In this document: positions 1 through 64,000 of the stretch, piece after piece
How positions within the stretch are numbered: the first letter of the stretch is position 1
Layout of the letters: each line of letters begins with the position of its first letter
DNA from: Methylacidimicrobium sp. B4
GTDB taxonomy: Bacteria; Verrucomicrobiota; Verrucomicrobiia; Methylacidiphilales; Methylacidiphilaceae
Assembly: GCF_017310545.1 (NCBI RefSeq)
Contig: NZ_CP066203.1
Span: 1,922,001 to 1,986,000, forward strand
DNA length: 64,000 bases
Direction of reading: 5' to 3'
Notes under the pieces: generated by a model
What the model was told of the DNA's origin: nothing
Seen by the model: only the letters and a program-made list of their open reading frames with translations
Database searches by the model: none
Translations under genes and position numbers: made by a program

Positions 1-415
1 AGAGTCGGAAGATCACCGGCCCTTCCGAATCCAGTTGCAGCGCCGCAGCGAAAAGCTTGTTTGCGTCCATCCCGCAAGCATCCACGAGGCAGCCCGGTCT
101 GGCCATCCGCCCTCAAGGAGGATCGACGAAGTCGAAGCGTCCTTGACGGACTGCAGCCTCCTCTCTGCCCACAGATCCGTCGAAGACGGAGGGCAAAAAC
201 CCCGCTTCTTGCCATCCCTTAACGGAAATCCGCTCTCCCCTTACCCACTCAATTCAGCGAGGAGCCAGTACATCTAGGGTTTAACCTTGCGCCCCGGCGG
301 ACCATTCAGACGCTCTGCTCGTTCACGTCCGCCGAGCTTGAGCGTTGGGTGCGCGGGGGAGCATCAGCTCCGATCCAGCGCCCCACTTACCAATGACCAA
401 GCGAGATGAGGAGGC
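1..415. other. no convincing gene
   Basis: This left-edge stretch has short open frames on both strands but none has a recognisable domain or a good ribosome-binding site. It may hold the end of a gene lying outside the window. The last bases (about 405-412) carry a gatgaggaggc Shine-Dalgarno stretch that belongs to the next gene. Confidence 0.4.
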
Positions 416-952
416 ATGGCTGAGAACCAGTTCCCAATGCAGATGGGTCGCGGGATCACGTTCTTCGGGCACTGCGATATGCCCGTGACCCTGGAGGATG
501 TCCAAGCTCTCGACGCCGATTCCTCGGCCGGCTACGAGTGGCGAGTCGGGCTACCGAAACGCACGCTCGAAGAAGGGGCCATCTCGCTGGCCGGGGCCGC
601 GAGCGTGTTGAGCGGGGAACAGGAGTTCCCGGCCTTAGCGAAGCCTCCAGACGCAGAGCGCTTGCGTCTTCTGGTCCAGTTGGCCTGGATTTGCTCGGCC
701 TGCATCCACGACCGCCAGTTCGCTGCCTGCCTCTCCGGCATCTGCGCGCCGCCTAGCCAGATCGACGTTGTCGATGAGCAGCAGTTCACCAATCCATGGC
801 AGCGCACGACGCAGGCCAGCGCCGCGATCGACTGCGCGAAGCACGACCGCGGGCGCGAACGGATGCGGCAGCAAGGGTGGGACATCGTGACGGTCCGGTT
901 CATTGAGATTCGAGCGGAGGCGGCGTCAGTGCAGCGAACAGCGCAAGGATGA
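416..952 (+). CDS. hypothetical protein upstream of darTG
   Basis: A 178-residue frame opens with ATG immediately behind a strong gaggaggc ribosome-binding site and ends 12 bases before the darT start, so it is probably cotranscribed with darT and darG. I do not recognise a family. The C-terminal stretch (RGRERMRQQGWDIVTVRF) loosely recalls the end of Vsr/DUF559-like nuclease folds, where a basic helix precedes a Gly-Trp-x-Val strand, but no catalytic residues can be assigned. It could be an accessory gene of the toxin-antitoxin operon or a truncated remnant. Base composition is slightly less GC-rich than the metabolic genes further right. The reality of the gene rests on the ribosome-binding site and operon spacing only. 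Confidence 0.45.
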   Translation: MAENQFPMQMGRGITFFGHCDMPVTLEDVQALDADSSAGYEWRVGLPKRTLEEGAISLAGAASVLSGEQEFPALAKPPDAERLRLLVQLAWICSACIHDRQFAACLSGICAPPSQIDVVDEQQFTNPWQRTTQASAAIDCAKHDRGRERMRQQGWDIVTVRFIEIRAEAASVQRTAQG

Positions 953-964
953 TGGAGGGCGACG

Positions 965-1555
965 GTGAAGCGCGAGGAGTTGCGGGAATTGCATTACATC
1001 GCGCCTATGGTTAACGTATGTTCCATCCTTCAGCGCGGAATCCTGTCAAACAGAAGGGCCTCGAGGATTGACCATGCTTCGGTGGCGATGCCGGAAGTCC
1101 AGGCTCGACGAGCCAACGTTGTCGTCGCCGGCAGCCGAAGGCTGCATGAGTATGTAAACCTGTACGTATGCGCCAGGAATCCGATGCTTTACAGTCGGCA
1201 AGAACAGCACCTCGACCTCTGCGTACTCCAGATAAGCACGGATGTGCTGGACCTTCCAGACGTGGTCGTGACGGACAGAAATGCGTCGAGCGTCTACGTT
1301 CGGTACGCGGCTGCGCCTGCTGGTCTCAGCATCGTAGTTCGAGAGTGGACCTTTGCCGAGTACTGGACAGAGCCGGATCCCACTGTCCAATTGAGGAAGA
1401 AATCCGCCAAGTGCGCCGAAGTTCTGGTTCCGGACAGGGTGGACCCACGGTTCATCCTGGGCGCCTATGTCTCGTGCCAGGTCGCAGCGGACAAGCTGAA
1501 GAGCCTAGGAACCCGAATCGGCATCAGCATCCATCCGCACATGTTCTTCCAATAG
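965..1555 (+). CDS. darT: DarT ssDNA thymidine ADP-ribosyltransferase toxin
   Basis: This 196-residue protein matches the DarT (DUF4433) toxin family, which uses NAD+ to ADP-ribosylate thymidines in single-stranded DNA and blocks replication. Visible landmarks are the N-terminal His-Tyr and 'NVCSILQRGILSN' helix, the NAD-binding 'YVCARNPMLYSR' segment with its family Arg, and near the end 'CAEVLVPDRVDPRF', whose Glu is the expected catalytic residue. Its length is close to the usual ~200 residues. The start is a GTG, chosen because it opens the conserved domain 12 bases after the previous gene; the protein would lack the domain start if begun later. The macro-domain antitoxin gene follows 10 bases downstream, the usual DarTG order. 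All key residues appear present, so the toxin is probably active. Confidence 0.88.
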   Translation: MKREELRELHYIAPMVNVCSILQRGILSNRRASRIDHASVAMPEVQARRANVVVAGSRRLHEYVNLYVCARNPMLYSRQEQHLDLCVLQISTDVLDLPDVVVTDRNASSVYVRYAAAPAGLSIVVREWTFAEYWTEPDPTVQLRKKSAKCAEVLVPDRVDPRFILGAYVSCQVAADKLKSLGTRIGISIHPHMFFQ

Positions 1556-1565
1556 GCAGGGCGTC

Positions 1566-2693
1566 ATGGTGAACGTGCTCATCGATGACATCTTCAAGTC
1601 CAAGGCGCAGACCTTGGTGAACACGGTCAACTGCGTGGGTGTCATGGGCAAAGGGATCGCTCTCGAATTTAAGAAGCGATTTCCCGAGATGTATGAGGAC
1701 TACGTGCGCCGTTGCAAAGCCAAGGAGGTTAAGCTGGGGCAGCCCTATCTCTACCGTTCCCTTCTGCCGCCGTGGATCTTGAACTTTCCGACAAAGGATC
1801 ATTGGCGCTCGGTGTCCAGGCTGGAGGATATCCTCGATGGTCTTGACTACCTCAAGCGGCATCTTCAGGAATGGGGAATCACCTCGCTAGCCGTTCCGCC
1901 TCTTGGATGTGGTCACGGTCGTCTGGAATGGCGGGTTGTAGGACCTGCACTCTACCAGCATCTCAAGCGCCTGCACATTCCCGTGGAACTCTATGCCCCA
2001 TGTGAGACGCCGCACGAGGAGCTGCAGGCGACCTTCCTCGAGCAGAGGCTCATCGAGAAAATGGCGGCGGCAAGCAGCGATCGGGCGAGCCTCATGAAAC
2101 CAGCGTGGATCGCGCTCGTGAAGATCCTGCAGGCGATCGAGGCCGAGCGTTACCATTATCCCGTCGGCAGGACCTCGTTTCAGAAGATTGCGTACTTTGC
2201 CACGGAATCGGGAATCCCTACCGGGCTTTCCTACCAACGCGGTAGCTATGGCCCGTACGCACCTGAGCTCAAGACGCTGGTGACGCGTCTGGTGAACAAC
2301 GGCCTCATCCGAGAGGAGCGTCTGGGACGGATGTTCGCCGTGAAGACGGGACCAACCTTTGCAGATGCGTGCCGCGCCTGCGAAGGGGAGTGGTTGGAAT
2401 GGAAGGATACGATTGAGGCGCTTGCCGATCTCTTCCTGCGGATGGATACGCGGCAGGCGGAGCTTGCTGCGACGGTTCATTTCGCGGCAAAGGATGTCGC
2501 GGCAAAGAACCCCGAGGGGCCGAGCGAATTGGACGTGCTGCATGAGGTGATGCGGTGGAAGCAGAAGCGGCGTCCAGCTCTGGAGGCGACGGAGATCGCC
2601 GCAGCCATCCGGGGCCTTGGCATGCTGGGCTGGTTAAAGGTGAGGTCGAGCTCGGAGTTGCCGGTGAGCGAGGAGATGGTGCTCGGCCTCTAG
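1566..2693 (+). CDS. darG: DarG macro-domain antitoxin
   Basis: A 375-residue antitoxin. Residues 1 to about 155 form a macro domain, with the 'TLVNTVNCVGVMGKGIALEF' ADP-ribose-binding segment and 'AVPPLGCGHGRLEW' loop. DarG macro domains remove ADP-ribose from thymidine in DNA. Residues about 170-375 are the C-terminal region typical of DarG, containing 'FQKIAYFATESGIPTGL' and 'GSYGPYAPELK', similar to the Panacea/DUF4065 fold; in known DarG this part sequesters DarT. The gene starts 10 bases after darT and is certainly cotranscribed with it. Both domains are full length with no frame disruption, so the module looks functional. Confidence 0.9.
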   Translation: MVNVLIDDIFKSKAQTLVNTVNCVGVMGKGIALEFKKRFPEMYEDYVRRCKAKEVKLGQPYLYRSLLPPWILNFPTKDHWRSVSRLEDILDGLDYLKRHLQEWGITSLAVPPLGCGHGRLEWRVVGPALYQHLKRLHIPVELYAPCETPHEELQATFLEQRLIEKMAAASSDRASLMKPAWIALVKILQAIEAERYHYPVGRTSFQKIAYFATESGIPTGLSYQRGSYGPYAPELKTLVTRLVNNGLIREERLGRMFAVKTGPTFADACRACEGEWLEWKDTIEALADLFLRMDTRQAELAATVHFAAKDVAAKNPEGPSELDVLHEVMRWKQKRRPALEATEIAAAIRGLGMLGWLKVRSSSELPVSEEMVLGL

Positions 2694-2848
2694 CGCCGAC
2701 CGTCAGTCCTTGGCGACGATCTGCCGATCAAGGCCGTTTTCCTGCAGCGGGCGAGAGGCCACTTCCCGATGAGATCGTCGACTCAGGCCCAATCCTCCCG
2801 TTTTCCCAGCAAGCGCCATATTGTCCACGAAGAGGGAAGGAGGTTCCT

Positions 2849-3127
2849 ATGCCCACGAATCTCTTGGAGCCCATATCAAGGTTTATCGTCGTAAAAGCGC
2901 TCTCCTACTCGAACGGGAAAATCGACCTTGTGGAGAAGCTGGAGATCGATCGCGAGGCGGGCGCTCGCCAATATTGGATCTTCGACCGCTCCGAGCAAAT
3001 GCTCCCTCTCTACCGCTTTTCCGAGAATGGGGAGGAGCCAGCGGCCCTCCTCAGCTTCGACCAAAGGGGGCTCCGCCGCTCCTCCCGGAATGCTCCTTGG
3101 AGCTGCCAAAGGTTCGGCAGGCCTTGA
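2849..3127 (+). pseudogene. Uma2-family nuclease remnant
   Basis: The ATG follows an unusually complete ribosome-binding site (aaggaggttcct). The frame encodes only the C-terminal half of a Uma2 (DUF820) endonuclease-like protein: 'DLVEKLEIDREAGARQYWIF' matches the family segment that reads roughly D-x-G-E-K-x-x-Y-x-x-x-G-x-x-E-Y-W-I-V-D. The first ~90 residues with the other catalytic acidic residues are missing. Near the end the family-like reading moves to another frame: 'PPLLPECSLELPKVRQAL' (about 3080-3124) looks like the normal Uma2 tail but is one frame off. So I read this as a truncated and frameshifted relic. A short functional protein of 92 residues is possible but less likely. Confidence 0.55.
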
Positions 3128-3182
3128 GGATCGGATGGGAGGCTCAGCGTCCTCCCCGGCCGTAGCCACTCCGGGGAACGGC

Positions 3183-3608
3183 TCACTCCCCGGCGGGAGC
3201 CCGGGGCACGGCTTCCCTCGCTTTGTCGACCACAAAGACCGCTTCCCGCAGCGCTTGGGAGGCGTCCTCCCGGCTGTAGCTCTCGGTCGGGATGAAGTCG
3301 ATGTCTCCGGAGAACGAGAGCTCCCGCTCCTTCCGCAGCCGGGCGGAGATCCGCGCGAGCTCTTCCAGGTGCTCCTGAATGGGCCCGGCCAGGGATGCTC
3401 GATGCGCCCGCAGGAGCCGCGAGACATCGTGTACGTGGGGAGGCTCGATTCCCGCCTGGCGGAGGACGGCCTTCAAGGCGAGCTCGACGGCTTCCTGCGC
3501 CTCGCGGACCACATCGGAGTAGTCCTCGCGCTCGAGCAGATGCGCTAAGAACGCGATCCGTGCCTCGGCCTTCCGAAGGTAGCTCTGAGCCAAGGATTCG
3601 CTGGTCAT
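3183..3608 (-). CDS. HEPN-domain protein, toxin half of a split HEPN/MNT pair
   Basis: A 141-residue protein starting at the ATG at 3608 (ggggcg just upstream). It is all-helical, with an N-terminal 'YLRKAEARIAFLAHLLER' helix, 'EAQEAVELALKAVLRQAGI', 'PPHVHDVSRLL' and a C-terminal 'SREDASQALREA' helix, which fits the PF05168-type HEPN fold. HEPN proteins paired with MNT nucleotidyltransferases act as RNase toxins in known systems; the classical R-x4-6-H motif is not obvious here, so activity is uncertain. Its expected partner is the MNT gene at 7235-7765, now separated by a nested IS and intron. Removing the IS and one CTAA copy leaves only GGGCG between the MNT stop and this ATG, showing the two were one operon. 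Transcription now depends on read-through or an IS-borne promoter. Confidence 0.8.
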   Translation of the reverse strand: MTSESLAQSYLRKAEARIAFLAHLLEREDYSDVVREAQEAVELALKAVLRQAGIEPPHVHDVSRLLRAHRASLAGPIQEHLEELARISARLRKERELSFSGDIDFIPTESYSREDASQALREAVFVVDKAREAVPRAPAGE

Positions 3609-3613
3609 CGCCC

Positions 3614-3617
3614 CTAA
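3614..3617. repeat. target-site duplication CTAA, left copy
   Basis: CTAA directly abuts the left terminal inverted repeat of the IS1380-family element; the same four bases abut the right end at 7235-7238. A 4-bp duplication is usual for IS1380 elements. Confidence 0.85.
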
Positions 3618-3843
3618 CCGCCATTTCTCACCAACGCGAGCTTTCGCGCAAGAAAGGAAGGGCCGAGTCGATTGCGAGGATGTTCGGCGAGGAAAGGGTC
3701 TTCGTGAGTGGGGATGGAGCAAGATTTTTGCTCGATTTGGCTTAATGCGAGCTCTATAAAGGGCAAAAATCCGCTTTGGGAACAAGGCTCCGCCCGATGG
3801 GAGGCTCTACTGCAGGGGGAAGCGCTCTGGTTTTCAGGGATGC

Positions 3844-4133
3844 TCAGCAACGCAGCATCTGGAAGACGTGGGTGAAGAGGTGCTTCCAAGGATAGGCGCT
3901 GCTCATCGACAAGAGGACGCGTCGGACGCTGACACGGACCAGCGTGCCGATCTTGACGAGCTTGAGCCGGAGGGTGTCGACCTGGGCGTTGGCCCACTCC
4001 GTTCCTTGCAGAGCCAGCCGTCGCAGCGCTTCGACCAGGGCATAGGCCAAAGCCGAAAAGTAGAGGCGAAGCTGATTGCTGGCCATTTGCGCGGTCGAGA
4101 GGCGCTCGGCAAAGAGGTAGAGCTGTTTTCCCG
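3844..4133 (-). CDS. IS1380 transposase, 3' exon
   Basis: This is the last 290 bases of the transposase gene. Reading on from the splice junction gives 'AGKQLYLFAERLSTAQMASN', the conserved post-catalytic segment of IS1380 transposases, and ends at MLRC followed by a stop. Joined to the 5' exon (1066 bases) it makes an uninterrupted 451-residue protein, the normal family size. The Lys seven residues after the catalytic Glu lies here, so the YREK signature is completed only after splicing. Without splicing the segment could be read only from an internal ATG at 4086 as an inactive 80-residue fragment. Confidence 0.85.
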
Positions 4134-4200
4134 GTAGGGACGCTCCTTGCGGAACGCCCCCCGGACAGATCCGTGCAAGCCCGATTCAGGCACACGGCTC
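4134..4200 (-). ncRNA. group II intron domains V and VI
   Basis: Read on the minus strand from 4200, the RNA begins GAGCCGTGTGCC and returns as TTGCACGGATC, forming the short domain V hairpin with the AGC catalytic triad near its 5' side. It is followed by the domain VI stem around CGTTCC-GCAA-GGAGCG and the terminal CCCTAC. The reverse-transcriptase stop codon (TGA at 4188-4186) lies inside domain V, so the coding region and the ribozyme core overlap slightly. Confidence 0.8.
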
Positions 4201-5679
4201 CCACCTTGGGTGCTTGACGGCGAAGCGACGCTCGGGCCAAGGATGCAGAATACGCGGTGGTGGCAGCCAGGCATCAACGAGTTTGGGCATTTGCTTCCAG
4301 GTCAACTGACCGCGCTGGCCACGCCGTGACAACGCGCGCTTCCAGAGCTGTGCAATGCGAACCCGAAACAGCCGCAGCGCCGGATAGTTCGTCGGCACTG
4401 CGTGGTATGCATAAAAGCCCCTGACCACCTGCGCCAGCCATTTTCCTTGATCAGGAATCGGCTGGTGCCGCCTTCGCTGCAATTCCTCTTTCACGCGCTG
4501 TATCGTGCGCTGCAGACGGTCGCGGCGGGTTCTTCGCAGAAGTTGGAAGCCACCCGTGCGCTTCTGGCCACAGATCATGGTAAAGCCGAGAAAGTTGAAG
4601 GTCTCCGGTTTGCCCCGACCACGTTCTTTTCGATTGAGAGCCGCAAAACGGCCAAACCGAATGATCCGTGTCTTGTCCGGATGCAGTTGCAGCGAGAATG
4701 CCTTCGACCGCGTCCCCATCTCCGCCAGAAACCGCTGGGCATCGGCTTCATACTCAAAGCCGAGGACACTATCATCGGCGTAGCGCACTACGATCATGTC
4801 CCCGCGGGCGTGGCGTTTCCGCCACTGTTGCGCCCAGAGATCGAACACGTAATGCAAATAGACGTTGGCCAACAGGGGCGACACCGTCGCACCCTGAGGC
4901 GTGCCTGCTTCGCTCTCCGTGACAACCTCCGCCTCCAGTACTCCCGCCTTCAGCCATTTGCGGATCAGACGGAGGATGCGCTCGTCGCCGATTCGATGCT
5001 CCAGGAAACGAATAAGCCATTCATGACTCACCGTGTCGAAAAAGCTTCGATAATCTGCGTCGAGTATCCAGTTCACCTTCCGTCGTTGAATGCCGGTTGC
5101 CAAAGCATCCAGCGCATCGTGCTGACTGCGCTTCGGCCGGAATCCATACGAGAACCCGAGGAAATCTTCCTCGTAGATCGCATTCAGCACCGCCACCACC
5201 GCCCGCTGGAGGAGCTTATCCTCCAACGACGCGATGCCCAACGGCCGCTGCCGCCCATCCGGCTTTGGAATGTACTTCCTCCGGCTGGGCAGTGCCCGGT
5301 ACGCGCCCCGACGAACCCGATCATGCAGACCTTGCAGATTGCTCTCCAGGTTTGCCTCGTAGTCCGACCATCTCACCCCGTCCACTCCGGGAGCCGCGTT
5401 GCGCTTGAGTGCGTAAAACGACTGACGGAGTAGATCGACGCTGATATGGTGGAGCAGCGCAGTGAACCGTTCCTTCTTCCTCGCCTTTGCTACTTGCCGT
5501 ACACGCTCCAGCGCCTGTGACACGCGAACCCGGCCCTGAGTCCGGTCCGTGCTTTGCTGATGCGTGTTCCCCTCGGTCCTCGCCCTTGGCTCCACCGGCT
5601 CCGCCGCCGGTTTCCCGGCCTTGTTCGTCGGCTTCTCAGCTACTATGGCGAGGTCAGACTTCTTGGGTCCGTTCATCAT
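4186..5679 (-). CDS. ltrA: group II intron reverse transcriptase/maturase
   Basis: A 497-residue intron-encoded protein. The reverse-transcriptase domain spans about residues 95-350: 'NAAPGVDGVRW' (RT0/1), 'YIPKPDGRQRPLGI', 'GFSYGFRPKRSQHDAL', the 'VNWILDADYRSFFDTV' block, 'GTPQGATVSPLLANVYLHY' and the catalytic 'VVRYADDSVLGF'. Residues about 390-480 correspond to the maturase (X) domain with 'WLAQVVRGFYAYHAVPTN'. No C-terminal HNH endonuclease is present, so mobility would rely on nicked or replication-fork DNA as in other endonuclease-free introns. It is encoded within domain IV and ends inside domain V. All polymerase motifs are intact. Confidence 0.93.
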   Translation of the reverse strand: MMNGPKKSDLAIVAEKPTNKAGKPAAEPVEPRARTEGNTHQQSTDRTQGRVRVSQALERVRQVAKARKKERFTALLHHISVDLLRQSFYALKRNAAPGVDGVRWSDYEANLESNLQGLHDRVRRGAYRALPSRRKYIPKPDGRQRPLGIASLEDKLLQRAVVAVLNAIYEEDFLGFSYGFRPKRSQHDALDALATGIQRRKVNWILDADYRSFFDTVSHEWLIRFLEHRIGDERILRLIRKWLKAGVLEAEVVTESEAGTPQGATVSPLLANVYLHYVFDLWAQQWRKRHARGDMIVVRYADDSVLGFEYEADAQRFLAEMGTRSKAFSLQLHPDKTRIIRFGRFAALNRKERGRGKPETFNFLGFTMICGQKRTGGFQLLRRTRRDRLQRTIQRVKEELQRRRHQPIPDQGKWLAQVVRGFYAYHAVPTNYPALRLFRVRIAQLWKRALSRRGQRGQLTWKQMPKLVDAWLPPPRILHPWPERRFAVKHPRWEPCA

Positions 5680-6035
5680 CGGCTTTGGCTCCTCACCTTC
5701 CCGATGCGGACCGGTAGTGCTTGCCGGTCAGGCCCAAGATCTCCCGGTTCCCGTACGAAGAGCGTGCGCACATGCCAGGTTCTAAAGACCACGCCGAACC
5801 GATCGAAGGCTCGCGTTATCGCCTCCGGCCGTGTTGCCTTCCACGTCAAAGACCGTGTCAGCGTTCGGAACATAAACCATTTTCGCGGCTCCATGGCTGG
5901 CCTGTGCGTACCCTTGTCAACGCTTCACCGTTGTCCTCACGGTCAACGGCGCATGACTCAGGGCCACTGTGATTCGCTATTTCTTCAGTGTAGTGGACTT
6001 GCACCACCTACTCTTCGCCGGTTTTGCCGGCGCAC

Positions 6036-7101
6036 CCTTGATCCGATTCTCCATCTCTCCGCGCGCGCAGTAGAGCTTCTCGTAGAGGGCCTGGGCGGGC
6101 CACTCCTCGGTGGAGAGAGAGGTGACGACAAAGCGCGGATTCTTTCCTTTCTCCAAGTACTCAGCTTTGGAGACCACTCGGCGCTCCCTCGACCAGCTAC
6201 TCAAGGTGCGATAGGCAAACTCGGAAAAGACGCGAGCCGGTTTGCCCGTGGACTCGTGCAGACGACGGGCCTGCTTCATCGACGCCTCAATGGGTCGGCA
6301 CAAGCGCTCGTTGCGAATCAGGCCGAAGAGGAAGTCGACCTGATTGGCTTCGCACCAGGCCATGATCTCTTCCCGGCAGAAGCCCGAGTCGGCCCGGAGC
6401 ACGATCTTGACCTCGGGCCAATGGGTGCGGAGTTGTCCCACGATCCGGATGATCTCGGCAAGGGATCCCTCCGCCGCATCCTGGTTCGATGGCCGAAGCC
6501 GCACGCCGAGGAGCTGATCTTCGGCGAAGATGTAGAGCGGCAAATAACAATACGCATCATAATAGCCATGGAAGAAGCGCTCGGGCTGATGGCCGTAAAG
6601 AGGGATGTCGGTCGCATCCAGATCGAGCACCACCTCCTTGGGAGCCTGGGGATGCGATTCAAGGTAGAGATCGACCAACAGCCGGTCGATCGCTTCGGCC
6701 GAGTAGTCGATCTTGTGGTAGCGTTCGCTTCGACCTACCAGTTCCAGGCGGTTGAGCGTACTCTTGCCCGCCAGATCCGCTTCCAGATCCCTTTTACCGC
6801 TTAGGAGAGCCACCAAAGGATCGGTACGCAGCTGCTCGTGGTCATTGAGATCCTCGTAGCCCAGCGCAATCCCGAAGATGCGCTGCGCTAGCATCTCCCG
6901 CACCCGATGCACAATGCGCCCCGGATGGCGTCGATCCCGGAAGCAACGCTCCAGCCGTCTTAACAACCCGATCTTCCGATCCGCTTCTCGTAAGAGGATC
7001 GCGCCCCCATCACTCGAAACCCGACCCGCGGTAAATCCCGCTTCCACCCGACGCGAAAAATGGGCTGTAAATCCAAAAGTCTCTTGGCTACACTCTGTCA
7101 T
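6036..7101 (-). CDS. IS1380-family transposase, 5' exon
   Basis: The first 1066 bases of the transposase gene, starting at ATG 7101. It shows the IS1380 features 'FGFTAHFSRRVEAGF' at the N-terminus, 'VVLDLDATDIPLYG' (first catalytic Asp region), 'VKIVLRADSGFCREEIMAWC' (second Asp) and 'YCARGEMENRIK', the Y-x2-R-x3-E part of the YREK signature carrying the catalytic Glu. The exon breaks one base into the codon after the Lys; reading into the intron gives an aberrant tail ending at 5977. With the 3' exon it makes a complete 451-residue enzyme. The two exon lengths sum to a multiple of three, which supports the proposed junction. Confidence 0.9.
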
Positions 7102-7234
7102 CGAAGGCCGCTTTCCTTCCTGGTTGTAATTACGTATCGTTCACGCACTTTATACCAGGGAAAGGCGGCCTTTCCTATGCTCTTTTGCAGGCTTTTTGCT
7201 TCCCGTTTTGGTCGGCCTTCGTGAGAAATGGCGG

Positions 7235-7238
7235 CTAA
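7235..7238. repeat. target-site duplication CTAA, right copy
   Basis: Four bases identical to 3614-3617, abutting the right inverted repeat. On the minus strand this CTAA reads TTAG, so the duplication rebuilds the TAG stop codon of the MNT gene and leaves that protein unchanged. Confidence 0.85.
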
Positions 7239-7765
7239 ATCTCGATCGGCTCCCCTGGGCGATGCCCCGGCTGGAGCTCCCAATACCAGGCGTTGCCGCT
7301 CCAGATCCGCCGCGCCCCATTTCGCGCCAGCCGCTCCTTCATCCGCAGCAAGGCCTCTGCGAGCACCCCTTGCGGATCCCAGAGGATCCTCGCATCCTCC
7401 GTCATGTCGAAGAGGATGGGGCTTCCCGCGGCAAGCTCCGCAGGGGTCTTGAAGATGGGTGACCACTCGGTGAGCACCCCGAGCGCCCGCGCCTCCTCGA
7501 GAGCGGGGGAGAGCTCCTGCTCGATCGGCTCCCATTCGGCAACCCGCGCCATCCTCCCGTGGGGAAGAGGCTCGGCGACGATCAGGAAGTCGATGTCGGA
7601 GTCGGGGCGCATCTTCCCGCGGCCCACCGACCCGAAGACGGCCAGGGCGAGGAGCCGCGGCCCGTAGGCGAGGCGGACGGCCTCCAGGAGCCGCTGCACT
7701 AGATCCTCGAAGCGGTGCGGGAAGTGGGGATCCAGGACCGTCTCCATCCTCTCGTATCCTGACAC
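7235..7765 (-). CDS. MNT-type nucleotidyltransferase, antitoxin half of a split HEPN/MNT pair
   Basis: A 176-residue protein (GTG start at 7765; an ATG at 7747 preceded by agga is an alternative). The polymerase-beta-fold motif is clear: 'LAVFGSVGRGKMRPDSDIDF', i.e. G-S-x2-R-G followed by D-x-D, at about residues 42-60. In known HEPN/MNT modules the MNT enzyme AMPylates the HEPN RNase and silences it. The C-terminal ~100 residues (helical, 'EQELSPALEEARALGVLTEW') are typical of the longer MNT proteins paired with PF05168-type HEPN. Its partner would be the HEPN gene at 3183-3608, now 3.6 kb away because of the IS insertion at this gene's stop codon. The coding sequence itself is intact. Confidence 0.85.
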   Translation of the reverse strand: MSGYERMETVLDPHFPHRFEDLVQRLLEAVRLAYGPRLLALAVFGSVGRGKMRPDSDIDFLIVAEPLPHGRMARVAEWEPIEQELSPALEEARALGVLTEWSPIFKTPAELAAGSPILFDMTEDARILWDPQGVLAEALLRMKERLARNGARRIWSGNAWYWELQPGHRPGEPIEI

Positions 7766-7812
7766 GAGCCTATCAGCTTGACGCAGACCGCCACAATCCC
7801 TAGATTTTGATC

Positions 7813-8316
7813 ATGACCGGCACCGCCCTCACGCTCCGCGCCTTCCCCGATCTCTTCCCGGACGAGGACGCCGCGCGGGGGTGGTTTGAGCGCGCCCGCT
7901 GGCCGGACGGCCCGATCTGCCCGGTGTGCGGATGCGTCAACCGCGCCTGCTGGCTGCGGACGATCCGCCGCTGGCAATGCACCGCCTGCCACCGGCAGTT
8001 CTCAGTCACCGCTGGCACGCCGATGCACCGCACCCACTTGTCCGTCAACCACAGCCAACGGGAGTACGCCCGCACCGACTCCGCGGCCGGCCACCGCGTC
8101 CACGTCAACCGCGTTGAATCCTTCAACGGGCTCCTGGGACGCGCCGTGGTCGGCCTCTTCCATTTCGTCTCGCCCAAGCATCTCGGACGCTACGCCGGCG
8201 AAGCCGCCTTCCGTTGGAACCGCAAGGCCGACGCCTGCCTGGAGCGCATGGCGATGCTGGTCCGGGGCGGCGTTGGGCGCACGCTGCCTTACCGCTTTCT
8301 CACGGGAACCGCCTGA
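7813..8316 (+). pseudogene. IS1595-family transposase with internal deletion
   Basis: The N-terminal ~75 residues carry the transposase zinc ribbon (C-P-V-C ... 'WQCTACHRQFSVTAGTPMHR'), and the last ~85 carry the C-terminal end of the ISXO2-like DDE domain ('HVNRVESFNGLLGRAVVG' and 'SPKHLGRYAGEAAFRWNRK'). The middle of the catalytic domain, with both Asp residues, is missing: the sequence jumps in frame from 'PMHRTHL' to 'VNHSQREYARTD'. The ORF stays open, so this looks like a clean deletion product and cannot be an active transposase. Its stop codon overlaps the start of the next gene (TGATG at 8314-8318), so the two are translationally coupled. Confidence 0.8.
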
Positions 8317-9878
8317 TGGCCCGCACCAAGCCCGAGCATCCGCCCGTCCATCGGACCGACCTGCTGCCGTCGAACCTGACGGCCAGCAAAGAGGCGGCCG
8401 TGCGCGCGCTGCTTAGAGCCTACCGCCGGGGTGCGGTGCTGCTGGGCCGGGAAGAGTGGCGGCTCTTCTTCGAGACGGGCCGCTTGGAGAAGAACCACGA
8501 CGTGGACAAGGTCACCTTCGCCGCCGTCATCGGCGCGGCCAACCGCGTCCAGATGGCCCGCTGGCAGGTCGTCGGGCAGCTCCAGGGCTGGATCGGCAAC
8601 CGGGCCAACGAGTTCCGCGAGACGGTCAACCGGAGCACGCTGGCACCCGCCACCAAGCAGATGCTCCACGCCATCAACGGCCTGGGCGCGTGGTTCTGGC
8701 GCGGCGAGGTGGCGAGGAGAGACACGGGCGAGGTGATTCCGGTTTCCGTGCGACGGCTGGCGCGCGCCATGATGCGCCACTGCATGGCGCGGCATCGCCG
8801 CCCGGACCTCTCGCGCATCTCCATGCGCCTCGACCACCGCGCGGGGAGCATCGCCCGCCCCATCCAGGCGACGCAGCGCGGTAAGGTCGGCTGGTGGGTG
8901 AGCCTCTCCACGCTCGAGAAGGGGCGCAAGATCGCCATCCCGCTGCTTACCTACGACTACCATGCCACGCGTCCTGGCCGCGTGACCAACGGCATCCAGG
9001 TGAACGAGCGCGAGGGTCGCCTGAGCTTCGGCGTGGTGACCGACATGGGCGAGGTCTGCGCCAAAAGCCGCGCCGCCTACGACGGCCACGGCGCGCTGGC
9101 GCTTGATTTTGGGCTGTCCACGCTCTTGGCCACATCCGATGGCCGGCTGCTCGGCCAGGGCTGGCTCAAGCGGCTCAAGCGGTACGACGCGCTGCTTGCC
9201 GTGATCGCGGCCAGCCAGCAGCGTGCCGGACGCAGGCCGCGGGAGAGCCAGCGGTATCGGGCGCTGGTGGAGGACGTGCGCGGCTTCCTTCGCACCGAGG
9301 TCGGCCGCGTGCTCAACCGCCTTGTCGAGCAGGGCAAGCCCAAGGAGTTGGTGCTGGAGCGGCTCGACTTCCGCCACTCCGACCTCTCGAAGCGGCTCAA
9401 CGCGATCCTGCGCAACTGCGGACGCTCGATCGTCCAGGAGAAGTTGCGCGACCTGGAGGAGCGCTTCGGAATCCCCTCCGCCGAGGTCAACGCCGCATAC
9501 ACCTCTCAGGCATGTTCCCGTTGCGGCTATGTGGACAAGCGGAACCGCCGCGACCAGAAGACCTTCGTCTGCCTTTGGTGCGGTCACCAAATGCACGCCG
9601 ACCTCAATGCGGCGGCCAACATCGAAGCGCGCCGTGCGCGCCCCAATGGCTGGCTCTTCCAGGGGAAGGCTGCGGTCCTTGCCGAGCTCGTGCGCGAGTT
9701 CGGGGAGCGACCTGTCCGGGCGCTGAGCCTGGGCAGAACCGGGAGCCGGGGTGCCCCCGCCGACCCACGATCCACCAATCCCTACTTCGGTGGAGTGCCG
9801 TTGCCCGTGGTGAGGTCATCCGAACGCCGCGAGGCGTCCATGAAATCGCCCGATACTCCAGCCCTTGTGGCTGCCTGA
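8316..9878 (+). CDS. tnpB: TnpB-like RuvC nuclease (OrfB zinc-ribbon family)
   Basis: A 520-residue protein starting at the ATG that overlaps the preceding stop. The RuvC triad is visible: D264 in 'ALALDFGLSTLLAT', E348 in 'ELVLERLDF' and D429 in 'MHADLNAAANIEARR'. A four-Cys zinc finger (C400/C403, C419/C422) sits between the last two. TnpB proteins are RNA-guided DNA nucleases, usually ~350-450 residues and carried by IS200/IS605 or IS607 elements; this one is longer at the N-terminus and lies behind an IS1595-type gene instead. The guide omega-RNA, if present, would overlap the 3' end (roughly 9640-9900), but I cannot locate its end by eye. No Y1 or serine transposase is nearby. All catalytic residues are intact. 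Confidence 0.82.
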   Translation: MARTKPEHPPVHRTDLLPSNLTASKEAAVRALLRAYRRGAVLLGREEWRLFFETGRLEKNHDVDKVTFAAVIGAANRVQMARWQVVGQLQGWIGNRANEFRETVNRSTLAPATKQMLHAINGLGAWFWRGEVARRDTGEVIPVSVRRLARAMMRHCMARHRRPDLSRISMRLDHRAGSIARPIQATQRGKVGWWVSLSTLEKGRKIAIPLLTYDYHATRPGRVTNGIQVNEREGRLSFGVVTDMGEVCAKSRAAYDGHGALALDFGLSTLLATSDGRLLGQGWLKRLKRYDALLAVIAASQQRAGRRPRESQRYRALVEDVRGFLRTEVGRVLNRLVEQGKPKELVLERLDFRHSDLSKRLNAILRNCGRSIVQEKLRDLEERFGIPSAEVNAAYTSQACSRCGYVDKRNRRDQKTFVCLWCGHQMHADLNAAANIEARRARPNGWLFQGKAAVLAELVREFGERPVRALSLGRTGSRGAPADPRSTNPYFGGVPLPVVRSSERREASMKSPDTPALVAA

Positions 9879-10094
9879 GTCAACGCGATAGTACCCTCCT
9901 GACACAGCTCTTCCTCGCCGGCGAGGAAATGGCGGCTAGACAACGAGTTGTCGAAAAGCGAAGATTGGCTTTGCGATGACCGGTGTCCAAAGGCAGGCGG
10001 AAGCAGAAGGCGAATTCCTCTTTGCTCCGCGTCCGGTCCACTCCTCATCCCCCTCTGACAGGAAAGGGGCGGCTTGCGCCTTGGGAATCCGCTC

Positions 10095-10898
10095 ATGAAT
10101 GCTTCCGAAGCCACGATGGCGGTCTTCCTCGATTTGGAGAACGTCGCGCTGGGCGCCCGAGAGGCGGCCTGTCCCAAGTTCGATATTCAGAAGGTGCTCG
10201 AGCGCCTCTTGCTCAAAGGGCAGATCGTGGTCAAGAAGGCCTACTGCGACTTTGAGCGCTACAAGGAGTTCAAGCGGGCTCTGCATGAGGCGGCCTTCGA
10301 GCTAATCGAGATCCCGCACTTGAGCCAATCGGGGAAGAACTCGGCCGATATCCGCATGGTGGTGGATGCGCTCGACCTCTGCTACACCAAGGGCCACGTC
10401 GACACCTTTGTCATCATCAGTGGCGATTCGGATTTCTCCCCCCTGGTCAGCAAATTGCGGGAAAACGCCAAGACGGTCATTGGGATCGGCGTGAAGAACT
10501 CCACCTCCGACCTCTTCCTCAACAACTGCGATGAATTTCTCTATTACGACGATCTCTGTCGCAATGCCAAGGAAGCCCACGCAGCCTCCGAGCCCCAGGA
10601 GAAGAAGCCCCGAGGCCGGGGGAAAGCCGCAAAGCCAACAGCCGATAAGGCGTTGGAGATGGTCGTGGAGACGCTGGAAGCCCTGGTGCAAGAGCGAGGC
10701 GAGGACGAGCGAATCTGGGGATCGATGATCAAGCAGGCGATCAAGCGCCGCAATCCCGGCTTCAATGAGCGCGCCTACTCCTTTCGGTCCTTTAACGATC
10801 TTCTGCTCGAAGCCCAGAAGAGGGGGCTGCTGAAGCTCCAGCCCGATGAAAAATCCGGAGGGTACCTCGTCTATCCCTCCGAAGAGCATGGGTCCTAG
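10095..10898 (+). CDS. NYN-domain protein with C-terminal OST-HTH/LOTUS-like domain
   Basis: About 267 residues from the ATG at 10095 (ggga eight bases upstream; an upstream TTG at 10074 is less likely). The NYN (LabA/DUF88, PIN-like) nuclease fold shows its acidic sites in 'MAVFLDLENVALG', 'NSADIRMVVDAL' and 'DTFVIISGDSDFSPLVSKL'. A basic linker (KKPRGRGKAAK) leads to a C-terminal segment, 'WGSMIKQAIKRRNPGF' and 'FRSFNDLLLEAQKRGLLKL', that fits an OST-HTH/LOTUS RNA-binding domain. Such proteins are predicted RNA-processing or RNA-decay enzymes; the substrate is unknown. It lies between the TnpB locus and the redox operon, with its own start region, and appears intact. Confidence 0.85.
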   Translation: MNASEATMAVFLDLENVALGAREAACPKFDIQKVLERLLLKGQIVVKKAYCDFERYKEFKRALHEAAFELIEIPHLSQSGKNSADIRMVVDALDLCYTKGHVDTFVIISGDSDFSPLVSKLRENAKTVIGIGVKNSTSDLFLNNCDEFLYYDDLCRNAKEAHAASEPQEKKPRGRGKAAKPTADKALEMVVETLEALVQERGEDERIWGSMIKQAIKRRNPGFNERAYSFRSFNDLLLEAQKRGLLKLQPDEKSGGYLVYPSEEHGS

Positions 10899-11056
10899 AG
10901 CCTCTGCTCTTGATCCCATCCTTTGGGTGGGCTCGGCCTTTGGCCGCGATTGACGGGAGGAGGGTGCCGCGCGATCATGGGCCTGCGTCTCGCAGAGCGT
11001 CCTCCGTCGCTTCCGGGCACGATCGGCCCGCCCTTCGAGATGAGGAAGGTTCGCCC

Positions 11057-12706
11057 ATGATATCGAAGCATGGCGACATGACGCCGGTTGTCGATCTGAC
11101 CCGCGAAAAGGGTACGGGCCCCATTCGGACGCGCCGCCCGCTCTACGTCGATCTTCTGCCCCCTTGCCGAGCCGCCTGCCCCGCTGGAGAGGACATCCAG
11201 GGCTGGCTTGCGCTGGCTCAGGCCGGGAACTATCGGCAAGCCTGGGAGCTCCTCGTCCAGGAGAACCCTCTTCCCGCCGTTCACGGGCGGGTCTGCTACC
11301 ACCCTTGCGAGAGCCATTGCAATCGGGGTGACTACGACGCCCCGGTCTCGATTCACGCGGTCGAGCGCTTCCTCGGGGATCTCGCTTCCGCCGAGGGCTG
11401 GCCCTTTCCGCCATCCGCCGCACCGACCGGAAAGCGGGTGCTGGTCGTCGGAGCGGGCCCCTGTGGGCTCTCGGCCTCCTACCATCTCGCCCGCCTCGGC
11501 CATGCGGTCGAAGTCCACGAGGCGGGCCCCTTGGCCGGAGGGATGATGCACTTCGGGATCCCCGCCTACCGGCTTCCCCGCGCGGTTCTGGCCAAGGAAG
11601 TCGAGCGGGTCGAGCGGATGGGGGTCCGCTTCGTCTTGGGTCACAAGGTCGAGGACCTCCTCTCTGAAAAGGAAGCGGGCGGTTTCGACGCGGTCCTGGT
11701 CGCCATCGGCGCCCAGGTCGGCAAGCATGTCGAGATCCCCGCCCGTGATGCGGCGCGCGTGCTCGATGCGGTCTCCCTGCTGCACCAAGTAGCCGGAGAG
11801 GAGCGTCCCTTGCTCGGACGGCGGGTCGTGATCTACGGCGGGGGCAATGTGGCCATGGATGCGGCGCGGACGGCCAAGCGGCTGGGGGCCGAAGAGGCGC
11901 TCATCGTCTACCGGCGGGACCGCGCCCATATGCCGGCCCACGCCTTCGAGGCCGACGAGGCTCTTTCCGAAGGGATCCGAATCCGGTGGCTCACGACGAT
12001 CCGGGAGATCGCGGGTGAGGAGCTCGTCGTCGAGCGGATGGAGCTCGGGCCCGACGGCCGGCCCCGGCCGACCGGCCACTACGACACGTTGCGGGCCGAC
12101 GCGGTCGTGCTGGCGATCGGGCAGGAGACCGACAGCCGCTTCCTCCGGCGGGTTCCCGGGATCGCCTTCGGGAAGGACGGGGCGGTGATCGTGGATCAGA
12201 ACCAGATGTCCGGATATCCCGGCATCTTCGCCGGGGGCGACGCGGTTCCGGGCGATCAGACCGTTACGGTCGCCGTTGGCCAGGGCAAGAGAGCGGCCCG
12301 GTCGATCGACGGCTGGCTGCGCGGGAGCGGGTACGCCGAGCCGGCCCCTCCGCCGGGCGTCTCCTTTGCGATGCTCCATCTTCCGGTCTATCGCGATGTG
12401 GCGCCGGGCCAGCAGCCCGAGCTGCCGCTGGCCGCGCGGACGAGCGATTTCGCGGAGGTGGTGGCGGGGCTCTCCGAACTCCAGGCTCGCCGAGAGGCCG
12501 AGCGCTGCTTCTCCTGCGGAATCTGCTTCGAGTGCGACAACTGCTTCGCGGCCTGCCCGGAGGAGGCGATCCTCAAGCTGGGCCCGGGCCTGCGCTACCG
12601 CTTCCTCTATGAGAAGTGCACGGGCTGTGCGGTCTGCTTCGAGCAGTGTCCCTGCCATGCGATCGAGATGGTCCCCGAGCCCGGGCCTGCGGGAGGCCGG
12701 GCATGA
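11057..12706 (+). CDS. FAD/NAD(P)H-dependent oxidoreductase with C-terminal 2[4Fe-4S] ferredoxin domain (GltD-like)
   Basis: A 549-residue flavoprotein starting at ATG 11057 behind gaggaagg. The N-terminal GltD-type Fe-S region has Cys at 37, 41, 80, 84 and 88 ('CYHPCESHC'). An FAD dinucleotide fold follows ('VLVVGAGPCGLSASYHLARL', ~128-147), then an NAD(P) site ('VVIYGGGNVAMDAARTAKRL') and the second FAD contact ('GIFAGGDAVPGDQTVTVAVG'). The C-terminus is a bacterial-type ferredoxin with 'CFSCGICFECDNCFAACP' and 'CTGCAVCFEQCPCHAIEM'. The gene overlaps nifJ by four bases (ATGA), so the two are coupled. A plausible role is electron transfer between NAD(P)H and ferredoxin used or made by NifJ; glutamate synthase small-subunit activity is less likely because no large subunit is nearby. 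Confidence 0.88.
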   Translation: MISKHGDMTPVVDLTREKGTGPIRTRRPLYVDLLPPCRAACPAGEDIQGWLALAQAGNYRQAWELLVQENPLPAVHGRVCYHPCESHCNRGDYDAPVSIHAVERFLGDLASAEGWPFPPSAAPTGKRVLVVGAGPCGLSASYHLARLGHAVEVHEAGPLAGGMMHFGIPAYRLPRAVLAKEVERVERMGVRFVLGHKVEDLLSEKEAGGFDAVLVAIGAQVGKHVEIPARDAARVLDAVSLLHQVAGEERPLLGRRVVIYGGGNVAMDAARTAKRLGAEEALIVYRRDRAHMPAHAFEADEALSEGIRIRWLTTIREIAGEELVVERMELGPDGRPRPTGHYDTLRADAVVLAIGQETDSRFLRRVPGIAFGKDGAVIVDQNQMSGYPGIFAGGDAVPGDQTVTVAVGQGKRAARSIDGWLRGSGYAEPAPPPGVSFAMLHLPVYRDVAPGQQPELPLAARTSDFAEVVAGLSELQARREAERCFSCGICFECDNCFAACPEEAILKLGPGLRYRFLYEKCTGCAVCFEQCPCHAIEMVPEPGPAGGRA

Positions 12707-15700
12707 CCGCGCGAACCGCGAGGACGCGGCGGACGATGGACGGCAACACGGCCGCCGCCGATGTCGCCTACCGGACGAGCGAGGTCTGCGCGATCTACCC
12801 GATCACCCCGTCCTCGACGATGGCGGAGCTCGCCGACCAGTGGGCGGCCGAGGGACGCAAGAACCTCTGGGGGAGTGTTCCGGTCGTCCAGGAGATGCAG
12901 AGCGAAGGGGGGGCGGCGGGGACCGTCCACGGAGCCCTCCAAGGCGGAGCACTGACGACCACCTTCACCGCCTCCCAAGGCCTCCTCCTCATGATCCCGA
13001 ACATGTTCAAGATCGCGGGCGAGCTCACCCCGACGGTCTTCCACGTCGCGGCGCGGTCGGTCGCCACCCATGCGCTTTCGATCTTCGGCGACCACTCCGA
13101 TGTGATGGCGGTGCGCATGACGGGCTTTGCGCTCCTCGGCTCGGCCTCCGTCCAGGAAGCTCAGGACAGCGCCCTGATCGCCCTGGCGGCCTCCCTCGAA
13201 AGCCGGGTGCCCTTCCTCCACTTCTTCGACGGCTTTCGCACCTCGCACGAGGTGAACACCCTCGAGCCGCTGGCCGACGAGCCGCTCCGGGCGCTGATCC
13301 CAGACGAGCTCATCCGCGCGCACCGGAGCCGGGCGCTCAATCCGGAGCATCCGTGCATCCGGGGCACCGCCCATAACCCCGATACCTTCTTCCAGGCCCG
13401 GGAGGCGGCGAGCCCCTTCTACGCCGCCCTGCCCGGAATCCTCCGTTCGGTCCTCGACCGCTTCGCCGAGCAGACCGGCCGCCGCTACCGCCTCTTCGAG
13501 TATGACGGCCCGGAGGACGCCGAGCGCGTGATCGTCCTGATGGGCTCGGCCTCGGAAACCGCCCGGGAGACCGCCGCCGCCCTCCGCCGGCAAGGAGAGA
13601 AGGTGGGCGTCCTCCAGGTTCGCCTCTTCCGCCCCTTTGCCGTTGACGACTTCCTTTCCTCGCTCCCGCCGAGCTGCCGGGCCCTTGCGGTGCTCGAGCG
13701 GACGAAGGAGCCCGGGGCACCGGGGGAGCCGCTCTTCCTCGATGTGCTGGGAAGCCTCGCGGAAGCCTATTCCCAAGGGAAGCGGCCTCACCTCCCCCGG
13801 GTCATCGGCGGCCGCTATGGCCTCTCCTCGAAGGATTTCACCCCCGCGATGGCGAAGGCGGTCTTCGACGAGCTCCGGAGCCCCGCGCCCAAGAGCCGTT
13901 TTACCGTCGGCATTACCGATGACCTTTCCCAATCGAGCCTCGAGGTCGACCCCGGCTACTCGATCGAGCCGGGCTCGGTCGTTCGCGCTCTCTTCTACGG
14001 CCTGGGCGGCGACGGAACGGTCGGGGCCAACAAGCATTCGATCCAGATCATCGCCGAGGAGGCCGGCCTCCATGCCCAGGGCTACTTCGTCTACGACTCC
14101 CACAAGTCGGGGGCGCTGACGGTCTCCCACCTCCGGTTCGGGCCCGAGCCGATCCATTCCCCCTACCTGGTCTCCTCGGCGAGGGTGGTGGCCTGCCACT
14201 GGTTCCCCTTCCTCGAGCGGGTCGACATCCTCTGCTCGGCGGCTCCGGGGGCGGTCTTCCTCCTCAACAGCCCTTACGGGCCGGAAGCGGTCTGGGATCA
14301 TCTTCCCCGCTCGGTCCAGCGGCAGATCCTGGAGAAGCGGCTCCGCCTCCATGTGATCGATGCCTCCCGGATCGCCCGGGAGGCGGGCCTCAAGGGGAGG
14401 ACCAACACGGTCCTTCAGACCGCCTTCTTTGCCCTCGCGGGCATCCTCCCGCGCGAGGCGGCGGTGGAGCAGGTCCGTCAATCGATCCGGCGGGCCTACG
14501 GCAGCAAGGGGGAAAAGGTCGTCGCCGAGAACCTCCAGGCGGTCGACCATGCGCTTGCCAACCTCCACGAGGTGGTCGTTCCCGAGGAGGCGACGAGCGC
14601 CTTCGATCGGCGGCCTCTGGTGCCGGCAGAAGCCCCCGAGTTCGTCAGGCTCGTGACGGGCCCGATGCTGGCCGGGCGGGGGGATGAGATCCCCGTCAGC
14701 CTCTTTCCCGCGGACGGAACCTATCCTTCGGGGACCGCCGCCTTGGAAAAGCGGAACGTGGCCGACTTCGTGCCGGTCTGGGAGCCCACGATCTGCGTCC
14801 AGTGCGGCCAGTGCGGCTTCGTCTGCCCCCACAGCGTCATCCGGGTCAAGTATTATGACGAAGCCCGGCTCGACGGGAGCCCCCGCTCCTTCCCTTCCGC
14901 CCCGATCAACCTCCGGGGATACCCCGGGGTCCGTTTCACCCTCCAGGTCTACGTCGAGGACTGCACCGGCTGCGGGCTCTGCGTCGATGTCTGCCCCGCC
15001 TATAGCCCGAGCAGGCCGGGGCTCAAGGCGATCCACATGGAGGCCAAGCAGCCAATCCTGGAGGGCGAGCGCGAGAGCATCGCCTTCTTCGAGCGGCTCC
15101 CGGTCAACGATCGCTCCGAGGTCGACTTCTCGAGCGTGCGCGGAGTCCAGTTCCTGGAGCCCCTCTTCGAGTTTTCCGGCGCTTGCGCCGGCTGCGGGGA
15201 GACCCCCTACCTCAAGCTCCTCTCCCAGCTCTTCGGAGACCGGCTCCTGATTGCGAATGCGACCGGCTGCTCCTCGATCTACGGGGGAAACCTTCCCGTC
15301 ACCCCGTGGGCCAAGAACGGCGAGGGGAGGGGACCCGCCTGGTCGAACTCCCTCTTCGAGGACAACGCCGAGTTCGGCCTCGGATTCCGGCTGGCGGCCG
15401 ACCAGCTCCGGGGCCGGGCCGAAGGGCTGCTCCGCGGACTGGCGAGCTCGGTTGGCGAGGAGTTGACCCAGGAGATCCTCTCGGCTCCGCAGCTCCGGGA
15501 ATCGGAGATCCGCGCTCAGCGCCAGCGGCTCGAAGCTCTCCGCAGCAGGCTTGCACCGCTGGCCCCGGCGAGCCCCCAGGCCCGCGAGCTCCTCTCGGTG
15601 ATGGATCACCTGGTCCGCCGCTCCATCTGGCTCGTCGGCGGGGATGGCTGGGCCTACGACATCGGCTTCGGGGGCCTCGACCATGTGCTCGCCACCGGCC

Positions 15701-16323
15701 GGAACCTCAACGTGCTCGTCCTCGATACCGAGGTCTATTCCAACACGGGGGGCCAGGCCTCCAAGGCGACTCCGCTCGGAGCGGTGGCCAAGTTCGCCGC
15801 CGCGGGAAAGCGGGTGCCCCGGAAGGACCTGGTCCTGCAGGCGATCGCCTACGGCAACGTCTATGTGGCCCAGGTGGCGATGGGGGCCAACCCGCAGCAG
15901 ACGCTCCTCGCCTTCCGGGAAGCCGAGGCCTACGAGGGTCCCTCGCTGATCCTCGCCTACAGCCACTGCATCGCCCACGGGATCGAGATGGAGCGGGGAT
16001 TGCGCCAGCAGGATGCCGCAGTCGCCTGCGGCTACTGGCCCCTCCTTCGCTTCAATCCCGCGATGCGCGCGATCGGCGAAAACCCCTTCCGCCTCGACTC
16101 TCCGCGGCCGACGCTCCCCTTTCGGCAGTACGCTTACCCGGAGCTCCGCTACCGGGCGCTCGCGATGAGCCGTCCCGCCGAGGCGGAAGAGCTGGCGAAC
16201 CGCGCCCAGTCCCTCATCCTCGAGAAATACGGGATCTACGAGCAGCTCGCCGGCTTCCGGGAAGGGAAAGCCCCAGTTCCCGCACGCGCCCCGGCCCCCG
16301 TCGCCTCGGAGGAGACCCGATGA
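12703..16323 (+). CDS. nifJ: pyruvate:ferredoxin (flavodoxin) oxidoreductase
   Basis: A 1206-residue single-chain enzyme that interconverts pyruvate and CoA with acetyl-CoA and CO2, passing electrons to ferredoxin or flavodoxin. The order is that of homodimeric NifJ: N-terminal TPP domain ('TSEVCAIYPITPSSTMAELA'), gamma domain around 'GLGGDGTVGANKHSIQIIAE', two ferredoxin-type clusters ('CVQCGQCGFVCPHSVI' and 'CTGCGLCVDVCPAYS'), then the C-terminal TPP domain with 'CAGCGETPYLKLLSQLFGDR', 'ANATGCSSIYGGNLPVTPW' and 'GDGWAYDIGFGGLDHVLATG'. The start ATG overlaps the previous gene's stop and the stop overlaps the next gene's start, so three genes form one tight operon. No frame damage is seen. 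Confidence 0.96.
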   Translation: MTARTARTRRTMDGNTAAADVAYRTSEVCAIYPITPSSTMAELADQWAAEGRKNLWGSVPVVQEMQSEGGAAGTVHGALQGGALTTTFTASQGLLLMIPNMFKIAGELTPTVFHVAARSVATHALSIFGDHSDVMAVRMTGFALLGSASVQEAQDSALIALAASLESRVPFLHFFDGFRTSHEVNTLEPLADEPLRALIPDELIRAHRSRALNPEHPCIRGTAHNPDTFFQAREAASPFYAALPGILRSVLDRFAEQTGRRYRLFEYDGPEDAERVIVLMGSASETARETAAALRRQGEKVGVLQVRLFRPFAVDDFLSSLPPSCRALAVLERTKEPGAPGEPLFLDVLGSLAEAYSQGKRPHLPRVIGGRYGLSSKDFTPAMAKAVFDELRSPAPKSRFTVGITDDLSQSSLEVDPGYSIEPGSVVRALFYGLGGDGTVGANKHSIQIIAEEAGLHAQGYFVYDSHKSGALTVSHLRFGPEPIHSPYLVSSARVVACHWFPFLERVDILCSAAPGAVFLLNSPYGPEAVWDHLPRSVQRQILEKRLRLHVIDASRIAREAGLKGRTNTVLQTAFFALAGILPREAAVEQVRQSIRRAYGSKGEKVVAENLQAVDHALANLHEVVVPEEATSAFDRRPLVPAEAPEFVRLVTGPMLAGRGDEIPVSLFPADGTYPSGTAALEKRNVADFVPVWEPTICVQCGQCGFVCPHSVIRVKYYDEARLDGSPRSFPSAPINLRGYPGVRFTLQVYVEDCTGCGLCVDVCPAYSPSRPGLKAIHMEAKQPILEGERESIAFFERLPVNDRSEVDFSSVRGVQFLEPLFEFSGACAGCGETPYLKLLSQLFGDRLLIANATGCSSIYGGNLPVTPWAKNGEGRGPAWSNSLFEDNAEFGLGFRLAADQLRGRAEGLLRGLASSVGEELTQEILSAPQLRESEIRAQRQRLEALRSRLAPLAPASPQARELLSVMDHLVRRSIWLVGGDGWAYDIGFGGLDHVLATGRNLNVLVLDTEVYSNTGGQASKATPLGAVAKFAAAGKRVPRKDLVLQAIAYGNVYVAQVAMGANPQQTLLAFREAEAYEGPSLILAYSHCIAHGIEMERGLRQQDAAVACGYWPLLRFNPAMRAIGENPFRLDSPRPTLPFRQYAYPELRYRALAMSRPAEAEELANRAQSLILEKYGIYEQLAGFREGKAPVPARAPAPVASEETR

Positions 16324-17330
16324 ACCTCGCGACCCGCTACATGGGCCTTTCCCTCCAGAACCCGCTGATCGCGTCGGCCTCTCCCCTGACCGGGGAGCTA
16401 GACGCGATCCGCCGGCTGGAAGATGCGGAGGCGGGGGCGGTGGTCCTCCCCTCGATCTTCGAGGAGCAGATCCGGGCCGAGCAGGAACGCTGGGAGCGGC
16501 TCACCGCCGCGGGAACCGAGAGCTTCCCCGAGGCGCTCACCTACTTTCCCGATCCGTCCGCCTACCGGGTGGGGCCCGACCGCTACCTTGAGCTGATCCG
16601 GGAGGCGGTGGAGGCAGTGGACATCCCGATCGTGGCCAGCCTCAACGGGGTGACGAGCGAGGGGTGGATCTCCTACGCCCAAGGGATCGAGGAGGCGGGG
16701 GCCGACGGCCTCGAGCTCAACATCTACTTCCTTGCCACCGATCTTTCCGAGGAGGGCCAGGCCGTGGAAGAGCGCTACCTCCAGATCGTCCGGACGGTCC
16801 GGGCGGAAGTTTCGCTCCCGCTTGCGGTCAAGCTCCTCCCGGCGTTCAGCTCCCTCGGGAACATGGCTCGCCGCCTGATCGAGGCGGGAGCCCAGGCGCT
16901 CGTCCTCTTCAACCGCTTCTACCAGCCCGAGATCGACCTCGCCGCGCTTCGCCTCGTCGATGACCTGGTCTTGAGCCACCGGAGCCAGACGCGCCTCCCC
17001 CTCTTCTGGATTCGCCACCTCCGCGGCCAGATCGACGGCTCCCTGGCCGCGAGCAGCGGGGTCGAGAGTGCCCGGGAGGCGATTCAATATCTCCTTGCGG
17101 GAGCCGATGTCGTGATGACCACCTCCGCCCTCCTGCGGGAGGGGATTCCGCACATGAAGCGCTTGGTGGGCGGCCTCCGCGACTGGATGGAAGAGCACGG
17201 ATTCGTCTCCGTGGACGCGATCCGGGGGCTCTTGAGCCGGGAGCATCTGGCCAAGACCGAACCGGCGGCCCGCGCCCGCTACATCGACATCCTCCAGCGT
17301 TATCCGGCGGAGCAGGGGCTGTGGGATTGA
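16320..17330 (+). CDS. dihydroorotate dehydrogenase-like flavoprotein
   Basis: A 336-residue TIM-barrel FMN protein of the dihydroorotate/dihydropyrimidine dehydrogenase family: N-terminal 'LATRYMGLSLQNPLIASASP', central 'IVASLNGVTSEGWISYAQGI' and 'GADGLELNIYF', lysine-bearing strand 'LPLAVKLLPAFSSLGNMARR', and the C-terminal 'GADVVMTTSALLREGIPHMK'. The ATG overlaps the nifJ stop (ATGA). A gene of this kind often follows nifJ in bacteria; it may not be a true PyrD, and its substrate in that setting is unknown. It closes the operon; a hairpin that may terminate transcription lies just downstream at 17349-17374. Confidence 0.88.
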   Translation: MNLATRYMGLSLQNPLIASASPLTGELDAIRRLEDAEAGAVVLPSIFEEQIRAEQERWERLTAAGTESFPEALTYFPDPSAYRVGPDRYLELIREAVEAVDIPIVASLNGVTSEGWISYAQGIEEAGADGLELNIYFLATDLSEEGQAVEERYLQIVRTVRAEVSLPLAVKLLPAFSSLGNMARRLIEAGAQALVLFNRFYQPEIDLAALRLVDDLVLSHRSQTRLPLFWIRHLRGQIDGSLAASSGVESAREAIQYLLAGADVVMTTSALLREGIPHMKRLVGGLRDWMEEHGFVSVDAIRGLLSREHLAKTEPAARARYIDILQRYPAEQGLWD

Positions 17331-17348
17331 ACGGAGCGGTTGATGCGA

Positions 17349-17374
17349 CGGCCAGGCACGGTCAGTGCTGGCCG
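17349..17374. terminator. hairpin between convergent genes
   Basis: The sequence CGGCCA-g-GCAC-ggtca-GTGC-TGGCCG folds into a 10-bp stem with one bulge. It lies between the convergent dihydroorotate-dehydrogenase-like gene and pntB, and the pntB stop codon sits in its loop. There is no strong T-tract, so its action as a bidirectional terminator is inferred from position. Confidence 0.5.
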
Positions 17375-18765
17375 ACCAGCTCCTTGATCGACTGGAGCAT
17401 CTGGATGAGCACCTGCTGGGCGTCTCCGTAGACCATCCGGCAGTTGTCGGCCAGAAAGAGCGGGTTCTCGACCCCCGCGTAGCCCTTCCCCTGGCCGCGC
17501 TTGATCACGTAGACCTGACGGGCCTTGTCGACGTCGAGGATCGGCATCCCATAGATCGGCGAGCCCTTCTCGGTCCGGGCCGCGGGATTGATGATGTCGT
17601 TGGCCCCCACCACCAGAGCCACGTCGGTCGCGGGAAACTCCTCGTTGATCTCCTCGAGGCCGACGATCATCTCGTAGGGGACCCCCGCTTCGGCCAGCAG
17701 CACGTCCATGTGGCCCGGCATCCGGCCCGCCACCGGGTGGATCGCGAACTTGACGTCCGCTCCTTCCTCCTGGAGCCGCTTGGCCAGCTCGTAGAGCTTC
17801 TGCTGGGCGTGGGCGGCGGCCAGCCCGTAGCCCGGAACAAAGATCACCTTGCGGGCATAGCAGAGAGTCGCCGCTGCATCCTCGGTGCTGATCGGCTTGA
17901 GCTGGCCGGTGACCTGGCTCGCCTCTTGCCCCGCATCGCCGAAGTTGCTGAAGAGGATGTTCCCGAGCGAGCGGTTCATGGCACGCGCCATGAGCAGGGT
18001 CAGCAGGCTGCCCGCCGCTCCCACGACCGTCCCGGCGATCATGAGCGCCGGATGGTTGAGGACGAACCCCTCGAAGCCGACCGCGATCCCCGTGCAGGCG
18101 TTGCAGAGCGAGATGACGACCGGCATGTCGGCTCCGCCAATGGGGAGCGTGATCAGCGCCCCGAAGAGAAGAGAGAAGCTGAAGAAGAGCAGGAGGAGAT
18201 CCGGATTGGGGAGGAGAGCCGGCATTGCGGTGCCCGAGGCGACCGCCACCAGAAGCACGAGCCCGTTGCCGAGCTGGAGGAAGCGGGGCCGCCAGGGCTT
18301 GCGCAGCCTTCCCTCGAGCTTGGCCCACGCGATGAGCGACCCCGAGAACGAGAAGGAGCCGATGAAGCCCCCGGCGATCGCGATCGCAAGCCGGACGTTG
18401 CTCACGTCCGGGTGTGCGAGCAGCTCGATCCCCGCGATCGCGGCGGCCGCCGCTCCCCCCATCCCGTTGTAGAGGGCCACCATCTGCGGCATCGCGGTCA
18501 GCGGAACGCGCTCGCCCCGCCACCAGGACCAGCCGACTCCCAGGAGAAGCGCAAGACCGGCGAGTAAAAGGTTGACCGGCAGATGGGCCCGGGCCTCCCC
18601 GCCGACGCCGAAGACGTAGAGGAAGCTTGCCAGCGTCACGACGAGCATTCCGATTCCCGCAAGCACGATCCCGGAGCTCGCCGTGGCGGGCGAGGACATC
18701 CGCTTGAGCCCGTAGATGAGCAGGAAGGCCGTGACCAGGTCACAGAACTGCAGAAGGAACTCCAT
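17362..18765 (-). CDS. pntB: NAD(P) transhydrogenase beta subunit
   Basis: A 467-residue subunit of the proton-translocating transhydrogenase, which uses the proton gradient to drive hydride transfer from NADH to NADP+. The N-terminal ~270 residues hold the usual eight to nine membrane helices (for example 'VLAGIGMLVVTLASFLYVFG' and 'AIAGGFIGSFSFSGSLIAWAK'). The C-terminal NADP-binding domain III shows 'VIFVPGYGLAAAHAQQKLYE', 'HPVAGRMPGHMDVLLAEAGV' and 'ALVVGANDIINPAARTEKGS'. It begins two bases after the pntAB stop, so they form one transcript. Length is normal for the family. Confidence 0.95.
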   Translation of the reverse strand: MEFLLQFCDLVTAFLLIYGLKRMSSPATASSGIVLAGIGMLVVTLASFLYVFGVGGEARAHLPVNLLLAGLALLLGVGWSWWRGERVPLTAMPQMVALYNGMGGAAAAAIAGIELLAHPDVSNVRLAIAIAGGFIGSFSFSGSLIAWAKLEGRLRKPWRPRFLQLGNGLVLLVAVASGTAMPALLPNPDLLLLFFSFSLLFGALITLPIGGADMPVVISLCNACTGIAVGFEGFVLNHPALMIAGTVVGAAGSLLTLLMARAMNRSLGNILFSNFGDAGQEASQVTGQLKPISTEDAAATLCYARKVIFVPGYGLAAAHAQQKLYELAKRLQEEGADVKFAIHPVAGRMPGHMDVLLAEAGVPYEMIVGLEEINEEFPATDVALVVGANDIINPAARTEKGSPIYGMPILDVDKARQVYVIKRGQGKGYAGVENPLFLADNCRMVYGDAQQVLIQMLQSIKELVGQH

Positions 18766-18767
18766 CG

Positions 18768-19094
18768 CTACCTCTTTCGCTCCGGCTGGCCTTTCGCCGC
18801 CTTTCCGGAATGGAACATCCGGAGCATCCGGACGGTGACCACGTATCCTCCGGCGGCGTTCGCCGCCCCGAAGAGCACCCCGAGGAAGCCGATCGCCTGC
18901 TCCGCGAGGGTCGTTGCGTGGAGCAGCGCGTAGAGCGCTCCCACGACCACGATGCCGTGGATGAAGTTGGAGCCCGACATGAGCGGGGTGTGGAGGATCG
19001 CGGGCACCCGTGAAATCACCTCGTAGCCGGCAAAGGCGGCCAGGAGGAAGAGGTAGATCGCCAGAAACCCGGTGAGCGCGGTTGGTCCATCCAT
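18768..19094 (-). CDS. pntAB: NAD(P) transhydrogenase alpha subunit part 2 (membrane part)
   Basis: A 108-residue protein starting at ATG 19094. It has the three to four transmembrane helices of the C-terminal part of PntA when that subunit is split: 'LAIYLFLLAAFAGYEVISRV', the conserved 'TPLMSGSNFIHGIVVVGAL' and 'AIGFLGVLFGAANAAGGYVV'. It is followed at once by pntB. The first gene of the normal three-gene set, pntAA (NAD-binding domain I), is not upstream; the preceding gene is an unrelated methyltransferase. PntAA must be encoded elsewhere for the complex to work. Confidence 0.9.
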   Translation of the reverse strand: MDGPTALTGFLAIYLFLLAAFAGYEVISRVPAILHTPLMSGSNFIHGIVVVGALYALLHATTLAEQAIGFLGVLFGAANAAGGYVVTVRMLRMFHSGKAAKGQPERKR

Positions 19095-19316
19095 GGATAG
19101 GTTCTCCGATTCGAGTAGGAGGCTCTTATGTGCCCGGCTGGGTGGAGGGCTGGGCGCATCGCTCCCGGCTTTCCGTAGTCGCGGGGGCTTCCTCCGACTG
19201 GTTTCTCCCGAGGTGCCGGGAGGCTTGCCGCTGGAACATGCCGGGAAGTCTAGTGAGGCCAGTGGGGCTTCGCCAACTACAAAGAGCGCGGAGCGCAAAG
19301 GAAAGGGCCACGCGGG

Positions 19317-20576
19317 CTACGCAACGGCGGATGACGATGGGGAAGCCTCGATTCCCGCGGATGGGGAAGCGAGATGCCTCTCCCTTTCGGAAGTCGAGGG
19401 GGCACCGGATCCCTCGCGAGGCTTCTCGGCCTCGATCCACTTCACGATGTCGAGGTAGACGTTCTCCTCCGCGAGCAGGGAAAAGCCCGCCGTCCGGACG
19501 GTGCCCACGGTCTCCCGATTGAGAGCGGGACCCACGAGGCGGGAGAGGGGGGTCATCCCGTCCAGGAGAATGCCCACGGGGCCGATCCGGCTTCGCACAT
19601 GCTCGAAAAGGAAGAAGCGGCCTCCCGGTTGGAGCACCCGGTAGATCTCTCGAAGGCCGGCCAAGGGATCGGGAACCGAGCAGAAGGTGCAGACGGCCAG
19701 CGCCTCCTCGAAGGAGGCATCGGCGAAGGGAAGGTGCTGGACATCGGCTTCGCGCAGATCGATCTTGCCCGCATAGCGGCCCGCCTTGACCGAAGCCTGG
19801 GCGAGCATGGCGGGGCTGATGTCCACCGCCGTCACCGACAGCCCGCTCGGCAGGTAGGCGAAGTCATTCCCGGTTCCGGCGCCGACGAAGAGGAGCTTGC
19901 CTTCCAGTCGCGCGAAGAGCCGGCGCTTCTCCGGGCCGAAGCGCTGGTCGTCGGCCCAGGTGAGCCGGTCGAAGAATCGGCTCGCCGCATCCCACTTGCT
20001 TCGCGTCGAGGAGCGGGCCTTCTCGAGCGATTCTCCAGAAGGACCGTTGACGGGCCCACGCAGGATCCGGTCGTAGAGATGGACACCTGCTACCACGATC
20101 GCTCCGAAGAGGGCCCCGACGCCCAGGGCGCCGGGCCAGGTTGGGGAGCCGGCTCCCATCGAGTCGCGCATGGCAAAGAGCATTCCCCCATACATTCCGA
20201 TCCATGCTCCCGGAACCATGGTCTGGAACATGCCAAGCAGGGGCCCGAGAACGAGCCCGAGCAAAAGGTGGATCGCCATGCCCAGGGCCATGCCGAGCAC
20301 CATCGCGAGCACCATGTCGAAGCCGGGTCCCACCAGCCCCCGGACGGCTCCGGCCACGATCGTCCCGGTGAGCATGCCCGCCAGGTAATCTCCGAGCGGG
20401 AAGAGGGAGGAGCGGCTCAAGCTCTGGTCATCCTTCGGCACGGCGCGGGGCGTTTTGGGCAGAGTCAATGCCTCATTCTCTTTCCGACGTCCCTTTCGGA
20501 CAAGGCGGAAAAGCAACCATGGGGAGAAGCGCGAGGGCGGGTCAGGGAGGCCTTTGAGAAGATACGGCTCCGCCAT
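19317..20576 (-). CDS. membrane-anchored class I SAM methyltransferase
   Basis: A 419-residue protein with two parts. Residues about 60-170 contain several hydrophobic, Gly/Met-rich segments ('AMVLGMALGMAIHLLLGLVL', 'ALGVGALFGAIVVAGVHLYD') predicted to span the membrane. Residues about 195-390 are a Rossmann methyltransferase of the UbiE/phospholipid N-methyltransferase type: motif I 'LLFVGAGTGNDFAYLPSGL', 'VTAVDISPAMLAQ', 'ADVQHLPFADASFEEALAVC' and 'VLQPGGRFFLFEHV'. A membrane lipid or quinone is a likely substrate, but this is inference. It is divergent from the doxX gene with 95 bases between. The start is uncertain, since the first ~55 residues are basic and low in predicted structure. 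It ends 222 bases before pntAB. Confidence 0.78.
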   Translation of the reverse strand: MAEPYLLKGLPDPPSRFSPWLLFRLVRKGRRKENEALTLPKTPRAVPKDDQSLSRSSLFPLGDYLAGMLTGTIVAGAVRGLVGPGFDMVLAMVLGMALGMAIHLLLGLVLGPLLGMFQTMVPGAWIGMYGGMLFAMRDSMGAGSPTWPGALGVGALFGAIVVAGVHLYDRILRGPVNGPSGESLEKARSSTRSKWDAASRFFDRLTWADDQRFGPEKRRLFARLEGKLLFVGAGTGNDFAYLPSGLSVTAVDISPAMLAQASVKAGRYAGKIDLREADVQHLPFADASFEEALAVCTFCSVPDPLAGLREIYRVLQPGGRFFLFEHVRSRIGPVGILLDGMTPLSRLVGPALNRETVGTVRTAGFSLLAEENVYLDIVKWIEAEKPREGSGAPSTSERERHLASPSAGIEASPSSSAVA

Positions 20577-20671
20577 CGCCCCATCTCAATCGGTTCTGCT
20601 TGTCTCCCTCTCGCGATTCCGGATATGACAGCTCGGTTGCAAGGCGGGCGGACCAAGAGGAGGAACTTCGC

Positions 20672-21124
20672 ATGAACCCATTTTCCGGCATTCTCTCGAC
20701 CCGGCGCTCGCTGGGTCCCTTGCTTCTCCGCTTGGGCCTGGCAATCGTCTTTTTCCCCCATGGGGCGCAGAACGTCCTCGGCTGGTTCGGGGGCAAGGGG
20801 CTCTCGGGCAGCACGGCCTTCCTCCATCAGGCTCTCCATGTTCCCATGGTCTACGCCCAGGCCGCGGTCTGGACCCAGCTCTTGGCGCCGCTTGCGCTCG
20901 CTCTAGGGTGCTTCACCCGGCTCGCCGCGTTCGCCCTCGGAGGGACGATGGCGGTGGCCGCCCTCCTCGTTCATCTCCCGTACGGATTCTTCATGAACTG
21001 GTTCGGGACCCAGGCCGGAGAGGGGTTCGAGTTCCATATCCTGGCGATCTCGGGCTGCCTCTGCCTGCTCTTTACCGGGGGAGGCTCCCTCTCCCTCGAC
21101 CACCGCGTCTCAGGCGAGCTCTGA
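20672..21124 (+). CDS. DoxX family membrane protein
   Basis: A 150-residue, four-helix inner-membrane protein starting at ATG 20672 behind gaggagg. It matches the DoxX/MauF family: 'LLLRLGLAIVFFPHGAQNVL' in the first helix with the conserved PHG, then 'GLSGSTAFLHQALHVPMVYA', and helices through 'WTQLLAPLALALGCFTRLAA' and 'AISGCLCLLFTGGGSLSLDH'. In related proteins roles include quinone-linked oxidation and thiosulfate metabolism; no specific role can be given here. Its last 15 bases overlap the end of the convergent CDF transporter gene. Confidence 0.85.
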   Translation: MNPFSGILSTRRSLGPLLLRLGLAIVFFPHGAQNVLGWFGGKGLSGSTAFLHQALHVPMVYAQAAVWTQLLAPLALALGCFTRLAAFALGGTMAVAALLVHLPYGFFMNWFGTQAGEGFEFHILAISGCLCLLFTGGGSLSLDHRVSGEL

Positions 21125-21994
21125 GCGGGGGCTCCTCCCTTCCTCGACGGGCTCGACATGGACCGTGACCGAGGCCTGCGGCACGGTCCGCCGGACCACC
21201 GCCTCCATCCGGTCGCAGAGCTCGTGCGCCTCCCGGACGGCGAGCGATCCCGGAAGGACCAAGGTGAACTCGACGAAGACCGTCCGGCCCGCCCTCCGGC
21301 TGCGCAGCCCCTGGACCTGCGCGAACGGCGGGCCTTCCCGGGCGAGGCTCGCCTCGATCGCGGCCACGGTCGCGGGCGAGAGACCCTCGTCGATCAGCCC
21401 GCCAAGCGAGTCGCGCACGAGCCGGTAGCCGGTCCAGAGAATATTCCCCGCCAGGAGCAGGCCGAGCAGCGGATCGAGCCGCCAGAGACCGGTGAGCTTG
21501 GCCGCGGCCAGCCCGAGGACCATCCCGAGGGAAGTGACGACGTCGGTCCAGAGATGGATGCCATCGGCCGAGAGGGCGGGGGAGCTCTCCTTCCGTGCCC
21601 GGGCCAGGAGATACCATCCCAAGGCGCCATTGACCACCGTCGATCCGGCCGAAAGCGCGATCCCCTCGGTCAGCCGCGGAAGCGGCTCAGGCGAGAAGAG
21701 CCGCCGGAAAGCGCCCAGGAGGATCAGCACCGCCGCCACCGCGATCAGCCCTCCCTCGAAGCCCGCCGAGAGATACTCGGCCTTCGTATGGCCGTAGGGG
21801 TGGTTGCGATCGGGAGGGGCCGAGGAGACGCGCAGGGCCAGGCTGGCCGCCGCGGCTCCGGCGACGTTGACGACCGACTCGAGGGCATCGGAGTAGAGAG
21901 CGACCGAGCCCGTCAACCGGTAGGCCAGGAACTTGACGGCGAGGACCAGCAGTCCTACCCCCAGGCTGAGCGCTCCGGCGGCCGTCGCCGTCAT
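21110..21994 (-). CDS. cation diffusion facilitator family metal exporter
   Basis: A 294-residue CDF transporter that exchanges divalent metal ions (Zn, Fe or Mn) for protons. Six membrane helices are followed by a C-terminal metallochaperone-like domain. Metal-site motifs are 'YSDALESVVNVAGA' in helix 2 and 'SADGIHLWTDVVTSLG' (HxxxD) in helix 5, with 'NHPYGHTKAEYLSAGFEG' between helices 2 and 3. The ALESVVN form in helix 2 is seen in iron/manganese-type members, but specificity cannot be settled by eye. It converges on doxX with a 15-base overlap. Confidence 0.9.
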   Translation of the reverse strand: MTATAAGALSLGVGLLVLAVKFLAYRLTGSVALYSDALESVVNVAGAAAASLALRVSSAPPDRNHPYGHTKAEYLSAGFEGGLIAVAAVLILLGAFRRLFSPEPLPRLTEGIALSAGSTVVNGALGWYLLARARKESSPALSADGIHLWTDVVTSLGMVLGLAAAKLTGLWRLDPLLGLLLAGNILWTGYRLVRDSLGGLIDEGLSPATVAAIEASLAREGPPFAQVQGLRSRRAGRTVFVEFTLVLPGSLAVREAHELCDRMEAVVRRTVPQASVTVHVEPVEEGRSPRSELA

Positions 21995-22044
21995 TCCGCT
22001 ACGCTAGCTCCACCATCGCCTTTCGGCAAGCCGGGCGGACCCGG

Positions 22045-23865
22045 TCAGGCGGCGACGGCGCAGAGGCCCTGCTTCTCGGCGAGCCGGCGGAAGGGACCGT
22101 CGGCTTCCAGCAGGTCGGCGTAGGTGCCGCGCTGCACGATCCGGCCCCCGTCCAGGACGAGGATCCAGTCCGAGGAAGCCAAGGTCGAGAGCCGGTGGGC
22201 GATCACCACGACGGTCCGCCCCTGCTCCAGCGACTCGATCGAGCTTTGGATCTGCCTCTCGCTATGCGAGTCGAGGTTCGAGGTCGCCTCGTCGAGGATC
22301 AGGATGGGCGCGTTCCGGATGAACGCCCGGGCGATCGAGAGCCGCTGGCGCTGTCCCCCGGAGAGCCGCACCCCGCGCTCGCCGATCTTGGTGTGATAGC
22401 CGTGCGGGAGCTGGGAGAGGAACTCGTGCGCCCCGGCCATCCGGGCCGCCTCCTCGATCTGCTCGGGGGTGGCGTGCGGGTTGCCGATCGCGATGTTCTC
22501 GGCCGCAGTCAGGTTGAAGATCACGACGTCCTGGCTCACCAGCGAAAAGAGTCCCCGGGCATCCTGGAGCTTGAGCTCCCGCAGGTCCTGCCCGTCGATC
22601 CGGATCGCTCCCTCGACCGGGTCGTAGAACCGGAGGAGAAGGCTCGTGATCGTGCTCTTGCCCGCCCCGCTCGGACCCGCGATCCCGACCTTCGCCCCCC
22701 GCGGGACGGTGAAGGAGACATCCTCGAGCACGAGCCGGTTCCCGTAGTGGAAGGAGACATGATCGAAAACGACCCCCTCGCGAAACTCCCGGACCGGGAT
22801 GGGATGCTTGGCTTCCTGGACGCTCGCGGGCGTTTCGAGCAGCTCGCTCAGCCGCCGCGCGCTCATCGCCCCTTCCTGGATCTTCACGTTGGCGTCGGCC
22901 AGCCGCCGGATCGGGGCGAAGAAGAGGAGGGCGCCGTTGGCGACCACCGCCATGTTGGCGATGCTCACGTGCTGCCAGACGACCGTCAGGATGAGGAGCG
23001 AGAGCGCCAGGCTTGCGATCACGTCGATCGAGGGGCTGACCAGCGAGCTCGAGGTGTTCATCTTCGCGTTCTGCCGCGCCAGGTCGTTGGCCTGCTTCCG
23101 GAACCGGTCGGCGTTCCGCTTTTCCAGGGAGAACGCCTTGATCACATGCACCCCCGCCACCGATTCCAGCAGGAGGTTGTTCTGCTCGACCGCGGTCGAG
23201 ACGATCTTGGCGGCACTCTGGCGGACCCTCCCCGAGAGCATCAGCGCCGGGATGATGCAGACCGGGATGAGCAGCCCCGCAACCAGGGTGAGCCGCCCGT
23301 CGATCGCCGCGCACGAGATGAGGATGGCCAGCAGGGTGAAGGGGTCCTTCGCGACGTCGGTGAAGAGGATGCTGATCGACTGGTAGAACCCCTGCGTGTC
23401 GTTGAGGATCCGCACCGAGAGGTCCCCCGTCGTCGACCGGTGGTAGAAGTCCATCGAAAGCGTGTGGAGCTTTTCCAGGACGGCGGTCTGGAGGTCGGCC
23501 ACGATGCGCCCGGCGGCCAGGTTCATGAAGTAGGCGTTGGCGAGCCGGAAGAGCCCACGCACCAGCGCGACCCCCGGCAGGAGCAGGAGGCCCCCAAGGA
23601 TGCGCTTCCCGTCGAGCTCCGCTCCCATCTTGGGCATCCACTGCCGCAGGATCTCGGTGATCGATTGCCGGGAGTGGTGGGGATCCGCTGGTGCGCCCAG
23701 CCCGGGCGCACCCAGGAAGTTGTCGATCGCGGCCTTGAGCACGAAGAGGTAGGTGCCGTTGATCGAGGCGAAGACCAGGCCCGTGAGCACGCCCGCGGCC
23801 AGGACCTTCCAATGCTTGCGCAGGAAGGGCGCCGAGAATTGCAGAACCTTCCAGAGCTCCCGCAT
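22045..23865 (-). CDS. msbA: MsbA-like ABC exporter
   Basis: A 606-residue half-transporter with an N-terminal six-helix membrane domain (to about residue 340) and a C-terminal ATPase. ATPase motifs are Walker A 'GIAGPSGAGKSTITSLLLRF', signature 'LSGGQRQRLSIARAFI', Walker B 'ILILDEATSNLDSHSE' and the His loop 'VVIAHRLSTLA'. MsbA-type proteins flip lipid A core or other lipid-linked products across the inner membrane. Lying next to manC and upstream of a large glycan locus, it may export a lipid-linked saccharide; this is inference. It ends at 22045, about 50 bases from the CDF gene that precedes it on the same strand. Confidence 0.88.
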   Translation of the reverse strand: MRELWKVLQFSAPFLRKHWKVLAAGVLTGLVFASINGTYLFVLKAAIDNFLGAPGLGAPADPHHSRQSITEILRQWMPKMGAELDGKRILGGLLLLPGVALVRGLFRLANAYFMNLAAGRIVADLQTAVLEKLHTLSMDFYHRSTTGDLSVRILNDTQGFYQSISILFTDVAKDPFTLLAILISCAAIDGRLTLVAGLLIPVCIIPALMLSGRVRQSAAKIVSTAVEQNNLLLESVAGVHVIKAFSLEKRNADRFRKQANDLARQNAKMNTSSSLVSPSIDVIASLALSLLILTVVWQHVSIANMAVVANGALLFFAPIRRLADANVKIQEGAMSARRLSELLETPASVQEAKHPIPVREFREGVVFDHVSFHYGNRLVLEDVSFTVPRGAKVGIAGPSGAGKSTITSLLLRFYDPVEGAIRIDGQDLRELKLQDARGLFSLVSQDVVIFNLTAAENIAIGNPHATPEQIEEAARMAGAHEFLSQLPHGYHTKIGERGVRLSGGQRQRLSIARAFIRNAPILILDEATSNLDSHSERQIQSSIESLEQGRTVVVIAHRLSTLASSDWILVLDGGRIVQRGTYADLLEADGPFRRLAEKQGLCAVAA

Positions 23866-23937
23866 GTGTCCTCCTTTATCGAGTCCTCCGAACGGCGAAG
23901 CAAGCGGGATTTCTTGCGGCGGTTCCTTGGCGCCGGG

Positions 23938-25374
23938 CTAGGCTCTTCCGTAGCGGTCCTCGAAGCGGACGATGTCGTCCTCTCCCACGTAGTCGCCACA
24001 CTGCACCTCGATGATCACCAGGTCGATGAGCCCCGGGTTCTCCAGCCGGTGGGTGACTCCCGCCGGGATGTAGGTCGACTCGTTCGGGCGGATGAGCCGC
24101 TCGCTCTCCCCCTGGGTCACCTGGGCCGTCCCCGAGACGACGACCCAGTGCTCGCTCCGGTGGTGGTGCATCTGGAGCGAGAGCGCCCGTCCCGGCCGGA
24201 CGACGATCCGCTTGATCGCAAAGCGCGAACCCTGCTCGAGGACGGTGTAGGTCCCCCACGGCCGGTGGACCGTCCGGTGGAGGAGATGGGCGGGGTGTCC
24301 CCGCCGCCGCAGCTCGGCCACCACCGCCTCGACCTCCTGGTCCCGGTCCTTGGCGGCGACCAAGAGCGCATCGGGGGTGTCGACCACGAGCAGGTCGCGG
24401 ACGCCCAGGACCGCCGTCAGGCGGTCGGGCGCATGGACCACGCACCCCTCGGCCTCCCGGAGGAGCCCCTCCCCGACGACCCGGTTCCCCTGGGCGTCGG
24501 CGGGAAGGAGGCTCGCGTAGCTCGACCAGGAACCGACGTCGCTCCAGGAAAAGGAAGCCGGCACGACCGCCACCTTCCGGGCCTTTTCCAGGACCGCGTA
24601 ATCGACCGAGACCGACGGGAGCGAGCCAAACTCCTTGGGGAGCTCGACGATCTCCTCCTTTTCCTGCGCCCCGCAAAGAGAGGCCTCGACCCCCTGGGCG
24701 ATCTCCGGGGCCGCCTCGGCCAGAGCGGCGAGGAAGGAGTCGGCCCGGAAGCAGAAGATTCCCGCGTTCCAGAAATGGCGGCCCGAGGCCGCAAAGGCTT
24801 CCGCCCGCTCCCGGTCGGGCTTCTCGATGAACCGGGCGACCGAGTGGCCGAGCGGAGCCCCCTTGGAGATCTCCTCTCCCCGCTCGACGTAGCCATATCC
24901 CGTGTGCGGGCCCTGCGGCACGATCCCGAAGGTGACCAAGTACCCGAGCCGGGCGAGCTCGGTCGCCCGGGCCACCGCCTCCCCGAACCCGGGTCCCTCC
25001 TCGATCAAGTGATCGGCCGGCAGGACGAGCAGCGTCGTCCCGGGCCCAAAGCGCTCCTGGAGCCACCGCGCCGCCGCTCCGATCGCCGGCGCCGTGTTCC
25101 TTCCCACCGGCTCCAGAAGATAGCGGAGCGGAGCCCCTTCCCCCTCTCGCGCGGCGATGTCCCTGGCTTGGAAGTAGTAGTCCCGGTGGATCACAGTCAG
25201 GGGATCGGCCGCCCCGGGAAGGGAGCGGGCCTGGGCGATCGCCCGGGCAAAGAGGGAGCGGCCGCCCGGGAGCTCAAGAAATGGCTTGGGCCTCCCCTTG
25301 CGGGAAAGCGGCCAGAGGCGGGTTCCGGCCCCGCCCGCCAGGATGACCGGAACGAGCGGTTCAGGGGTGCTCAT
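23938..25374 (-). CDS. manC: mannose-1-phosphate guanylyltransferase / mannose-6-phosphate isomerase
   Basis: A 478-residue bifunctional enzyme starting at ATG 25374. The N-terminal nucleotidyltransferase shows 'VPVILAGGAGTRLWPLSRKG' with the G-x-G-x-R-L-W-P signature and 'LVLPADHLIEEGPGF', plus 'FIEKPDRERAEAFAASG'. The C-terminal cupin isomerase domain has 'RPWGTYTVLEQGSRFAIKRI', 'LSLQMHHHRSEHWVVVSGTA' and 'ESTYIPAGVTHRLENPG'. It makes GDP-mannose, the precursor for mannose- and GDP-fucose/rhamnose-type glycans. This could supply the glycosyltransferase locus that begins about 9 kb away. It lies 72 bases upstream of the msbA-like gene on the same strand and may be cotranscribed with it. Confidence 0.93.
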   Translation of the reverse strand: MSTPEPLVPVILAGGAGTRLWPLSRKGRPKPFLELPGGRSLFARAIAQARSLPGAADPLTVIHRDYYFQARDIAAREGEGAPLRYLLEPVGRNTAPAIGAAARWLQERFGPGTTLLVLPADHLIEEGPGFGEAVARATELARLGYLVTFGIVPQGPHTGYGYVERGEEISKGAPLGHSVARFIEKPDRERAEAFAASGRHFWNAGIFCFRADSFLAALAEAAPEIAQGVEASLCGAQEKEEIVELPKEFGSLPSVSVDYAVLEKARKVAVVPASFSWSDVGSWSSYASLLPADAQGNRVVGEGLLREAEGCVVHAPDRLTAVLGVRDLLVVDTPDALLVAAKDRDQEVEAVVAELRRRGHPAHLLHRTVHRPWGTYTVLEQGSRFAIKRIVVRPGRALSLQMHHHRSEHWVVVSGTAQVTQGESERLIRPNESTYIPAGVTHRLENPGLIDLVIIEVQCGDYVGEDDIVRFEDRYGRA

Positions 25375-25691
25375 GTGGGTGGCTCCCCTCCGGGCTAACG
25401 GGCGACCCGCGTCTTTCCAGCGCCCGGGGGCGCGTCCTTCTAATAAGAGAGTCCGGCGGAAGAGGCAATCGGAATTGTGCGGGCTCGCCTTGCCGGTCGT
25501 GGGTCGTGCGATCAACCGGATCGAGGCGCGGTGGGTCGTGCCGACGGGGCAAAACGCGATCCCGGGTTCGAAGGCGATGGGAGGCCTTTGGCAGCCGATC
25601 CTCGCCCGCCCCGCCCTGCTAGCCGGCAATTGGGCTGCCTCGGCAGATCCCAGAGCCGCCATCTCTCCGAGCGGCCTCTGGATGAGGAGGC
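25375..25691. other. intergenic region without a recognisable gene
   Basis: About 317 bases separate the manC start from the stop of the coiled-coil gene. No domain, RNA or clear hairpin is visible. The manC promoter should lie in the part nearest 25375. Confidence 0.4.
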
Positions 25692-26723
25692 TCAATGTCG
25701 GAAGAGGCCCAAGGCCAAGAGAGAGAGCATGAGGGCGACGAGCCAGTAGAACTGAGTCCGTAGCGCCTGCTCCACCCGCTCAAACCGGTGGTGCACGTCC
25801 CGGCGAAGCTCCTCGGATTGGGCATTGGCGCGTTCGAAGCGCTGGTCCATTTCCCGGCGAACCTCCTCGAATCGGGCATCGACTCGCTCAAACCGCTGAT
25901 CGGTCGCATTTCGGAGCTCCTCGAATCGGGCGTCGACCCGCTCAAACCGCTGGCCCATTTCACTGTTGAGCTCCTCGAATCGGGCGTCGACCCGTTCGAA
26001 CTTCTGGCTCGTTTCGGTTCGGAGCGCGCTCAGTTGGCCGTCGACCTGCTGGAAGCGCTGATCAGTCGCATTTCGGAGCTCTTCGAACCGGCTATCGACT
26101 CGCTCAAACCGCTGGCCCATTTCACTGTTGAGCTCCTCGAATCGGGCGTCGACCCGTTCGAACTTCTGGCTCGTTTCGGTTCGGAGCGCGCTCAGTTGGC
26201 CATCGACCTGCTGGAAGCGCTGATCGGTCGCATTTCGGAGCTCCTCGAATCGGGCGTCGACTCGCTCAAACCGCTGGCCCATTTCACTGTTGAGCTCCTC
26301 GAATCGGGCGTCGACCCGTTCGAACTTCTGGCTCGTTTCGGTTCGGAGCGCATTGAGTTGGCCGTCGACCTGCTGGAAGCGCTGATCGGTGGTGTTTCGG
26401 AGCTCCTCGAATCGGGCGTCGACCCGCTCAAACCGCTGATCGGTCGCATTTCGGAGCTCTTCGAACCGGCTATCGACTCGCTCAAACCGCTGGCCCATTT
26501 CACTGTTGAGCTCCTCGAATCGGGCGTCGACCCGCTCGAACCGCTGGCCCGTCTCTCTCCGGAGCTCATCGAGCTGCTGGCCGACCTCGCGCCGAAAGCC
26601 ATCGAGCTTGGCTTCGATCGCCCCAAGGCGCTGCTCGACCGTCCCCAAGCGCTTGTCGATCTGCTCGTAGGCCCCTTCCAAGTGGGCGATCCGCGTCTTG
26701 AGGGTGTCGGTGGCGACGGGCAT
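25692..26723 (-). CDS. coiled-coil repeat protein with C-terminal membrane anchor
   Basis: A 343-residue protein starting at ATG 26723. After a short N-terminal heptad region ('LEGAYEQIDKRLGTVEQRL') it is almost entirely built of 18-residue units of the types 'FERVDARFEELNSEMGQR', 'FERVDARFEELRNATDQR' and 'FQQVDGQLSALRTETSQK'. These alternate as 54-residue super-units. It ends with a hydrophobic tail, 'FYWLVALMLSLLALGLF', that would anchor it in the membrane with the long helix projecting. Similar repeat proteins occur widely, but the function is unknown. It is divergent from the first tpsA gene and might be a cell-envelope spacer or tether. The strongly repeated DNA makes its copy number prone to change. 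Confidence 0.8.
   Translation of the reverse strand: MPVATDTLKTRIAHLEGAYEQIDKRLGTVEQRLGAIEAKLDGFRREVGQQLDELRRETGQRFERVDARFEELNSEMGQRFERVDSRFEELRNATDQRFERVDARFEELRNTTDQRFQQVDGQLNALRTETSQKFERVDARFEELNSEMGQRFERVDARFEELRNATDQRFQQVDGQLSALRTETSQKFERVDARFEELNSEMGQRFERVDSRFEELRNATDQRFQQVDGQLSALRTETSQKFERVDARFEELNSEMGQRFERVDARFEELRNATDQRFERVDARFEEVRREMDQRFERANAQSEELRRDVHHRFERVEQALRTQFYWLVALMLSLLALGLFRH
25880..26555. repeat. 54-bp / 162-bp tandem repeats inside the coiled-coil gene
   Basis: The marker CACTGTTGAG recurs at 25961, 26123, 26285 and 26501, i.e. with spacings of 162, 162 and 216 bases. These are multiples of a 54-bp (18-codon) unit. Long stretches between markers are nearly identical, which indicates recent expansion by unequal recombination. 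Repeat boundaries are approximate. Confidence 0.85.
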
Positions 26724-27007
26724 TCCGGGAAAGAGTAGCCTCTTGCCCAATGGCGGGCAAGGATGCGGGGAGGCTTGCTCCACGGATAAGGCCTCGGAAA
26801 GCCCCGAGGCGCGACCGGTGACGCAACCGGAGGCGCTTCGGGCGAGGATGGGCGAGAAACTTGACTGATCCTCTGGGTTGGGCGATAAGGAAACTCCCCC
26901 TCCCAGGAGGCTCTCGAGCGAGCGGAGCGGGCGGCTCTGCCTTGAGGTCGGCTACGCGATCACGCGGAAGATGGATGAATGCAAAATCAAGAACCAACGG
27001 GAATGGG

Positions 27008-29227
27008 ATGAGGAAAACAAAGAGACGCTCACCATTGCGGACGCTTCTGGCGACAGCCCTCTCTGCGGCGCTGGCGCTGGGATGGGTTTCGGCTCAGGCG
27101 ACCGTGGTTGCGCCCCTCCAGCTGCCGGGGCATGGGAGCGTGGTCGCCGGTAGCGCCTCGACGACAGGGAACTATGGGGCTGGTGGCACCGGACACATCA
27201 TGGTCGGAGCGGCCAACACGGTCATCAACTGGGGCAATAGCGGCGGGACGATCGGGACTGGCCAGCCCGGGGGCTTCAATATCGGGGGAAGCGGGCATCT
27301 GGTCATCACCAATCCCGGCCAAGCGCTGCTCAACGTCGACGTGACGGGCAGCCCTTCGCAGATCTTGGGCATGCTCAATGCGAACGGCCCGGTCTTTGTC
27401 GCCAATGCCAATGGCATCACTGTCGGGAGTGGGGCGATGATTGTCGCTCCCGCGGGGATCAACCTGATCGCGGCAACCGTTGACGAGCAGCTCTTCGCCA
27501 GCACGGGGCAGCTGCCGATCCGCTTTGCCGCCTCTGGGCCATTGACCGTAGCCGGGAATCTCGTGGCCGCGGGAGGACCCGGGAGCTCGATCTTTCTCGC
27601 GGGCTCGGGTGCGGTGAACATCCTGCCGATCCCCAACGGGGCGGCACACTACTTCAAGCCCGGGACCAACGTGACGGTCGTCGGTGGGGTGGGCGGGACG
27701 CTCAATACGGCTACCGGCATCTTTACGCCGGCGGATGGCGCGGGAAGTGCCACCCCCTCGGCTTCCAGCCCGACGACGGTGACCCTCAACCTGGGCACCT
27801 CGGCGCACCCGTATGATCTGCGTCTCAGCGGTCCCAACGGTGCCACGCCGACGGTCGGAACGCTAGTCCTTGCCAATGGGAATATCGTCAACAACGGGGT
27901 GCTCACCAACAGCACCGGGAATGTCGTCCCGTACCTCCAGTGGACGGGAACGCTCACCAACAACGGGACGCTCCAGGCCCAGGTGGATGCCGCCGGGGTG
28001 GCCGGGCTGACCACCTTCTACGGCAACACCCCCTCGCTTCGCCCCTACGGTTCGCTTGTGAACAACGGGACGATCGCCACCAACAGCTCCGCTCCGTTGT
28101 ACATCCGCCTCCCCGGGTCGGTGACCAACAGCAGTGGTGCCACCATCTCCAACGTGGGCGGCGATGTCCGGATCGATTCGGGCTACGGCTTCGCCAATCT
28201 GGCCTCGGGAGGCATCGTGAACCATGGATCGATCGTTGCTCTGGATAATGTCACCTTGATCGCGACCAACAACACGGGGAGCGGGCTCTATCCGATGGGC
28301 GGAGTCTATAGCGACGGGTCGATTCGAATCCTGGACAGTGCGGCGCACGCGAACGCGGCGCTGACGGTCGGGAGTACGACCGGCAACGCCTTCCTGGGTG
28401 GGACCGTGACGACGCCGAACGATGCGGCCGGATTGGCGAATGTCTATCTCTTCTCCGGAGCGAAGCCGCCAGCGACGTTCACGCTCGGAACGAATCTCAA
28501 GACCAACGCTGCGCAGTTCACTGGCGGCAGCCTGACGGGTGGGGGGACGCTCACGACCAACACCCTCTTCCTCGATGACTTCGTGGGGAACGTGAACAAT
28601 GTGACCTCGCCGACCAACGATCTGGCCAACGGGTTCCACGTGGCCAACGGGTCGTCTGGGAACACAAACCTGATCGTTAGCTTGCCGACGACGAGCCAGG
28701 GGGCGATCGGGCGTCAGGTGGTGAATCTGAACGTGGCAGGGAATGCCACTCTCTTTTCCCATACCACCTCGACCTTCGTAAACGGGAGTGGTTCGACGGG
28801 AACCCTCCCGACCGAGGCGAACGTGGGCAGTAGCCTGCTCGTTCAGGCGAGCGGCAACCTGACGGTGAACCCGAGTGCATCTGGGCCTTTGAACTACGCG
28901 TTCTCCAGCGGCGCACTGGGCACTCACGGGTTCGTCTTCCCGGGTGGGATCGTGCTGATCGCGGGGAACACGCTCTCCTTGAACACGGTGGTCGACAACG
29001 GCTATGCGCCGACGGTGGGCGCGGGCCAGGGGATCTTCTTCCAGGCCCCGAAGATCATCACGACTGGGGCGCCGGTGATCACCAATGGCAACGCCTGGGT
29101 CAACTTCAGCACGCAGCCCTCGATCGTGCCGGCGATCTACGGGGTGGCCGCCGTCTCGGGCTCGACGACCAACTTCACGATCGTGCCCGATGCCTCCGCC
29201 TTCCATATCCGCCCGTACACGCCCTAA
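27008..29227 (+). CDS. TpsA-type exoprotein, filamentous haemagglutinin-like (copy 1)
   Basis: A 739-residue secreted protein starting at ATG 27008. A basic N-terminus and hydrophobic core ending in 'LGWVSAQA' form a signal peptide (about 1-29). Residues ~30-260 match the haemagglutination-activity/TPS domain: 'NTVINWGNSGGTIGTGQPGG', 'VDVTGSPSQILGMLNANGPV' and 'FVANANGITVGSGAMIVAPA', where NANG replaces the usual NPNG. The rest is a Gly/Asn/Thr/Ser-rich beta-helix with many N-x-S/T sequons (NNGT, NSSG, NNTG). It ends in 'FHIRPYTP', almost identical to its paralogue. Secretion would use the TpsB at 55661-57298. The abundance of sequons and neighbouring glycosyltransferases suggests a glycosylated surface protein; this is inference. 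Confidence 0.87.
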   Translation: MRKTKRRSPLRTLLATALSAALALGWVSAQATVVAPLQLPGHGSVVAGSASTTGNYGAGGTGHIMVGAANTVINWGNSGGTIGTGQPGGFNIGGSGHLVITNPGQALLNVDVTGSPSQILGMLNANGPVFVANANGITVGSGAMIVAPAGINLIAATVDEQLFASTGQLPIRFAASGPLTVAGNLVAAGGPGSSIFLAGSGAVNILPIPNGAAHYFKPGTNVTVVGGVGGTLNTATGIFTPADGAGSATPSASSPTTVTLNLGTSAHPYDLRLSGPNGATPTVGTLVLANGNIVNNGVLTNSTGNVVPYLQWTGTLTNNGTLQAQVDAAGVAGLTTFYGNTPSLRPYGSLVNNGTIATNSSAPLYIRLPGSVTNSSGATISNVGGDVRIDSGYGFANLASGGIVNHGSIVALDNVTLIATNNTGSGLYPMGGVYSDGSIRILDSAAHANAALTVGSTTGNAFLGGTVTTPNDAAGLANVYLFSGAKPPATFTLGTNLKTNAAQFTGGSLTGGGTLTTNTLFLDDFVGNVNNVTSPTNDLANGFHVANGSSGNTNLIVSLPTTSQGAIGRQVVNLNVAGNATLFSHTTSTFVNGSGSTGTLPTEANVGSSLLVQASGNLTVNPSASGPLNYAFSSGALGTHGFVFPGGIVLIAGNTLSLNTVVDNGYAPTVGAGQGIFFQAPKIITTGAPVITNGNAWVNFSTQPSIVPAIYGVAAVSGSTTNFTIVPDASAFHIRPYTP

Positions 29228-29259
29228 GGGTGTAGCCAAAAGGGATTGGGGATTCGGGG

Positions 29260-29282
29260 AAGGGGGGCTTTGGGCCCCCCTT
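29260..29282 (+). terminator. terminator-like hairpin after tpsA copy 1
   Basis: AAGGGGGGC-tttgg-GCCCCCCTT forms a 9-bp, GC-rich stem 33 bases after the stop, followed by a pyrimidine-rich tract. An identical copy follows the second tpsA gene at 33910-33932, so the 3' flank was duplicated with the gene. Confidence 0.75.
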
Positions 29283-29355
29283 CCTGCTCTCTGGGGCGCC
29301 GGCGGAGCCCGCGCTCCTCTAACAGGGGAGGGCAAGGAAGCGGCTGAGGCGCTAG

Positions 29356-30875
29356 CCGCCATTGCTCACGAAGGCCGACCAGAACGGGAAGCCAGAAAGC
29401 CGGCCAAAGAGCCTAGGAAAGGCCGCCTTTCCCTGGTATGCAGGGCGTGAACGAGACGTAATTACAACCAGGAGCAGAAGCGGCCGTTCCGGACAGAGGG
29501 GATCCAAGGGACTTTTGGGTGTACCGCCCATGTTTCGCGTCGGGGGAAAGCGGGATTGCCCTAGCTCGGGTTTCCTGCGATGGGGGTGCGATCCTCTGAC
29601 GAGCAGCCGATCGGAAGATCGGTTGGTGAAGACAGCGGGAGCGCCGCTTCCGGGATCGACGCCGTCCGGGGCGCATAGTGCATCCGCTGCGGGAGATGCG
29701 GGTGCCGCGCATCTTCGGGAGGGCGCTGGGCTACCGAGGATCTCAATGACCCCGAGCAGCTTGCGTACCGATCCTCGGGTGGCTCTCCTAAGCGGCAAAC
29801 GGGATCGGGAAGCGGATCTGGCGGGCAAGAGCACCCTCAAACCGCCTGGAACGGGTCGGTCGAAGCGAACGCTGCCACCAGATCGATTTCCTCGGCTGAA
29901 GCGATCGACCGGCTTTCGGTCGATCTCTCCCTTGAATCGCATCCCCAGGCTCCCAAGGAGGTGGTGCTCGGGTCGGATGCGACCGGCATCCCTCTTGACG
30001 GACAAGAGCCCGAGCGCTTCTTCCTTGGGGTTTCCGATGCGTATTGTGATTTGCCGCTCTCGATCTTCGCCCAAGATCAGCTCCTCGGCGTGCGGCTTCG
30101 GAGATCGAACCCGGATGCGGCGGAGGGATCCCTTGACCGAGATCCTCCGGATTGGGGTACCACTCCGCACCCATGGGCCCCGAGGGCAAGATCGTGCTCC
30201 GGGCCGACTCGGGGCTTCTGCCGGGAAGAGATCATGGCCTGGGGCGAAGCCAATCCGGTCGACTTCCTCTTTGGCCTGATTCGCAGCGAGCGCTTGTACC
30301 CTCCCATTGAGGCATGGATGGAGCAAGCCCATCGTCTGCACGAGTCCACGGGCAAGCCGGCTCGCGTCTTTTCCGAGTTTGCCGATCGCCCCTTGAGCCG
30401 CTGGTCGAGGGAGCGCCCAACTGCTCTCCAAAGCCGAGTAGTTGGAGAAAGGAAAGAATCCGCGCTTTGTCGTCCCCTCTCTTTCCACCGAGGAGGGGCC
30501 CGCCCAGGCCCAGGTCGACCCCCTCCGGCTCAAGCGCTGCAAGATCGGCACGCTGCCCTGTCAGCGTCCGACGCGTCCTCTTGTCGATGAGCAGCGCCTA
30601 TCCTGGGAAGCCGCTCTTCCCCCAGGTCTTCCGGATGCTGCGTTGCAGAGCATCCACAAAAACCAGAGCGGTTCCCCCGGCAGCAGCGCCTCCCATCGGG
30701 CGGAGCCTTGCTCCCCAAGCGGATTTTTGCCCTGTACCGAGCTCGCAATCCGCCAAATCGAGCAACCATCTTGCTCGATCCCCGCGCACGAAGACCCTTT
30801 CCCCGCCGAAGTTCCTCGCCATCGACCCGGGCCTTCCGTTCTTCCGCGAAAGCTCGCGTTAGTGAGAAAAGGCGG
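29356..30875 (+). mobile_element. decayed IS1380-family element
   Basis: The ends match those of the intact copy: CCGCCATTGCTCAC at 29356-29369 (one mismatch to the intact repeat) and GTGAGAAAAGGCGG at 30862-30875 (one mismatch). Flanks are CTAG on the left and CCAG on the right, consistent with a mutated 4-bp duplication. At 1520 bp it is about 195 bp shorter than the intact element without its intron; the missing part includes the Y-R-E-K region where the other copy carries the intron. It separates tpsA copy 1 from a tpsA fragment and is probably immobile. Confidence 0.85.
29491..30646 (+). pseudogene. IS1380 transposase remnant
   Basis: The original start codon is lost (ATGACAGAG has become CGGACAGAG) and the reading frame changes several times. 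Recognisable pieces are 'DPRVALLSGKRDREADLAGK', 'VVLGSDATGIPLDG', 'EEIMAWGEANPVDFLFGLIR' and 'LPDAALQ'. The stop after MLRC is also mutated. A deletion of about 195 bases removes the catalytic Glu region. It cannot make active transposase, but its ends might still be recognised by the intact copy's enzyme. Confidence 0.85.
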
Positions 30876-31190
30876 CCAGGGCGAGCGCGATACCGGAAAC
30901 GCCTTCCCGGGCGGGATCGCGCGCATTGCGGGGAAGACGCTGACCGGGAACACCATGGTCGACAACGGTCGGCCTCGAGCGTGGGGGCCGGCAGGGGATC
31001 TTCTTCCAGGCCCCCCCACCGTGATTCCGGCTCCGGTGATCCCCGGCGGCAATGCGTGCGTCCGCTGCAGCACGGCCCCTACGGCCCTTCCCACGATCTC
31101 CGCGGGCGATCTCTGCCGTGCACTTCTCGCCGGTCGCCTGGAGGGTCGTGACCCATCCCGCATCTTATCGCATCGGCTCCTGGGAGGCGA
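30876..31190 (+). pseudogene. 3' fragment of a third tpsA-like gene
   Basis: Directly after the IS remnant the DNA resembles the last ~310 bases of the tpsA genes: the 'FPGG-I---IAG-TLT-NT-VDNG' segment, a 'GDLLPG PP' relic of GIFFQAP, and 'APVIPGGNA' for APVITSGNAW, ending near 'YRIGSW' for YHIRPY. Frames are shifted several times and no start exists. The similarity continues weakly into the terminator flank (ggcgccggcggagcccg near 31260). This shows that at least three tpsA copies once stood in tandem, and that one was lost at or after IS insertion. Confidence 0.75.
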
Positions 31191-31199
31191 AGGGGGTGG

Positions 31200-31651
31200 C
31201 CAAGCCGATCTACCGTTTCCGGGAAAGGGAGGCTCTGGGCTCCTCTTCCTTCTTCCCGGGCGCCGGCGGAGCCCGGGATCCTGTTGCGCAGGGATGCCCC
31301 AGGAAGCCGCTCAGTCCTCAATCGAGAACTGCCTCTCCAAGGGGCTTCCCGGCCTCCCTCCGGTTGCGTCCCTCACGGGCGGCGGGCGCGCATGGGCGGA
31401 GCGTTCGTTCGCAAAGAGGCCCCAGAGGGCCCCGGGCAAGCTGCCCCGGAGGTAACCGAACGCGTTCGAGGCAACGGTGGATCGAATTTTTTCGCAAAAC
31501 CAACTTGACGCATCCCCCGAAGTTACCCGATAACAGGCACCACGATGACCCTCGAGTGAGAGGTCGGGGTGGCTGTGCCAAGCGGCATGCGACCAAGGAA
31601 TGAGACAGAATGATGGGACGAGGCATTCCAAAGCTTACAACCAAGGGGAAT
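31200..31651. other. non-coding stretch upstream of tpsA copy 2
   Basis: Roughly 450 bases with no supportable gene. The left ~90 bases are the decayed 3' flank of the tpsA fragment. The remainder should contain the promoter of tpsA copy 2; an aaggggaat ribosome-binding site lies just before its ATG. I did not find a clear -10/-35 pair by eye. Confidence 0.4.
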
Positions 31652-33877
31652 ATGAAGAGGAAAACAAAGAGTTATCTCTCGGCACTGCGGACGCTGCTGG
31701 CGACAGCGGCCTTTGCGGGGCTGGGATTGGTTTCGGCTCGGGCGACGGTCTTTGGACCGCTCCAGCTGCCGGGACATGGGACGGCGTCGGGCGCGGGGGT
31801 ATCCTCCGTGGGTCCCATCGTCAGCGGAACGCAGACGATCGGCTTGAATGCGGGCAACACGGTGATCAACTGGGCCGCCAGTGGAGGCACGATTAACACA
31901 AGCCAGCCGGGGGGGTTCAACATCGGCCAAAGTGCAACGTTGCACTTCTCGGGAGGTTTTGCTCCGCGGGCCGTCCTCAACGTGGACGTGAGCGGAAGTC
32001 CCTCGCAGATCTTTGGAACCTTGACTGGTGCGTTCAACTACTCGATCTTCGTGGCCAATGCGAACGGGATCACGGTGGGACCGAACGCGGTCATTTCGGC
32101 TCCGGCGGGCTTGGGCCTGATTGCGGCGAGCGTCAACACGGCGCAGTTCCTGATCAACGGCAACATCCCGGTGAGCTTTGCCAGCTCGGGTCCCTTGACT
32201 GTGCAGGGCAACCTGCAAGGGGTGGGTGGCTTCGTCCTGCTTGCGGGCTCGGGAGCGGTGAACGTCTCGCCGACCCAGAGTGTTTTCGGCACGACGTTCG
32301 CAACCAACAACGTGACAGTGATCGGCGGGGTGGGTGGGACCATTGTCCCGGCGTATAACATCGCCCCGACGTACACCCCCTCCGACGGTGCGGGGAGCCT
32401 GACGCCTTCGGCGACCACTCCGACGACCGTGACGCTCAACCTGGGTACCTCGGCGTTCGCGTATAACATGACGGGCCTGACGGTTCTGGCTAACGGGAAC
32501 ATCGTCAACAACGGTGTGCTTGGTGGAGTGTCCAACGCGCTCGGAACGGGTAACGGCAACGGTGGCGTATCCACGCTTCAGTGGACGGGAACGCTCACCA
32601 ACAACGGGACGATCAATGCGGAGTTGGATAGCTACTTCGTCGGGGGCCAGGTCAACTTCCAGGGCAATACCTCGAGCTATCTTGCCTATGGCGGCTTGGT
32701 GAACAACGGGACGATCGCCACCAATAGCGGTAGCACGCTCTATGTCGATCTGCCGGGGACGATCATCAACAACGCGGGTGCGACGATCTCCAACGTGGGC
32801 GGATCGGTTAGCCTCTACGCGGGCGACGTGGACCTTCCGCTCTTCACTGGAGTGGGTGGTGCGGTGATCAACCATGGCTCGATCGTTGCATATCAGACCG
32901 TGGATCTCGAGGCTTCCAACTCGAACGGGACGGGGCCGAATCCGGGAGGTGGGGTCTTTAGCAATGGGTCGATCCAGTTCCTGAGCCCGAGCGCCCACAA
33001 CAATTCCGAACTGTTTGTGGAAAGCTACACCGGCAACGCCTTCCTGGGCGGGACGGTGACGACTCCGAACGATCCGGCCGGCTTGTATCAGGCGGTTTTC
33101 CAATCCGGGCCGAATCCGGCTAACCTGTTCACGCTCGGAACCAACGTCACAGCGTACTATTCCTACTTCTATGGCGGGAGCCTGACGGGTCCGGGAACGC
33201 TCACGACGGCCAACCTCTACCTGGATGACTTCACGGGCAACGTGAACAACGTGACCTCGCCGACCAACTACTTGGCGAACGGGTTCCACGTGGCCAACGG
33301 GTCGTTTGGGAACACGAACATCACCATTGACTTGGCAACGACGAGCGAGGGAGCGGTCGGGCGTCAGGTGGTCAACCTGAACGTGGCGGGCAACGCGACG
33401 CTCACGTCCCACGACACCTCGACGTTCACGAACTCCTTGCTCGGGGTGACGCTCCTCCCGACCGAGGCGAACGCGGGCAGCAACCTGCTCGTTCAGGCGA
33501 GTGGCAACCTGACGGTGAACCCGAGCACGACCGGGCCACTGGATGCCTCTCTCTCGAACGCCGCGTTGGGCGTCAACGGGTTCGTCTTCCCGGGCGGGAT
33601 CGTGCTGATCGCGGGGAACACGCTGACCTTGAACACGGTGGTCGACAACGGTTATGCGTCGACGGTGGGTGCAGGCCAGGGGATCTTCTTCCAGGCTCCG
33701 ACCATCGTGACCACGGCTCCGGTGATCACCAGCGGCAATGCGTGGGTCAACTTCAGCACGGCTCCTACGACCGTTCCGGCGATCTACGCGGCGACTCCCG
33801 CCGTGAACTTCTCGCCGATCGCCTACACGATCGTGGCGAATCCTTCTGCCTATCACATCCGCCCGTACATGCCCTAA
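31652..33877 (+). CDS. TpsA-type exoprotein, filamentous haemagglutinin-like (copy 2)
   Basis: A 741-residue paralogue of the protein at 27008-29227. It starts at ATG 31652 behind aaggggaa, with signal peptide 'LRTLLATAAFAGLGLVSARA'. The TPS domain shows 'NTVINWAASGGTINTSQPGG', 'SPSQIFGTLTGAFNYSIFVA' and 'NANGITVGPNAVISAPAG'. The C-terminal half is very close to copy 1 ('TPNDPAGL', 'LANGFHVANGS', 'TEANAGSNLLVQASGNLTVN', 'YHIRPYMP'), while the N-terminal half has diverged more. Sequon-type N-x-S/T sites are abundant. The pattern suggests gene duplication with the C-terminal part kept similar by selection or gene conversion. Probable secretion partner: TpsB at 55661. Confidence 0.87.
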   Translation: MKRKTKSYLSALRTLLATAAFAGLGLVSARATVFGPLQLPGHGTASGAGVSSVGPIVSGTQTIGLNAGNTVINWAASGGTINTSQPGGFNIGQSATLHFSGGFAPRAVLNVDVSGSPSQIFGTLTGAFNYSIFVANANGITVGPNAVISAPAGLGLIAASVNTAQFLINGNIPVSFASSGPLTVQGNLQGVGGFVLLAGSGAVNVSPTQSVFGTTFATNNVTVIGGVGGTIVPAYNIAPTYTPSDGAGSLTPSATTPTTVTLNLGTSAFAYNMTGLTVLANGNIVNNGVLGGVSNALGTGNGNGGVSTLQWTGTLTNNGTINAELDSYFVGGQVNFQGNTSSYLAYGGLVNNGTIATNSGSTLYVDLPGTIINNAGATISNVGGSVSLYAGDVDLPLFTGVGGAVINHGSIVAYQTVDLEASNSNGTGPNPGGGVFSNGSIQFLSPSAHNNSELFVESYTGNAFLGGTVTTPNDPAGLYQAVFQSGPNPANLFTLGTNVTAYYSYFYGGSLTGPGTLTTANLYLDDFTGNVNNVTSPTNYLANGFHVANGSFGNTNITIDLATTSEGAVGRQVVNLNVAGNATLTSHDTSTFTNSLLGVTLLPTEANAGSNLLVQASGNLTVNPSTTGPLDASLSNAALGVNGFVFPGGIVLIAGNTLTLNTVVDNGYASTVGAGQGIFFQAPTIVTTAPVITSGNAWVNFSTAPTTVPAIYAATPAVNFSPIAYTIVANPSAYHIRPYMP

Positions 33878-33909
33878 GGGTGTAGCGAAACGGATCTGCG
33901 GATTCGGGG

Positions 33910-33932
33910 AAGGGGGGCTTTGGGCCCCCCTT
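33910..33932 (+). terminator. terminator-like hairpin after tpsA copy 2
   Basis: Identical to the hairpin at 29260-29282 (AAGGGGGGC-tttgg-GCCCCCCTT), 33 bases after the stop and followed by TTCCTGCTTTCT. It separates tpsA copy 2 from the downstream glycosyltransferase genes. Confidence 0.75.
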
Positions 33933-34133
33933 CCTGCTTTCTGGGGGCGGGTTGGGCGGAGCCCGCTCTGCCTTTCGGAAGCGGCTAAGGCGCCAATCGA
34001 GATTGACCCGTCCAAGGGCCTTTCCCTCGGGTCCGGTCGGGGGCTCCCTTGCGGGAGGTAGGCGGGCGACGGAAAATCATCGACAAATCGCCTCGGAAGC
34101 CCTAGAGGAGACCCCAGCCTTTTCGCACACGGC

Positions 34134-36125
34134 ATGCCTTGGGTTTCCTACGCCGATCACTTTGAAGATCTCCTCCTCCACCGGTCGCTCGAAGAGGTCT
34201 CAGGGGGATTCTACGTCGATCTCGGGCCGGCCGATCCGGTGAAGAACTCGGTCACGAAGCCCTTTTCCGAGCGGGGATGGCGAGGCGTGAACGTCGTCGC
34301 CGATCGGAGCCTCTTCGAGAGCTTTTGCGCGGCGCGACCCGGCGATCTCACTCTGCTGGCGAGGTTCGCCTCCGAGCCGGGGGGTGGGCGTTCCGAGGAG
34401 GGCCTGATCCTCGAGGGAAAGGGGGGTGCCTTCTCCGGTCTGGACGCCGTCCTGGCCGAAGCTCCGCCCGAAGCCATCCACTTCCTGATCGCAGCGAGCA
34501 GGGGATGGGGGGACCGGCTCCTTCGTCGCTTCCCCTTCGCGCTGGCCAAACCGTGGATCGTGCTCCGGAGGGGGAGCGGCTCGGCCGAGGAGCCGAAGGC
34601 TGCCGTCGACGGGTTTCTCCTTTCCCAAGGGTATGCGCTTGCGCGTTCGGACGACGGCGGCCGCTTCTACTTGGCGCGAGAGCGGTCGGAGAAGAGAGTG
34701 CGGCTGGCGGCCGACCCCGGCGCCGGCGACGATTTCCTCCCCTTCCGCTACGCGGAGGAGATCGAGGGCCTCCGTCGGGAGCGGGCGGAGCTGCTTGGCC
34801 TGACGAGGCTCCTTTCGGGAGAGAACGAGCGATTCCATCGGGCGCGAGCCGCAAACCCCCTGCGCCGGCTGGAGCGGGCGCTGCGGGGGGTCTTCCGCAG
34901 GAAGGCGGGCGGCGAAGTGGGAGCGCCGCCGATCCTTGAGGCGTCTTCCGCGGACGGAGGCGCGCCGGTTTCCCCTCCGGAAGGCGGAACGGCGGCTCCT
35001 GCGGTGGGAGCCCTGGAGGTGCATCGCCTCTCGGGGGTGGGGAGGTACGGCGACCCGATGCCTGAGAAGCCGCGGATCCTGGTCCTGCAGCTCGACCACA
35101 TCGGGGATTTCGTGACGAGGCTGCCGGCCTTCCGCCTCTTGCGCTCCCTATGGCCCGAGGCCCAAATCGACCTGATTTGTGGCCCCTGGAATCTCCCCCT
35201 GGCCAAGCAGAGCGGCTACTTTCAGCGGATCCTTCCCTTCGCGTTTTTTCCTGAGCAATCGGCCCAGTGCCGGCCGGATCCCTCCAGGGTGCGGCAGATC
35301 GGATCGGAGTTCGGGGCGGTCGCCGGAAGCCTGGGCGACTATGATCTCGCGATCGACCTGCGGATGGGAACCGAGACGAGAGGGCTCCTGGGCCTTGTCC
35401 CAGCCAAGCTTCGGGCCGGTTTTGCGGCTCCCGAGGCGGATGTCTTCCTGGACATTTCCCTGCCGGACCCCCGGGTCTTTGCGCCGGGGGAGAAGAACCG
35501 GCAGGGGCTCAATTGGGAGATTTCGGCTCTCTTGCTCGTCCGCGCGGTGGAAGCGGCCCTGATCCCGGCGGCGGCTGCCGCGAAGGCGGAGCGGCCGGGA
35601 GGACCACCGGCCCAGCGGCTGGTCGCGGTCGCGCCGGGGTCGGGAAGCACGGCCCGGAAGTGGAGCGTCCTGCACTACGCCGAGGTCTGCCGGAAGCTGA
35701 CCCAGGAGCACCGATGCTCCATCCTGCTTCTGGGCGGCGCCGGCGACCGGGAGGATGCGGATCGGATCGCGCAGGGCATCCCCTCGGAGCGCTGCCGCAA
35801 CCTGGTGGGCAAGGTCGCCCTCGCGGATCTGGCCGGATGCCTCTCCGAGGCGCGGGTGCTGGTCGGCAACAACTCGGGTGTGAGCCATATCGCGGCTTCG
35901 CTGGCTGGCATCCCGGTGGTGATCCCTTATGCGGGCACGGTCGACTTCCGGGTCTTCCATCCGGTGGGGAAAAAGGTGAGCGTGCTGCGGGTCCCCACCT
36001 CCTGCTCCCTCTGTGCTCTCTTGCGGGCGGAGGAGTGCCCTCATGCCCTGGCCTGCCTGGAGAGCATCCCCCCCGAAGCGGTGATCCGGGAAGTGCTCTT
36101 TTGGTTGGGAGAGGCGGAGGCGTAA
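34134..36125 (+). CDS. degenerate FkbM methyltransferase domain fused to a GT9 glycosyltransferase
   Basis: A 663-residue protein. Residues 1 to about 185 align with the FkbM domain of the paralogue at 52381-54441 (MPWVSYADHFEDLLL against MAWISYAENFEDVVL). But motif I is 'FYVDLGPADP' instead of FYVDVGAGDP, and the later LKIDCEGAE is replaced by 'FLIAASRGWGD', so SAM binding is probably lost. Residues ~314-655 are a GT9 (heptosyltransferase-like) domain: 'ILVLQLDHIGDFVTRLPAF', 'LVAVAPGSGSTARKWSVLHY' and 'VLVGNNSGVSHIAASLAGIP'. The transferred sugar is unknown. No strong ribosome-binding site precedes the ATG. It is the first gene of a two-gene plus-strand unit. Confidence 0.82.
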   Translation: MPWVSYADHFEDLLLHRSLEEVSGGFYVDLGPADPVKNSVTKPFSERGWRGVNVVADRSLFESFCAARPGDLTLLARFASEPGGGRSEEGLILEGKGGAFSGLDAVLAEAPPEAIHFLIAASRGWGDRLLRRFPFALAKPWIVLRRGSGSAEEPKAAVDGFLLSQGYALARSDDGGRFYLARERSEKRVRLAADPGAGDDFLPFRYAEEIEGLRRERAELLGLTRLLSGENERFHRARAANPLRRLERALRGVFRRKAGGEVGAPPILEASSADGGAPVSPPEGGTAAPAVGALEVHRLSGVGRYGDPMPEKPRILVLQLDHIGDFVTRLPAFRLLRSLWPEAQIDLICGPWNLPLAKQSGYFQRILPFAFFPEQSAQCRPDPSRVRQIGSEFGAVAGSLGDYDLAIDLRMGTETRGLLGLVPAKLRAGFAAPEADVFLDISLPDPRVFAPGEKNRQGLNWEISALLLVRAVEAALIPAAAAAKAERPGGPPAQRLVAVAPGSGSTARKWSVLHYAEVCRKLTQEHRCSILLLGGAGDREDADRIAQGIPSERCRNLVGKVALADLAGCLSEARVLVGNNSGVSHIAASLAGIPVVIPYAGTVDFRVFHPVGKKVSVLRVPTSCSLCALLRAEECPHALACLESIPPEAVIREVLFWLGEAEA

Positions 36126-36223
36126 CCCGGATGCGGCACCGCATGGAGGGAGGCGACGGCCCGGGGCCGCAGGGGGCCGGAAACGCTGGTTGGGCCGAGG
36201 TCCAGGATGCAGAGGAAAGAAGG

Positions 36224-39200
36224 ATGTCGAATCCGCCAGGGAACGCGGGCGCCGCTCGCTCCGGGCCCCGGGAATGGGCTTCGGGCGCCGACCTCCTCGG
36301 GATCCTCCCCTGGTTTCCTCTTCCCGAAGAGCTGCCGATCTTCCTGGACGAACCGTTCGAGCGCGGGCTGCACATTCCCTTTGCCTGCTGGCTGATGGCC
36401 GCGTTGCGTCCCGTCCGGCTCGTCTACGTGGGGAAAGTGAGCAGCCTCTACCTGGCATTCTGCGAGGCGGCCAAGGCCGCAGGCATGGCGACACGCGCCT
36501 GGGCCGTAGATGCGGGAGGCGGCTCGGCGGCCTCCGGGAGCGTGCTGGAGCCCGAGGCCGATGAGGAGCTGCGGCGCTTCCACGACCAGAGCTATCGCGG
36601 CTTTTCGGAAGTCCTTTCCCCGGACGAGGCCCGGGCTCCTGTGGAATTCCCTGAGGGGAGCATCGACTTGCTCTGTCTCGGCGGCTCTGGGGCATACGAA
36701 ACCGTCCGGGAGGAGTTCCGGTGGTGGCTGCCGAAGCTGAGCCCGCGGGCGGTCGTCCTGCTCCCCGGCGCAACCGATTACCGGAGCCAGTGCGGCGCGT
36801 GGCGCTTTTGGAAGGAGGTGCGCTCGGCGTATCCGTCGGCTCTCTTCCCCCACGGCCGCGGGCTGGGGGTGCTCCTGAGCGGCCCGGAGCCGCACGACAC
36901 CTTGCGCGCGCTCGCCCACCTCCGGGAAGCGCAAGCCGCACGGGTGCGCTGGTTCTTTGCCCGGCAAGGGGAGCGGTGCATGCGCGGGATCCTCGAAGGA
37001 AGGATGTGGCGCACGCTCTCCTTGGATGCGGAGGCTCTGGTCCGGAAGATTGGGGATGACCCCCTGTGGCGCCTGCTTGGCCGGAGCCGGTTGCTCTCGC
37101 GAGGCGCGACCGAAGCGCTGGGGCAGGCTTCTCTGCTTGCCGGTGAGCTGCTGAACGACAGGCTTGCGCTGGCGGAAGGAGAGCCGAAGGCGCGGGCCTT
37201 GGAAGCCTCGGTCGAGCGCTTCCTCTCCTCAAGATCCTTCCTCGGCTTTTTGCGCTTGCGACGGTGGATCCCGCTTCCCCGTGCGGACAGGCGCCGGGAG
37301 AGCGTTGCGGATGCCCGGCGGGCGTGGCAGAGGAGTGTTCTGGTGGCGCAGCGCTACCGGGAGTTCCTGCGCGCCCGCAGCCCCGAGGAGGCCCCTCGGT
37401 GGCGGGACAGCCTGGGATACCCCTTGGAGCCCGGCGTGAGCAAGGAGCGGGTGCGCGAGCGCTATCAGGAGGAGCTCGAGCGGTTCCTCGCGGGCGGCGA
37501 CCGTCTTCTTGTGCCGTCGCCGCCCGAGCCCGAGCTCTCCGTCGTGCTTGTGCTCTACAATCAGGCCGAGCTGACCTATGCCTGCCTCCGCTCCCTTGCG
37601 ATCCACCTCTGCCCCTCGGCCGAAGTGGTCGTCGTCGACAACGCCTCCTCCGATCGGACGGGGGAGCTCCTGGAGCGGATCGAGGGGGCCCGGATCTTCC
37701 GCAACCGCGAGAACCTCCATTTTCTGCGTGCGGCCAACCAGGGTGCGGCGGCCGCGCGGGGGCGGCTTCTGCTCTTTCTGAACAGCGATGCCCAGATCCT
37801 CTCCGGCACGGTCGAAGCCGCTCGGCAGACGATCGAAGGCGACAGGGGTGCGGGAGCCGTCGTCGGACGGCTGGTCAACCTCGACGGGACCCTGCAGGAA
37901 GCGGGGGCGTTCTTCCTTCGGGATGGAATTCCCTGCCTCTACGGAGCCGGAGAGAACCCGCAGCAAGGGGCATATCTCTATCGGCGGGAAACCGACTACG
38001 GCTCCGGCGCCTTCCTCCTGACGCACACCCCGCTCTTTGGGGAGATGGGGGGCTTCGACGAATGCTTCTCCCCGGCCTACTGCGAGGACTCCGACTACTG
38101 CCTGCGCCTTTGGGAGAAGGGCTGGCGGGTCCTCTACGAGCCGGAGGCGGTCGTGCTCCACTGGCTGCACGGGAGCTCCGCGTCAGGCCAGGCCCGGGAA
38201 TGGGCGGAGCGGAACCGGACGACCTTCGCCAAGCGTCACGAGCTCTTTCTTCGCGATCGGCAGCCCCATCGGCCAGGCTTCCGTCCTTCCCTGGCCTTTC
38301 CCCGCCCGAAGATCCGCCTGCTCTACATCGACGACCGGGTGCCCCGGCCGGAGCTGGGGTCGGGATTCCCCCGGTCGAATGCGGTCCTGCGGGCACTGGC
38401 GGCCTGGGGAGCGCAGGTCACCCTCTTTCCCATGTCCGGGTGCTCGGAGGAGTGGGAGGAGATCTACTGGAGCGTGCCGCGGGAGGTGGAGGTGCTCCGT
38501 GACAGGGATGCCTCCAGCCTGCAAGCCTACCTGGAAGCTCGGGGTGGCGATTCCGACTGCGTCTGGGTCTCTCGGCCTCACAACATGGCCTCTTTCCTGG
38601 AGGCCGCCCAAGGCAGGGGCTTCCGTGGGCGGGCACGCCTCGTCTACGATGCCGAAGCCCTCTTTGCGTTCCGGGAGATCCGGGAAGCGGAAATCCTGGG
38701 CGGGAAGCCGCTGCCCAAGGAGGAACGATCCGCACAGATCAGCAAGGAGATCGCCTTGGCACGGAGCGCTGACCGGGTCGTGGCGGTATCGGAGGTCGAA
38801 GCCCGCGAGTTCCAGAGGCAGGGAATTGCGGATGTACGGGTGATCGGCCATGTCCTGGAGCTTGCCCCCACCGCTTCCCCCTACGAGCAGCGCCAGGATC
38901 TGCTCATCGTTGGGGCGGTGCATGCCTTATCCAGCCCCAACGGAGACGCCTTGGTCTGGTTTGCTCGCACGGTGCTGCCCCGGATCCGGGCGGGGTTTCC
39001 CGATGCCCCACCCCGGCTCGTGGTCGTCGGCTACGGCACCGATGCTCCGGAGCTTCGGCGCCTTCTGGGCCCGGAGGTCGTAACGGCGGGGACGGTCGCC
39101 GACCTGGCTCCGTATTACGAGCGGGCCCGGCTCTTCCTCGCTCCAACGAGGTTCGCCGCGGGCATTCCGCACAAGGCGCACGAGGCGGCGGCGCGCGGGG

Positions 39201-39454
39201 TCCCGATCGTGGCCAGCGACCTGATCGCCGGGCAGCTCGGTTGGATCACGGGGGAGGAGCTCGTGAGCGCCCCGGTGGACGATCCGGCTGCCTTCGCGGA
39301 GGCTTGCCTGAGGCTCTACCGCGATCGCTCGCTCTGGGAGCGGGTCCGGGCCGGCGCTCTGGCCGCCGTGGCTCGGGATTGCGATGCCCAGCGGTTTTCC
39401 CAAGGAATCCACGCGCTTCTGGAGGAGCTGGTGGGAGAGGGGAAGCGGCGGTAG
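36224..39454 (+). CDS. methyltransferase-like / GT2 / GT4 fusion glycosyltransferase
   Basis: A 1076-residue protein from ATG 36224, behind aggaaagaagg (an ATG at 36131 is an alternative start). Residues ~25-230 align with the class I methyltransferase domain of the larger protein at 48022-52332, but the SAM loop VEVGTTSGDSYLAFC is here 'VYVGKVSSLYLAFC', so it is probably inactive. Residues ~436-645 are a GT2 domain: 'LSVVLVLYNQAELTYACLRS', 'VVVVDNASSDRTGELLERIE', 'LLLFLNSDAQIL' and 'DYCLRLWEKGWRVLYEPEAV'. Residues ~697-1076 are GT4-like: 'IRLLYIDDRVPRPELGSGFP', 'VGAVHALSSPNGDALVWFAR' and 'PTRFAAGIPHKAHEAAARGV'. It likely adds two sugars in sequence to a surface glycan or protein. Confidence 0.87.
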   Translation: MSNPPGNAGAARSGPREWASGADLLGILPWFPLPEELPIFLDEPFERGLHIPFACWLMAALRPVRLVYVGKVSSLYLAFCEAAKAAGMATRAWAVDAGGGSAASGSVLEPEADEELRRFHDQSYRGFSEVLSPDEARAPVEFPEGSIDLLCLGGSGAYETVREEFRWWLPKLSPRAVVLLPGATDYRSQCGAWRFWKEVRSAYPSALFPHGRGLGVLLSGPEPHDTLRALAHLREAQAARVRWFFARQGERCMRGILEGRMWRTLSLDAEALVRKIGDDPLWRLLGRSRLLSRGATEALGQASLLAGELLNDRLALAEGEPKARALEASVERFLSSRSFLGFLRLRRWIPLPRADRRRESVADARRAWQRSVLVAQRYREFLRARSPEEAPRWRDSLGYPLEPGVSKERVRERYQEELERFLAGGDRLLVPSPPEPELSVVLVLYNQAELTYACLRSLAIHLCPSAEVVVVDNASSDRTGELLERIEGARIFRNRENLHFLRAANQGAAAARGRLLLFLNSDAQILSGTVEAARQTIEGDRGAGAVVGRLVNLDGTLQEAGAFFLRDGIPCLYGAGENPQQGAYLYRRETDYGSGAFLLTHTPLFGEMGGFDECFSPAYCEDSDYCLRLWEKGWRVLYEPEAVVLHWLHGSSASGQAREWAERNRTTFAKRHELFLRDRQPHRPGFRPSLAFPRPKIRLLYIDDRVPRPELGSGFPRSNAVLRALAAWGAQVTLFPMSGCSEEWEEIYWSVPREVEVLRDRDASSLQAYLEARGGDSDCVWVSRPHNMASFLEAAQGRGFRGRARLVYDAEALFAFREIREAEILGGKPLPKEERSAQISKEIALARSADRVVAVSEVEAREFQRQGIADVRVIGHVLELAPTASPYEQRQDLLIVGAVHALSSPNGDALVWFARTVLPRIRAGFPDAPPRLVVVGYGTDAPELRRLLGPEVVTAGTVADLAPYYERARLFLAPTRFAAGIPHKAHEAAARGVPIVASDLIAGQLGWITGEELVSAPVDDPAAFAEACLRLYRDRSLWERVRAGALAAVARDCDAQRFSQGIHALLEELVGEGKRR

Positions 39455-39455
39455 T

Positions 39456-39475
39456 CCGGCTCCGGAAGGAGCCGG
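39456..39475. terminator. perfect hairpin between convergent glycosyltransferase genes
   Basis: CCGGCTCC-ggaa-GGAGCCGG is a perfect 8-bp stem with a GGAA tetraloop, starting one base after the stop of the plus-strand gene. The minus-strand gene ends at 39511. It lacks a T-tract, so a role as bidirectional terminator or mRNA 3' stabiliser is inferred. Confidence 0.55.
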
Positions 39476-39510
39476 GAGAGCCCGAGCCCCGGGTGCAGCG
39501 CAACTCCTGC

Positions 39511-42504
39511 CTACGGGGCCGAACGATTTGGATGCCCAGCCGGCTCCGTAGGCAAGAGCCGCTCGAGCGCGCGCAGGTTCCCGGCGTACATCGCGAGGCT
39601 GCGCTCATGGATCCCGGGATCGGGGCGAAGCTCGCGGAAGTGGCCCTGGAGCCAGTCGCGGTAGATCGCCTGGAGATGGGGAACGGCTTCCTCCCCGAGC
39701 GGTTCCACCCGGGGAGGAGCCTCGCCACCCGGCTCGGGGGGCCTCTGGCCCTCCATCGGCCGGTAGCCAACTCGGCGCATGTTCTTCGGGCTGCCGATCT
39801 CCGTGTTCCCGCCGTAGGCGGTCGCAACGACGGGTTTCCCCAGGGAGAGCATTTCGGCGATCGAGACTCCAAAGCTTGCGTTCGCATGGAGGGAGAGGAG
39901 TGCAGTCGAGGCGAGCAGAAGGCCGAGGAATTTCGGCCGCGGGAGCATGAGTTGCAGCAGAAGGATGTCGGGTCTTGCCGAGGCATCGGCGACGAGCCGT
40001 CCGAAGTAGCTGGGGTTGCGCTCGACATGGCTCACCTTGAGCAGCAGTAGCCGATCGGAAGACGGGGCGGGAAAGGCGCGGAGGTAGGCCCGGAGCGCCA
40101 GCAGCGGGTTCTCGCGGTCGGGATCGGCTAAGAAATCGGCGAGGACCAGGAAGACGCACTTGCCTTCCAAGCCGAGGTCAATGCCGATCGAACGGTCGGC
40201 CCTCGTTTCGATCGCATCGACATCGGCATTGAGCCCGGCGACGCGCACCATTTTGCCGGTGGAGCGGCGAAGAGTCGCCGCGTCGAACTCGGACGGGCAC
40301 CAGATCTCATCCACCAGGGATGCTCCCTCTCGAGCCGCCGCCGGATCTTCCTCGAGCGCTCCGCTCCAGTAGGCGATGCGGAGCTGGGCGAAGCGGCCGA
40401 TTTCCGGATGGAGTTGCAGGACGGCCCGGAGCTCGCGGCAACGGGCATGCACGATCGCGATCGGCGCGTCGCTTCCGGGCAGGGAAAGGGGAAGAGGGCC
40501 ACCAAGCTCGGGCGCTCCGCTCGCATCGGGCACGTGGATGGCGCGGTAGGGATAGCCCAGGCGCTCGAGCGCCCGCACCGTGCTTCGAGCCGCCTCGGCA
40601 ACGCCATTCGCCTGGAGGAAGTGGCCGTAGACGTGGATCCGCGGCTTTTGGTCGACGGAGAGACGAGGCCGGCGTTCCTCCCGGCTTCGCTCCAGCAGCC
40701 GGTTACGCAGGCCGCGGGCGACCCAGTAGCGGGTGGCGCGGCGGAGCAGGCCTCGCTTGCGCCGCAGCCACCGTTCCAACGCCCGTCGCAGGTGCGTTTC
40801 CCATGGCGGCTCCTGGGTCCACCAGCCGCGTGAGGGGAAGAGCGGGCCGAAGCCGAGGGCCGAGCGCCCCACACTCTCGAACCAGGTAGCCAAATCCTGG
40901 ACAAAGAAGCCCGATTCACACCGGAAGGTTTCCCGAAGGCCCGGGAGGGCATCGAAGGTGCGGCCGAGGAAGATGGGAAGCCAGGGGTAGGCCTTGTCGG
41001 GGAGCAGGAGGAAGTCTCGAAGCGCTTCCTCGAGGTCTCTTCCCTGCAGGCCGGCTTGAACGGCCGCTTGGAAAGCGGGCTGCTGCCGCAGCCAGTCGAG
41101 GAGGAAATCGGGGATTGCGGAACCCTCCGAAAGTCCGAGCCGGGACTCCGGCCGATCCTCTCCCTCGGGGGCTTGATCTCGCAACGAGGAGAGATGGTCC
41201 CGGATCGGCGCCAAGGCGGCGGACGGGACCTTTCCCGACGAAGCACGACTCTCCCACGCTCTTTCCAACTCCGGCAGATGCCTTTCCCATGGCGGCTCCT
41301 GGGTCCACCAGCCGCGTGAGGGGAAGAGCGGGCCGAAGCCGAGGGCCGAGCGCCCGACGCCCTCGAACCAGGCGGCCACATCCTGGACGAAGGAGCCCGA
41401 TCCGCACCGGAAGGTTTCCCGGAGGCTCGGGAGAGCCTCGAGGGTGCGGCCGAGGAAGATGGGAAGCCAGGGATAGGTCTTGTCAGGAAGGAGGAGGAAG
41501 TCTCGAAGCGTCTGCTCGATCTCGCCCGCCCGCCCTGCGTCTCGAGTGATCGGCCCGAAGACCGGCTGCTGCCGCAGCCAGTCGAGGAGGAAATCGGGGA
41601 TTGCGGAACCCTCCGAAAGTCCGAGCCGGGCGGGGACCCGGCTCCATCGCTCGACCCCTTCAGACCGCAAGGCGAGAAGGTAGCCCTCGATCAGCGCGGA
41701 TAGGTCGGGAGGGAGGGGCTGGTCGCGGGAGCGGGTGTCCCATTTGGAAAGGATCTCCGGCTTCTTCCAGTCGAAGCCGCTGAAGTGGAAGAAGCGGACC
41801 GGCCGGCCATCGGCGCATTGGGGAACCCCCCCTTTTTTCCAGGAGAGCCCGCGATTGGGCAGATTCCAATAGGCGAGGTTGTAGCCGGGATGGCGCAAGA
41901 TCAGAGTTTTGGGGACGAAACAGGGGACGAAGTTGAGCCACGACTGGTCGTAGCAGGTCCTTTCAAGGCAATCGTAGGTGAGCCTCCGCTCCCACCAGTC
42001 CAGGAAGGAGCGGGTTTCGGGCGTCTCCCGCATGGCGAGGAAGCCCCCGTTGTAGCTGCCCGCGCGACGGATAGCCTCCTCCGTTGGCTCAAGGTCGTCC
42101 TGGGGAAGCGGCTCGAGCAGATGCGGGGTGAGCAGGAGGGGATGCTGAGAAAGGGCCTCCTGGGCTTCCCGAAGCTCCGAGAGGACCCAGATATCGGCGT
42201 CGAGGTAGAAAACCCCATCGAAGCCCTCGGCGAAGAGTCGGCGGAACCCAAACGGCTTGATCGAATTGGTCGCTTCCATAAGGGAGTATCGCACGAAACG
42301 GCTGGAGAGATCGGGTATGGCGAGCTCTTCGATCGACCGTTGGCAGGCCAGCCCGTCTGGGAATCCGGCCAGCCCGTCTGCGCAATCGATGAGGAAGAGG
42401 TGGCGTTCCCACCCCGGGTTGTGGCGGGCCAAGCCGGCAAAAAGCACCCGCGCATGGGCGATCCGATCCGGAGTGGCCAGGGAGAATACGGCGATCCTCT
42501 TCAA
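39511..42504 (-). CDS. GT8-like / internal repeat / GT4 fusion glycosyltransferase
   Basis: A 997-residue protein using a TTG start at 42504 (gggaaaaag upstream). Residues 1-265 look like a GT8/nucleotide-diphospho-sugar transferase: 'MKRIAVFSLATPDRIAHARV', 'GVFYLDADIWVLSEL' with D-x-D and 'YNGGFLAMRETPETRSFLDW'. Residues ~292-600 hold two copies of a ~160-residue module beginning 'RLGLSEGSAIPDFLLDWLRQ' and containing 'DKTYPWLPIFLGRT' or 'DKAYPWLPIFLGRT' and 'LFPSRGWWTQEPPWE'. Residues ~618-985 are GT4-like ('IHVYGHFLQANGVAEAARST', 'FGVSIAEMLSLGKPVVATAY'). The duplicated module is helical, of unknown function, and may act as a spacer or acceptor-binding part. Confidence 0.82.
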   Translation of the reverse strand: MKRIAVFSLATPDRIAHARVLFAGLARHNPGWERHLFLIDCADGLAGFPDGLACQRSIEELAIPDLSSRFVRYSLMEATNSIKPFGFRRLFAEGFDGVFYLDADIWVLSELREAQEALSQHPLLLTPHLLEPLPQDDLEPTEEAIRRAGSYNGGFLAMRETPETRSFLDWWERRLTYDCLERTCYDQSWLNFVPCFVPKTLILRHPGYNLAYWNLPNRGLSWKKGGVPQCADGRPVRFFHFSGFDWKKPEILSKWDTRSRDQPLPPDLSALIEGYLLALRSEGVERWSRVPARLGLSEGSAIPDFLLDWLRQQPVFGPITRDAGRAGEIEQTLRDFLLLPDKTYPWLPIFLGRTLEALPSLRETFRCGSGSFVQDVAAWFEGVGRSALGFGPLFPSRGWWTQEPPWERHLPELERAWESRASSGKVPSAALAPIRDHLSSLRDQAPEGEDRPESRLGLSEGSAIPDFLLDWLRQQPAFQAAVQAGLQGRDLEEALRDFLLLPDKAYPWLPIFLGRTFDALPGLRETFRCESGFFVQDLATWFESVGRSALGFGPLFPSRGWWTQEPPWETHLRRALERWLRRKRGLLRRATRYWVARGLRNRLLERSREERRPRLSVDQKPRIHVYGHFLQANGVAEAARSTVRALERLGYPYRAIHVPDASGAPELGGPLPLSLPGSDAPIAIVHARCRELRAVLQLHPEIGRFAQLRIAYWSGALEEDPAAAREGASLVDEIWCPSEFDAATLRRSTGKMVRVAGLNADVDAIETRADRSIGIDLGLEGKCVFLVLADFLADPDRENPLLALRAYLRAFPAPSSDRLLLLKVSHVERNPSYFGRLVADASARPDILLLQLMLPRPKFLGLLLASTALLSLHANASFGVSIAEMLSLGKPVVATAYGGNTEIGSPKNMRRVGYRPMEGQRPPEPGGEAPPRVEPLGEEAVPHLQAIYRDWLQGHFRELRPDPGIHERSLAMYAGNLRALERLLPTEPAGHPNRSAP

Positions 42505-42600
42505 CTTTTTCCCGTTTGGGATGCTCCTCTCTCACCGGAGCAGAGGTAGACTATCTGATCGGGTCCACTGGCCAAGGTCAAGCGGCTACTTTGCCCTGGA

Positions 42601-43329
42601 TTAGGCTGCGAGCAGGAGCGTCATGGCGTTGCCGTCCCAGCCTTCGGCATCGCCGAGCACGGTAAAGCCAGCAATCTGACAGAGCATCCGCAACGCCGAA
42701 GGCCTCGGAAGCCACCACCAAGGGCCGAAATCGTTCATCCTCCACGTCGGATTCTCCCGAGTCAATCCTACCGCACCATCCGCGACGAGGCGTCTCCAAT
42801 GGCCGGAAACGGCCTCCTGCTCCGAACCGGCCAATGCGGGAATGAAAAGGCAGGCCGCATCCGGAACACGGAATGAACCCTCGGCAAGAGCATACTCTCC
42901 GCGGGCGACCAACGAGTGGAGCACGAGGTGCTCTTGGGTGATCCTGTGGAGGGCGCGCAAAAGCCGCAGCGGCTCGGGGATATGATAAAGCACTCCGGAG
43001 CAGTGGACCACTTCGAAGAGAGGGGGATTCGGCCCTTCGGCGAGCCGAATGACCTCGGAGCTCAGGCAGGCAACCGGGGGCAGGTTGAGCTGGATCCTCC
43101 GCTCCTCGAAAGCGGCCCACCGCGGCTCCTCCGCGGGTGCCACATCGATCATCGTCAGAGCGCGCGCTCCGAGGCGGTGGGCAACGGAGACTCTCTCGTT
43201 CACCGTGCCCCAGAGCCCGCCCACGTCGGCAAAGGAGCGGCCAGAGACCACGCGGGCAAGGAAGGCGTCGCGCGGATCGCTTTCTGGCAAAGGCTCAGGC
43301 CTCATGGACGCTCGGTTTTCTTCGCGCAT
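42601..43329 (-). CDS. class I SAM-dependent methyltransferase
   Basis: About 242 residues from ATG 43329; an ATG at 43305 is possible and neither has a strong ribosome-binding site. Motif I is 'RSFADVGGLWGTVNERVSVA', followed by 'ALTMIDVAPAEEPRWAAFEE', and the motif IV region is 'FEVVHCSGVLYHIPEPLRLL'. It fits small methyltransferases of glycan gene clusters that modify sugars or glycan ends. It lies between two large glycosyltransferase genes on the same strand and is probably part of their transcript. Confidence 0.78.
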   Translation of the reverse strand: MREENRASMRPEPLPESDPRDAFLARVVSGRSFADVGGLWGTVNERVSVAHRLGARALTMIDVAPAEEPRWAAFEERRIQLNLPPVACLSSEVIRLAEGPNPPLFEVVHCSGVLYHIPEPLRLLRALHRITQEHLVLHSLVARGEYALAEGSFRVPDAACLFIPALAGSEQEAVSGHWRRLVADGAVGLTRENPTWRMNDFGPWWWLPRPSALRMLCQIAGFTVLGDAEGWDGNAMTLLLAA

Positions 43330-43475
43330 CTGCTGGGGAGCTCTTGCTCGCGGAGCACCGCCCGTGAATCGGGCGAATCCTAAATCGAACGGCCGCGCTG
43401 GAAAAGCAGGGAATCGAGCGGATCGCAAAAGGGGGATGCCGAACACGGTTCGGCTGGGGGAGCCGAACGGGCTTC

Positions 43476-45740
43476 CTATCCTCGGAACAAGGCCTTGCGG
43501 ATGCTCCGCAGCTTCCACTCCCATCGCCGGAGGCGAAGCCCCAGGTGCCAGATCCGGGAGCGTTGGATCCGGGCAAGCTCGTCGCGCGCCTCTCGAAGTT
43601 CCTCCTTCTTCTGGTGGAGCTCCACCTCTTTCTGGTGGACCTCCGCCTCCTTCTGGTCAAGGAGCGTCTGAACCCGGTCCCGCTCGCGGCGGGCCGTCTC
43701 TCCTTCGCGCCGGAGGACGTCGGTTTGTCGAAAGTTTCCTTGCAGGAGCAACAAGCTTTCGGCAAGCCTCGGGGTGAGATGGGCGATGTAGGGGCTGGTA
43801 GCTGCGAGCCAGCTTGCAAAGTGGCTTGACGTGCTAAACATGCCCTCTGCGCTCCTCCGGTACCAGAAGAGGGGTTCCGGGACCACCTCGAGTTGGAGCC
43901 CCGCGAGGGCCGCTTTCGCAAAGAACTCCCAGTCCTCAAAAGCGACTCCGTGCTCCTCTCTAAAGCCGCCGATCGCCTCGAAGGCATCCCGCCGGACAAA
44001 AGCGTTGGCATCACCGAAGACGTTAAAAACGACACCCAGGGAGAGAGAAGGACCCAAGGGGGCGAAAATATAGTGGTTCCTCCCTTCGCCGCCGAATCGC
44101 TCCTTCCCCTCAAAGTCCCGCTGGGTGGCGGTCAGGATCGCCGCGCCCGTGTGCCGCGCGACCCGGACGAAGGTGGAGATTTCGTGGGGCTCGGCCAAGT
44201 TGTCGTCGTCCATGAAGAGGAGGAACTCGCCCTTGGCCTCCCGCGCGGCCCGGTTCCGGGCTGCTCCTAGATAGAGATTGGGCTGACGGATGATCCGCCA
44301 GTCGCGCTTCGCGAACTCGGGTTCGATCTGAGCGAGGAAGGCTGCGGCTTCCTGGGTGGCGCTGCCGTCGTCGACCAGGACGACCTCGAAGTTCGGGTAG
44401 TCCTGGGCCCGGAGCGAGTCGAGCGCCTGGGAGAGAAGGGCGGGGCGATCGTGGTGGACGAGACAGACGGTGACGCGCGGGAGATCGGCCCTTTCGGGAT
44501 TCTGATCCGAACCGTCCCGCGAGGAAAGCCCTTCCAGCCAGCGGGCCCACTCGTCCCGAACCGCGAACGGATCGACCGGGGGTTGCGGGACCGAAATCCC
44601 CCGGAGCCATGCGTCCCGGATCCTGGCGGCCAGCGCGTTGGGGTTGGCGGCAACGAGCCGCTCCCGCTCCGCTTCGGGCAGATCCTCCGCGATTCCTCGC
44701 GCTCCAAAATAGAGGAAGGGAATACCCAAGAAGGCGCACTCCCAGGCGGAAAAGGGGACGCCCTGTGCCGTCGAGCTGACTATGGCGAGGCGCTTGCCCT
44801 TCCCAAGGTAGCCGAGCGCCTCCGTGCGCTCCATGCGGTCTAACCATTCCCAGGCGAAGGGCCAGCGAGCCGCCCTCCGGGCGAGATAGTCTCTGCCTGG
44901 TTCGCTCTCGATTCTGCCAGAGGGGCCCAGGAAGACGATCCGGAGGTTCCCGTGGGGCGATGGCTCCAGTCGCTCAAGGGCGTCGCAAAGGAGCCGAAGC
45001 CTCTTGCGGGATTCGAGTGGGCCGAAGAGGACGATCTCCTCCGGGGTGAGGGTTTCCCGGTCTTGGCGCCGCAGAGCCACCAGAGACGCCGGGAAAGGAG
45101 GGGGGAGGACGTGGCAGGCTTCGGGGAAGCTCCAGCCATCGGCTTGGAGCGCCCGGAGCAGGGCGCCGCTCGTAGCGACGACGCCATCGGCGAGCCGGGC
45201 GCTCTCCCTCTCCAGGAAATCGGCGATGAGGATCTCGTAGTCTTCCACAAGCTCGGCATTGTCGAGGGTGCGGCGCAGGGTCGGGCTGTGGATCGCGACC
45301 CCCAGCGGAAGCTGCTCGAAGGCCAAGCCCTGGTGCTTGGCCAGGAGAGCGTAATAGCCCAACCCGCCCCGGTCGCAAAAGAGTACCCGGTCGAATTCGG
45401 TCGCATGCTCCCGGAGCCATCGGTAGGTCTTGTAGGCCCTAGACGAGGAGCGCGGCCATGCGAAACAGCGCTCGGAGGGTTCCGGCAACGGAGTCACGCG
45501 CACTCCTCGACGGGAGTAAAGTTCCACGAGCCGAGCGAGCTCGATGGCCTCGGGCGGTTGGTCACGGGCGAGCACGACGGTGACTTCCCGACCCGCCTCC
45601 GCCAGGGTTTCGGCCAAGGAGGAGACCAAGGAACCGAGGCCACTGCTCGGGCCGAATCCCGCAAGCTCCGTGGTCGCCAAGCAGATTCGGGGGCGAACCT
45701 TGCCGGGAGCGGGAGGGTTGGAGAGGGGAAGGGAGTCCAT
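43476..45740 (-). CDS. GT4 / GT2 fusion glycosyltransferase
   Basis: A 754-residue protein. Residues ~18-400 form a GT4-like, GT-B fold: 'RICLATTELAGFGPSSGLGS' (the N-terminal glycogen-synthase-like loop), 'EIVLFGPLESRKRLRLLCDA' and 'VPFSAWECAFLGIPFLYFGA'. Residues ~421-660 are a GT2 domain: 'VTVCLVHHDRPALLSQALDS', 'EVVLVDDGSATQEAAAF', 'GEFLLFMDDDNLAEPHEI' and 'GVAFEDWEFFAKAALAG'. The last ~85 residues form a charged coiled coil with 'EAEVHQKEVELHQKKEELRE'. No signal peptide, so it is cytoplasmic. Acceptor and donor are unknown. Confidence 0.87.
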   Translation of the reverse strand: MDSLPLSNPPAPGKVRPRICLATTELAGFGPSSGLGSLVSSLAETLAEAGREVTVVLARDQPPEAIELARLVELYSRRGVRVTPLPEPSERCFAWPRSSSRAYKTYRWLREHATEFDRVLFCDRGGLGYYALLAKHQGLAFEQLPLGVAIHSPTLRRTLDNAELVEDYEILIADFLERESARLADGVVATSGALLRALQADGWSFPEACHVLPPPFPASLVALRRQDRETLTPEEIVLFGPLESRKRLRLLCDALERLEPSPHGNLRIVFLGPSGRIESEPGRDYLARRAARWPFAWEWLDRMERTEALGYLGKGKRLAIVSSTAQGVPFSAWECAFLGIPFLYFGARGIAEDLPEAERERLVAANPNALAARIRDAWLRGISVPQPPVDPFAVRDEWARWLEGLSSRDGSDQNPERADLPRVTVCLVHHDRPALLSQALDSLRAQDYPNFEVVLVDDGSATQEAAAFLAQIEPEFAKRDWRIIRQPNLYLGAARNRAAREAKGEFLLFMDDDNLAEPHEISTFVRVARHTGAAILTATQRDFEGKERFGGEGRNHYIFAPLGPSLSLGVVFNVFGDANAFVRRDAFEAIGGFREEHGVAFEDWEFFAKAALAGLQLEVVPEPLFWYRRSAEGMFSTSSHFASWLAATSPYIAHLTPRLAESLLLLQGNFRQTDVLRREGETARRERDRVQTLLDQKEAEVHQKEVELHQKKEELREARDELARIQRSRIWHLGLRLRRWEWKLRSIRKALFRG

Positions 45741-45872
45741 CAGGGCGACCAGGGTGGGGCGCAGGCGGGGAGCTCAGCGCCGCGGACGGCTGCCGCGCAG
45801 GCCGTGTCGGAAGGGAACCAGAGGGAAGAGCCCTGCGCGCGGATGCCTGCGTTCATGCTTTCACCGGGGCGG

Positions 45873-46562
45873 CTAAGCCCGAAAGAGCATCAGCCGCTGG
45901 TTCCGCGGATGGTCCCACTCCCCAATGTAGTGGGGATTCCAGCCGTGCCGGGAGCCGAGCTCCTCCATCTCTTTCCGGGTGTAGGCGAAGTAGCCCAGGG
46001 AGTGGCTGGCGCGCGGGTTTGGGCTCGGAGCTGCCGCTTCGAAAAAGGTCGCGTAGAAGACCCCGCCTGGGGCCATGACGCGGCGGAGCTGGGCAAGGCA
46101 GCGCTCGAGATCGCGCCGGCAGAGGTGGGTCAAGAGCGATTGCGCTAGCGCCCACTCCGGCCGTCGCGAAAAACGGTGGAAGGCGAAAGAGCCCGAGGCG
46201 AGAAGCTCCGGCCGCTTCTCCCGGAGGAGGTCAGATCCCAGCTCTCGCTTGCCCGCTTCCAGGAGGAGAGGTTCCTTGTCGATGCCGAGGTAGTGGCCGG
46301 GCTCCAGATAGCGGATGAAGCGGATGCCGCCCCGGAGGCAGCCGCAGCCGACGTCGAGCAGCAGATGCTCGGGCCTGAGCCCCTGATCGACCAGGAAGCG
46401 GAACTGGAGCTCGCCAATCTCCTCCCAGAGGCCCCCTACGTACTCCTTGGCCCCGAGAGCCCGGATCCCCTCCGTTCCTTCGGGAGGTAGGTCCTGAGGG
46501 AGGCCGACCGCTTGACGCCAGAGGCTTCGCAGGGTGGAGATCGCTTGTTCCCCGAAGCGCAT
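45873..46562 (-). CDS. class I SAM-dependent methyltransferase
   Basis: A 229-residue protein if begun at ATG 46562; a longer start at 46637 would add 25 residues without a clear ribosome-binding site either way. Motifs are 'LLLDVGCGCLRGGIRFIRYL', 'HYLGIDKEPLLLEAGKREL', 'AQSLLTHLCRRDLERCLAQL' and 'VMAPGGVFYATFFEA'. It belongs to the small methyltransferases commonly found with glycan genes. It is divergent from the sulfotransferase gene starting at 46692; the ~130 bases between should hold both promoters. Confidence 0.8.
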   Translation of the reverse strand: MRFGEQAISTLRSLWRQAVGLPQDLPPEGTEGIRALGAKEYVGGLWEEIGELQFRFLVDQGLRPEHLLLDVGCGCLRGGIRFIRYLEPGHYLGIDKEPLLLEAGKRELGSDLLREKRPELLASGSFAFHRFSRRPEWALAQSLLTHLCRRDLERCLAQLRRVMAPGGVFYATFFEAAAPSPNPRASHSLGYFAYTRKEMEELGSRHGWNPHYIGEWDHPRNQRLMLFRA

Positions 46563-46691
46563 GAAGGGTTCTATACCCGGTGGGGGCAAGGGCGAACAAG
46601 GGGATTCCGGCCCATCGAGGAGAGCCAAGAAGGCCATGACTTTTCGCTTGCGGCGCCACCGAAGCCAGAGCAGCATTTTCCTCTTATCCGG

Positions 46692-47867
46692 ATGAAATCC
46701 AGCGCTGTCCTGGTCTTGGGCATGCATCGCTGTGGGACGAGCGCCCTGACCCGCTGTCTTGGCCTTCTGGGTGTCGAGCTCGGTTCGGAGATCATCCCTC
46801 CGGCCGGTGACAATCCGACCGGCTTTTGGGAGGACGGGAGGTTTGTCGCCCTCAATCAGCGGTTGACCCAGCTCGTGGGAGAGGAGGGGGATCGCTGGTG
46901 GGAGCATCTCTTGCCTCCGGAAATTCCGCTCTCCTCCCCTGGGGTCTGCTCCTTGATGGCCGAGGCGGTCGAAGAGATCGAGGGGAGGTTTGCCTCTTCC
47001 CCGTGGTGGGCCGTGAAGGACCCGAGGACCCTGCGGGCTTTCCCTTTTTGGGAGGAGGTACTGCGCCGAGCGGGGGTGGAAAGGGAGGTGGTGCTCGCCG
47101 TCCGCCATCCGCTCGCCTGCGCGCAATCGCTCCTGCAGCGCAACGGTATTCCCGAGGAGAGGTCTCTGCTGCTCTGGACAAGCCAATATCTGGCGCATTG
47201 GCCGCGAGTGGGGGCCAGGCCCTTTCTGGCGGTCGATTACGACCGGCTCCTGGAAGAGCCGGAGCGGGAGCTGCGGCGGCTCTGCGGTCGGCTGGGATTG
47301 CCCTGGTCCGAGGCGGCATCAGTGGAGGCGCGCAAGTTCCTCCAACCCGGCCTCCGGCATGCCCGGTTTACCCTCCAGGACCTGAGGGATCGGCCCGGTG
47401 TTCCGCCTCTGGTTGTGGAGAGCTTTGAGGCGCTCGAGGAGCTTTGCGCCGATCGCGAGCCGAAGGCGGCTTCTACCCGGATGGCGGCTCTGCACGACGA
47501 GTTCCGTCGGACGGTTCCGCTGCTGCGCGCTCTGGAGGTGGAGATCGCGGTCGCACGGCGGTCGGAGCGGGAGCCCTTAGTCTTGGCGATGCGCCGGCTT
47601 GTCGAGGCGCGCGAAGCGGAGCTGGCCCGATTGCGGGAGGAGCGGACCCGGTCGGAGCGGGAGCTCTTGGACCTTCGCCGGCTCGCGGAGGCAAACGAAG
47701 CGGAGCTTGCCCGGTTGCGTGTACTCCTAGGGGAGCGGGAGCGGGAGCTCGCTCAATGGCAGGAGGAGCGGGCGCGGTCGCGGACTTGGCGATGGGTGGA
47801 CCGGCTGCGCGGTTGGGAGCGCTCCTTTCGCCGGTGGCGCAAGCTGCGATCCGGTCCGGAACGCTGA
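46692..47867 (+). CDS. sulfotransferase-family protein with C-terminal coiled coil
   Basis: A 391-residue protein. The N-terminal ~290 residues fit the PAPS-dependent sulfotransferase fold: 'VLVLGMHRCGTSALTRCLGL' is the 5'-phosphosulfate-binding loop, 'WAVKDPRTLRAFPFWEEVLR' and 'EVVLAVRHPLACAQSLLQRN' follow in the usual order, and 'FLAVDYDRLLEEPERELRRL' is the 3'-phosphate region. The last ~100 residues are a heptad-rich helix ('LVEAREAELARLREERTRSE'). It is nearly identical at its N-terminus, including ~60 bases upstream of the ATG, to the first domain of the next gene. The likely role is sulfation of a surface glycan; substrate unknown. Confidence 0.82.
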   Translation: MKSSAVLVLGMHRCGTSALTRCLGLLGVELGSEIIPPAGDNPTGFWEDGRFVALNQRLTQLVGEEGDRWWEHLLPPEIPLSSPGVCSLMAEAVEEIEGRFASSPWWAVKDPRTLRAFPFWEEVLRRAGVEREVVLAVRHPLACAQSLLQRNGIPEERSLLLWTSQYLAHWPRVGARPFLAVDYDRLLEEPERELRRLCGRLGLPWSEAASVEARKFLQPGLRHARFTLQDLRDRPGVPPLVVESFEALEELCADREPKAASTRMAALHDEFRRTVPLLRALEVEIAVARRSEREPLVLAMRRLVEAREAELARLREERTRSERELLDLRRLAEANEAELARLRVLLGERERELAQWQEERARSRTWRWVDRLRGWERSFRRWRKLRSGPER

Positions 47868-48021
47868 CCCGCGGCGTGGGAGGGTTCGGTGCCCTCCGCG
47901 GGCCTTTTGCCCATGGAAGAAGTGAGGCGAACCAGGGGATCGGGTGCCACGAGGAGAGCCGAGACAAGACTTTCCTCTTGCGGTGCTACCGAGGCCAGAG
48001 CAGCATGAGCGGATTGTTCCG

Positions 48022-51000
48022 ATGAAATCCCGCGCCGTGCTCGTCTTAGGCATGCACCGCTGTGGGACCAGCGCCCTGACCCGCTGTCTTGGCCTTCTGG
48101 GTGTCGAGCTCGGTTCGGAGCTCATCGAGCCGGCTGCGGACAATCCGACCGGCTTTTGGGAGGACGGGAGGTTTCTCTCGATCAATCAGCGGTTGACCCA
48201 GCTCTTGGGAGAGGAGGGTCGCTGGTGGGAGTATCTTTTGCCTCCGGAAGTTCCCCTCTCTTCCTCTGGGGTCCGCTCCTTGATCGCCGAGGCGGTCGAA
48301 GAGATCGAGCGGAGGTTTGCCCCCTTCCCCCTGTGGGCCCTCAAGGATCCAAGGACCCTGCGGGTGCTTCCGTTTTGGGAGGAGGTGCTCCACCAAGCGG
48401 GGGTTGGGGGGGAGGTGGTCCTCGCCGTCCGCCATCCGCTCGCCTGCGCGCACTCGCTTTTGCGGCGCGACGGCATCCCAGAGGACCGCTCCCTGCTGCT
48501 CTGGACGAGCCAATATCTTGCGCATTGGCCGCGGCTTGCGGCGAGACCCTTTCTGGCGGTCGATTACGACCGGGTCCTGGAAGAGCCGGAGCGGGAGCTG
48601 CGACGGCTCTGCGGCCGGCTGGGATTGCCCTGGTCCAAGGCGGCGCTGGCGGAGGCGCGCACATTCCTCCAGCCCGAGCTCCGGCATAGCCGTTTTGTCC
48701 TCCGGGATCTGAGGGAGCGGCCCGATGTTCCCCCTCTGGTCGTGGAGACCTTCGAGGCGCTCGAGGAGCTTTGCGTCCATCCGGAGGCCAAGACGGCTTC
48801 CGCCCGGATGGCAGCGCTGCATGCCGAGTTTGGGCGAATGGTTCCGCTCCTGCGCACTCTCGATGGGGAGATGAGCGTCGCGCGCCGGTCGAGGCAGGAG
48901 CTCTCAGCCGTGCGTGGGCTCGTAGAGGCGCGCGACCGGGAGCTCGCCCAATTGCACGAGGAGCGGACGGAAGCGGGGAGCTGGCGATGGCTCGACCGGC
49001 TGCGGGGGGAGCGATCCTTTCGCGGGTGCCCCAAGCCGCGATGGGCTCCTCCGCTCGCGCTTCGCCAACGAAATGGTGAGAGGAGGTCGGCGGCGCAGGA
49101 GGTTGCGCACGGAGACGCGGGCGGGCGAAGGGAAATAGCTTCCGGCGGCGCTCTCTTGGGGCTCTTGCCCTGGCATCCCCTCGCAGCGGAACGCCCCCTC
49201 TTCCGTTCCGGGCTCTCGAGCTGGACGGAGCACATCCCCTTTGCGTTCTGGCTGGTGGCGGCTCTTCGGCCGAAGGTCGTGGTCGAGGTCGGGACGACGA
49301 GTGGGGATTCCTATCTGGCGTTCTGCCAGGCGATCGAGGCCCTTTCCCTGCCCGCTCGGGCTCATGCGGTCGATGCCTCGAACGAAGAGGAGGGGAGGTG
49401 TGGAGGTGGCTGTGATGAGGAGCTCAAGCGATGTCACGACGAGCGCTACGGCCGCTTCTCGCGCCTGCTCTGGATCCAATCTGATGGGGCCGTCTCCTTC
49501 TTCTCGGAGGGGAGCATCGACCTCCTCCATCTTGCCGGTTGCCCCCGCTACGAGGTGATGCGGGAGGAATTTTCCCGCTGGCGACCCAAGGTGAGCCGGG
49601 GCGGGGTCGTCCTGCTTCCCGGCGTGACGGAATGGCGCAACGGCTGCGGCGTCTGGCGGCTTTGGAACGAGCTGCGGGAGGTTTACCCCTCCTTTCTCTT
49701 TCCTCATGCCGGCGGACTCGGGGTGCTGCGGATCGGCCCGGAGGCTCCGGAGGCCATTCGGAGGCTGGTCACTCTTTCCGGCAGCCGGGCCGCGCGGGTG
49801 CGCCGGTGCTTTGAGCAGTTGGGGAAGGAGGTCGCCTCCGGATCGGCCGGAGGGGCGGAGCCGCGGGAGCGCGGCCGGGGCTCTTTGGAGCCAAAAAGCC
49901 CGCGGGACGAGACCCTCGCAGAGCCCGCATTGATTCTTGAGGCGATTCGAAGAGATCCAGCATGGCGGCTTCTCAGGGGGATGCGCATGCTCTCCCGGCG
50001 CTCGGGAGAGCTCTTGACCCGGGCGCATGCGCTCGCCCACGACTTGGCCGACGAAGGGCTGCCGAGCTCCAGCCGGTGGCAAGCGCTGGCGGCGCTCGAG
50101 CCGGCGGTGAAAAGCCTTGCGAGCTCTCGGAGCTTTCGGATCTTCGCCGACTTGGCAACGACCTCCCGCCGCTTCGTTCGCGGGGATCGGGAAGGGGTCG
50201 CGGCCCAGCTGCGGGACGCCTTGCGGATGAGCTTCCCGGTGCTCCTGCCCGCAGCGGGAGCCGGGGAAGTGCTTCCGTGGCGGGACAGCCTCGGCTTCCC
50301 CTTGGGGGTCGGCGGAGAAAAGGGGGCGGTGCTCGAGCGGTATCGGGCCGCCTTGGACGGGTTTCTACAGCGGGGCGATCGGCTAGCGCTGCCTTTGGCC
50401 GCGGAGCCGGAGATCTCGATCGTGCTGGTGCTCTTCAATCAAGCGGAGCTGACCTATGCCTGCCTGCGTTCCCTGGCGATCCATCTGGCCCTTCCGGTTG
50501 AGGTGATCCTGGTCGATAACGCCTCCACCGACCGGACGGGGGAGCTTCTCCAGCGGGTCAAGGGGGTCCGGCTGCTCCGCAACGGGGAAAACCTCCACTT
50601 TCTGCGGGCGGCCAATCAGGGAGCGGCTGCCGCCCGCGGGCGCCTGCTGCTCTTCTTGAACAACGATGCGCAAATTCTTCCGGAGACCGTCGAAGCCGCT
50701 CGGGAGGCGCTCGAAAGCGATCCCGCCGTCGGTGCGGTGGGAGGCCGGATCGTCAACCTCGAGGGGCGGCTTCAGGAAGCAGGATCGTTTGTCTGGGGCG
50801 ATGGGACGCCGCAAGGCTACGGGCGGGGGGATAGCCCGCTGCGGAGGAACTACCTCTTCCGGCGGGAGACCGATTACTGCTCCGGGGCCTTTCTCCTGAC
50901 CTATGCTGCGCTCTTCCGCGAGATGGGTGGATTGGACGAAGTCTTTGCCCCCGCCTATTTCGAAGAGGCGGACTACTGCCTCCGCCTTTGGGAGAGGGGC

Positions 51001-52332
51001 AGGCGAGTGCTCTATGAGCCAGAGGCGGTCGTCCTCCACTGGGAGTTTGGAAGCTCGGATGCCAAGAGCGCCTCGGGGCTGATGGAACGGAATCGCCAGC
51101 TTTTCGTGGAGCGTCATCGTTCCTTCCTGGAGGGGCGGCCACCCCCTCGGCCGGGTCCGCTTCTGGCGCCGATCGCTCCGCGCGCCCGGGTCCGGCTTCT
51201 CTATGTCGACGACCGGGTGCCCCGACCGGAGCTCGGGGCGGGCTATCCGCGGGCCAACGCCATCGTGCGGGAGCTGGTCGGCTGGGGCGCGCAGGTCACC
51301 CTCTTCCCGATGAGCGGAGCCTGGGAGGATTGGGAGGAGATCTACTGGAATCTGCCTCGGGAGGTCGAGGTGCTTCGGGGGATGGACGCCTCTGTCCTCC
51401 AATCCCACCTGGAAGCTCGGGCCGGCGCGTACGACCTGGCCTGGATTTCCCGACCCTACAATATGGCCCGGCTTTCCGCGATCGACGGAAGGAAGAGGCT
51501 TCTGGCCGGGTCGCGGCTGGTGTACGATGCCGAGGCCGTCTTCGCGCTTCGGGAGATTCGGCAAGCCGAGATCGTGCAGGGAAGAGCTGTGCCGGGAGCG
51601 GAGGAGCGGCGGCGGATCGGCCAGGAAATTGCCTGGGCTCGGAGCGCCGACCGGGTCGTGGCGGTGTCGGAGGAGGAGGCCCAGGAGTTCCGGCGGCGGG
51701 GCATCGACCAAGTTCGGGTAATTGGCCATGCGCTCCCGCCCGCGCCGACGAGAGCCTCCTTCGCGGAGCGGAAGGATTTCCTCTTGGTGGGAGCGGTTCG
51801 CGACTGGCAGGGCCCCAACGGCGATGCCCTCCTCTGGTTTGCCCAGAAGGTGTTCCCGAAGGTTCGGGAAGGATTGGCGGCGGCTCCCCCCAGGCTCGTC
51901 GTGGTCGGCGACGGGAGCGATTCCCCGGAGCTGCTGCGTCGTCTCGGTCCGGGGACGGTGGGGATCGGGACCGTGGCCGACTTGACTCCCTACTACGAGC
52001 GGGCTCGCGTCTTCGTGGCGCCGACCCGGTTTGCCGCGGGCATCCCGATGAAGGCGCACGAGGCGGCCGCACGGGGGGTACCGATGGTCGCGAGCTCGCT
52101 CATCGCTCATCAGCTCGGCTGGAGGACGGGGGAGGAGCTCCTGAGCGCCCCGGTGGAGGACGAGGAGGCCTTTGCCGCAGCGTGCCGGAACCTCTACACC
52201 GATCCCCTGCTCTGGGAGCGGGTGCGGGCCGGGGCGCTTGCTTCCGTAACTCGGGATTGCGATCCCAAGCGGTTCAGGGAAGCCATTCAGGCGCTGCTCG
52301 ACGAGCTGGCCGCACCGAAGCTGCCGCGCTAA
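48022..52332 (+). CDS. four-domain sulfotransferase / methyltransferase / GT2 / GT4 fusion
   Basis: A 1436-residue protein starting at ATG 48022. Residues 1-~290 are a sulfotransferase almost copied from the preceding gene ('VLVLGMHRCGTSALTRCLGL', 'WALKDPRTLRVLPFWEEVLH'). After a coiled coil, residues ~376-590 are a methyltransferase domain with an intact SAM loop ('VVVEVGTTSGDSYLAFCQAI'). Residues ~797-1010 are GT2 ('ISIVLVLFNQAELTYACLRS', 'LLLFLNNDAQILPETVEAAR', 'DYCLRLWERGRRVLYEPEAV'). Residues ~1057-1436 are GT4-like ('VRLLYVDDRVPRPELGAGYP', 'PTRFAAGIPMKAHEAAARGV'). The last three domains match the protein at 36224-39454, so this is that protein plus a sulfotransferase fused in front. It could add, methylate and sulfate sugars on one chain. 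Confidence 0.87.
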   Translation: MKSRAVLVLGMHRCGTSALTRCLGLLGVELGSELIEPAADNPTGFWEDGRFLSINQRLTQLLGEEGRWWEYLLPPEVPLSSSGVRSLIAEAVEEIERRFAPFPLWALKDPRTLRVLPFWEEVLHQAGVGGEVVLAVRHPLACAHSLLRRDGIPEDRSLLLWTSQYLAHWPRLAARPFLAVDYDRVLEEPERELRRLCGRLGLPWSKAALAEARTFLQPELRHSRFVLRDLRERPDVPPLVVETFEALEELCVHPEAKTASARMAALHAEFGRMVPLLRTLDGEMSVARRSRQELSAVRGLVEARDRELAQLHEERTEAGSWRWLDRLRGERSFRGCPKPRWAPPLALRQRNGERRSAAQEVAHGDAGGRREIASGGALLGLLPWHPLAAERPLFRSGLSSWTEHIPFAFWLVAALRPKVVVEVGTTSGDSYLAFCQAIEALSLPARAHAVDASNEEEGRCGGGCDEELKRCHDERYGRFSRLLWIQSDGAVSFFSEGSIDLLHLAGCPRYEVMREEFSRWRPKVSRGGVVLLPGVTEWRNGCGVWRLWNELREVYPSFLFPHAGGLGVLRIGPEAPEAIRRLVTLSGSRAARVRRCFEQLGKEVASGSAGGAEPRERGRGSLEPKSPRDETLAEPALILEAIRRDPAWRLLRGMRMLSRRSGELLTRAHALAHDLADEGLPSSSRWQALAALEPAVKSLASSRSFRIFADLATTSRRFVRGDREGVAAQLRDALRMSFPVLLPAAGAGEVLPWRDSLGFPLGVGGEKGAVLERYRAALDGFLQRGDRLALPLAAEPEISIVLVLFNQAELTYACLRSLAIHLALPVEVILVDNASTDRTGELLQRVKGVRLLRNGENLHFLRAANQGAAAARGRLLLFLNNDAQILPETVEAAREALESDPAVGAVGGRIVNLEGRLQEAGSFVWGDGTPQGYGRGDSPLRRNYLFRRETDYCSGAFLLTYAALFREMGGLDEVFAPAYFEEADYCLRLWERGRRVLYEPEAVVLHWEFGSSDAKSASGLMERNRQLFVERHRSFLEGRPPPRPGPLLAPIAPRARVRLLYVDDRVPRPELGAGYPRANAIVRELVGWGAQVTLFPMSGAWEDWEEIYWNLPREVEVLRGMDASVLQSHLEARAGAYDLAWISRPYNMARLSAIDGRKRLLAGSRLVYDAEAVFALREIRQAEIVQGRAVPGAEERRRIGQEIAWARSADRVVAVSEEEAQEFRRRGIDQVRVIGHALPPAPTRASFAERKDFLLVGAVRDWQGPNGDALLWFAQKVFPKVREGLAAAPPRLVVVGDGSDSPELLRRLGPGTVGIGTVADLTPYYERARVFVAPTRFAAGIPMKAHEAAARGVPMVASSLIAHQLGWRTGEELLSAPVEDEEAFAAACRNLYTDPLLWERVRAGALASVTRDCDPKRFREAIQALLDELAAPKLPR

Positions 52333-52380
52333 GGAATCGGCTAGCCTGGGCAGAGCGTCTTCGGGCGGACTTCCCGCGCC

Positions 52381-54441
52381 TTATCGGACAACCTTCTCCG
52401 CTTCTTGCGGCCTGCCCTTCGCTCCGGCTCCCCCTTCCTGCTCCAGCCAGAAGAGCACCTCCTGGACCACGGCCTGCGGCTCGATTCCGGTCAAGCAGGC
52501 CTTGGCGTGCGGACAGTGGGTTGCATAACAGGGGGAACAGGAGATCGGAATGTGGAGCAGGCTCACCCGGTTGCCGACCGGATGGGCCATCCTCCAGTCG
52601 ACGACTCCTGAAAAAACGATCACGGTGGGAATCCCGAGTGCTGCGGCGATGTGGCCCAATCCCGAATCGTTTCCGACGAAGACCTGAGCAGAGGCGAGGA
52701 GGCTCGGGATCTCTTCCAAGGAAACCTGCCCGACCAGGTTCCGACAGCGCGAAGGGGAAAGGTTGCGGAGGAGGGCTTCGGATGCCTCGCGTTCCGCGCG
52801 GCCACCAACGAGCAGGAGGGGGCAATCGTGTTCGGTCGTCAAGAGGGTGCAGAGGCGGGAGAAATGCTCGAGTGGCCATGCCCGGAGCGGGTCTCCGCAG
52901 CCGGGAGCAACGGCGATGAGCCGGGGCATGCCCCCGACTGCGGCCGTCCCTCGCAGAAAATCCGGCAGGCAAGAGCAGGGGTCCTGGAGGGCCGCGCGAA
53001 TGGCTTCGATGAGGAGCAGTGCGGAGGAGCGACGATGGGTTGGTGCGTGTTCGTTCCCGGACATCTCTCCGTTCGGGAGTGCGATATCGAGGACGACGTC
53101 GGCCCCGGCGGCGGCAAAGCCCGCGCGAAGCTTGGCCGGGACATGGGAGAGCAGGAAGCGGGTATCGGGGTCGGTCCGCAGGTCAACGGCCAGGTCGAAC
53201 TCACCCAGCGAGCGGGTGAGCGTTGCAAGCTGCTCTCCCGCCGAGAGGTTGGGCCCCCGCCACTCTCCGGAGCGCTCGGGGAAGAAGGCGAACGGGATGA
53301 TCTGCTGGAAGAAGCCGAGCCTCTGTGCCAGGGGAACGTTCCACGGGCCGCAGAGCAGGGTAATTTCCGCATTTGGCCAGGAGCGGCGGAGCATCTCGCT
53401 GGCTGCTATCCGGTTGAGGAAGTCCCCGATGTGATCGAGCTGGAGGACCACGATCCGCCGGATCTCCTCCACGCGCCCGCGAAGTCCTTGGATTCCCGAG
53501 AGGCGGAGGACCTCGAGGGGGCCGCAGCTTGGCTCGGGCGGCGCGGGTCTCGCCTCCGTTCCGTTGGTAAAGGTCTGGATCGATCCCTCCGCCGTCTCTT
53601 CCCGGCGTGCGAAGGTCGTGCGCAGCGCCCGCTCGATTCGGCGCAGCGGCTCGCGCTCCCGTTTCCGATGCAGCCGGTCGACTTCCCGTTGGAGTTGCTC
53701 GTTATACCGCTGAAGCTGCTTGACCTGATCTCGGAGCGTGCGGAGCTCCTCTACCTGCGAATATGCCGTGAACTCGTCGAAGACGTTGGGCGGAAGAGCG
53801 AGCCGTTCCCGGAGGGCGCTTCGCTCCTTCGCCACGTAGAACCGGTTGAGGCCGTCGAAGTAGGCAAAGAGATAATCCTTGGCCAGCAGGAGAGGCTCCC
53901 ACTCCTCGTGGGAAGGTTCCTGGCTGTTCGGCTTCGTGGCTTCCACAAGGATGATCCAGGGACGAACGACCTGGAAGGCAAACCCCCGCAATGCGTCGGC
54001 TTCCGCTCCCTCGCAGTCGATCTTGAGGAAGTGGATCGTGTCGATCCGGTGCTCCTCGACGATCTCGTCGAGCGTCCGGACGACAACGCTTACGGGCTGA
54101 AAAACGGCGCCGAGTCGCTTCCGGTGCTCAAGAGCATACTCCTCGCGAACCGTGCTCAAGCCGGATCCGGAGATCTGCCAGAACGGGAGCTTCCCGCGCC
54201 GGGCTCCGGCCGCCACCGGGAGATTGATGTCGCGCGGCCTTGCGGTCGCCAGCTTTTGCCAAAAGTGAGGGTCGGGCTCGAGGTTGATCCCCCTCCACCC
54301 ATTGTCGTAGAAATGCTTGGTGACCGAGTCGGTTACCGGGTCTCCGGCCCCGACGTCAACGTAGAAGCCGAGCGGAAGGTCGGCAAGCGCCCTTCGGAGG
54401 ACGACGTCCTCGAAGTTCTCCGCGTAGGAAATCCAGGCCAT
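52381..54441 (-). CDS. FkbM methyltransferase / GT9 glycosyltransferase fusion
   Basis: A 686-residue protein starting at ATG 54441 behind gggaggagagg. Residues 1-210 are an FkbM methyltransferase with intact motifs: 'FYVDVGAGDPVTDSVTKHFY', 'GWRGINLEPDPHFWQKLA' and 'IHFLKIDCEGAEADALRGFA'. A short coiled coil ('QVEELRTLRDQVKQLQRYNE') leads to a GT9 domain from ~329: 'RIVVLQLDHIGDFLNRIAAS', 'LIAVAPGCGDPLRAWPLEHF' and 'VFVGNDSGLGHIAAALGIPT'. It is the counterpart of the protein at 34134-36125, whose methyltransferase half is damaged. It is convergent with the four-domain fusion gene, 48 bases away. Likely adds and O-methylates a sugar. Confidence 0.88.
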   Translation of the reverse strand: MAWISYAENFEDVVLRRALADLPLGFYVDVGAGDPVTDSVTKHFYDNGWRGINLEPDPHFWQKLATARPRDINLPVAAGARRGKLPFWQISGSGLSTVREEYALEHRKRLGAVFQPVSVVVRTLDEIVEEHRIDTIHFLKIDCEGAEADALRGFAFQVVRPWIILVEATKPNSQEPSHEEWEPLLLAKDYLFAYFDGLNRFYVAKERSALRERLALPPNVFDEFTAYSQVEELRTLRDQVKQLQRYNEQLQREVDRLHRKREREPLRRIERALRTTFARREETAEGSIQTFTNGTEARPAPPEPSCGPLEVLRLSGIQGLRGRVEEIRRIVVLQLDHIGDFLNRIAASEMLRRSWPNAEITLLCGPWNVPLAQRLGFFQQIIPFAFFPERSGEWRGPNLSAGEQLATLTRSLGEFDLAVDLRTDPDTRFLLSHVPAKLRAGFAAAGADVVLDIALPNGEMSGNEHAPTHRRSSALLLIEAIRAALQDPCSCLPDFLRGTAAVGGMPRLIAVAPGCGDPLRAWPLEHFSRLCTLLTTEHDCPLLLVGGRAEREASEALLRNLSPSRCRNLVGQVSLEEIPSLLASAQVFVGNDSGLGHIAAALGIPTVIVFSGVVDWRMAHPVGNRVSLLHIPISCSPCYATHCPHAKACLTGIEPQAVVQEVLFWLEQEGGAGAKGRPQEAEKVVR

Positions 54442-54670
54442 CCTCTCCTCCCGACTAATGGGCCCGGATCAGCATGGCGGAAGGGAGTGCACGGCCTGGT
54501 TGTGCATCGTCTGCACGCAGTGTCCGAAACAACGCATCTTCGGTCGCAGTTCGCTCCACACCGCGGGGGAAGCAGCCGGGAACCTGGGAAGTTCGTACGC
54601 TTTCCCGTGGAAAAAACAAGCTCATTTCCCCCGCAACACCGCAACCGCCGTCTCACCATCGGGTGGCGCG

Positions 54671-55489
54671 CTACGGCAACTGCGTCACGCTCTTCGAACG
54701 AGCGACCGGTTGCGCTCTTCGGACGGGAAGGGAGGCGGCCTGGGGGGAGGAGCGGAGCTGGGCGCCGACGCGGGTGATGTTCTGAAGGACCGTGGGGTTG
54801 TTCGGCTGGAGGAGGAAGGCCTTGCTGTACGCCTGCAGCGCCTCCCGGCGGCGGCCGAGCTTCTCGCAAGCGACTCCCAGGTTGTTCCACGCCTCGACAT
54901 TGCCGGGCTCCAGTGCGAGCGCCTTCCGGTAGGCCGTGACCGCTTCCGGGAAACGGTTGAGCTCGGCGGAAACGACGCCGAGGTTGAACCAGGCGATGCC
55001 GCTTGGTGCCAAGCGGCAGATCTTTTCAAATGCCGGGAGCGCCTGGGCGGGGTGGTTGAGATGCTCTTCTTCGGTCCCGAGAGCGAACCAGGCGGCCGGA
55101 TCGGTCGGGCTCAGCTTCACGGAGCGCCGGTAGGCCGCGAGGGCACGCTTGCGATATCCGGCGGCGGCGTAGGCACGGCCGAGCCGCAGCCAGGCATCGC
55201 CTCTGCGGCTCTCGATCGAGGCCGCCTTGCGGAGAGGCGGGATGGCCTCCGTGGGCCTGCCGGCGAGAAGGAGGGCTTCGCCCAGCCGACGCCAGCCTTG
55301 CGCCGAGCGTGGGGTCGCTCGCGCCTCCTCACGGAGCAGCGCGAGCTTCTGCTCGAGGGCACGGTTTGCGCTGGAGGGGGCCGGGGAGGGGGAGCCCGAA
55401 CTCCGCTCGAGGGGGAGCAGGGGAGCGAAGAGGGCCAGAAGCAGCGGCAGGCTCCGCCGGTAGGCGGGGGCCAAGAGGCGGCGGTCCAT
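54671..55489 (-). CDS. TPR-repeat protein, probably exported
   Basis: A 272-residue protein starting at ATG 55489. The N-terminus ('RRSLPLLLALFAPLLPLERS') looks like a signal peptide or membrane anchor. From about residue 45 onward there are five to six tetratricopeptide repeats, such as 'AQGWRRLGEALLLAGRPTEA', 'GDAWLRLGRAYAAAGYRKRA' and 'VEAWNNLGVACEKLGRRREA'. The C-terminal ~35 residues are low complexity. TPR proteins assemble partners; beside the TpsB gene it might help secretion or glycan assembly, but this is only positional. It is divergent from tpsB, with 171 bases between. Confidence 0.85.
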   Translation of the reverse strand: MDRRLLAPAYRRSLPLLLALFAPLLPLERSSGSPSPAPSSANRALEQKLALLREEARATPRSAQGWRRLGEALLLAGRPTEAIPPLRKAASIESRRGDAWLRLGRAYAAAGYRKRALAAYRRSVKLSPTDPAAWFALGTEEEHLNHPAQALPAFEKICRLAPSGIAWFNLGVVSAELNRFPEAVTAYRKALALEPGNVEAWNNLGVACEKLGRRREALQAYSKAFLLQPNNPTVLQNITRVGAQLRSSPQAASLPVRRAQPVARSKSVTQLP

Positions 55490-55660
55490 GTTCTCCAGAG
55501 TATGCGAGCAGCGGGTGCCCCTGCCAGAAAGAAAGGAGTCGCGGGCCCGGGAAGCGGGGGGGCATCCCGAGTGGCTCGATTCCCAAAAGGGGAAGCGATC
55601 CAAGGGGTTTTTGGCTTGCCAGGAAGCACGGGAAGCGATGATCTTTAAGCACTTTTTCTT

Positions 55661-57298
55661 ATGATCTTGCTGCTGCCGCTCCTCCTCGCGCTCCTGGAGG
55701 AGCCGACGGCCTTCTATTCCGCCCCGGAGAAGCAGGAGGTCGTCCCCTATGATCAGGCCTCCCTGGCGGCAAAGCCGGTCGTGGTGGAAAGTGGGGGGAT
55801 CCGCTACGTCGTGACCGGGAATACGCTCCTCTCCGAGGGAAAGATCGCCGACACGCTTCGGGGTGCCAAGGGTCCGGAGGATGCGGTGAGCCGGCTCAAA
55901 GCGGTCTACCAAAGGGCGGGATACTTCTTGGTGACGATCCGGGCGGTCGGTAGGGAGAAGCGGGTCGAGCTCGAGGTGATCGAAGGAAAGATCACGGAGG
56001 CCCGGGTCGTTCCCTCCCTGCGCTGGTTCTATGGAGGGCTGACCAACCGCCCCTCGGTGAAGACCAGCGATGTGATCCGGCGCACGGCCAATGCGGAAGC
56101 CTATGCCGCCCGGCAGCAGGAGCGGCCGAAGGTGAACTTCGAGCCCGGTACCGATTTTGCGAGCTCGGTGATGGAGGTGGAGACCCGGCCGATCGAAAGC
56201 TTTGCTCCGAACCCGCTCAACCAGGCGAACCCGTGGAATGCTTCGGTGGGCTTCGGAAATTACGGGAACCGTTTCTCCGCCCGCTACATGAGCGATGCGG
56301 CGGTCGCCTATCGTCCGGGATATGGCTTGGAGCTCACCGGCGGATTCACCAACGGCTGGGACGGCCTCAATCCGTACACCGAGGGCGGGATGTTCCAGAT
56401 GGAGAACGGCGGGCTTTCCTGGGCGACCCCGTGGGGAGTCTACGGTGTCACCTTCGCGAACATGCAGTCGGCCTTTGGGGAGGTAACAGCGCCGCTCTAC
56501 CCCGAGGTCGCGATGCAGAGCTGGCAGATCTACGGGCAGCAGACGGTCTACGCGAGCGAAAGCTTCCGCTGGACGATGAACGAGCGACTCACCTCGATGA
56601 ACTTCATTGAGGATGTCTTCCAGGGTGCGATCCGGCTCCTCTCCCAGGATTACGGGACGGCCCAGCTCGGCACCACGCTGAGCCAGAGCTTCCGGACCCT
56701 GGGGCTTCCCGCGCAGGTCACCGGAACCGTCTACGGCGTTCGGGGAACGCAGCTCGGGGCCTTCTCCGGCGTGCAAGGCGCGCCGCTGGAGGGACCAGGC
56801 GTGCCGACGGCCAACTTCACCTACTACCGGGGCAACTTCAGCTATGCGCAGACGCTGCCCGAGGGGATGCAGCTGGTGCTGACGGGCTATGGGCAGATCT
56901 CGGAAAATTCGCTGCCGATCATGGAGTATTTTGTCCTGGGCGGGATGGGGAACCTGGCCGCGTGGTATCCGGGTGTCCTCTACGGAGATACGGGCTACAT
57001 CACCCGCGCCGCCCTTTCCGCCCCCCCCGTCGAGGCGTGGGGATTCCGGATCGCGGGGCAATTCTTCGCAGAGACCGGCGGGTCCCGCTTCACCTATACG
57101 CCCGGTCCCGGCCCGGCTTGGCACTACCTGACCGACGTCGGGCTCGGGCTCGACATGGTCCACCGCTATGGAACGACGATCAGCGCCATGGCGGCCCTGC
57201 CGCTGGACGCTTCGATGATCGGACCCACGGACAACCCGCACGGCTACTTTGCGGGCGGACGGGTAGCGGTGCTTTTTGTCTTGCGGCAGAACTTTTAG
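55661..57298 (+). CDS. TpsB-type outer-membrane transporter (ShlB/FhaC family)
   Basis: A 545-residue Omp85-superfamily pore for two-partner secretion. A short hydrophobic N-terminus ('MILLLPLLLALLEEPTAFYS') acts as signal peptide. Residues ~45-115 form a POTRA domain ('GIRYVVTGNTLLSEGKIADT', 'LKAVYQRAGYFLVTIRAV', 'ELEVIEGKI'), followed by a second, shorter POTRA-like part. From ~180 to the end it is a beta-barrel, closing with 'VAVLFVLRQNF'; the terminal Phe is typical of barrel proteins. It probably exports the two TpsA proteins 22-28 kb upstream. It leads an operon with a PPIase and a lipoprotein. A nine-codon frame (ATG 55638) overlaps its start as ATGA. Confidence 0.86.
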   Translation: MILLLPLLLALLEEPTAFYSAPEKQEVVPYDQASLAAKPVVVESGGIRYVVTGNTLLSEGKIADTLRGAKGPEDAVSRLKAVYQRAGYFLVTIRAVGREKRVELEVIEGKITEARVVPSLRWFYGGLTNRPSVKTSDVIRRTANAEAYAARQQERPKVNFEPGTDFASSVMEVETRPIESFAPNPLNQANPWNASVGFGNYGNRFSARYMSDAAVAYRPGYGLELTGGFTNGWDGLNPYTEGGMFQMENGGLSWATPWGVYGVTFANMQSAFGEVTAPLYPEVAMQSWQIYGQQTVYASESFRWTMNERLTSMNFIEDVFQGAIRLLSQDYGTAQLGTTLSQSFRTLGLPAQVTGTVYGVRGTQLGAFSGVQGAPLEGPGVPTANFTYYRGNFSYAQTLPEGMQLVLTGYGQISENSLPIMEYFVLGGMGNLAAWYPGVLYGDTGYITRAALSAPPVEAWGFRIAGQFFAETGGSRFTYTPGPGPAWHYLTDVGLGLDMVHRYGTTISAMAALPLDASMIGPTDNPHGYFAGGRVAVLFVLRQNF

Positions 57299-57316
57299 CT
57301 GATTCAATGGAGGGGC

Positions 57317-58204
57317 ATGGCGAGCCGTGTGACGATCTCTGGGAAGGGGAGAATGGTTTCGCAGGGGCGAAGCCGCGGGCGCATTCGTGTCCTGCTCCTG
57401 GTTCTGCTGAGCGCGTCGGGCTTGGCCCTTGCGGCGCGAGCCCAATCGAGCGATCCGGTCGTCGCCTCCGTCAACGGGGTCGAGATCCGGCAGTCGGAGG
57501 TGAGGAAGGCGTTGTCGGGTGCGGGTATCGCGAACCCGACCCCCGAAGCCGAGCGCAGCGCCATCAATGCGCTGATCCAGCAGGAGCTTCTCGTTCAGGA
57601 GGCTTATAAATCGGAGCTCGAGAAGTCGGCGGAGGTGAAGGCGGCGGTGGCCGAGGCCACGCGAAAGATTCTGGCGAACGCAGCACTCCAGCAGCAGCTG
57701 GGGCGGAGGAAGCTCGCTGACGAGGAGTTGCGCCGGCGTTATGAGCGCGCGATCGCGACGCTTCCCCGGCGGGAATATCGCCTGCGCCACATTGTGACGG
57801 AGACCCGGAGCGAGGCGGCCGTGGTGTTGGACCGGCTGCAGAAGGGGGTCAACTTTTCGATTCTGGCCCGCGGTTCCCTCGACAAGGCGACCGCCGATCG
57901 AGGCGGAGAGGTCGGATGGCAGAGTGCCCAAACCCTTCCGACCTCGGCACTCGCCTTGGTCGAGAAGCTCCAGCTCGGGCAGATCGGGGGTCCCATCCTC
58001 TCGGGGGCCGGCTGGGAGGTCATCCAGCTCCTGGAATTGCGTCCGGTGAAGGTGCCGAGCTTTGCCGAGGCCAAGCCCCAGCTTCAGCAGCAGCTCCAGC
58101 AGGAGACGGCGCAGCAGCTCGTGCAGCAGCTCGCGGCTGGCGCGCAGATCGAGGCATTCCTGGCGCCGCCTCCCGGGGAGCCCGTTGCGGCAACCGCTCA
58201 CTGA
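57317..58204 (+). CDS. SurA/PpiC-type periplasmic peptidyl-prolyl isomerase
   Basis: A 295-residue protein starting at ATG 57317 behind ggagggg, 18 bases after tpsB. A signal peptide ends near 'SGLALAARAQ'. Residues ~45-150 are the SurA-like chaperone helix region ('PVVASVNGVEIRQSEVRKAL' is the typical N-terminal SurA strand). Residues ~150-240 are a parvulin domain ('YRLRHIVTETRSEAAVVLDR', 'DRGGEVGWQSAQTLPTSALA' and 'GGPILSGAGWEVIQLLE'). A Gln-rich helix follows. Position in the tpsB operon suggests it keeps the unfolded TpsA passengers or the barrel competent in the periplasm. Confidence 0.88.
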   Translation: MASRVTISGKGRMVSQGRSRGRIRVLLLVLLSASGLALAARAQSSDPVVASVNGVEIRQSEVRKALSGAGIANPTPEAERSAINALIQQELLVQEAYKSELEKSAEVKAAVAEATRKILANAALQQQLGRRKLADEELRRRYERAIATLPRREYRLRHIVTETRSEAAVVLDRLQKGVNFSILARGSLDKATADRGGEVGWQSAQTLPTSALALVEKLQLGQIGGPILSGAGWEVIQLLELRPVKVPSFAEAKPQLQQQLQQETAQQLVQQLAAGAQIEAFLAPPPGEPVAATAH

Positions 58205-58210
58205 GGGAAC

Positions 58211-58651
58211 GTGGCGGATCCAGCGCAGGCCAGCGGTGGGGGAAGATGGCTTCGCGGGGGGGCTGCGGGGCTGCTTGCGATCCTGCTCTGCGTAGCTGGC
58301 TGCGCCCATCAGGATGCGGTACAGGTCCGGCATCTGACGACCGCCCGGTATCTTCCCTCCCGTTACGTTCAGGTCTACCGGAAGGCGCCCGAGGGCCCGT
58401 ATGAGAAGATCGCGGTGCTCGAAGCGAGCGGCCAGCCGGAAACCCCGAAGAGCCAGCTCCTGGGATCGATCCTGGAGAAGGCGCGGGAGCTGGGTGCGGA
58501 GGCGGTGATCGTGGAGGACAAGAGCCAGCCGATCGGCAATCCCTTGGTCATGAATCCGACCGGAGGAATGTACACGGTCAATCCCGGGATGCAGATGATC
58601 CCCCGTCTTCGGGCCACGGCGATCCGGTTTGCGACGGAACCCGCTTCCTGA
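58211..58651 (+). CDS. predicted lipoprotein
   Basis: A 146-residue protein with a GTG start seven bases after the PPIase stop, with gaggga upstream. The signal sequence 'GLLAILLCVAGCAHQ' has a lipobox (VAGC), giving a lipid-anchored Cys at about residue 31. The mature part ('RYLPSRYVQVYRKAPEGPYE', 'LLGSILEKARELGAEAVIVE') resembles the small YbjQ/DUF4156-like envelope lipoproteins in which a strand-helix-strand fold ends in 'GAEAVIV'. The function is unknown. It is the third gene of the tpsB operon. Confidence 0.8.
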   Translation: MADPAQASGGGRWLRGGAAGLLAILLCVAGCAHQDAVQVRHLTTARYLPSRYVQVYRKAPEGPYEKIAVLEASGQPETPKSQLLGSILEKARELGAEAVIVEDKSQPIGNPLVMNPTGGMYTVNPGMQMIPRLRATAIRFATEPAS

Positions 58652-58711
58652 GGAAGACCGGTCCGGGTTCCTCCGGGCGCAGATCCAGCGGTCCCAGGCA
58701 AGGGACGGCCG

Positions 58712-59746
58712 CTATCGGGATGGGGAATCGCCAGAGGCGCAACCGGCCCGGGGAGGGAAGACCCCCTTCCGCGCGGTTCGCAAGGCCCGCTCCAACGACC
58801 GAAGGAGACGACGGACTCGGCACGCCCGGCGGAATCCCAGGAAGCGGACAAGCCAGCGGACGTGGGGCTCCGCCGCTTCCACAAGCGCCCGTTCGCTCCA
58901 CAGGTCCAGCGAATGCGCCTCTTGGGAGAGCGGTTCCACAAGCTCCGGGGCGAGCCGGTCGAGCACCCGGAGGATCCGGGCATATTCTCCCTGGGCCGCC
59001 GCCTGGCGCGGTCGGGTCCATTCGCCCAGAAGTTGCAGCTCCCGGGTGGCGTCCTGGACCATCTGAGCGCGCCAGCGGAGGGCTTCGGGGATGTTCGAGG
59101 AGGTGAGGCTCTCGAGGTGGCAGACCCGGTAGACGGCACCGGGGGTGGGGGTATAGCGGAAGCGCAAGCCCGCTCGGATGGCCCGCCAGTAGATCTGATA
59201 ATCGTCGTAGTAGTCGGTGGGAAGGTTCTTCCAGCCGCCCAGGGCGAGAAGCTTCGCCCGGCGCCAGAGGAGGGCGCCGTTTTGGGGAAACTGCGAGGAG
59301 AGCCAGGTGCGGGGAAGATCCTGGGGATCGTCGATCGGTTGGAGAAGGCGGGATGCGACACGTCCCTGGCTCCACCGCTCGAGGAGGTAGGGGGAAAAGA
59401 GGACGTCCGCATCGGCCAGGCTTCCGGCCTCGGCGATCTGGGTGGCGATCTTTTCTGGCAAGAGATAGTCGTCGTGATCGAGCCACTGGATCCACTCCCC
59501 CGAGGCCTCCTGGAGGAGCTCCTGGCGGGCGAGGCTGCTCCGGCCGGTCCGGGCTTGGAGGAGCCGGATGCGGTCCCCGAAGGCGGCGATTCGGTCCGGG
59601 GTCCCATCGCTGGAGCCGTCGTCGAGGACGAGGATCTCCGTCTGGGGCCCGCTTTGGGCCCGGGCGCTCTCGATCGCCGGGACGATCCAGGGCCCCGCGT
59701 TGTAGGCGGGGATGGCGATCGTCACGAGGGGGGAGGGGGGGGTCAT
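58712..59746 (-). CDS. GT2 family glycosyltransferase
   Basis: A 344-residue cytoplasmic GT-A enzyme starting at ATG 59746. It shows the GT2 signature 'LVTIAIPAYNAGPWIVPAIE', 'EILVLDDGSSDGTPDRIAAF', and the D-x-D-containing 'GEWIQWLDHDDYLLPEKIAT'. Later it has 'WLSSQFPQNGALLWRRAKLL' and 'DYQIYWRAIRAGLRFRYTPT'. The last ~100 residues are basic and helical. It is divergent from the triple-GT2 gene, and its first 100 residues resemble the N-terminal part of that protein. Convergent with the lipoprotein gene, 60 bases apart. Confidence 0.88.
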   Translation of the reverse strand: MTPPSPLVTIAIPAYNAGPWIVPAIESARAQSGPQTEILVLDDGSSDGTPDRIAAFGDRIRLLQARTGRSSLARQELLQEASGEWIQWLDHDDYLLPEKIATQIAEAGSLADADVLFSPYLLERWSQGRVASRLLQPIDDPQDLPRTWLSSQFPQNGALLWRRAKLLALGGWKNLPTDYYDDYQIYWRAIRAGLRFRYTPTPGAVYRVCHLESLTSSNIPEALRWRAQMVQDATRELQLLGEWTRPRQAAAQGEYARILRVLDRLAPELVEPLSQEAHSLDLWSERALVEAAEPHVRWLVRFLGFRRACRVRRLLRSLERALRTARKGVFPPRAGCASGDSPSR

Positions 59747-59817
59747 CCAAGGAGCCGTTCGGGCGGATGGAAAAGGTTAGCGCCGCGAACCAGATTCCGG
59801 CAATAACTCCTTCCAGC

Positions 59818-62262
59818 ATGGAGCTCGTCTCGATCGCCATCCTCTCCCCGGCCAACGGGGAGGAAGCCGGAAGGCTGATCGAGGAAGCCCGGAGCCAGAG
59901 CTGGGGGAAGAAGGAGATCCTGGTCGTTGATGCTCCGGAGGGGCTCCTCCCACGGGCTCGGGGGGAGTGGATCCAGTGGCTGCGGGAGGGAGAGCGGCTC
60001 TCTCCCACCAAGATTGAGGAGCAGCTTGCCCAGGCGGGGAAGCTCCCCCGAGGGGATCTGCTCGCCTCCCCCTATCGGCTGGGGGGGGGAGAGGGCGCTC
60101 TGGCTCTTGATCCCCGGAGGGAGCCGCTGAGCTACGTGGCGCGCTTGGGGAGGGCCTTCCCCTTTGTCGGGCCTCTTCTCTGGTCACGGGCAGCGCTCCG
60201 CGCCTTCCTCCGTCAGAAGCAGGCGCCTCCTTCGAGGATGAGGATTGGGCTGGGCGAGCGCCCGGGTTGTGACTGCCCGGGAGTCGAAAGGGAGCCGACA
60301 CGGGCCGAATGGAGCCGGGTCTTGGCGTGGGCGCTCGCTCTTGCTGCGGCCGCGCAGGAGGAGGGAGCGGGGAGGAGACTTTCTCCGGAAGGGGAGCGTC
60401 TGCTTTCTCTGCTGGAGGAGGTCGATGCATCCCTGGTGCCAAAGCCAAGGAACCTCCTGGCGCAGGCCAGGCACCAGGCAAACGCGACGAGGGAAGGGTT
60501 GCGCCAGATGGAGGCCGGCTTTCGACGGGGAAGGAGGCAGCTCCTCCACCGGATCGGCCTCCGAAAGCGGCCGGGCACGGCGGGCCGAGCCGGGCCGGAG
60601 GCGGAGGCCTACGCCGCCTGGCTTGCCGCCTATCAAGCGCTGGACGAGGCGGATCGGGAGGAGATTCGAAAGGAGATCGGCCGATTCCCGAGGAAGCCGC
60701 TGCTCTCGGTCCTCCTGCCGGTCTTCAATACCCCGGAGAGGTGGCTCCAGCGGGCGATCGACTCGATCCGGGAGCAGCTCTACCCCCACTGGGAGCTTTG
60801 TCTCGCCGATGACGGGTCGACTCTCCCCCATATCCGTCCCTTGCTCGAGCGAAACCGGGAAGGGGATCCGCGGATCCGGGTGGTCTTTCGGGAAGAGTCC
60901 GGAGGGATCGCTGCCGCCTCGAATAGCGCGCTTGCCCTCGCGCGGGGAGAATGGATCGTGCTGGTCGATCACGATGATGAGCTGCCCGAGGAGGCGTTTT
61001 TCCTGGTCGCCCGCGAGATCCTGCGTGATCCCGAGATTCGGCTCCTCTATTCGGACGAGGACAAGATCGATGAGGCGGGCCGCCCCTTCCACCCCTGCTT
61101 CAAGCCCGATTTTTCCTACGACCTTCTGCTTTCGGAAAACTGCATCAACCATCTCGGTGTCTACCAGGCAGAGCTTTTCCATTCCCTGGGAGGCTTTCGG
61201 AGCGGCTTCGACGGGAGCCAGGACTACGACTTGGCGCTTCGTTTCGTGGAAAAGCTCGAGGCCCGGCAGATCCGCCACATTCCCCGGGTGCTCTACCACT
61301 GGCGGGCGATCGAGACATCAGGAGCGGCTCGGGAGGAGGCGAAGCCCTACGCCTATGAGGCAGCCCGAAAGGCGATCCGGGACCATCTCGAACGGCTAGG
61401 AGAGTCCGCGGAGGTGCTCTCGACCCGCATTCCCTGGGGGCATCGGGTGCGGAGGAGGGTTCCGGGAGATCTTTCCGTCAGCCTTCTTCTTGGGTCGGGA
61501 AGCGATGAGGAGGGGCTGTGGAAGGCGATCGGGGCGCTTCGGGGCGAGGCCGAGCCGTCGAAATCCGAGCTGCTGGTGATCGGGAGGTCGAAGCACGGAC
61601 TGCCTCTGCCTAAAGGCGTCCGCGTTCTCGACCCGCCGGAGCTGACCGGTCCCGCTCTCTGGAGCTGGGCCGCGCGGCAGGCGAGGGGAGAGGTCCTGGT
61701 CTTCCTCGCGGCTCCGGTCGAGCCTGCGGAGGGCGGCTGGCTTGCGGAGCTGGCCAGTCATGCGGTGAGGCCGGAGGTGGGAGCCGTCGGGGCGCGGATC
61801 CTGGCTCCCGATGGAAGGGTGGAGGAAGCGGGAGTCGTAATTGGGCTGGAGGGGAGTGCGGGAGCCGCGTTCCGGGGAGGGAATGGGGAGTCGATCGGCT
61901 ATTTCGGGCAATCGGTGCTGATCCGGAACCCGTCGGCGGTGAGCGCGGCCTGCCTGGCGACGCGCAGGGCGCTCTTCGCGGAGTGCGGAGGCTTCGATCC
62001 GGGCTATCGCCAGGGTCTTTGGGACATCGACTACTGCCTGCGGCTCCGGCAGAAGGGCTACCGGGTCGTCTTTACGCCCTATGCGGAGCTCGTGCGGAGG
62101 GAGGAGCCCCCGGAAGTCCTTGCGGAGGACCGGGAGCGCTTCCGGGAGAGGTGGAGGGAGTGGATCGAGCGCGATCCGGCCTACAATCCCAACCTGAGCT
62201 TGGAGAGCGGGGGCTACGGCCTGGCCTGGCCGCCGCGGATCCGGCGGCCCTGGAGGCAGTGA
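59818..62262 (+). CDS. multi-domain GT2 glycosyltransferase (degenerate GT2 + two GT2-like domains)
   Basis: An 814-residue protein from ATG 59818; an in-frame ATG at 59767 is possible and neither has a clear ribosome-binding site. Residues 1-~100 look like a worn GT2 start related to the neighbouring gene ('LVSIAILSPANGEEAGRLIE', 'GEWIQWLREGERLSPTKIEE'), but the D-x-D is gone. Residues ~292-520 are an intact GT2 domain: 'LLSVLLPVFNTPERWLQRAI', 'WELCLADDGSTLPHIRPLLE', 'GEWIVLVDHDDELPEEAFFL' and 'LLYSDEDKIDEAGRPFHPCF'. Residues ~551-790 are a second GT2-like half ('GEVLVFLAAPVEPAEGGWLA', 'GLWDIDYCLRLRQKGYRVVF'). This two-domain layout is common in O-antigen and S-layer glycan polymerising enzymes. 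Confidence 0.86.
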   Translation: MELVSIAILSPANGEEAGRLIEEARSQSWGKKEILVVDAPEGLLPRARGEWIQWLREGERLSPTKIEEQLAQAGKLPRGDLLASPYRLGGGEGALALDPRREPLSYVARLGRAFPFVGPLLWSRAALRAFLRQKQAPPSRMRIGLGERPGCDCPGVEREPTRAEWSRVLAWALALAAAAQEEGAGRRLSPEGERLLSLLEEVDASLVPKPRNLLAQARHQANATREGLRQMEAGFRRGRRQLLHRIGLRKRPGTAGRAGPEAEAYAAWLAAYQALDEADREEIRKEIGRFPRKPLLSVLLPVFNTPERWLQRAIDSIREQLYPHWELCLADDGSTLPHIRPLLERNREGDPRIRVVFREESGGIAAASNSALALARGEWIVLVDHDDELPEEAFFLVAREILRDPEIRLLYSDEDKIDEAGRPFHPCFKPDFSYDLLLSENCINHLGVYQAELFHSLGGFRSGFDGSQDYDLALRFVEKLEARQIRHIPRVLYHWRAIETSGAAREEAKPYAYEAARKAIRDHLERLGESAEVLSTRIPWGHRVRRRVPGDLSVSLLLGSGSDEEGLWKAIGALRGEAEPSKSELLVIGRSKHGLPLPKGVRVLDPPELTGPALWSWAARQARGEVLVFLAAPVEPAEGGWLAELASHAVRPEVGAVGARILAPDGRVEEAGVVIGLEGSAGAAFRGGNGESIGYFGQSVLIRNPSAVSAACLATRRALFAECGGFDPGYRQGLWDIDYCLRLRQKGYRVVFTPYAELVRREEPPEVLAEDRERFRERWREWIERDPAYNPNLSLESGGYGLAWPPRIRRPWRQ

Positions 62263-62299
62263 GCGGTGGGGAAGGGCTGCGGGGCGGAGGCAGGCATCC

Positions 62300-62836
62300 T
62301 CAGCTCTTGGTCTTGGCGGCCCGCTCGATTCCGGAGCGGATCAGGTCGGCCGCCTCGGTGGGCTCGGCCCAGCGCAGGAGCTTCACCCACTTGTCCTCTT
62401 CGAGATCCTTGTAGTGCTGGAAGAAGTGGGCGACCGTCTTGAGGAAGATCTCCGGCAGGTCCCGATAGCTTGCGACGCGCGCATAGAAGGGATGGAGCTT
62501 GTCGATGGGAACGGCGATGATCTTCTCGTCGATCCCATGCTCGTCCTCCATGAGCAGGGCACCGATCGGGCGGGCGGGAATGACGACACCCGGGGAGACC
62601 GCGGCATGGGAGACGACCATGCAGTCGAGCGGATCCCCATCCTCCGAAAGCGTGTGGGGGATGAAGCCGTAGTTGGCCGGGTAGAACATGGCCGTGTGGA
62701 GGAAGCGATCGACGAACATCGCACCAGATTTCTTGTCGATCTCATATTTGACCGGCGTGCCTCCTTGCGGGATCTCGATGATGGCGTTGATCTCGTGGGG
62801 AGGATTGGCACCGATCGGGATGCGGGAGATATCCAT
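62300..62836 (-). CDS. ppa: family I inorganic pyrophosphatase
   Basis: A 178-residue soluble enzyme that hydrolyses pyrophosphate. Active-site landmarks are 'INAIIEIPQGGTPVKYEIDK', 'YPANYGFIPHTLSEDGDPLD' (the D-x-D-P-x-D metal site) and 'DEKIIAVPIDKLHP', with 'YKDLEEDKWVKLLRW' near the C-terminus. Length and order are normal for the bacterial family. It converges on the triple-GT2 gene 38 bases away and is likely an independent housekeeping gene, though removing pyrophosphate would also favour sugar-nucleotide synthesis. Confidence 0.96.
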   Translation of the reverse strand: MDISRIPIGANPPHEINAIIEIPQGGTPVKYEIDKKSGAMFVDRFLHTAMFYPANYGFIPHTLSEDGDPLDCMVVSHAAVSPGVVIPARPIGALLMEDEHGIDEKIIAVPIDKLHPFYARVASYRDLPEIFLKTVAHFFQHYKDLEEDKWVKLLRWAEPTEAADLIRSGIERAAKTKS

Positions 62837-63023
62837 GGGGACCTTATGCTGTTATCCTTTTCTGGAGAGGGCGAACTCCATTGGGTTCGGCCTTGGTTGG
62901 CGGGCTATTGTTCATAGATCGGCCGCGATGTCGAGCGCGGCGACACCATCCGCTCCCTTCGCGTACACCCCCGGATTGCCTTTTCTGTCCAGAGCGAGGA
63001 CAATCTCTTCCCAGGCAAGGACG

Positions 63024-63353
63024 ATGCTCCAGCGCAGCGAAGCCGTTCCTCGGTTGACCGTTGGCGACCTCCCTTCCCCGCTTCGGGAAGGGCTCCACCG
63101 GCTGGCGGCGCGGTTCCGGCTCCGGGGCATTCGCCTGGTCGTTTTCGGCTCCTTTGCCCGGGGAGAGGCGCGTCCCTGGTCCGATCTCGATCTTGGGTTC
63201 TTGTGGGAGGGAGCGAGGCGGCCGGAAGAGGAAGCGGAGCTCTTCCGCGCGGTTGCAGAGCTTCCGACGATCCGCCGGATCGATCTGGTGGATCTGGGAG
63301 CGGCGGGCGAAACCTTGCAGAGGGAAGCCGCAAGGGAAGGGATTCCGCTCTGA
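63024..63353 (+). CDS. small MNT-type nucleotidyltransferase
   Basis: A 109-residue protein from ATG 63024. The motif 'IRLVVFGSFARGEARPWSDL' followed by DLGF gives the G-S-x-A-R-G and D-x-D sites of the minimal nucleotidyltransferase family, with a third acidic strand at 'IRRIDLVDL'. It is the short antitoxin-type MNT normally followed by an HI0074-type HEPN partner; such a gene follows directly but is broken. It is divergent from ppa with ~190 bases between. Confidence 0.82.
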   Translation: MLQRSEAVPRLTVGDLPSPLREGLHRLAARFRLRGIRLVVFGSFARGEARPWSDLDLGFLWEGARRPEEEAELFRAVAELPTIRRIDLVDLGAAGETLQREAAREGIPL

Positions 63354-63720
63354 GGGCTCCCGAGGAAAGCGGGCGGGAAGAGAAGCGGCTCGCGGAGCTG
63401 GAGAAGGCGCTTGCCCGTTGGAAGGAAGCGCTATCGGCTCCTCCCAAGCGAAATGGCTCGGGATTCGGCGATTCTTCGCTTCGCGCTCGCCTACGAGCTG
63501 GGGTGGAAGGCGGTGGCCGCAATGGCCCGACGGGCGGGGTTGGAGGCGCCCGGCCCGCGGGCGGCGTTCGAGGCCGCGTTCTCGCTCGGCTGGACATTTG
63601 ACGAGGAGCTCTGGGAGCGGATCCTGCGGGCGAGGAGCTCTATCGGCAGCTCCCGGAGCTCTGGGAGGGATTCGCGGAGCTTTGCGCCTTCCTCGGTGCG
63701 CACGACATGGTGCGGCGTTG
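63354..63720 (+). pseudogene. HI0074-type HEPN (nucleotidyltransferase substrate-binding) gene, disrupted
   Basis: Protein-like sequence of this family can be followed across three frames. 'EEKRLAELEKALARWKEALS' (about 63370-63440) is in one frame. It passes to 'EMARDSAILRFALAYELGWK' and 'DEELWERILRAR' after a one-base shift near 63450, then to 'EELYRQLPELWEGFAELCAF' after a deletion near 63635. The deletion lies between two copies of gaggagctct and removes about 13 residues, including the R-N-x-x-x-H motif. No start codon is obvious. It would be the partner of the MNT gene just upstream; the pair is no longer functional unless the sequence contains errors. Confidence 0.72.
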
Positions 63721-63758
63721 CGTTGGTCTGCGGAAAGGCGGCAGAATGGCAAGGTCGT

Positions 63759-64000
63759 ATGGGCAAGCAAGAACCTCTGGCTGCTGGCCTCGGGCCGGGA
63801 CGGCGGGAAGAAGCGGACGCGGAGCTCAACGCCTCCCTGCGCAACCTCGCCGGCCGCTATGGAGAAGTCGTGCGCCAGCGGCTGGGGGAGGCGCTCGTTT
63901 CGGTGGTCCTCTTTGGTTCCGTCGCCCGCGGAGAGGCGAACCGCAATTCGGACATCGACCTTTTGCTGGTCATCGAGGGGCTTCCGCAGGGCCGGTTCGC
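63759..64000 (+). CDS. MNT-type nucleotidyltransferase, truncated by window edge
   Basis: An open frame from ATG 63759 to the window end (80 residues visible). It contains 'ALVSVVLFGSVARGEANRNS' followed by DIDLLLVIEG, the nucleotidyltransferase G-S-x-A-R-G and D-x-D signature, and is not the continuation of the short MNT gene upstream. The N-terminal ~25 residues are atypical, so the true start could be further downstream. Its partner, if any, lies outside the window. Confidence 0.75.
   Translation, partial: MGKQEPLAAGLGPGRREEADAELNASLRNLAGRYGEVVRQRLGEALVSVVLFGSVARGEANRNSDIDLLLVIEGLPQGRF

Follow-up and report, generated by a model that had tools for sequence, protein, structure and literature searches.

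The 64,000-nucleotide stretch of DNA analysed here (the window) belongs to the closed 2.37 Mb genome of a Methylacidimicrobium, one of the acidophilic verrucomicrobial methanotrophs, and carries a two-partner secretion (TPS) system whose accessory block is of a new kind and whose transporter is divergent. About 21 kb of enzyme fusions separate two TPS-type beta-helical exoproteins from a TpsB pore and the PpiC foldase and lipoprotein encoded after it (Table 1). This anatomy bears out an initial annotation of the same DNA, which had placed two TpsA-like exoproteins at one end, the pore, a PpiC/SurA-type foldase and the lipoprotein at the other, GT2, GT4, GT8-like and GT9 domains fused to methyl- and sulfotransferases in between, and two further GT2 genes just outside. 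We read the locus as a TPS system for a surface protein, served by its own block of glycan-modifying enzymes in the cytosol, a reading to which we assign a probability of about 0.5. Functional coupling of the locus has a fair probability, and direct modification of TpsA is plausible, if unproven. New here are the replacement of the VRGY/F motif by LAAW or LSAW in all TpsB proteins of the clade despite purifying selection, an almost uncharged TpsA, and an open reading frame upstream of tpsB that lies antisense to a conserved secreted TPR gene. A literature search yielded no paper on TPS in verrucomicrobial methanotrophs and no description of the locus, and a search for TPS joined with sulfotransferases returned only unrelated Xanthomonas genome surveys.

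Table 1. Features of the TPS locus. Positions are those of the window, except in the last row, where each position follows its own sequence label.
Position	Strand	Feature	Evidence
27008..29227	+	TpsA1: Sec signal and right-handed beta-helix exoprotein with N-terminal TPS domain	TIGR01901 2e-7; AF2 model, HxuA/EtpA/HMW1 matches
30895..31174	+	Remnant (C-terminal fragment) of a third tandem tpsA	tblastn with TpsA1/TpsA2, 47-54% identity, 70 aa
31652..33877	+	TpsA2, about 60% identical to TpsA1	TIGR01901 1.2e-8
34134..36125	+	GT9 with degenerate FkbM-like N-terminus (by inspection)	PF01075 1.7e-18; homologs in G004, G005
36131..39454	+	Methyltransferase 24 - GT2 - GT4 fusion	Profile matches
39511..42504	-	GT8-like (DxD) N-terminus, middle region, weak GT4-like C-terminus	PF00534 0.0018; DxD motif YLDADIWV (by inspection)
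42601..43524	-	Methyltransferase	PF13489 1.5e-6; coding potential: true start possibly 43290
43476..45740	-	GT4-GT2 fusion	Profile matches
45873..46637	-	Methyltransferase	PF08242 2.2e-7; related methyltransferase adjoins TPS genes in Methylacidiphilum
46692..47867	+	Sulfotransferase, PAPS loop GMHRCGTS	PF13469 1e-13; motif
48022..52332	+	Sulfotransferase - MT24 - GT2 - GT4 fusion, 1436 aa	Profile matches
52381..54441	-	FkbM methyltransferase - GT9 fusion	PF05050 3.2e-28, PF01075 2.2e-21
54671..55489	-	Secreted TPR protein	TPR families down to 3.5e-35
55661..57298	+	TpsB-like outer-membrane translocator without the L6 VRGY/F arginine	PF03865 (ShlB) 3.5e-7; alignments
57317..58204	+	Periplasmic PpiC/SurA-type peptidyl-prolyl isomerase	PF13145 (rotamase) 2.8e-13
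58211..58651	+	Small lipoprotein	Signal and CVAGC lipobox; adjoins PpiC in both genera
58712..59746	-	GT2 gene	PF00535 1.2e-21
59818..62262	+	GT2-type gene, 814 aa	PF00535 4.3e-28
L101 1323-6931; L101 9615-11087; L085 18382-20000 with L051 1-1456		Methylacidiphilum proteins with an FDxxYYL-type repeat	

Both TpsA proteins of the window match TIGR01901 above its cut-off; PF05860 gave no match to either, in a search that was silent even in control genomes and is thus uninformative. The AF2 model of TpsA predicts a long beta-helix (pLDDT 83, pTM 0.84), and Foldseek matched its N-terminal part to TPS domains, those of HxuA, EtpA and HMW1, at E 1e-6 to 1e-4. VIA comparison gave Z scores of 24.0 for HxuA, 23.8 for EtpA and 22.8 for HMW1, within a range of 18-24 that includes the FHA TPS domain, and of 13 and below for unrelated beta-helices. 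The NPNG turn motif, described as highly conserved in TPS domains (PMC5422565), is absent, its aligned place being taken by NANG in Methylacidimicrobium and NGSG in Methylacidiphilum; HxuA and HMW1 are members of the second TPS family, which has no NPNL hairpin (PMC5422565). Mature TpsA of both genera contains only about 3-6% K+R+D+E and 18-26% S+T, with almost no cysteine. The passengers had initially been described as rich in N-x-S/T sequons, which did not hold once composition was taken into account (15 against 13.0 expected, p 0.29, and 19 against 14.9, p 0.13). Pooling 20 related TpsA proteins gave 311 sequons against 261 +/- 14 expected (1.19-fold), with the mirror pattern S/T-x-N also raised (287). 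Sequon enrichment was accordingly rejected as support for glycosylation of the window TpsA. A third tpsA spans the contig origin, and decayed pieces of the gene for the GT8-like protein (g39) follow secondary tpsA copies elsewhere in this genome (G000) and in one relative (G001).

The transporter matches the ShlB model with 30.5 bits (cut-off 22.7) and aligns locally with ordinary TpsB of the same order. Proteins of the Omp85 superfamily carry VRGY/F, a motif described as essential, at the tip of loop L6, where its arginine pairs with an aspartate in F/GxDxG (PMC5422565). Ordinary TpsB of the order read GTVRGY or DTVRGF at this place; all eight aligned proteins of the clade, from Methylacidimicrobium and Methylacidiphilum, read GNLAAWYP or GNLSAWYP with no gap. 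The partner motif (FxExG) keeps an acidic residue, as FAETG or YTEFG in most members. Because its dN/dS of 0.07-0.14 indicates strong purifying selection, this TpsB is very likely functional despite the missing L6 arginine, as judged from aligned sequences. The clade thus shares with FhaC, HMW1B and CdiB the ShlB/FhaC barrel match, a putative POTRA-like N-terminus and an acidic residue in the partner motif, but differs from them in LAAW or LSAW at L6 in all members examined. It was confined to Methylacidimicrobium and Methylacidiphilum among 195 sampled genomes of the phylum. The AF2 model is poor (pLDDT 38.8), with one POTRA-like unit at 40-108 and about ten strands, where the family would have two POTRA domains and a barrel of 16 strands, and with no visible L6 loop; a PDB sequence search with the TpsB profile returned nothing meaningful, and no relatives were found among viral contigs. 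With a VRGY/F-less clade under such selection, what L6 does in Omp85 transporters can be tested directly; M. fumariolicum SolV is stated to have no genetic tools (PMC10542722). In the clade an invariant arginine (R476) also comes after the partner motif.

Nine soluble enzyme genes lie between tpsA2 and tpsB, the PpiC gene begins 18 bases 3' of tpsB, the lipoprotein gene 6 bases 3' of the PpiC gene, and the two outer GT2 genes lie 3' of the lipoprotein gene. Most glycosyltransferase and sulfotransferase genes of the window are not co-directional with tpsA or tpsB. An open reading frame at 54458-55648(+) was rejected as a gene; it runs antisense to the secreted TPR gene, the minus frame of which is conserved in seven genomes and which also occurs in the Methylacidiphilum loci. 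A GDP-mannose gene, manC (23938-25695), adjoins the locus and an ABC exporter (22045-23865) lies outside the enzyme block; both were left out of the system, neither having been seen near the Methylacidiphilum loci. The left end of the window (4186-9878) is occupied by mobile elements, namely a reverse transcriptase gene, a DDE transposase and a TnpB/Cas12f-like gene.

The block comprises GT9, MT24-GT2-GT4, GT4-GT2, methyltransferase, sulfotransferase, ST-MT24-GT2-GT4 and FkbM-GT9 proteins. Transmembrane prediction found no clear segment in any of them, the FkbM-GT9 protein having a single borderline stretch, and profile matches identified no flippase (Wzx), polymerase (Wzy), ligase or initiating phosphoglycosyltransferase family among the block proteins. 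As the initial annotation had noted for GT41, PF13844, the GT41 model used, was absent from this genome and six relatives (seven genomes) in a search that detected control families. A PDB sequence search with the GT8-like protein and the sulfotransferase gave no match; the former has homologs in G001, G002, G004 and G005.

The same set of genes was followed through related genomes (G001 onward), among them Verrucomicrobia bacterium LP2A, Methylacidimicrobium cyclopophantes 3B, M. tartarophylax 4A and Methylacidiphilum sp. Yel. Within Methylacidimicrobium the order g39-g43-g45-sulfotransferase-ST/MT/GT2/GT4-FkbM/GT9-TPR-TpsB-PpiC-LP-GT2 is largely kept, at about 45-90% identity over several species; the assembly breaks into separate contigs in G002 and G003, and some species have lost genes. 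The glycan block accompanies the TPR and TpsB genes in G001, G004, G005 and G006, as it does on one short contig in G003; in G002 it occupies a contig of its own. Methylacidiphilum shows the order TPR-PpiC-LP-TpsB-TpsA-TpsA followed by a double methyltransferase, an ST...GT4 fusion, DUF707, GT2 and MT24; the two genera share the functional classes of enzyme and differ in how these are fused. Sulfotransferases (PF13469) fall inside the locus in two cases out of two in G000, two of three in G001 and one of one in each of G003, G004, G005, G006, G007, G010 and G011; the single match of G002 lies in the same block, and G008, which lacks TpsB, has two, both elsewhere. The binomial probability of this concentration is 2e-4 for G000 and 5e-4 for G001, values to be taken as a guide only as the boundaries were set after seeing the genes; the same holds for the GT2 genes, 5 of 19 of which fall within the locus, a region that makes up 1.5% of the genome (p 7e-6, boundaries set post hoc). 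Since sulfotransferases occur almost only in the locus, functional coupling is supported. The expectation of the initial annotation that glycan genes would go with tpsA and tpsB thus stood in two genera, sulfotransferase genes included, with exceptions in three genomes; the refuting case that it had named, glycan genes in related genomes without TpsA/TpsB, is seen only in part. In G005 the block and an intact TpsB persist beside a TpsA cut down to its N-terminal half. G007 has no TpsB, its TpsA being accompanied by GT2 genes and a sulfotransferase-GT4 fusion, and G004 carries its tpsA genes on one contig, TpsB and the block on another. Because of these exceptions, a strict dependence between TpsA, TpsB and the block is weakened.

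Since the block has no clear transmembrane segment, flippase, polymerase or ligase, the simplest reading is a small methylated, sulfated glycan made in the cytosol, on TpsA or another carrier. HMW1 is glycosylated in the cytoplasm (PMC5422565). TpsA would be synthesised in the cytosol, where soluble GT2, GT4, GT9 and GT8-like enzymes would assemble a short sugar chain, to be methylated by FkbM and other methyltransferases and sulfated by PAPS-dependent sulfotransferases. Sec would export the modified TpsA, the co-encoded PpiC, TPR protein and lipoprotein would hold it, and TpsB would move it across the outer membrane, where it would fold into a beta-helix and be surface-anchored or shed. At pH about 1-5 carboxylates would be protonated and sulfate esters still ionised, so that a hydrated anionic coat could form on an almost uncharged TpsA; sulfate as the source of charge at low pH is a suggestion. 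The analysis itself shows the gene set, the predicted TpsA fold, the conserved linkage, the clustering of sulfotransferases and the selection on TpsB; which molecule accepts the glycan, what the chain is, in which order the steps run and what the system does are as we infer them. The linkage in two genera, the concentration of sulfotransferase and GT2 genes in the locus, the GT4-GT2 gene of a decayed second locus in G010, the g39 remnants beside other tpsA copies, the soluble character of the block, the low dN/dS of TpsB and the nearest solved TPS domains, which include EtpA and HMW1, count in favour of a glycan-modified TpsA; the sequon counts of the window, the three exceptional genomes, the character of the GT9 domains (see below) and gene orientation count against it. 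The full proposal, a sulfated, methylated oligosaccharide made in the cytosol on a TPS passenger and exported by a TpsB for which the L6 arginine is dispensable, is put forward only tentatively. Its import, a third-partner module of new chemical type (a sulfated TPS glycoprotein) together with a transporter that departs naturally from the lid-lock rule of Omp85 proteins, is to be regarded with like reserve. The locus suggests a sulfated-glycan coat on a secreted protein, or on the cell surface around TpsA; if so, sulfation would join the known modifications of TPS adhesins and offer a plausible way to keep the surface charged at pH 1-3.

Alternatively, the block could make a sulfated, methylated surface polysaccharide or an outer-core extension of LPS, which an unmodified TpsA would bind or organise, the coupling being functional and not covalent. 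The two GT9 domains are nearest to LPS heptosyltransferases, manC adjoins the locus, the number and content of enzymes vary between species, and G005 keeps the block beside its truncated TpsA, all of which would fit such a product. However, flippase, polymerase, initiating phosphoglycosyltransferase and ligase are absent among the block proteins, and neither manC nor the exporter was seen close to the Methylacidiphilum loci; we regard this alternative as possible and somewhat doubtful. It is unlikely that TPS and glycan genes merely share a tolerant chromosomal region, a variable surface-gene island without mutual action. The birth and death of tpsA copies with their remnants and truncations, the mobile elements in the left part of the window and the unlinked tpsA of G004 might suggest such an island. 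Against it stand the recurrence of the same functional classes beside TPS genes in two genera whose fusions differ, the near-restriction of sulfotransferases to the locus and a gene order that persists across species.

For a TPS system with a dedicated cytosolic glycan-modification block, the nearest functional analogues would be HMW1C-type and flagellin glycosylation. The glycosylated TPS adhesins HMW1A/B/C of Haemophilus and EtpA/B/C of ETEC likewise combine a TPS beta-helix exoprotein and TpsB with linked cytosolic glycan enzymes. Unlike them, the present locus has no GT41 that we could find, many fused glycosyl-, methyl- and sulfotransferase domains, sequons that are not enriched, co-encoded PpiC, TPR and lipoprotein genes, and a TpsB without VRGY/F. 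The heptosylated autotransporter systems Aah/AIDA-I and TibC/TibA resemble it in that a GT-B heptosyltransferase-like GT9 domain adjoins a secreted beta-helix protein, but matches to TIGR04414 (Aah/TibC) are weak and partial here, at about 20-32 bits against a cut-off of 200 (best in the locus, 22.8), and the TPS locus of Methylacidiphilum gave no GT9 match. Flagellin glycosylation islands and serine-rich-repeat adhesin loci encode batteries of soluble glycosyltransferase and methyltransferase fusions together with a protein decorated in the cytosol; the batteries are alike, whereas export route and carrier fold differ. The classical loci of either kind are not known to include a sulfotransferase.

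Further tps genes were seen in the relatives. G010 has a second, decayed TPS locus (L086 6045-18391), in which a GT4-GT2 gene and several tpsA copies accompany lipoprotein, PpiC and tpsB remnants. Reading frames are split in tpsB and several tpsA of G011 (L053 8718-20930) and in tpsB of G006 at a C7 run (L047 ~10528); decay, phase variation or faulty assembly may be the cause, and the short G/C runs present at two of the sites are too little to claim phase variation. G008 encodes two proteins of about 400 aa with a short TPS-like match (L090 9240-10487, L091 6429-7601). Sulfotransferase, glycosyltransferase and methyltransferase proteins of Methylacidiphilum carry a repeat that has no Pfam match and reads FDxxYYLxxNPDVxxxGxNPLxHFxxxGWKExRNPHP.

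Follow-up and report, generated by a model that had tools for sequence, protein, structure and literature searches.

A candidate sulfotransferase–methyltransferase–GT2–GT4 fusion in one Methylacidimicrobium genome, with a probably inactive methyltransferase domain

Chains that carry several transferase domains for one repeat unit are known from WbbB, the multi-domain O-antigen glycosyltransferase of Aeromonas salmonicida; there, the sulfotransferase lies outside that chain, in a separate open reading frame (PMC4483657). For the methyltransferase part of the protein considered here, the closest described enzymes are the metal-dependent sugar O-methyltransferases MycE and MeT1. According to two papers, D275, H278 and D304 of MycE act as metal ligands and base (PMC10117803; PMC9275233); an intact relative of our methyltransferase domain has the same fold and the same D..H...D spacing, while the domain itself has lost these catalytic residues. 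Nearer at hand, the three-domain proteins of Methylacidimicrobium (for example L074:9524-12772 of M. tartarophylax) have methyltransferase (MT), GT2 and GT4 in the order of the fusion and adjoin a sulfotransferase (ST) gene; they differ in being separate from the ST and in their MT catalytic residues, which are intact except for H508 in two of five genomes. Finally, one-frame chains in other Verrucomicrobiota (L118 in G019; L103, L104 and L105 in G021, G163 and G192) resemble the fusion in having an N-terminal Sulfotransfer_3-like domain followed by the GT2-GT4 pair. They differ in having no MT between the two, and their ST exceeds the Pfam cut-off in L118 only.

Domains and paralogues of the fused frame

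We analysed a 64,000-nucleotide stretch of the genome of the acidophilic, methane-consuming bacterium Methylacidimicrobium sp. B4 (the window), in which all four domains are encoded in one stop-free frame (Table 1). The genome carrying this frame is a single contig of 2.37 Mb. Pfam recognizes Sulfotransfer_3 at residues 6-205 (42.1 bits against a cut-off of 27), Methyltransf_24 at 421-532 (43 against 26.3), Glycos_transf_2 at 799-954 (80.2 against 23.3) and Glyco_trans_1_4 at 1252-1394 (75.5 against 27). The window also contains other glycan genes, which fits a glycan biosynthesis region. Besides these, an ShlB/FhaC-like secretion protein and a SurA-like PPIase (55661-58204) adjoin glycosyltransferases, possibly pointing to a secreted glycosylated protein; a long minus-strand open reading frame (54671-58333), whose final portion carries TPR repeats, overlaps the opposite-strand ShlB and PPIase frames.

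Table 1 Features of the fused frame, its paralogues and the neighbouring glycan genes in the window
Feature	Position	Strand	Basis
Fused ORF, ST - coil - linker - decayed MT - GT2 - GT4, 1436 aa	48022..52332	+	one stop-free frame
ST domain (Sulfotransfer_3), aa 1-290	48022..48891	+	Pfam and conserved positions
Coil, formerly C-terminal in a free ST, aa 291-330	48892..49011	+	comparison with free ST
Linker, former stop/spacer/start region, aa 331-372	49012..49137	+	alignment to G002 and codon usage
AGG where relative G002 has the ATG start of its MT gene	49081..49083	+	junction alignment
Methyltransf_24-like domain, probably inactive, aa 391-640	49192..49941	+	Pfam, conserved positions, rate test, model
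Codons 505, 508, 533, 534 (A, P, P, G; family D, H, H, D)	49534..49623	+	
GT2 domain, aa 790-1050	50389..51171	+	Pfam and conserved positions
GT4 domain, aa 1055-1430	51184..52311	+	Pfam and conserved positions
Free ST paralogue, 391 aa	46692..47867	+	open frame with Sulfotransfer_3
Spacer 3' of free ST; first part resembles the G002 ST-MT spacer	47868..48021	+	
Second MT-GT2-GT4 protein, 1076 aa, degenerate MT	36224..39454	+	open frame, Pfam, conserved positions
GT9	34134-36125		
GT4-GT2	43476-45740	minus	
FkbM-MT with GT9	52381-54441	minus	
Double GT2	59353-62262		
Mannose-1-phosphate guanylyltransferase/isomerase-like gene	23938-25695	minus	

The genome with the fusion retains a second ST copy, which is encoded directly upstream. 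An earlier note, made from the letters alone, had described the two sulfotransferases as nearly the same: the match stands and is far beyond chance, but at 81% protein identity the wording was somewhat strong. Its observation that the DNA match extends to before the ATG holds (83% over 1058 columns, about 90 nt of them upstream), and the remainder of the fusion does match the second three-domain protein of the window, at 57% identity. The fusion point, which the note placed where the coiled coil of the free protein ends, lies beyond the entire ST C-terminus: the last common motif, WRWxDRLRG..ERSFR, is present in both ST copies, and the coil is longer in the free ST than in the fused one.

Judged by conserved positions, the ST, GT2 and GT4 domains of the fusion look intact. 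Specifically, none of the 14 positions conserved across 15 outside rows is lost in the fused ST; they include the 5' loop GxS, KDPR and RxP, which we take to be PAPS-site motifs. GT2 and GT4 keep 25/25 and 31/32 positions, respectively, each conserved in 32 outside rows. An APS kinase, the source of PAPS, is encoded in all seven genus genomes. Searched by sequence against solved structures, the free ST gave only a weak match, to a protein-tyrosine sulfotransferase (E 0.65), so Pfam is the basis for calling it a sulfotransferase. This conservation bears on whether the fusion is merely a useless by-product of a degenerating gene cluster. The MT is decayed in both copies of the window genome, and G002 has a truncated MT-GT2-GT4 gene with a fragmented GT4, as well as a second ST that lacks 3 of the 14 conserved positions; yet in the window gene the three other domains keep nearly all of their conserved positions, GT4 evolves at no excess rate and the 1436-codon frame is intact, and we consider such a decay unlikely. 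As a separate observation, G004 carries a broken second GT4 copy downstream of its MT-GT2-GT4 gene (L072:11918-13126).

Junction and origin of the fusion

The junction was compared across seven Methylacidimicrobium genomes, including that of the window. In G001, G004, G005 and G006, the ST terminates at a stop of its own and is followed on the same strand by an MT-GT2-GT4 gene with its own ATG; in G002, the ST with its own stop precedes an ATG-started but shortened MT, and in G003 the two genes lie on different contigs. Both genes are complete on one contig in four relatives, and in four of four they are separate neighbours. Against G002, which has the closest spacer, the junction alignment reveals that the window lacks the stop codon of the ST together with about 85 nt of the spacer, and that the old MT start ATG reads AGG, while the DNA downstream is almost identical. 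The origin by fusion proposed in the earlier note is thereby supported: in five genus relatives an ST with its own stop lies beside the MT gene, which is a complete MT-GT2-GT4 in four of them and truncated in G002, and the window junction can be read as the loss of the spacer and of the old start codon. The codon usage of the linker is not coding-like, which fits newly coding DNA that was formerly spacer. In addition, the DNA that follows the free ST starts out similar to the spacer between ST and MT in G002, which fits a tandem ST duplication that predates the fusion. On this sequence comparison, the fusion is probably young, with the second ST copy kept in the genome.

In G001, a single in-frame stop codon (L068:18478-18480) splits the ST from MT-GT2-GT4, which share the same frame. 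A candidate second fusion in this genome, an open frame of 1488 aa, was rejected because it continues across a stop codon.

Close to the junction, six consecutive G residues (49004-49009) offer an opportunity for a base-calling error, and with the genes being separate in relatives it could be argued that a sequence or assembly error conceals two genes with a broken frame between them. We regard this as quite improbable. A broken frame would leave MT-GT2-GT4 without an ATG, the old start being AGG: no in-frame ATG, GTG or TTG occurs at residues 312-378, and the first start codon past codon 311 is the TTG at codon 379. Moreover, the difference from G002 comprises the 85-nt loss and substitutions rather than one indel.

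State of the methyltransferase domain

To define the MT family, we used 28 rows from outside the genus, each of at least 180 residues and taken from the loci found, in which 42 columns are conserved in at least 90%. The MT keeps 41 of these positions in G001, G003 and G004 and 40 in G005 and G006, compared with 33 in the window fusion, 30 in G002 and 26 in the second three-domain protein of the window. The family rows themselves keep 30 to 42, so the 33 positions of the fusion are not outlying by themselves, and it is the site that matters. In the fused MT, D505, H508, H533 and D534 are all lost together, and with them the residues that by spacing would be the two metal-binding aspartates and the catalytic histidine (D505, H508 and D534 replaced by A, P and G); G453 is missing as well, and the DxWxGD loop has lost its W and its G. 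The H508 position varies in G005 and G006 too, while the other lost catalytic residues are kept in the relatives. The SAM-binding motif I positions E422, G424 and G428 are kept in the fused MT. The MT of the second three-domain protein is degenerate including SAM motif I, with Y at the E422 position.

The family spacing of D-x-x-H ... D (3 and 29) equals that of D275, H278 and D304 in MycE. MycE was not among the structure matches listed, so the catalytic mapping rests on this spacing and on the two papers rather than on a direct alignment to MycE. A sequence search of solved structures with the MT of the intact relative returned no match. The structural model of the intact MT from G004 (pLDDT 86.7) has as its best Foldseek match MeT1 of Mycobacterium hassiacum (E 2.2e-11), and also matches many O-methyltransferases. 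The window MT was modelled with a pLDDT of 80 and a secondary structure similar to that of the intact relative, which, together with the MeT1 match, points to a class I SAM methyltransferase fold; its decayed loop (model residues 79-87) has a pLDDT below 50.

In a relative-rate test with G001 as outgroup and G004, G005 and G006 as comparators, unique changes numbered 50, 41 and 46 in the window MT and 13, 19 and 17 in the respective comparators (p 3e-6, 0.006 and 3e-4). The same test gave no excess for the middle part or GT4, and for GT2 a weak excess against one of the three comparators (25 versus 11, p 0.029). The fused MT is therefore probably dead, as far as its sequence tells, and methylation by the fused chain is unlikely; the dead-looking motifs may leave room for SAM binding or another activity.

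The earlier note had imagined a single chain adding two sugars, methylating and sulfating them; the methylation is not supported, the metal and base residues of the MT being lost, while ST, GT2 and GT4 look intact. That all four activities (sulfation, methylation and two glycosyl transfers) work in one chain is very unlikely: every domain exceeds its Pfam cut-off and SAM motif I is kept, but the MT site with its catalytic residues, loop W and G453 is lost, fewer MT positions are kept than in genus members with intact genes, and the decayed loop is poorly modelled. Since the MT looks dead, the protein is better read as adding sugars and sulfate than as a four-step assembly line.

Distribution and proposed role of the fusion

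Among the loci collected, ST-MT-GT2-GT4 in one frame occurs only in the window genome. It is absent elsewhere in the 13 family genomes searched with the ST-MT half, and in the 42 loci from a scan of 84,980 genomes whose reach is limited to close relatives; cyanobacteria were covered only through the loci of that scan. We further surveyed 387 genomes of the phylum, with two candidates scored in each, and 18 stretches from them, so that the numbers given for other ST fusions are minimum values. ST-GT2-GT4 chains in one frame were found in at least four Verrucomicrobiota genomes, where the Pfam score of the ST is above the cut-off in G019, below it in G163 and G192, and not reported in G021. An ST with two GT2 domains in one frame is present in G002 (just below the Pfam cut-off) and G038 (below), and an ST with GT4 in G078 (below). 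The G002 protein (L069:7526-10354) contains the second ST of that genome, the one short of three conserved positions, and is encoded after the shortened MT.

The four-domain order had been put forward as unusual and undescribed. In its favour, it was found in a single genome, and a full-text search of openly licensed PMC papers found no described example of such a fusion; against it, ST-GT2-GT4 chains exist without the MT in other Verrucomicrobiota, so the novelty is limited to the order of the four domains, and an ST at the head of this GT pair is a recurrent arrangement. We thus regard the protein as a new combination within a known type of multi-domain glycan enzyme.

The reading we favour, and hold to be somewhat probable, is a genuine and recent fusion in one genome, in which a dead MT serves as spacer and ST, GT2 and GT4 work as a glycosylating and sulfating chain. 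In the proposed course of events, ST and MT-GT2-GT4 would have been same-strand neighbour genes, as in the genus, and the ST would have been duplicated in the window genome; the downstream ST copy would then have lost its stop and most of the spacer with the frame kept, and the old ATG would have changed to AGG. With the old start lost, the glycosyltransferases would now be translated as the C-terminal portion of a chain that begins with the ST. The MT may have been decayed or decaying already at the time of fusion, and is probably only a folded spacer. GT2 and GT4 would extend a surface or secreted glycan by two sugars, the predicted product at its predicted cell location, and the tethered ST would sulfate that product with PAPS; ST activity, sugar donors and acceptor all belong to this predicted working mode. 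It is conceivable, though doubtful, that the lineage is replacing methyl by sulfate as the modification of its glycan, the MT dying and staying as a spacer while the duplicated ST, joined to the same chain, would modify those nascent sugars instead.

The favoured fusion illustrates how multi-domain glycan enzymes may arise: neighbour genes, probably of one pathway, merge through the loss of a stop and spacer, and one inherited domain dies. It also cautions that function read from domain names alone is overstated. Relatives in which the genes are intact and unfused provide a ready comparison for asking whether sulfate has replaced methyl on a glycan of these acidophiles.
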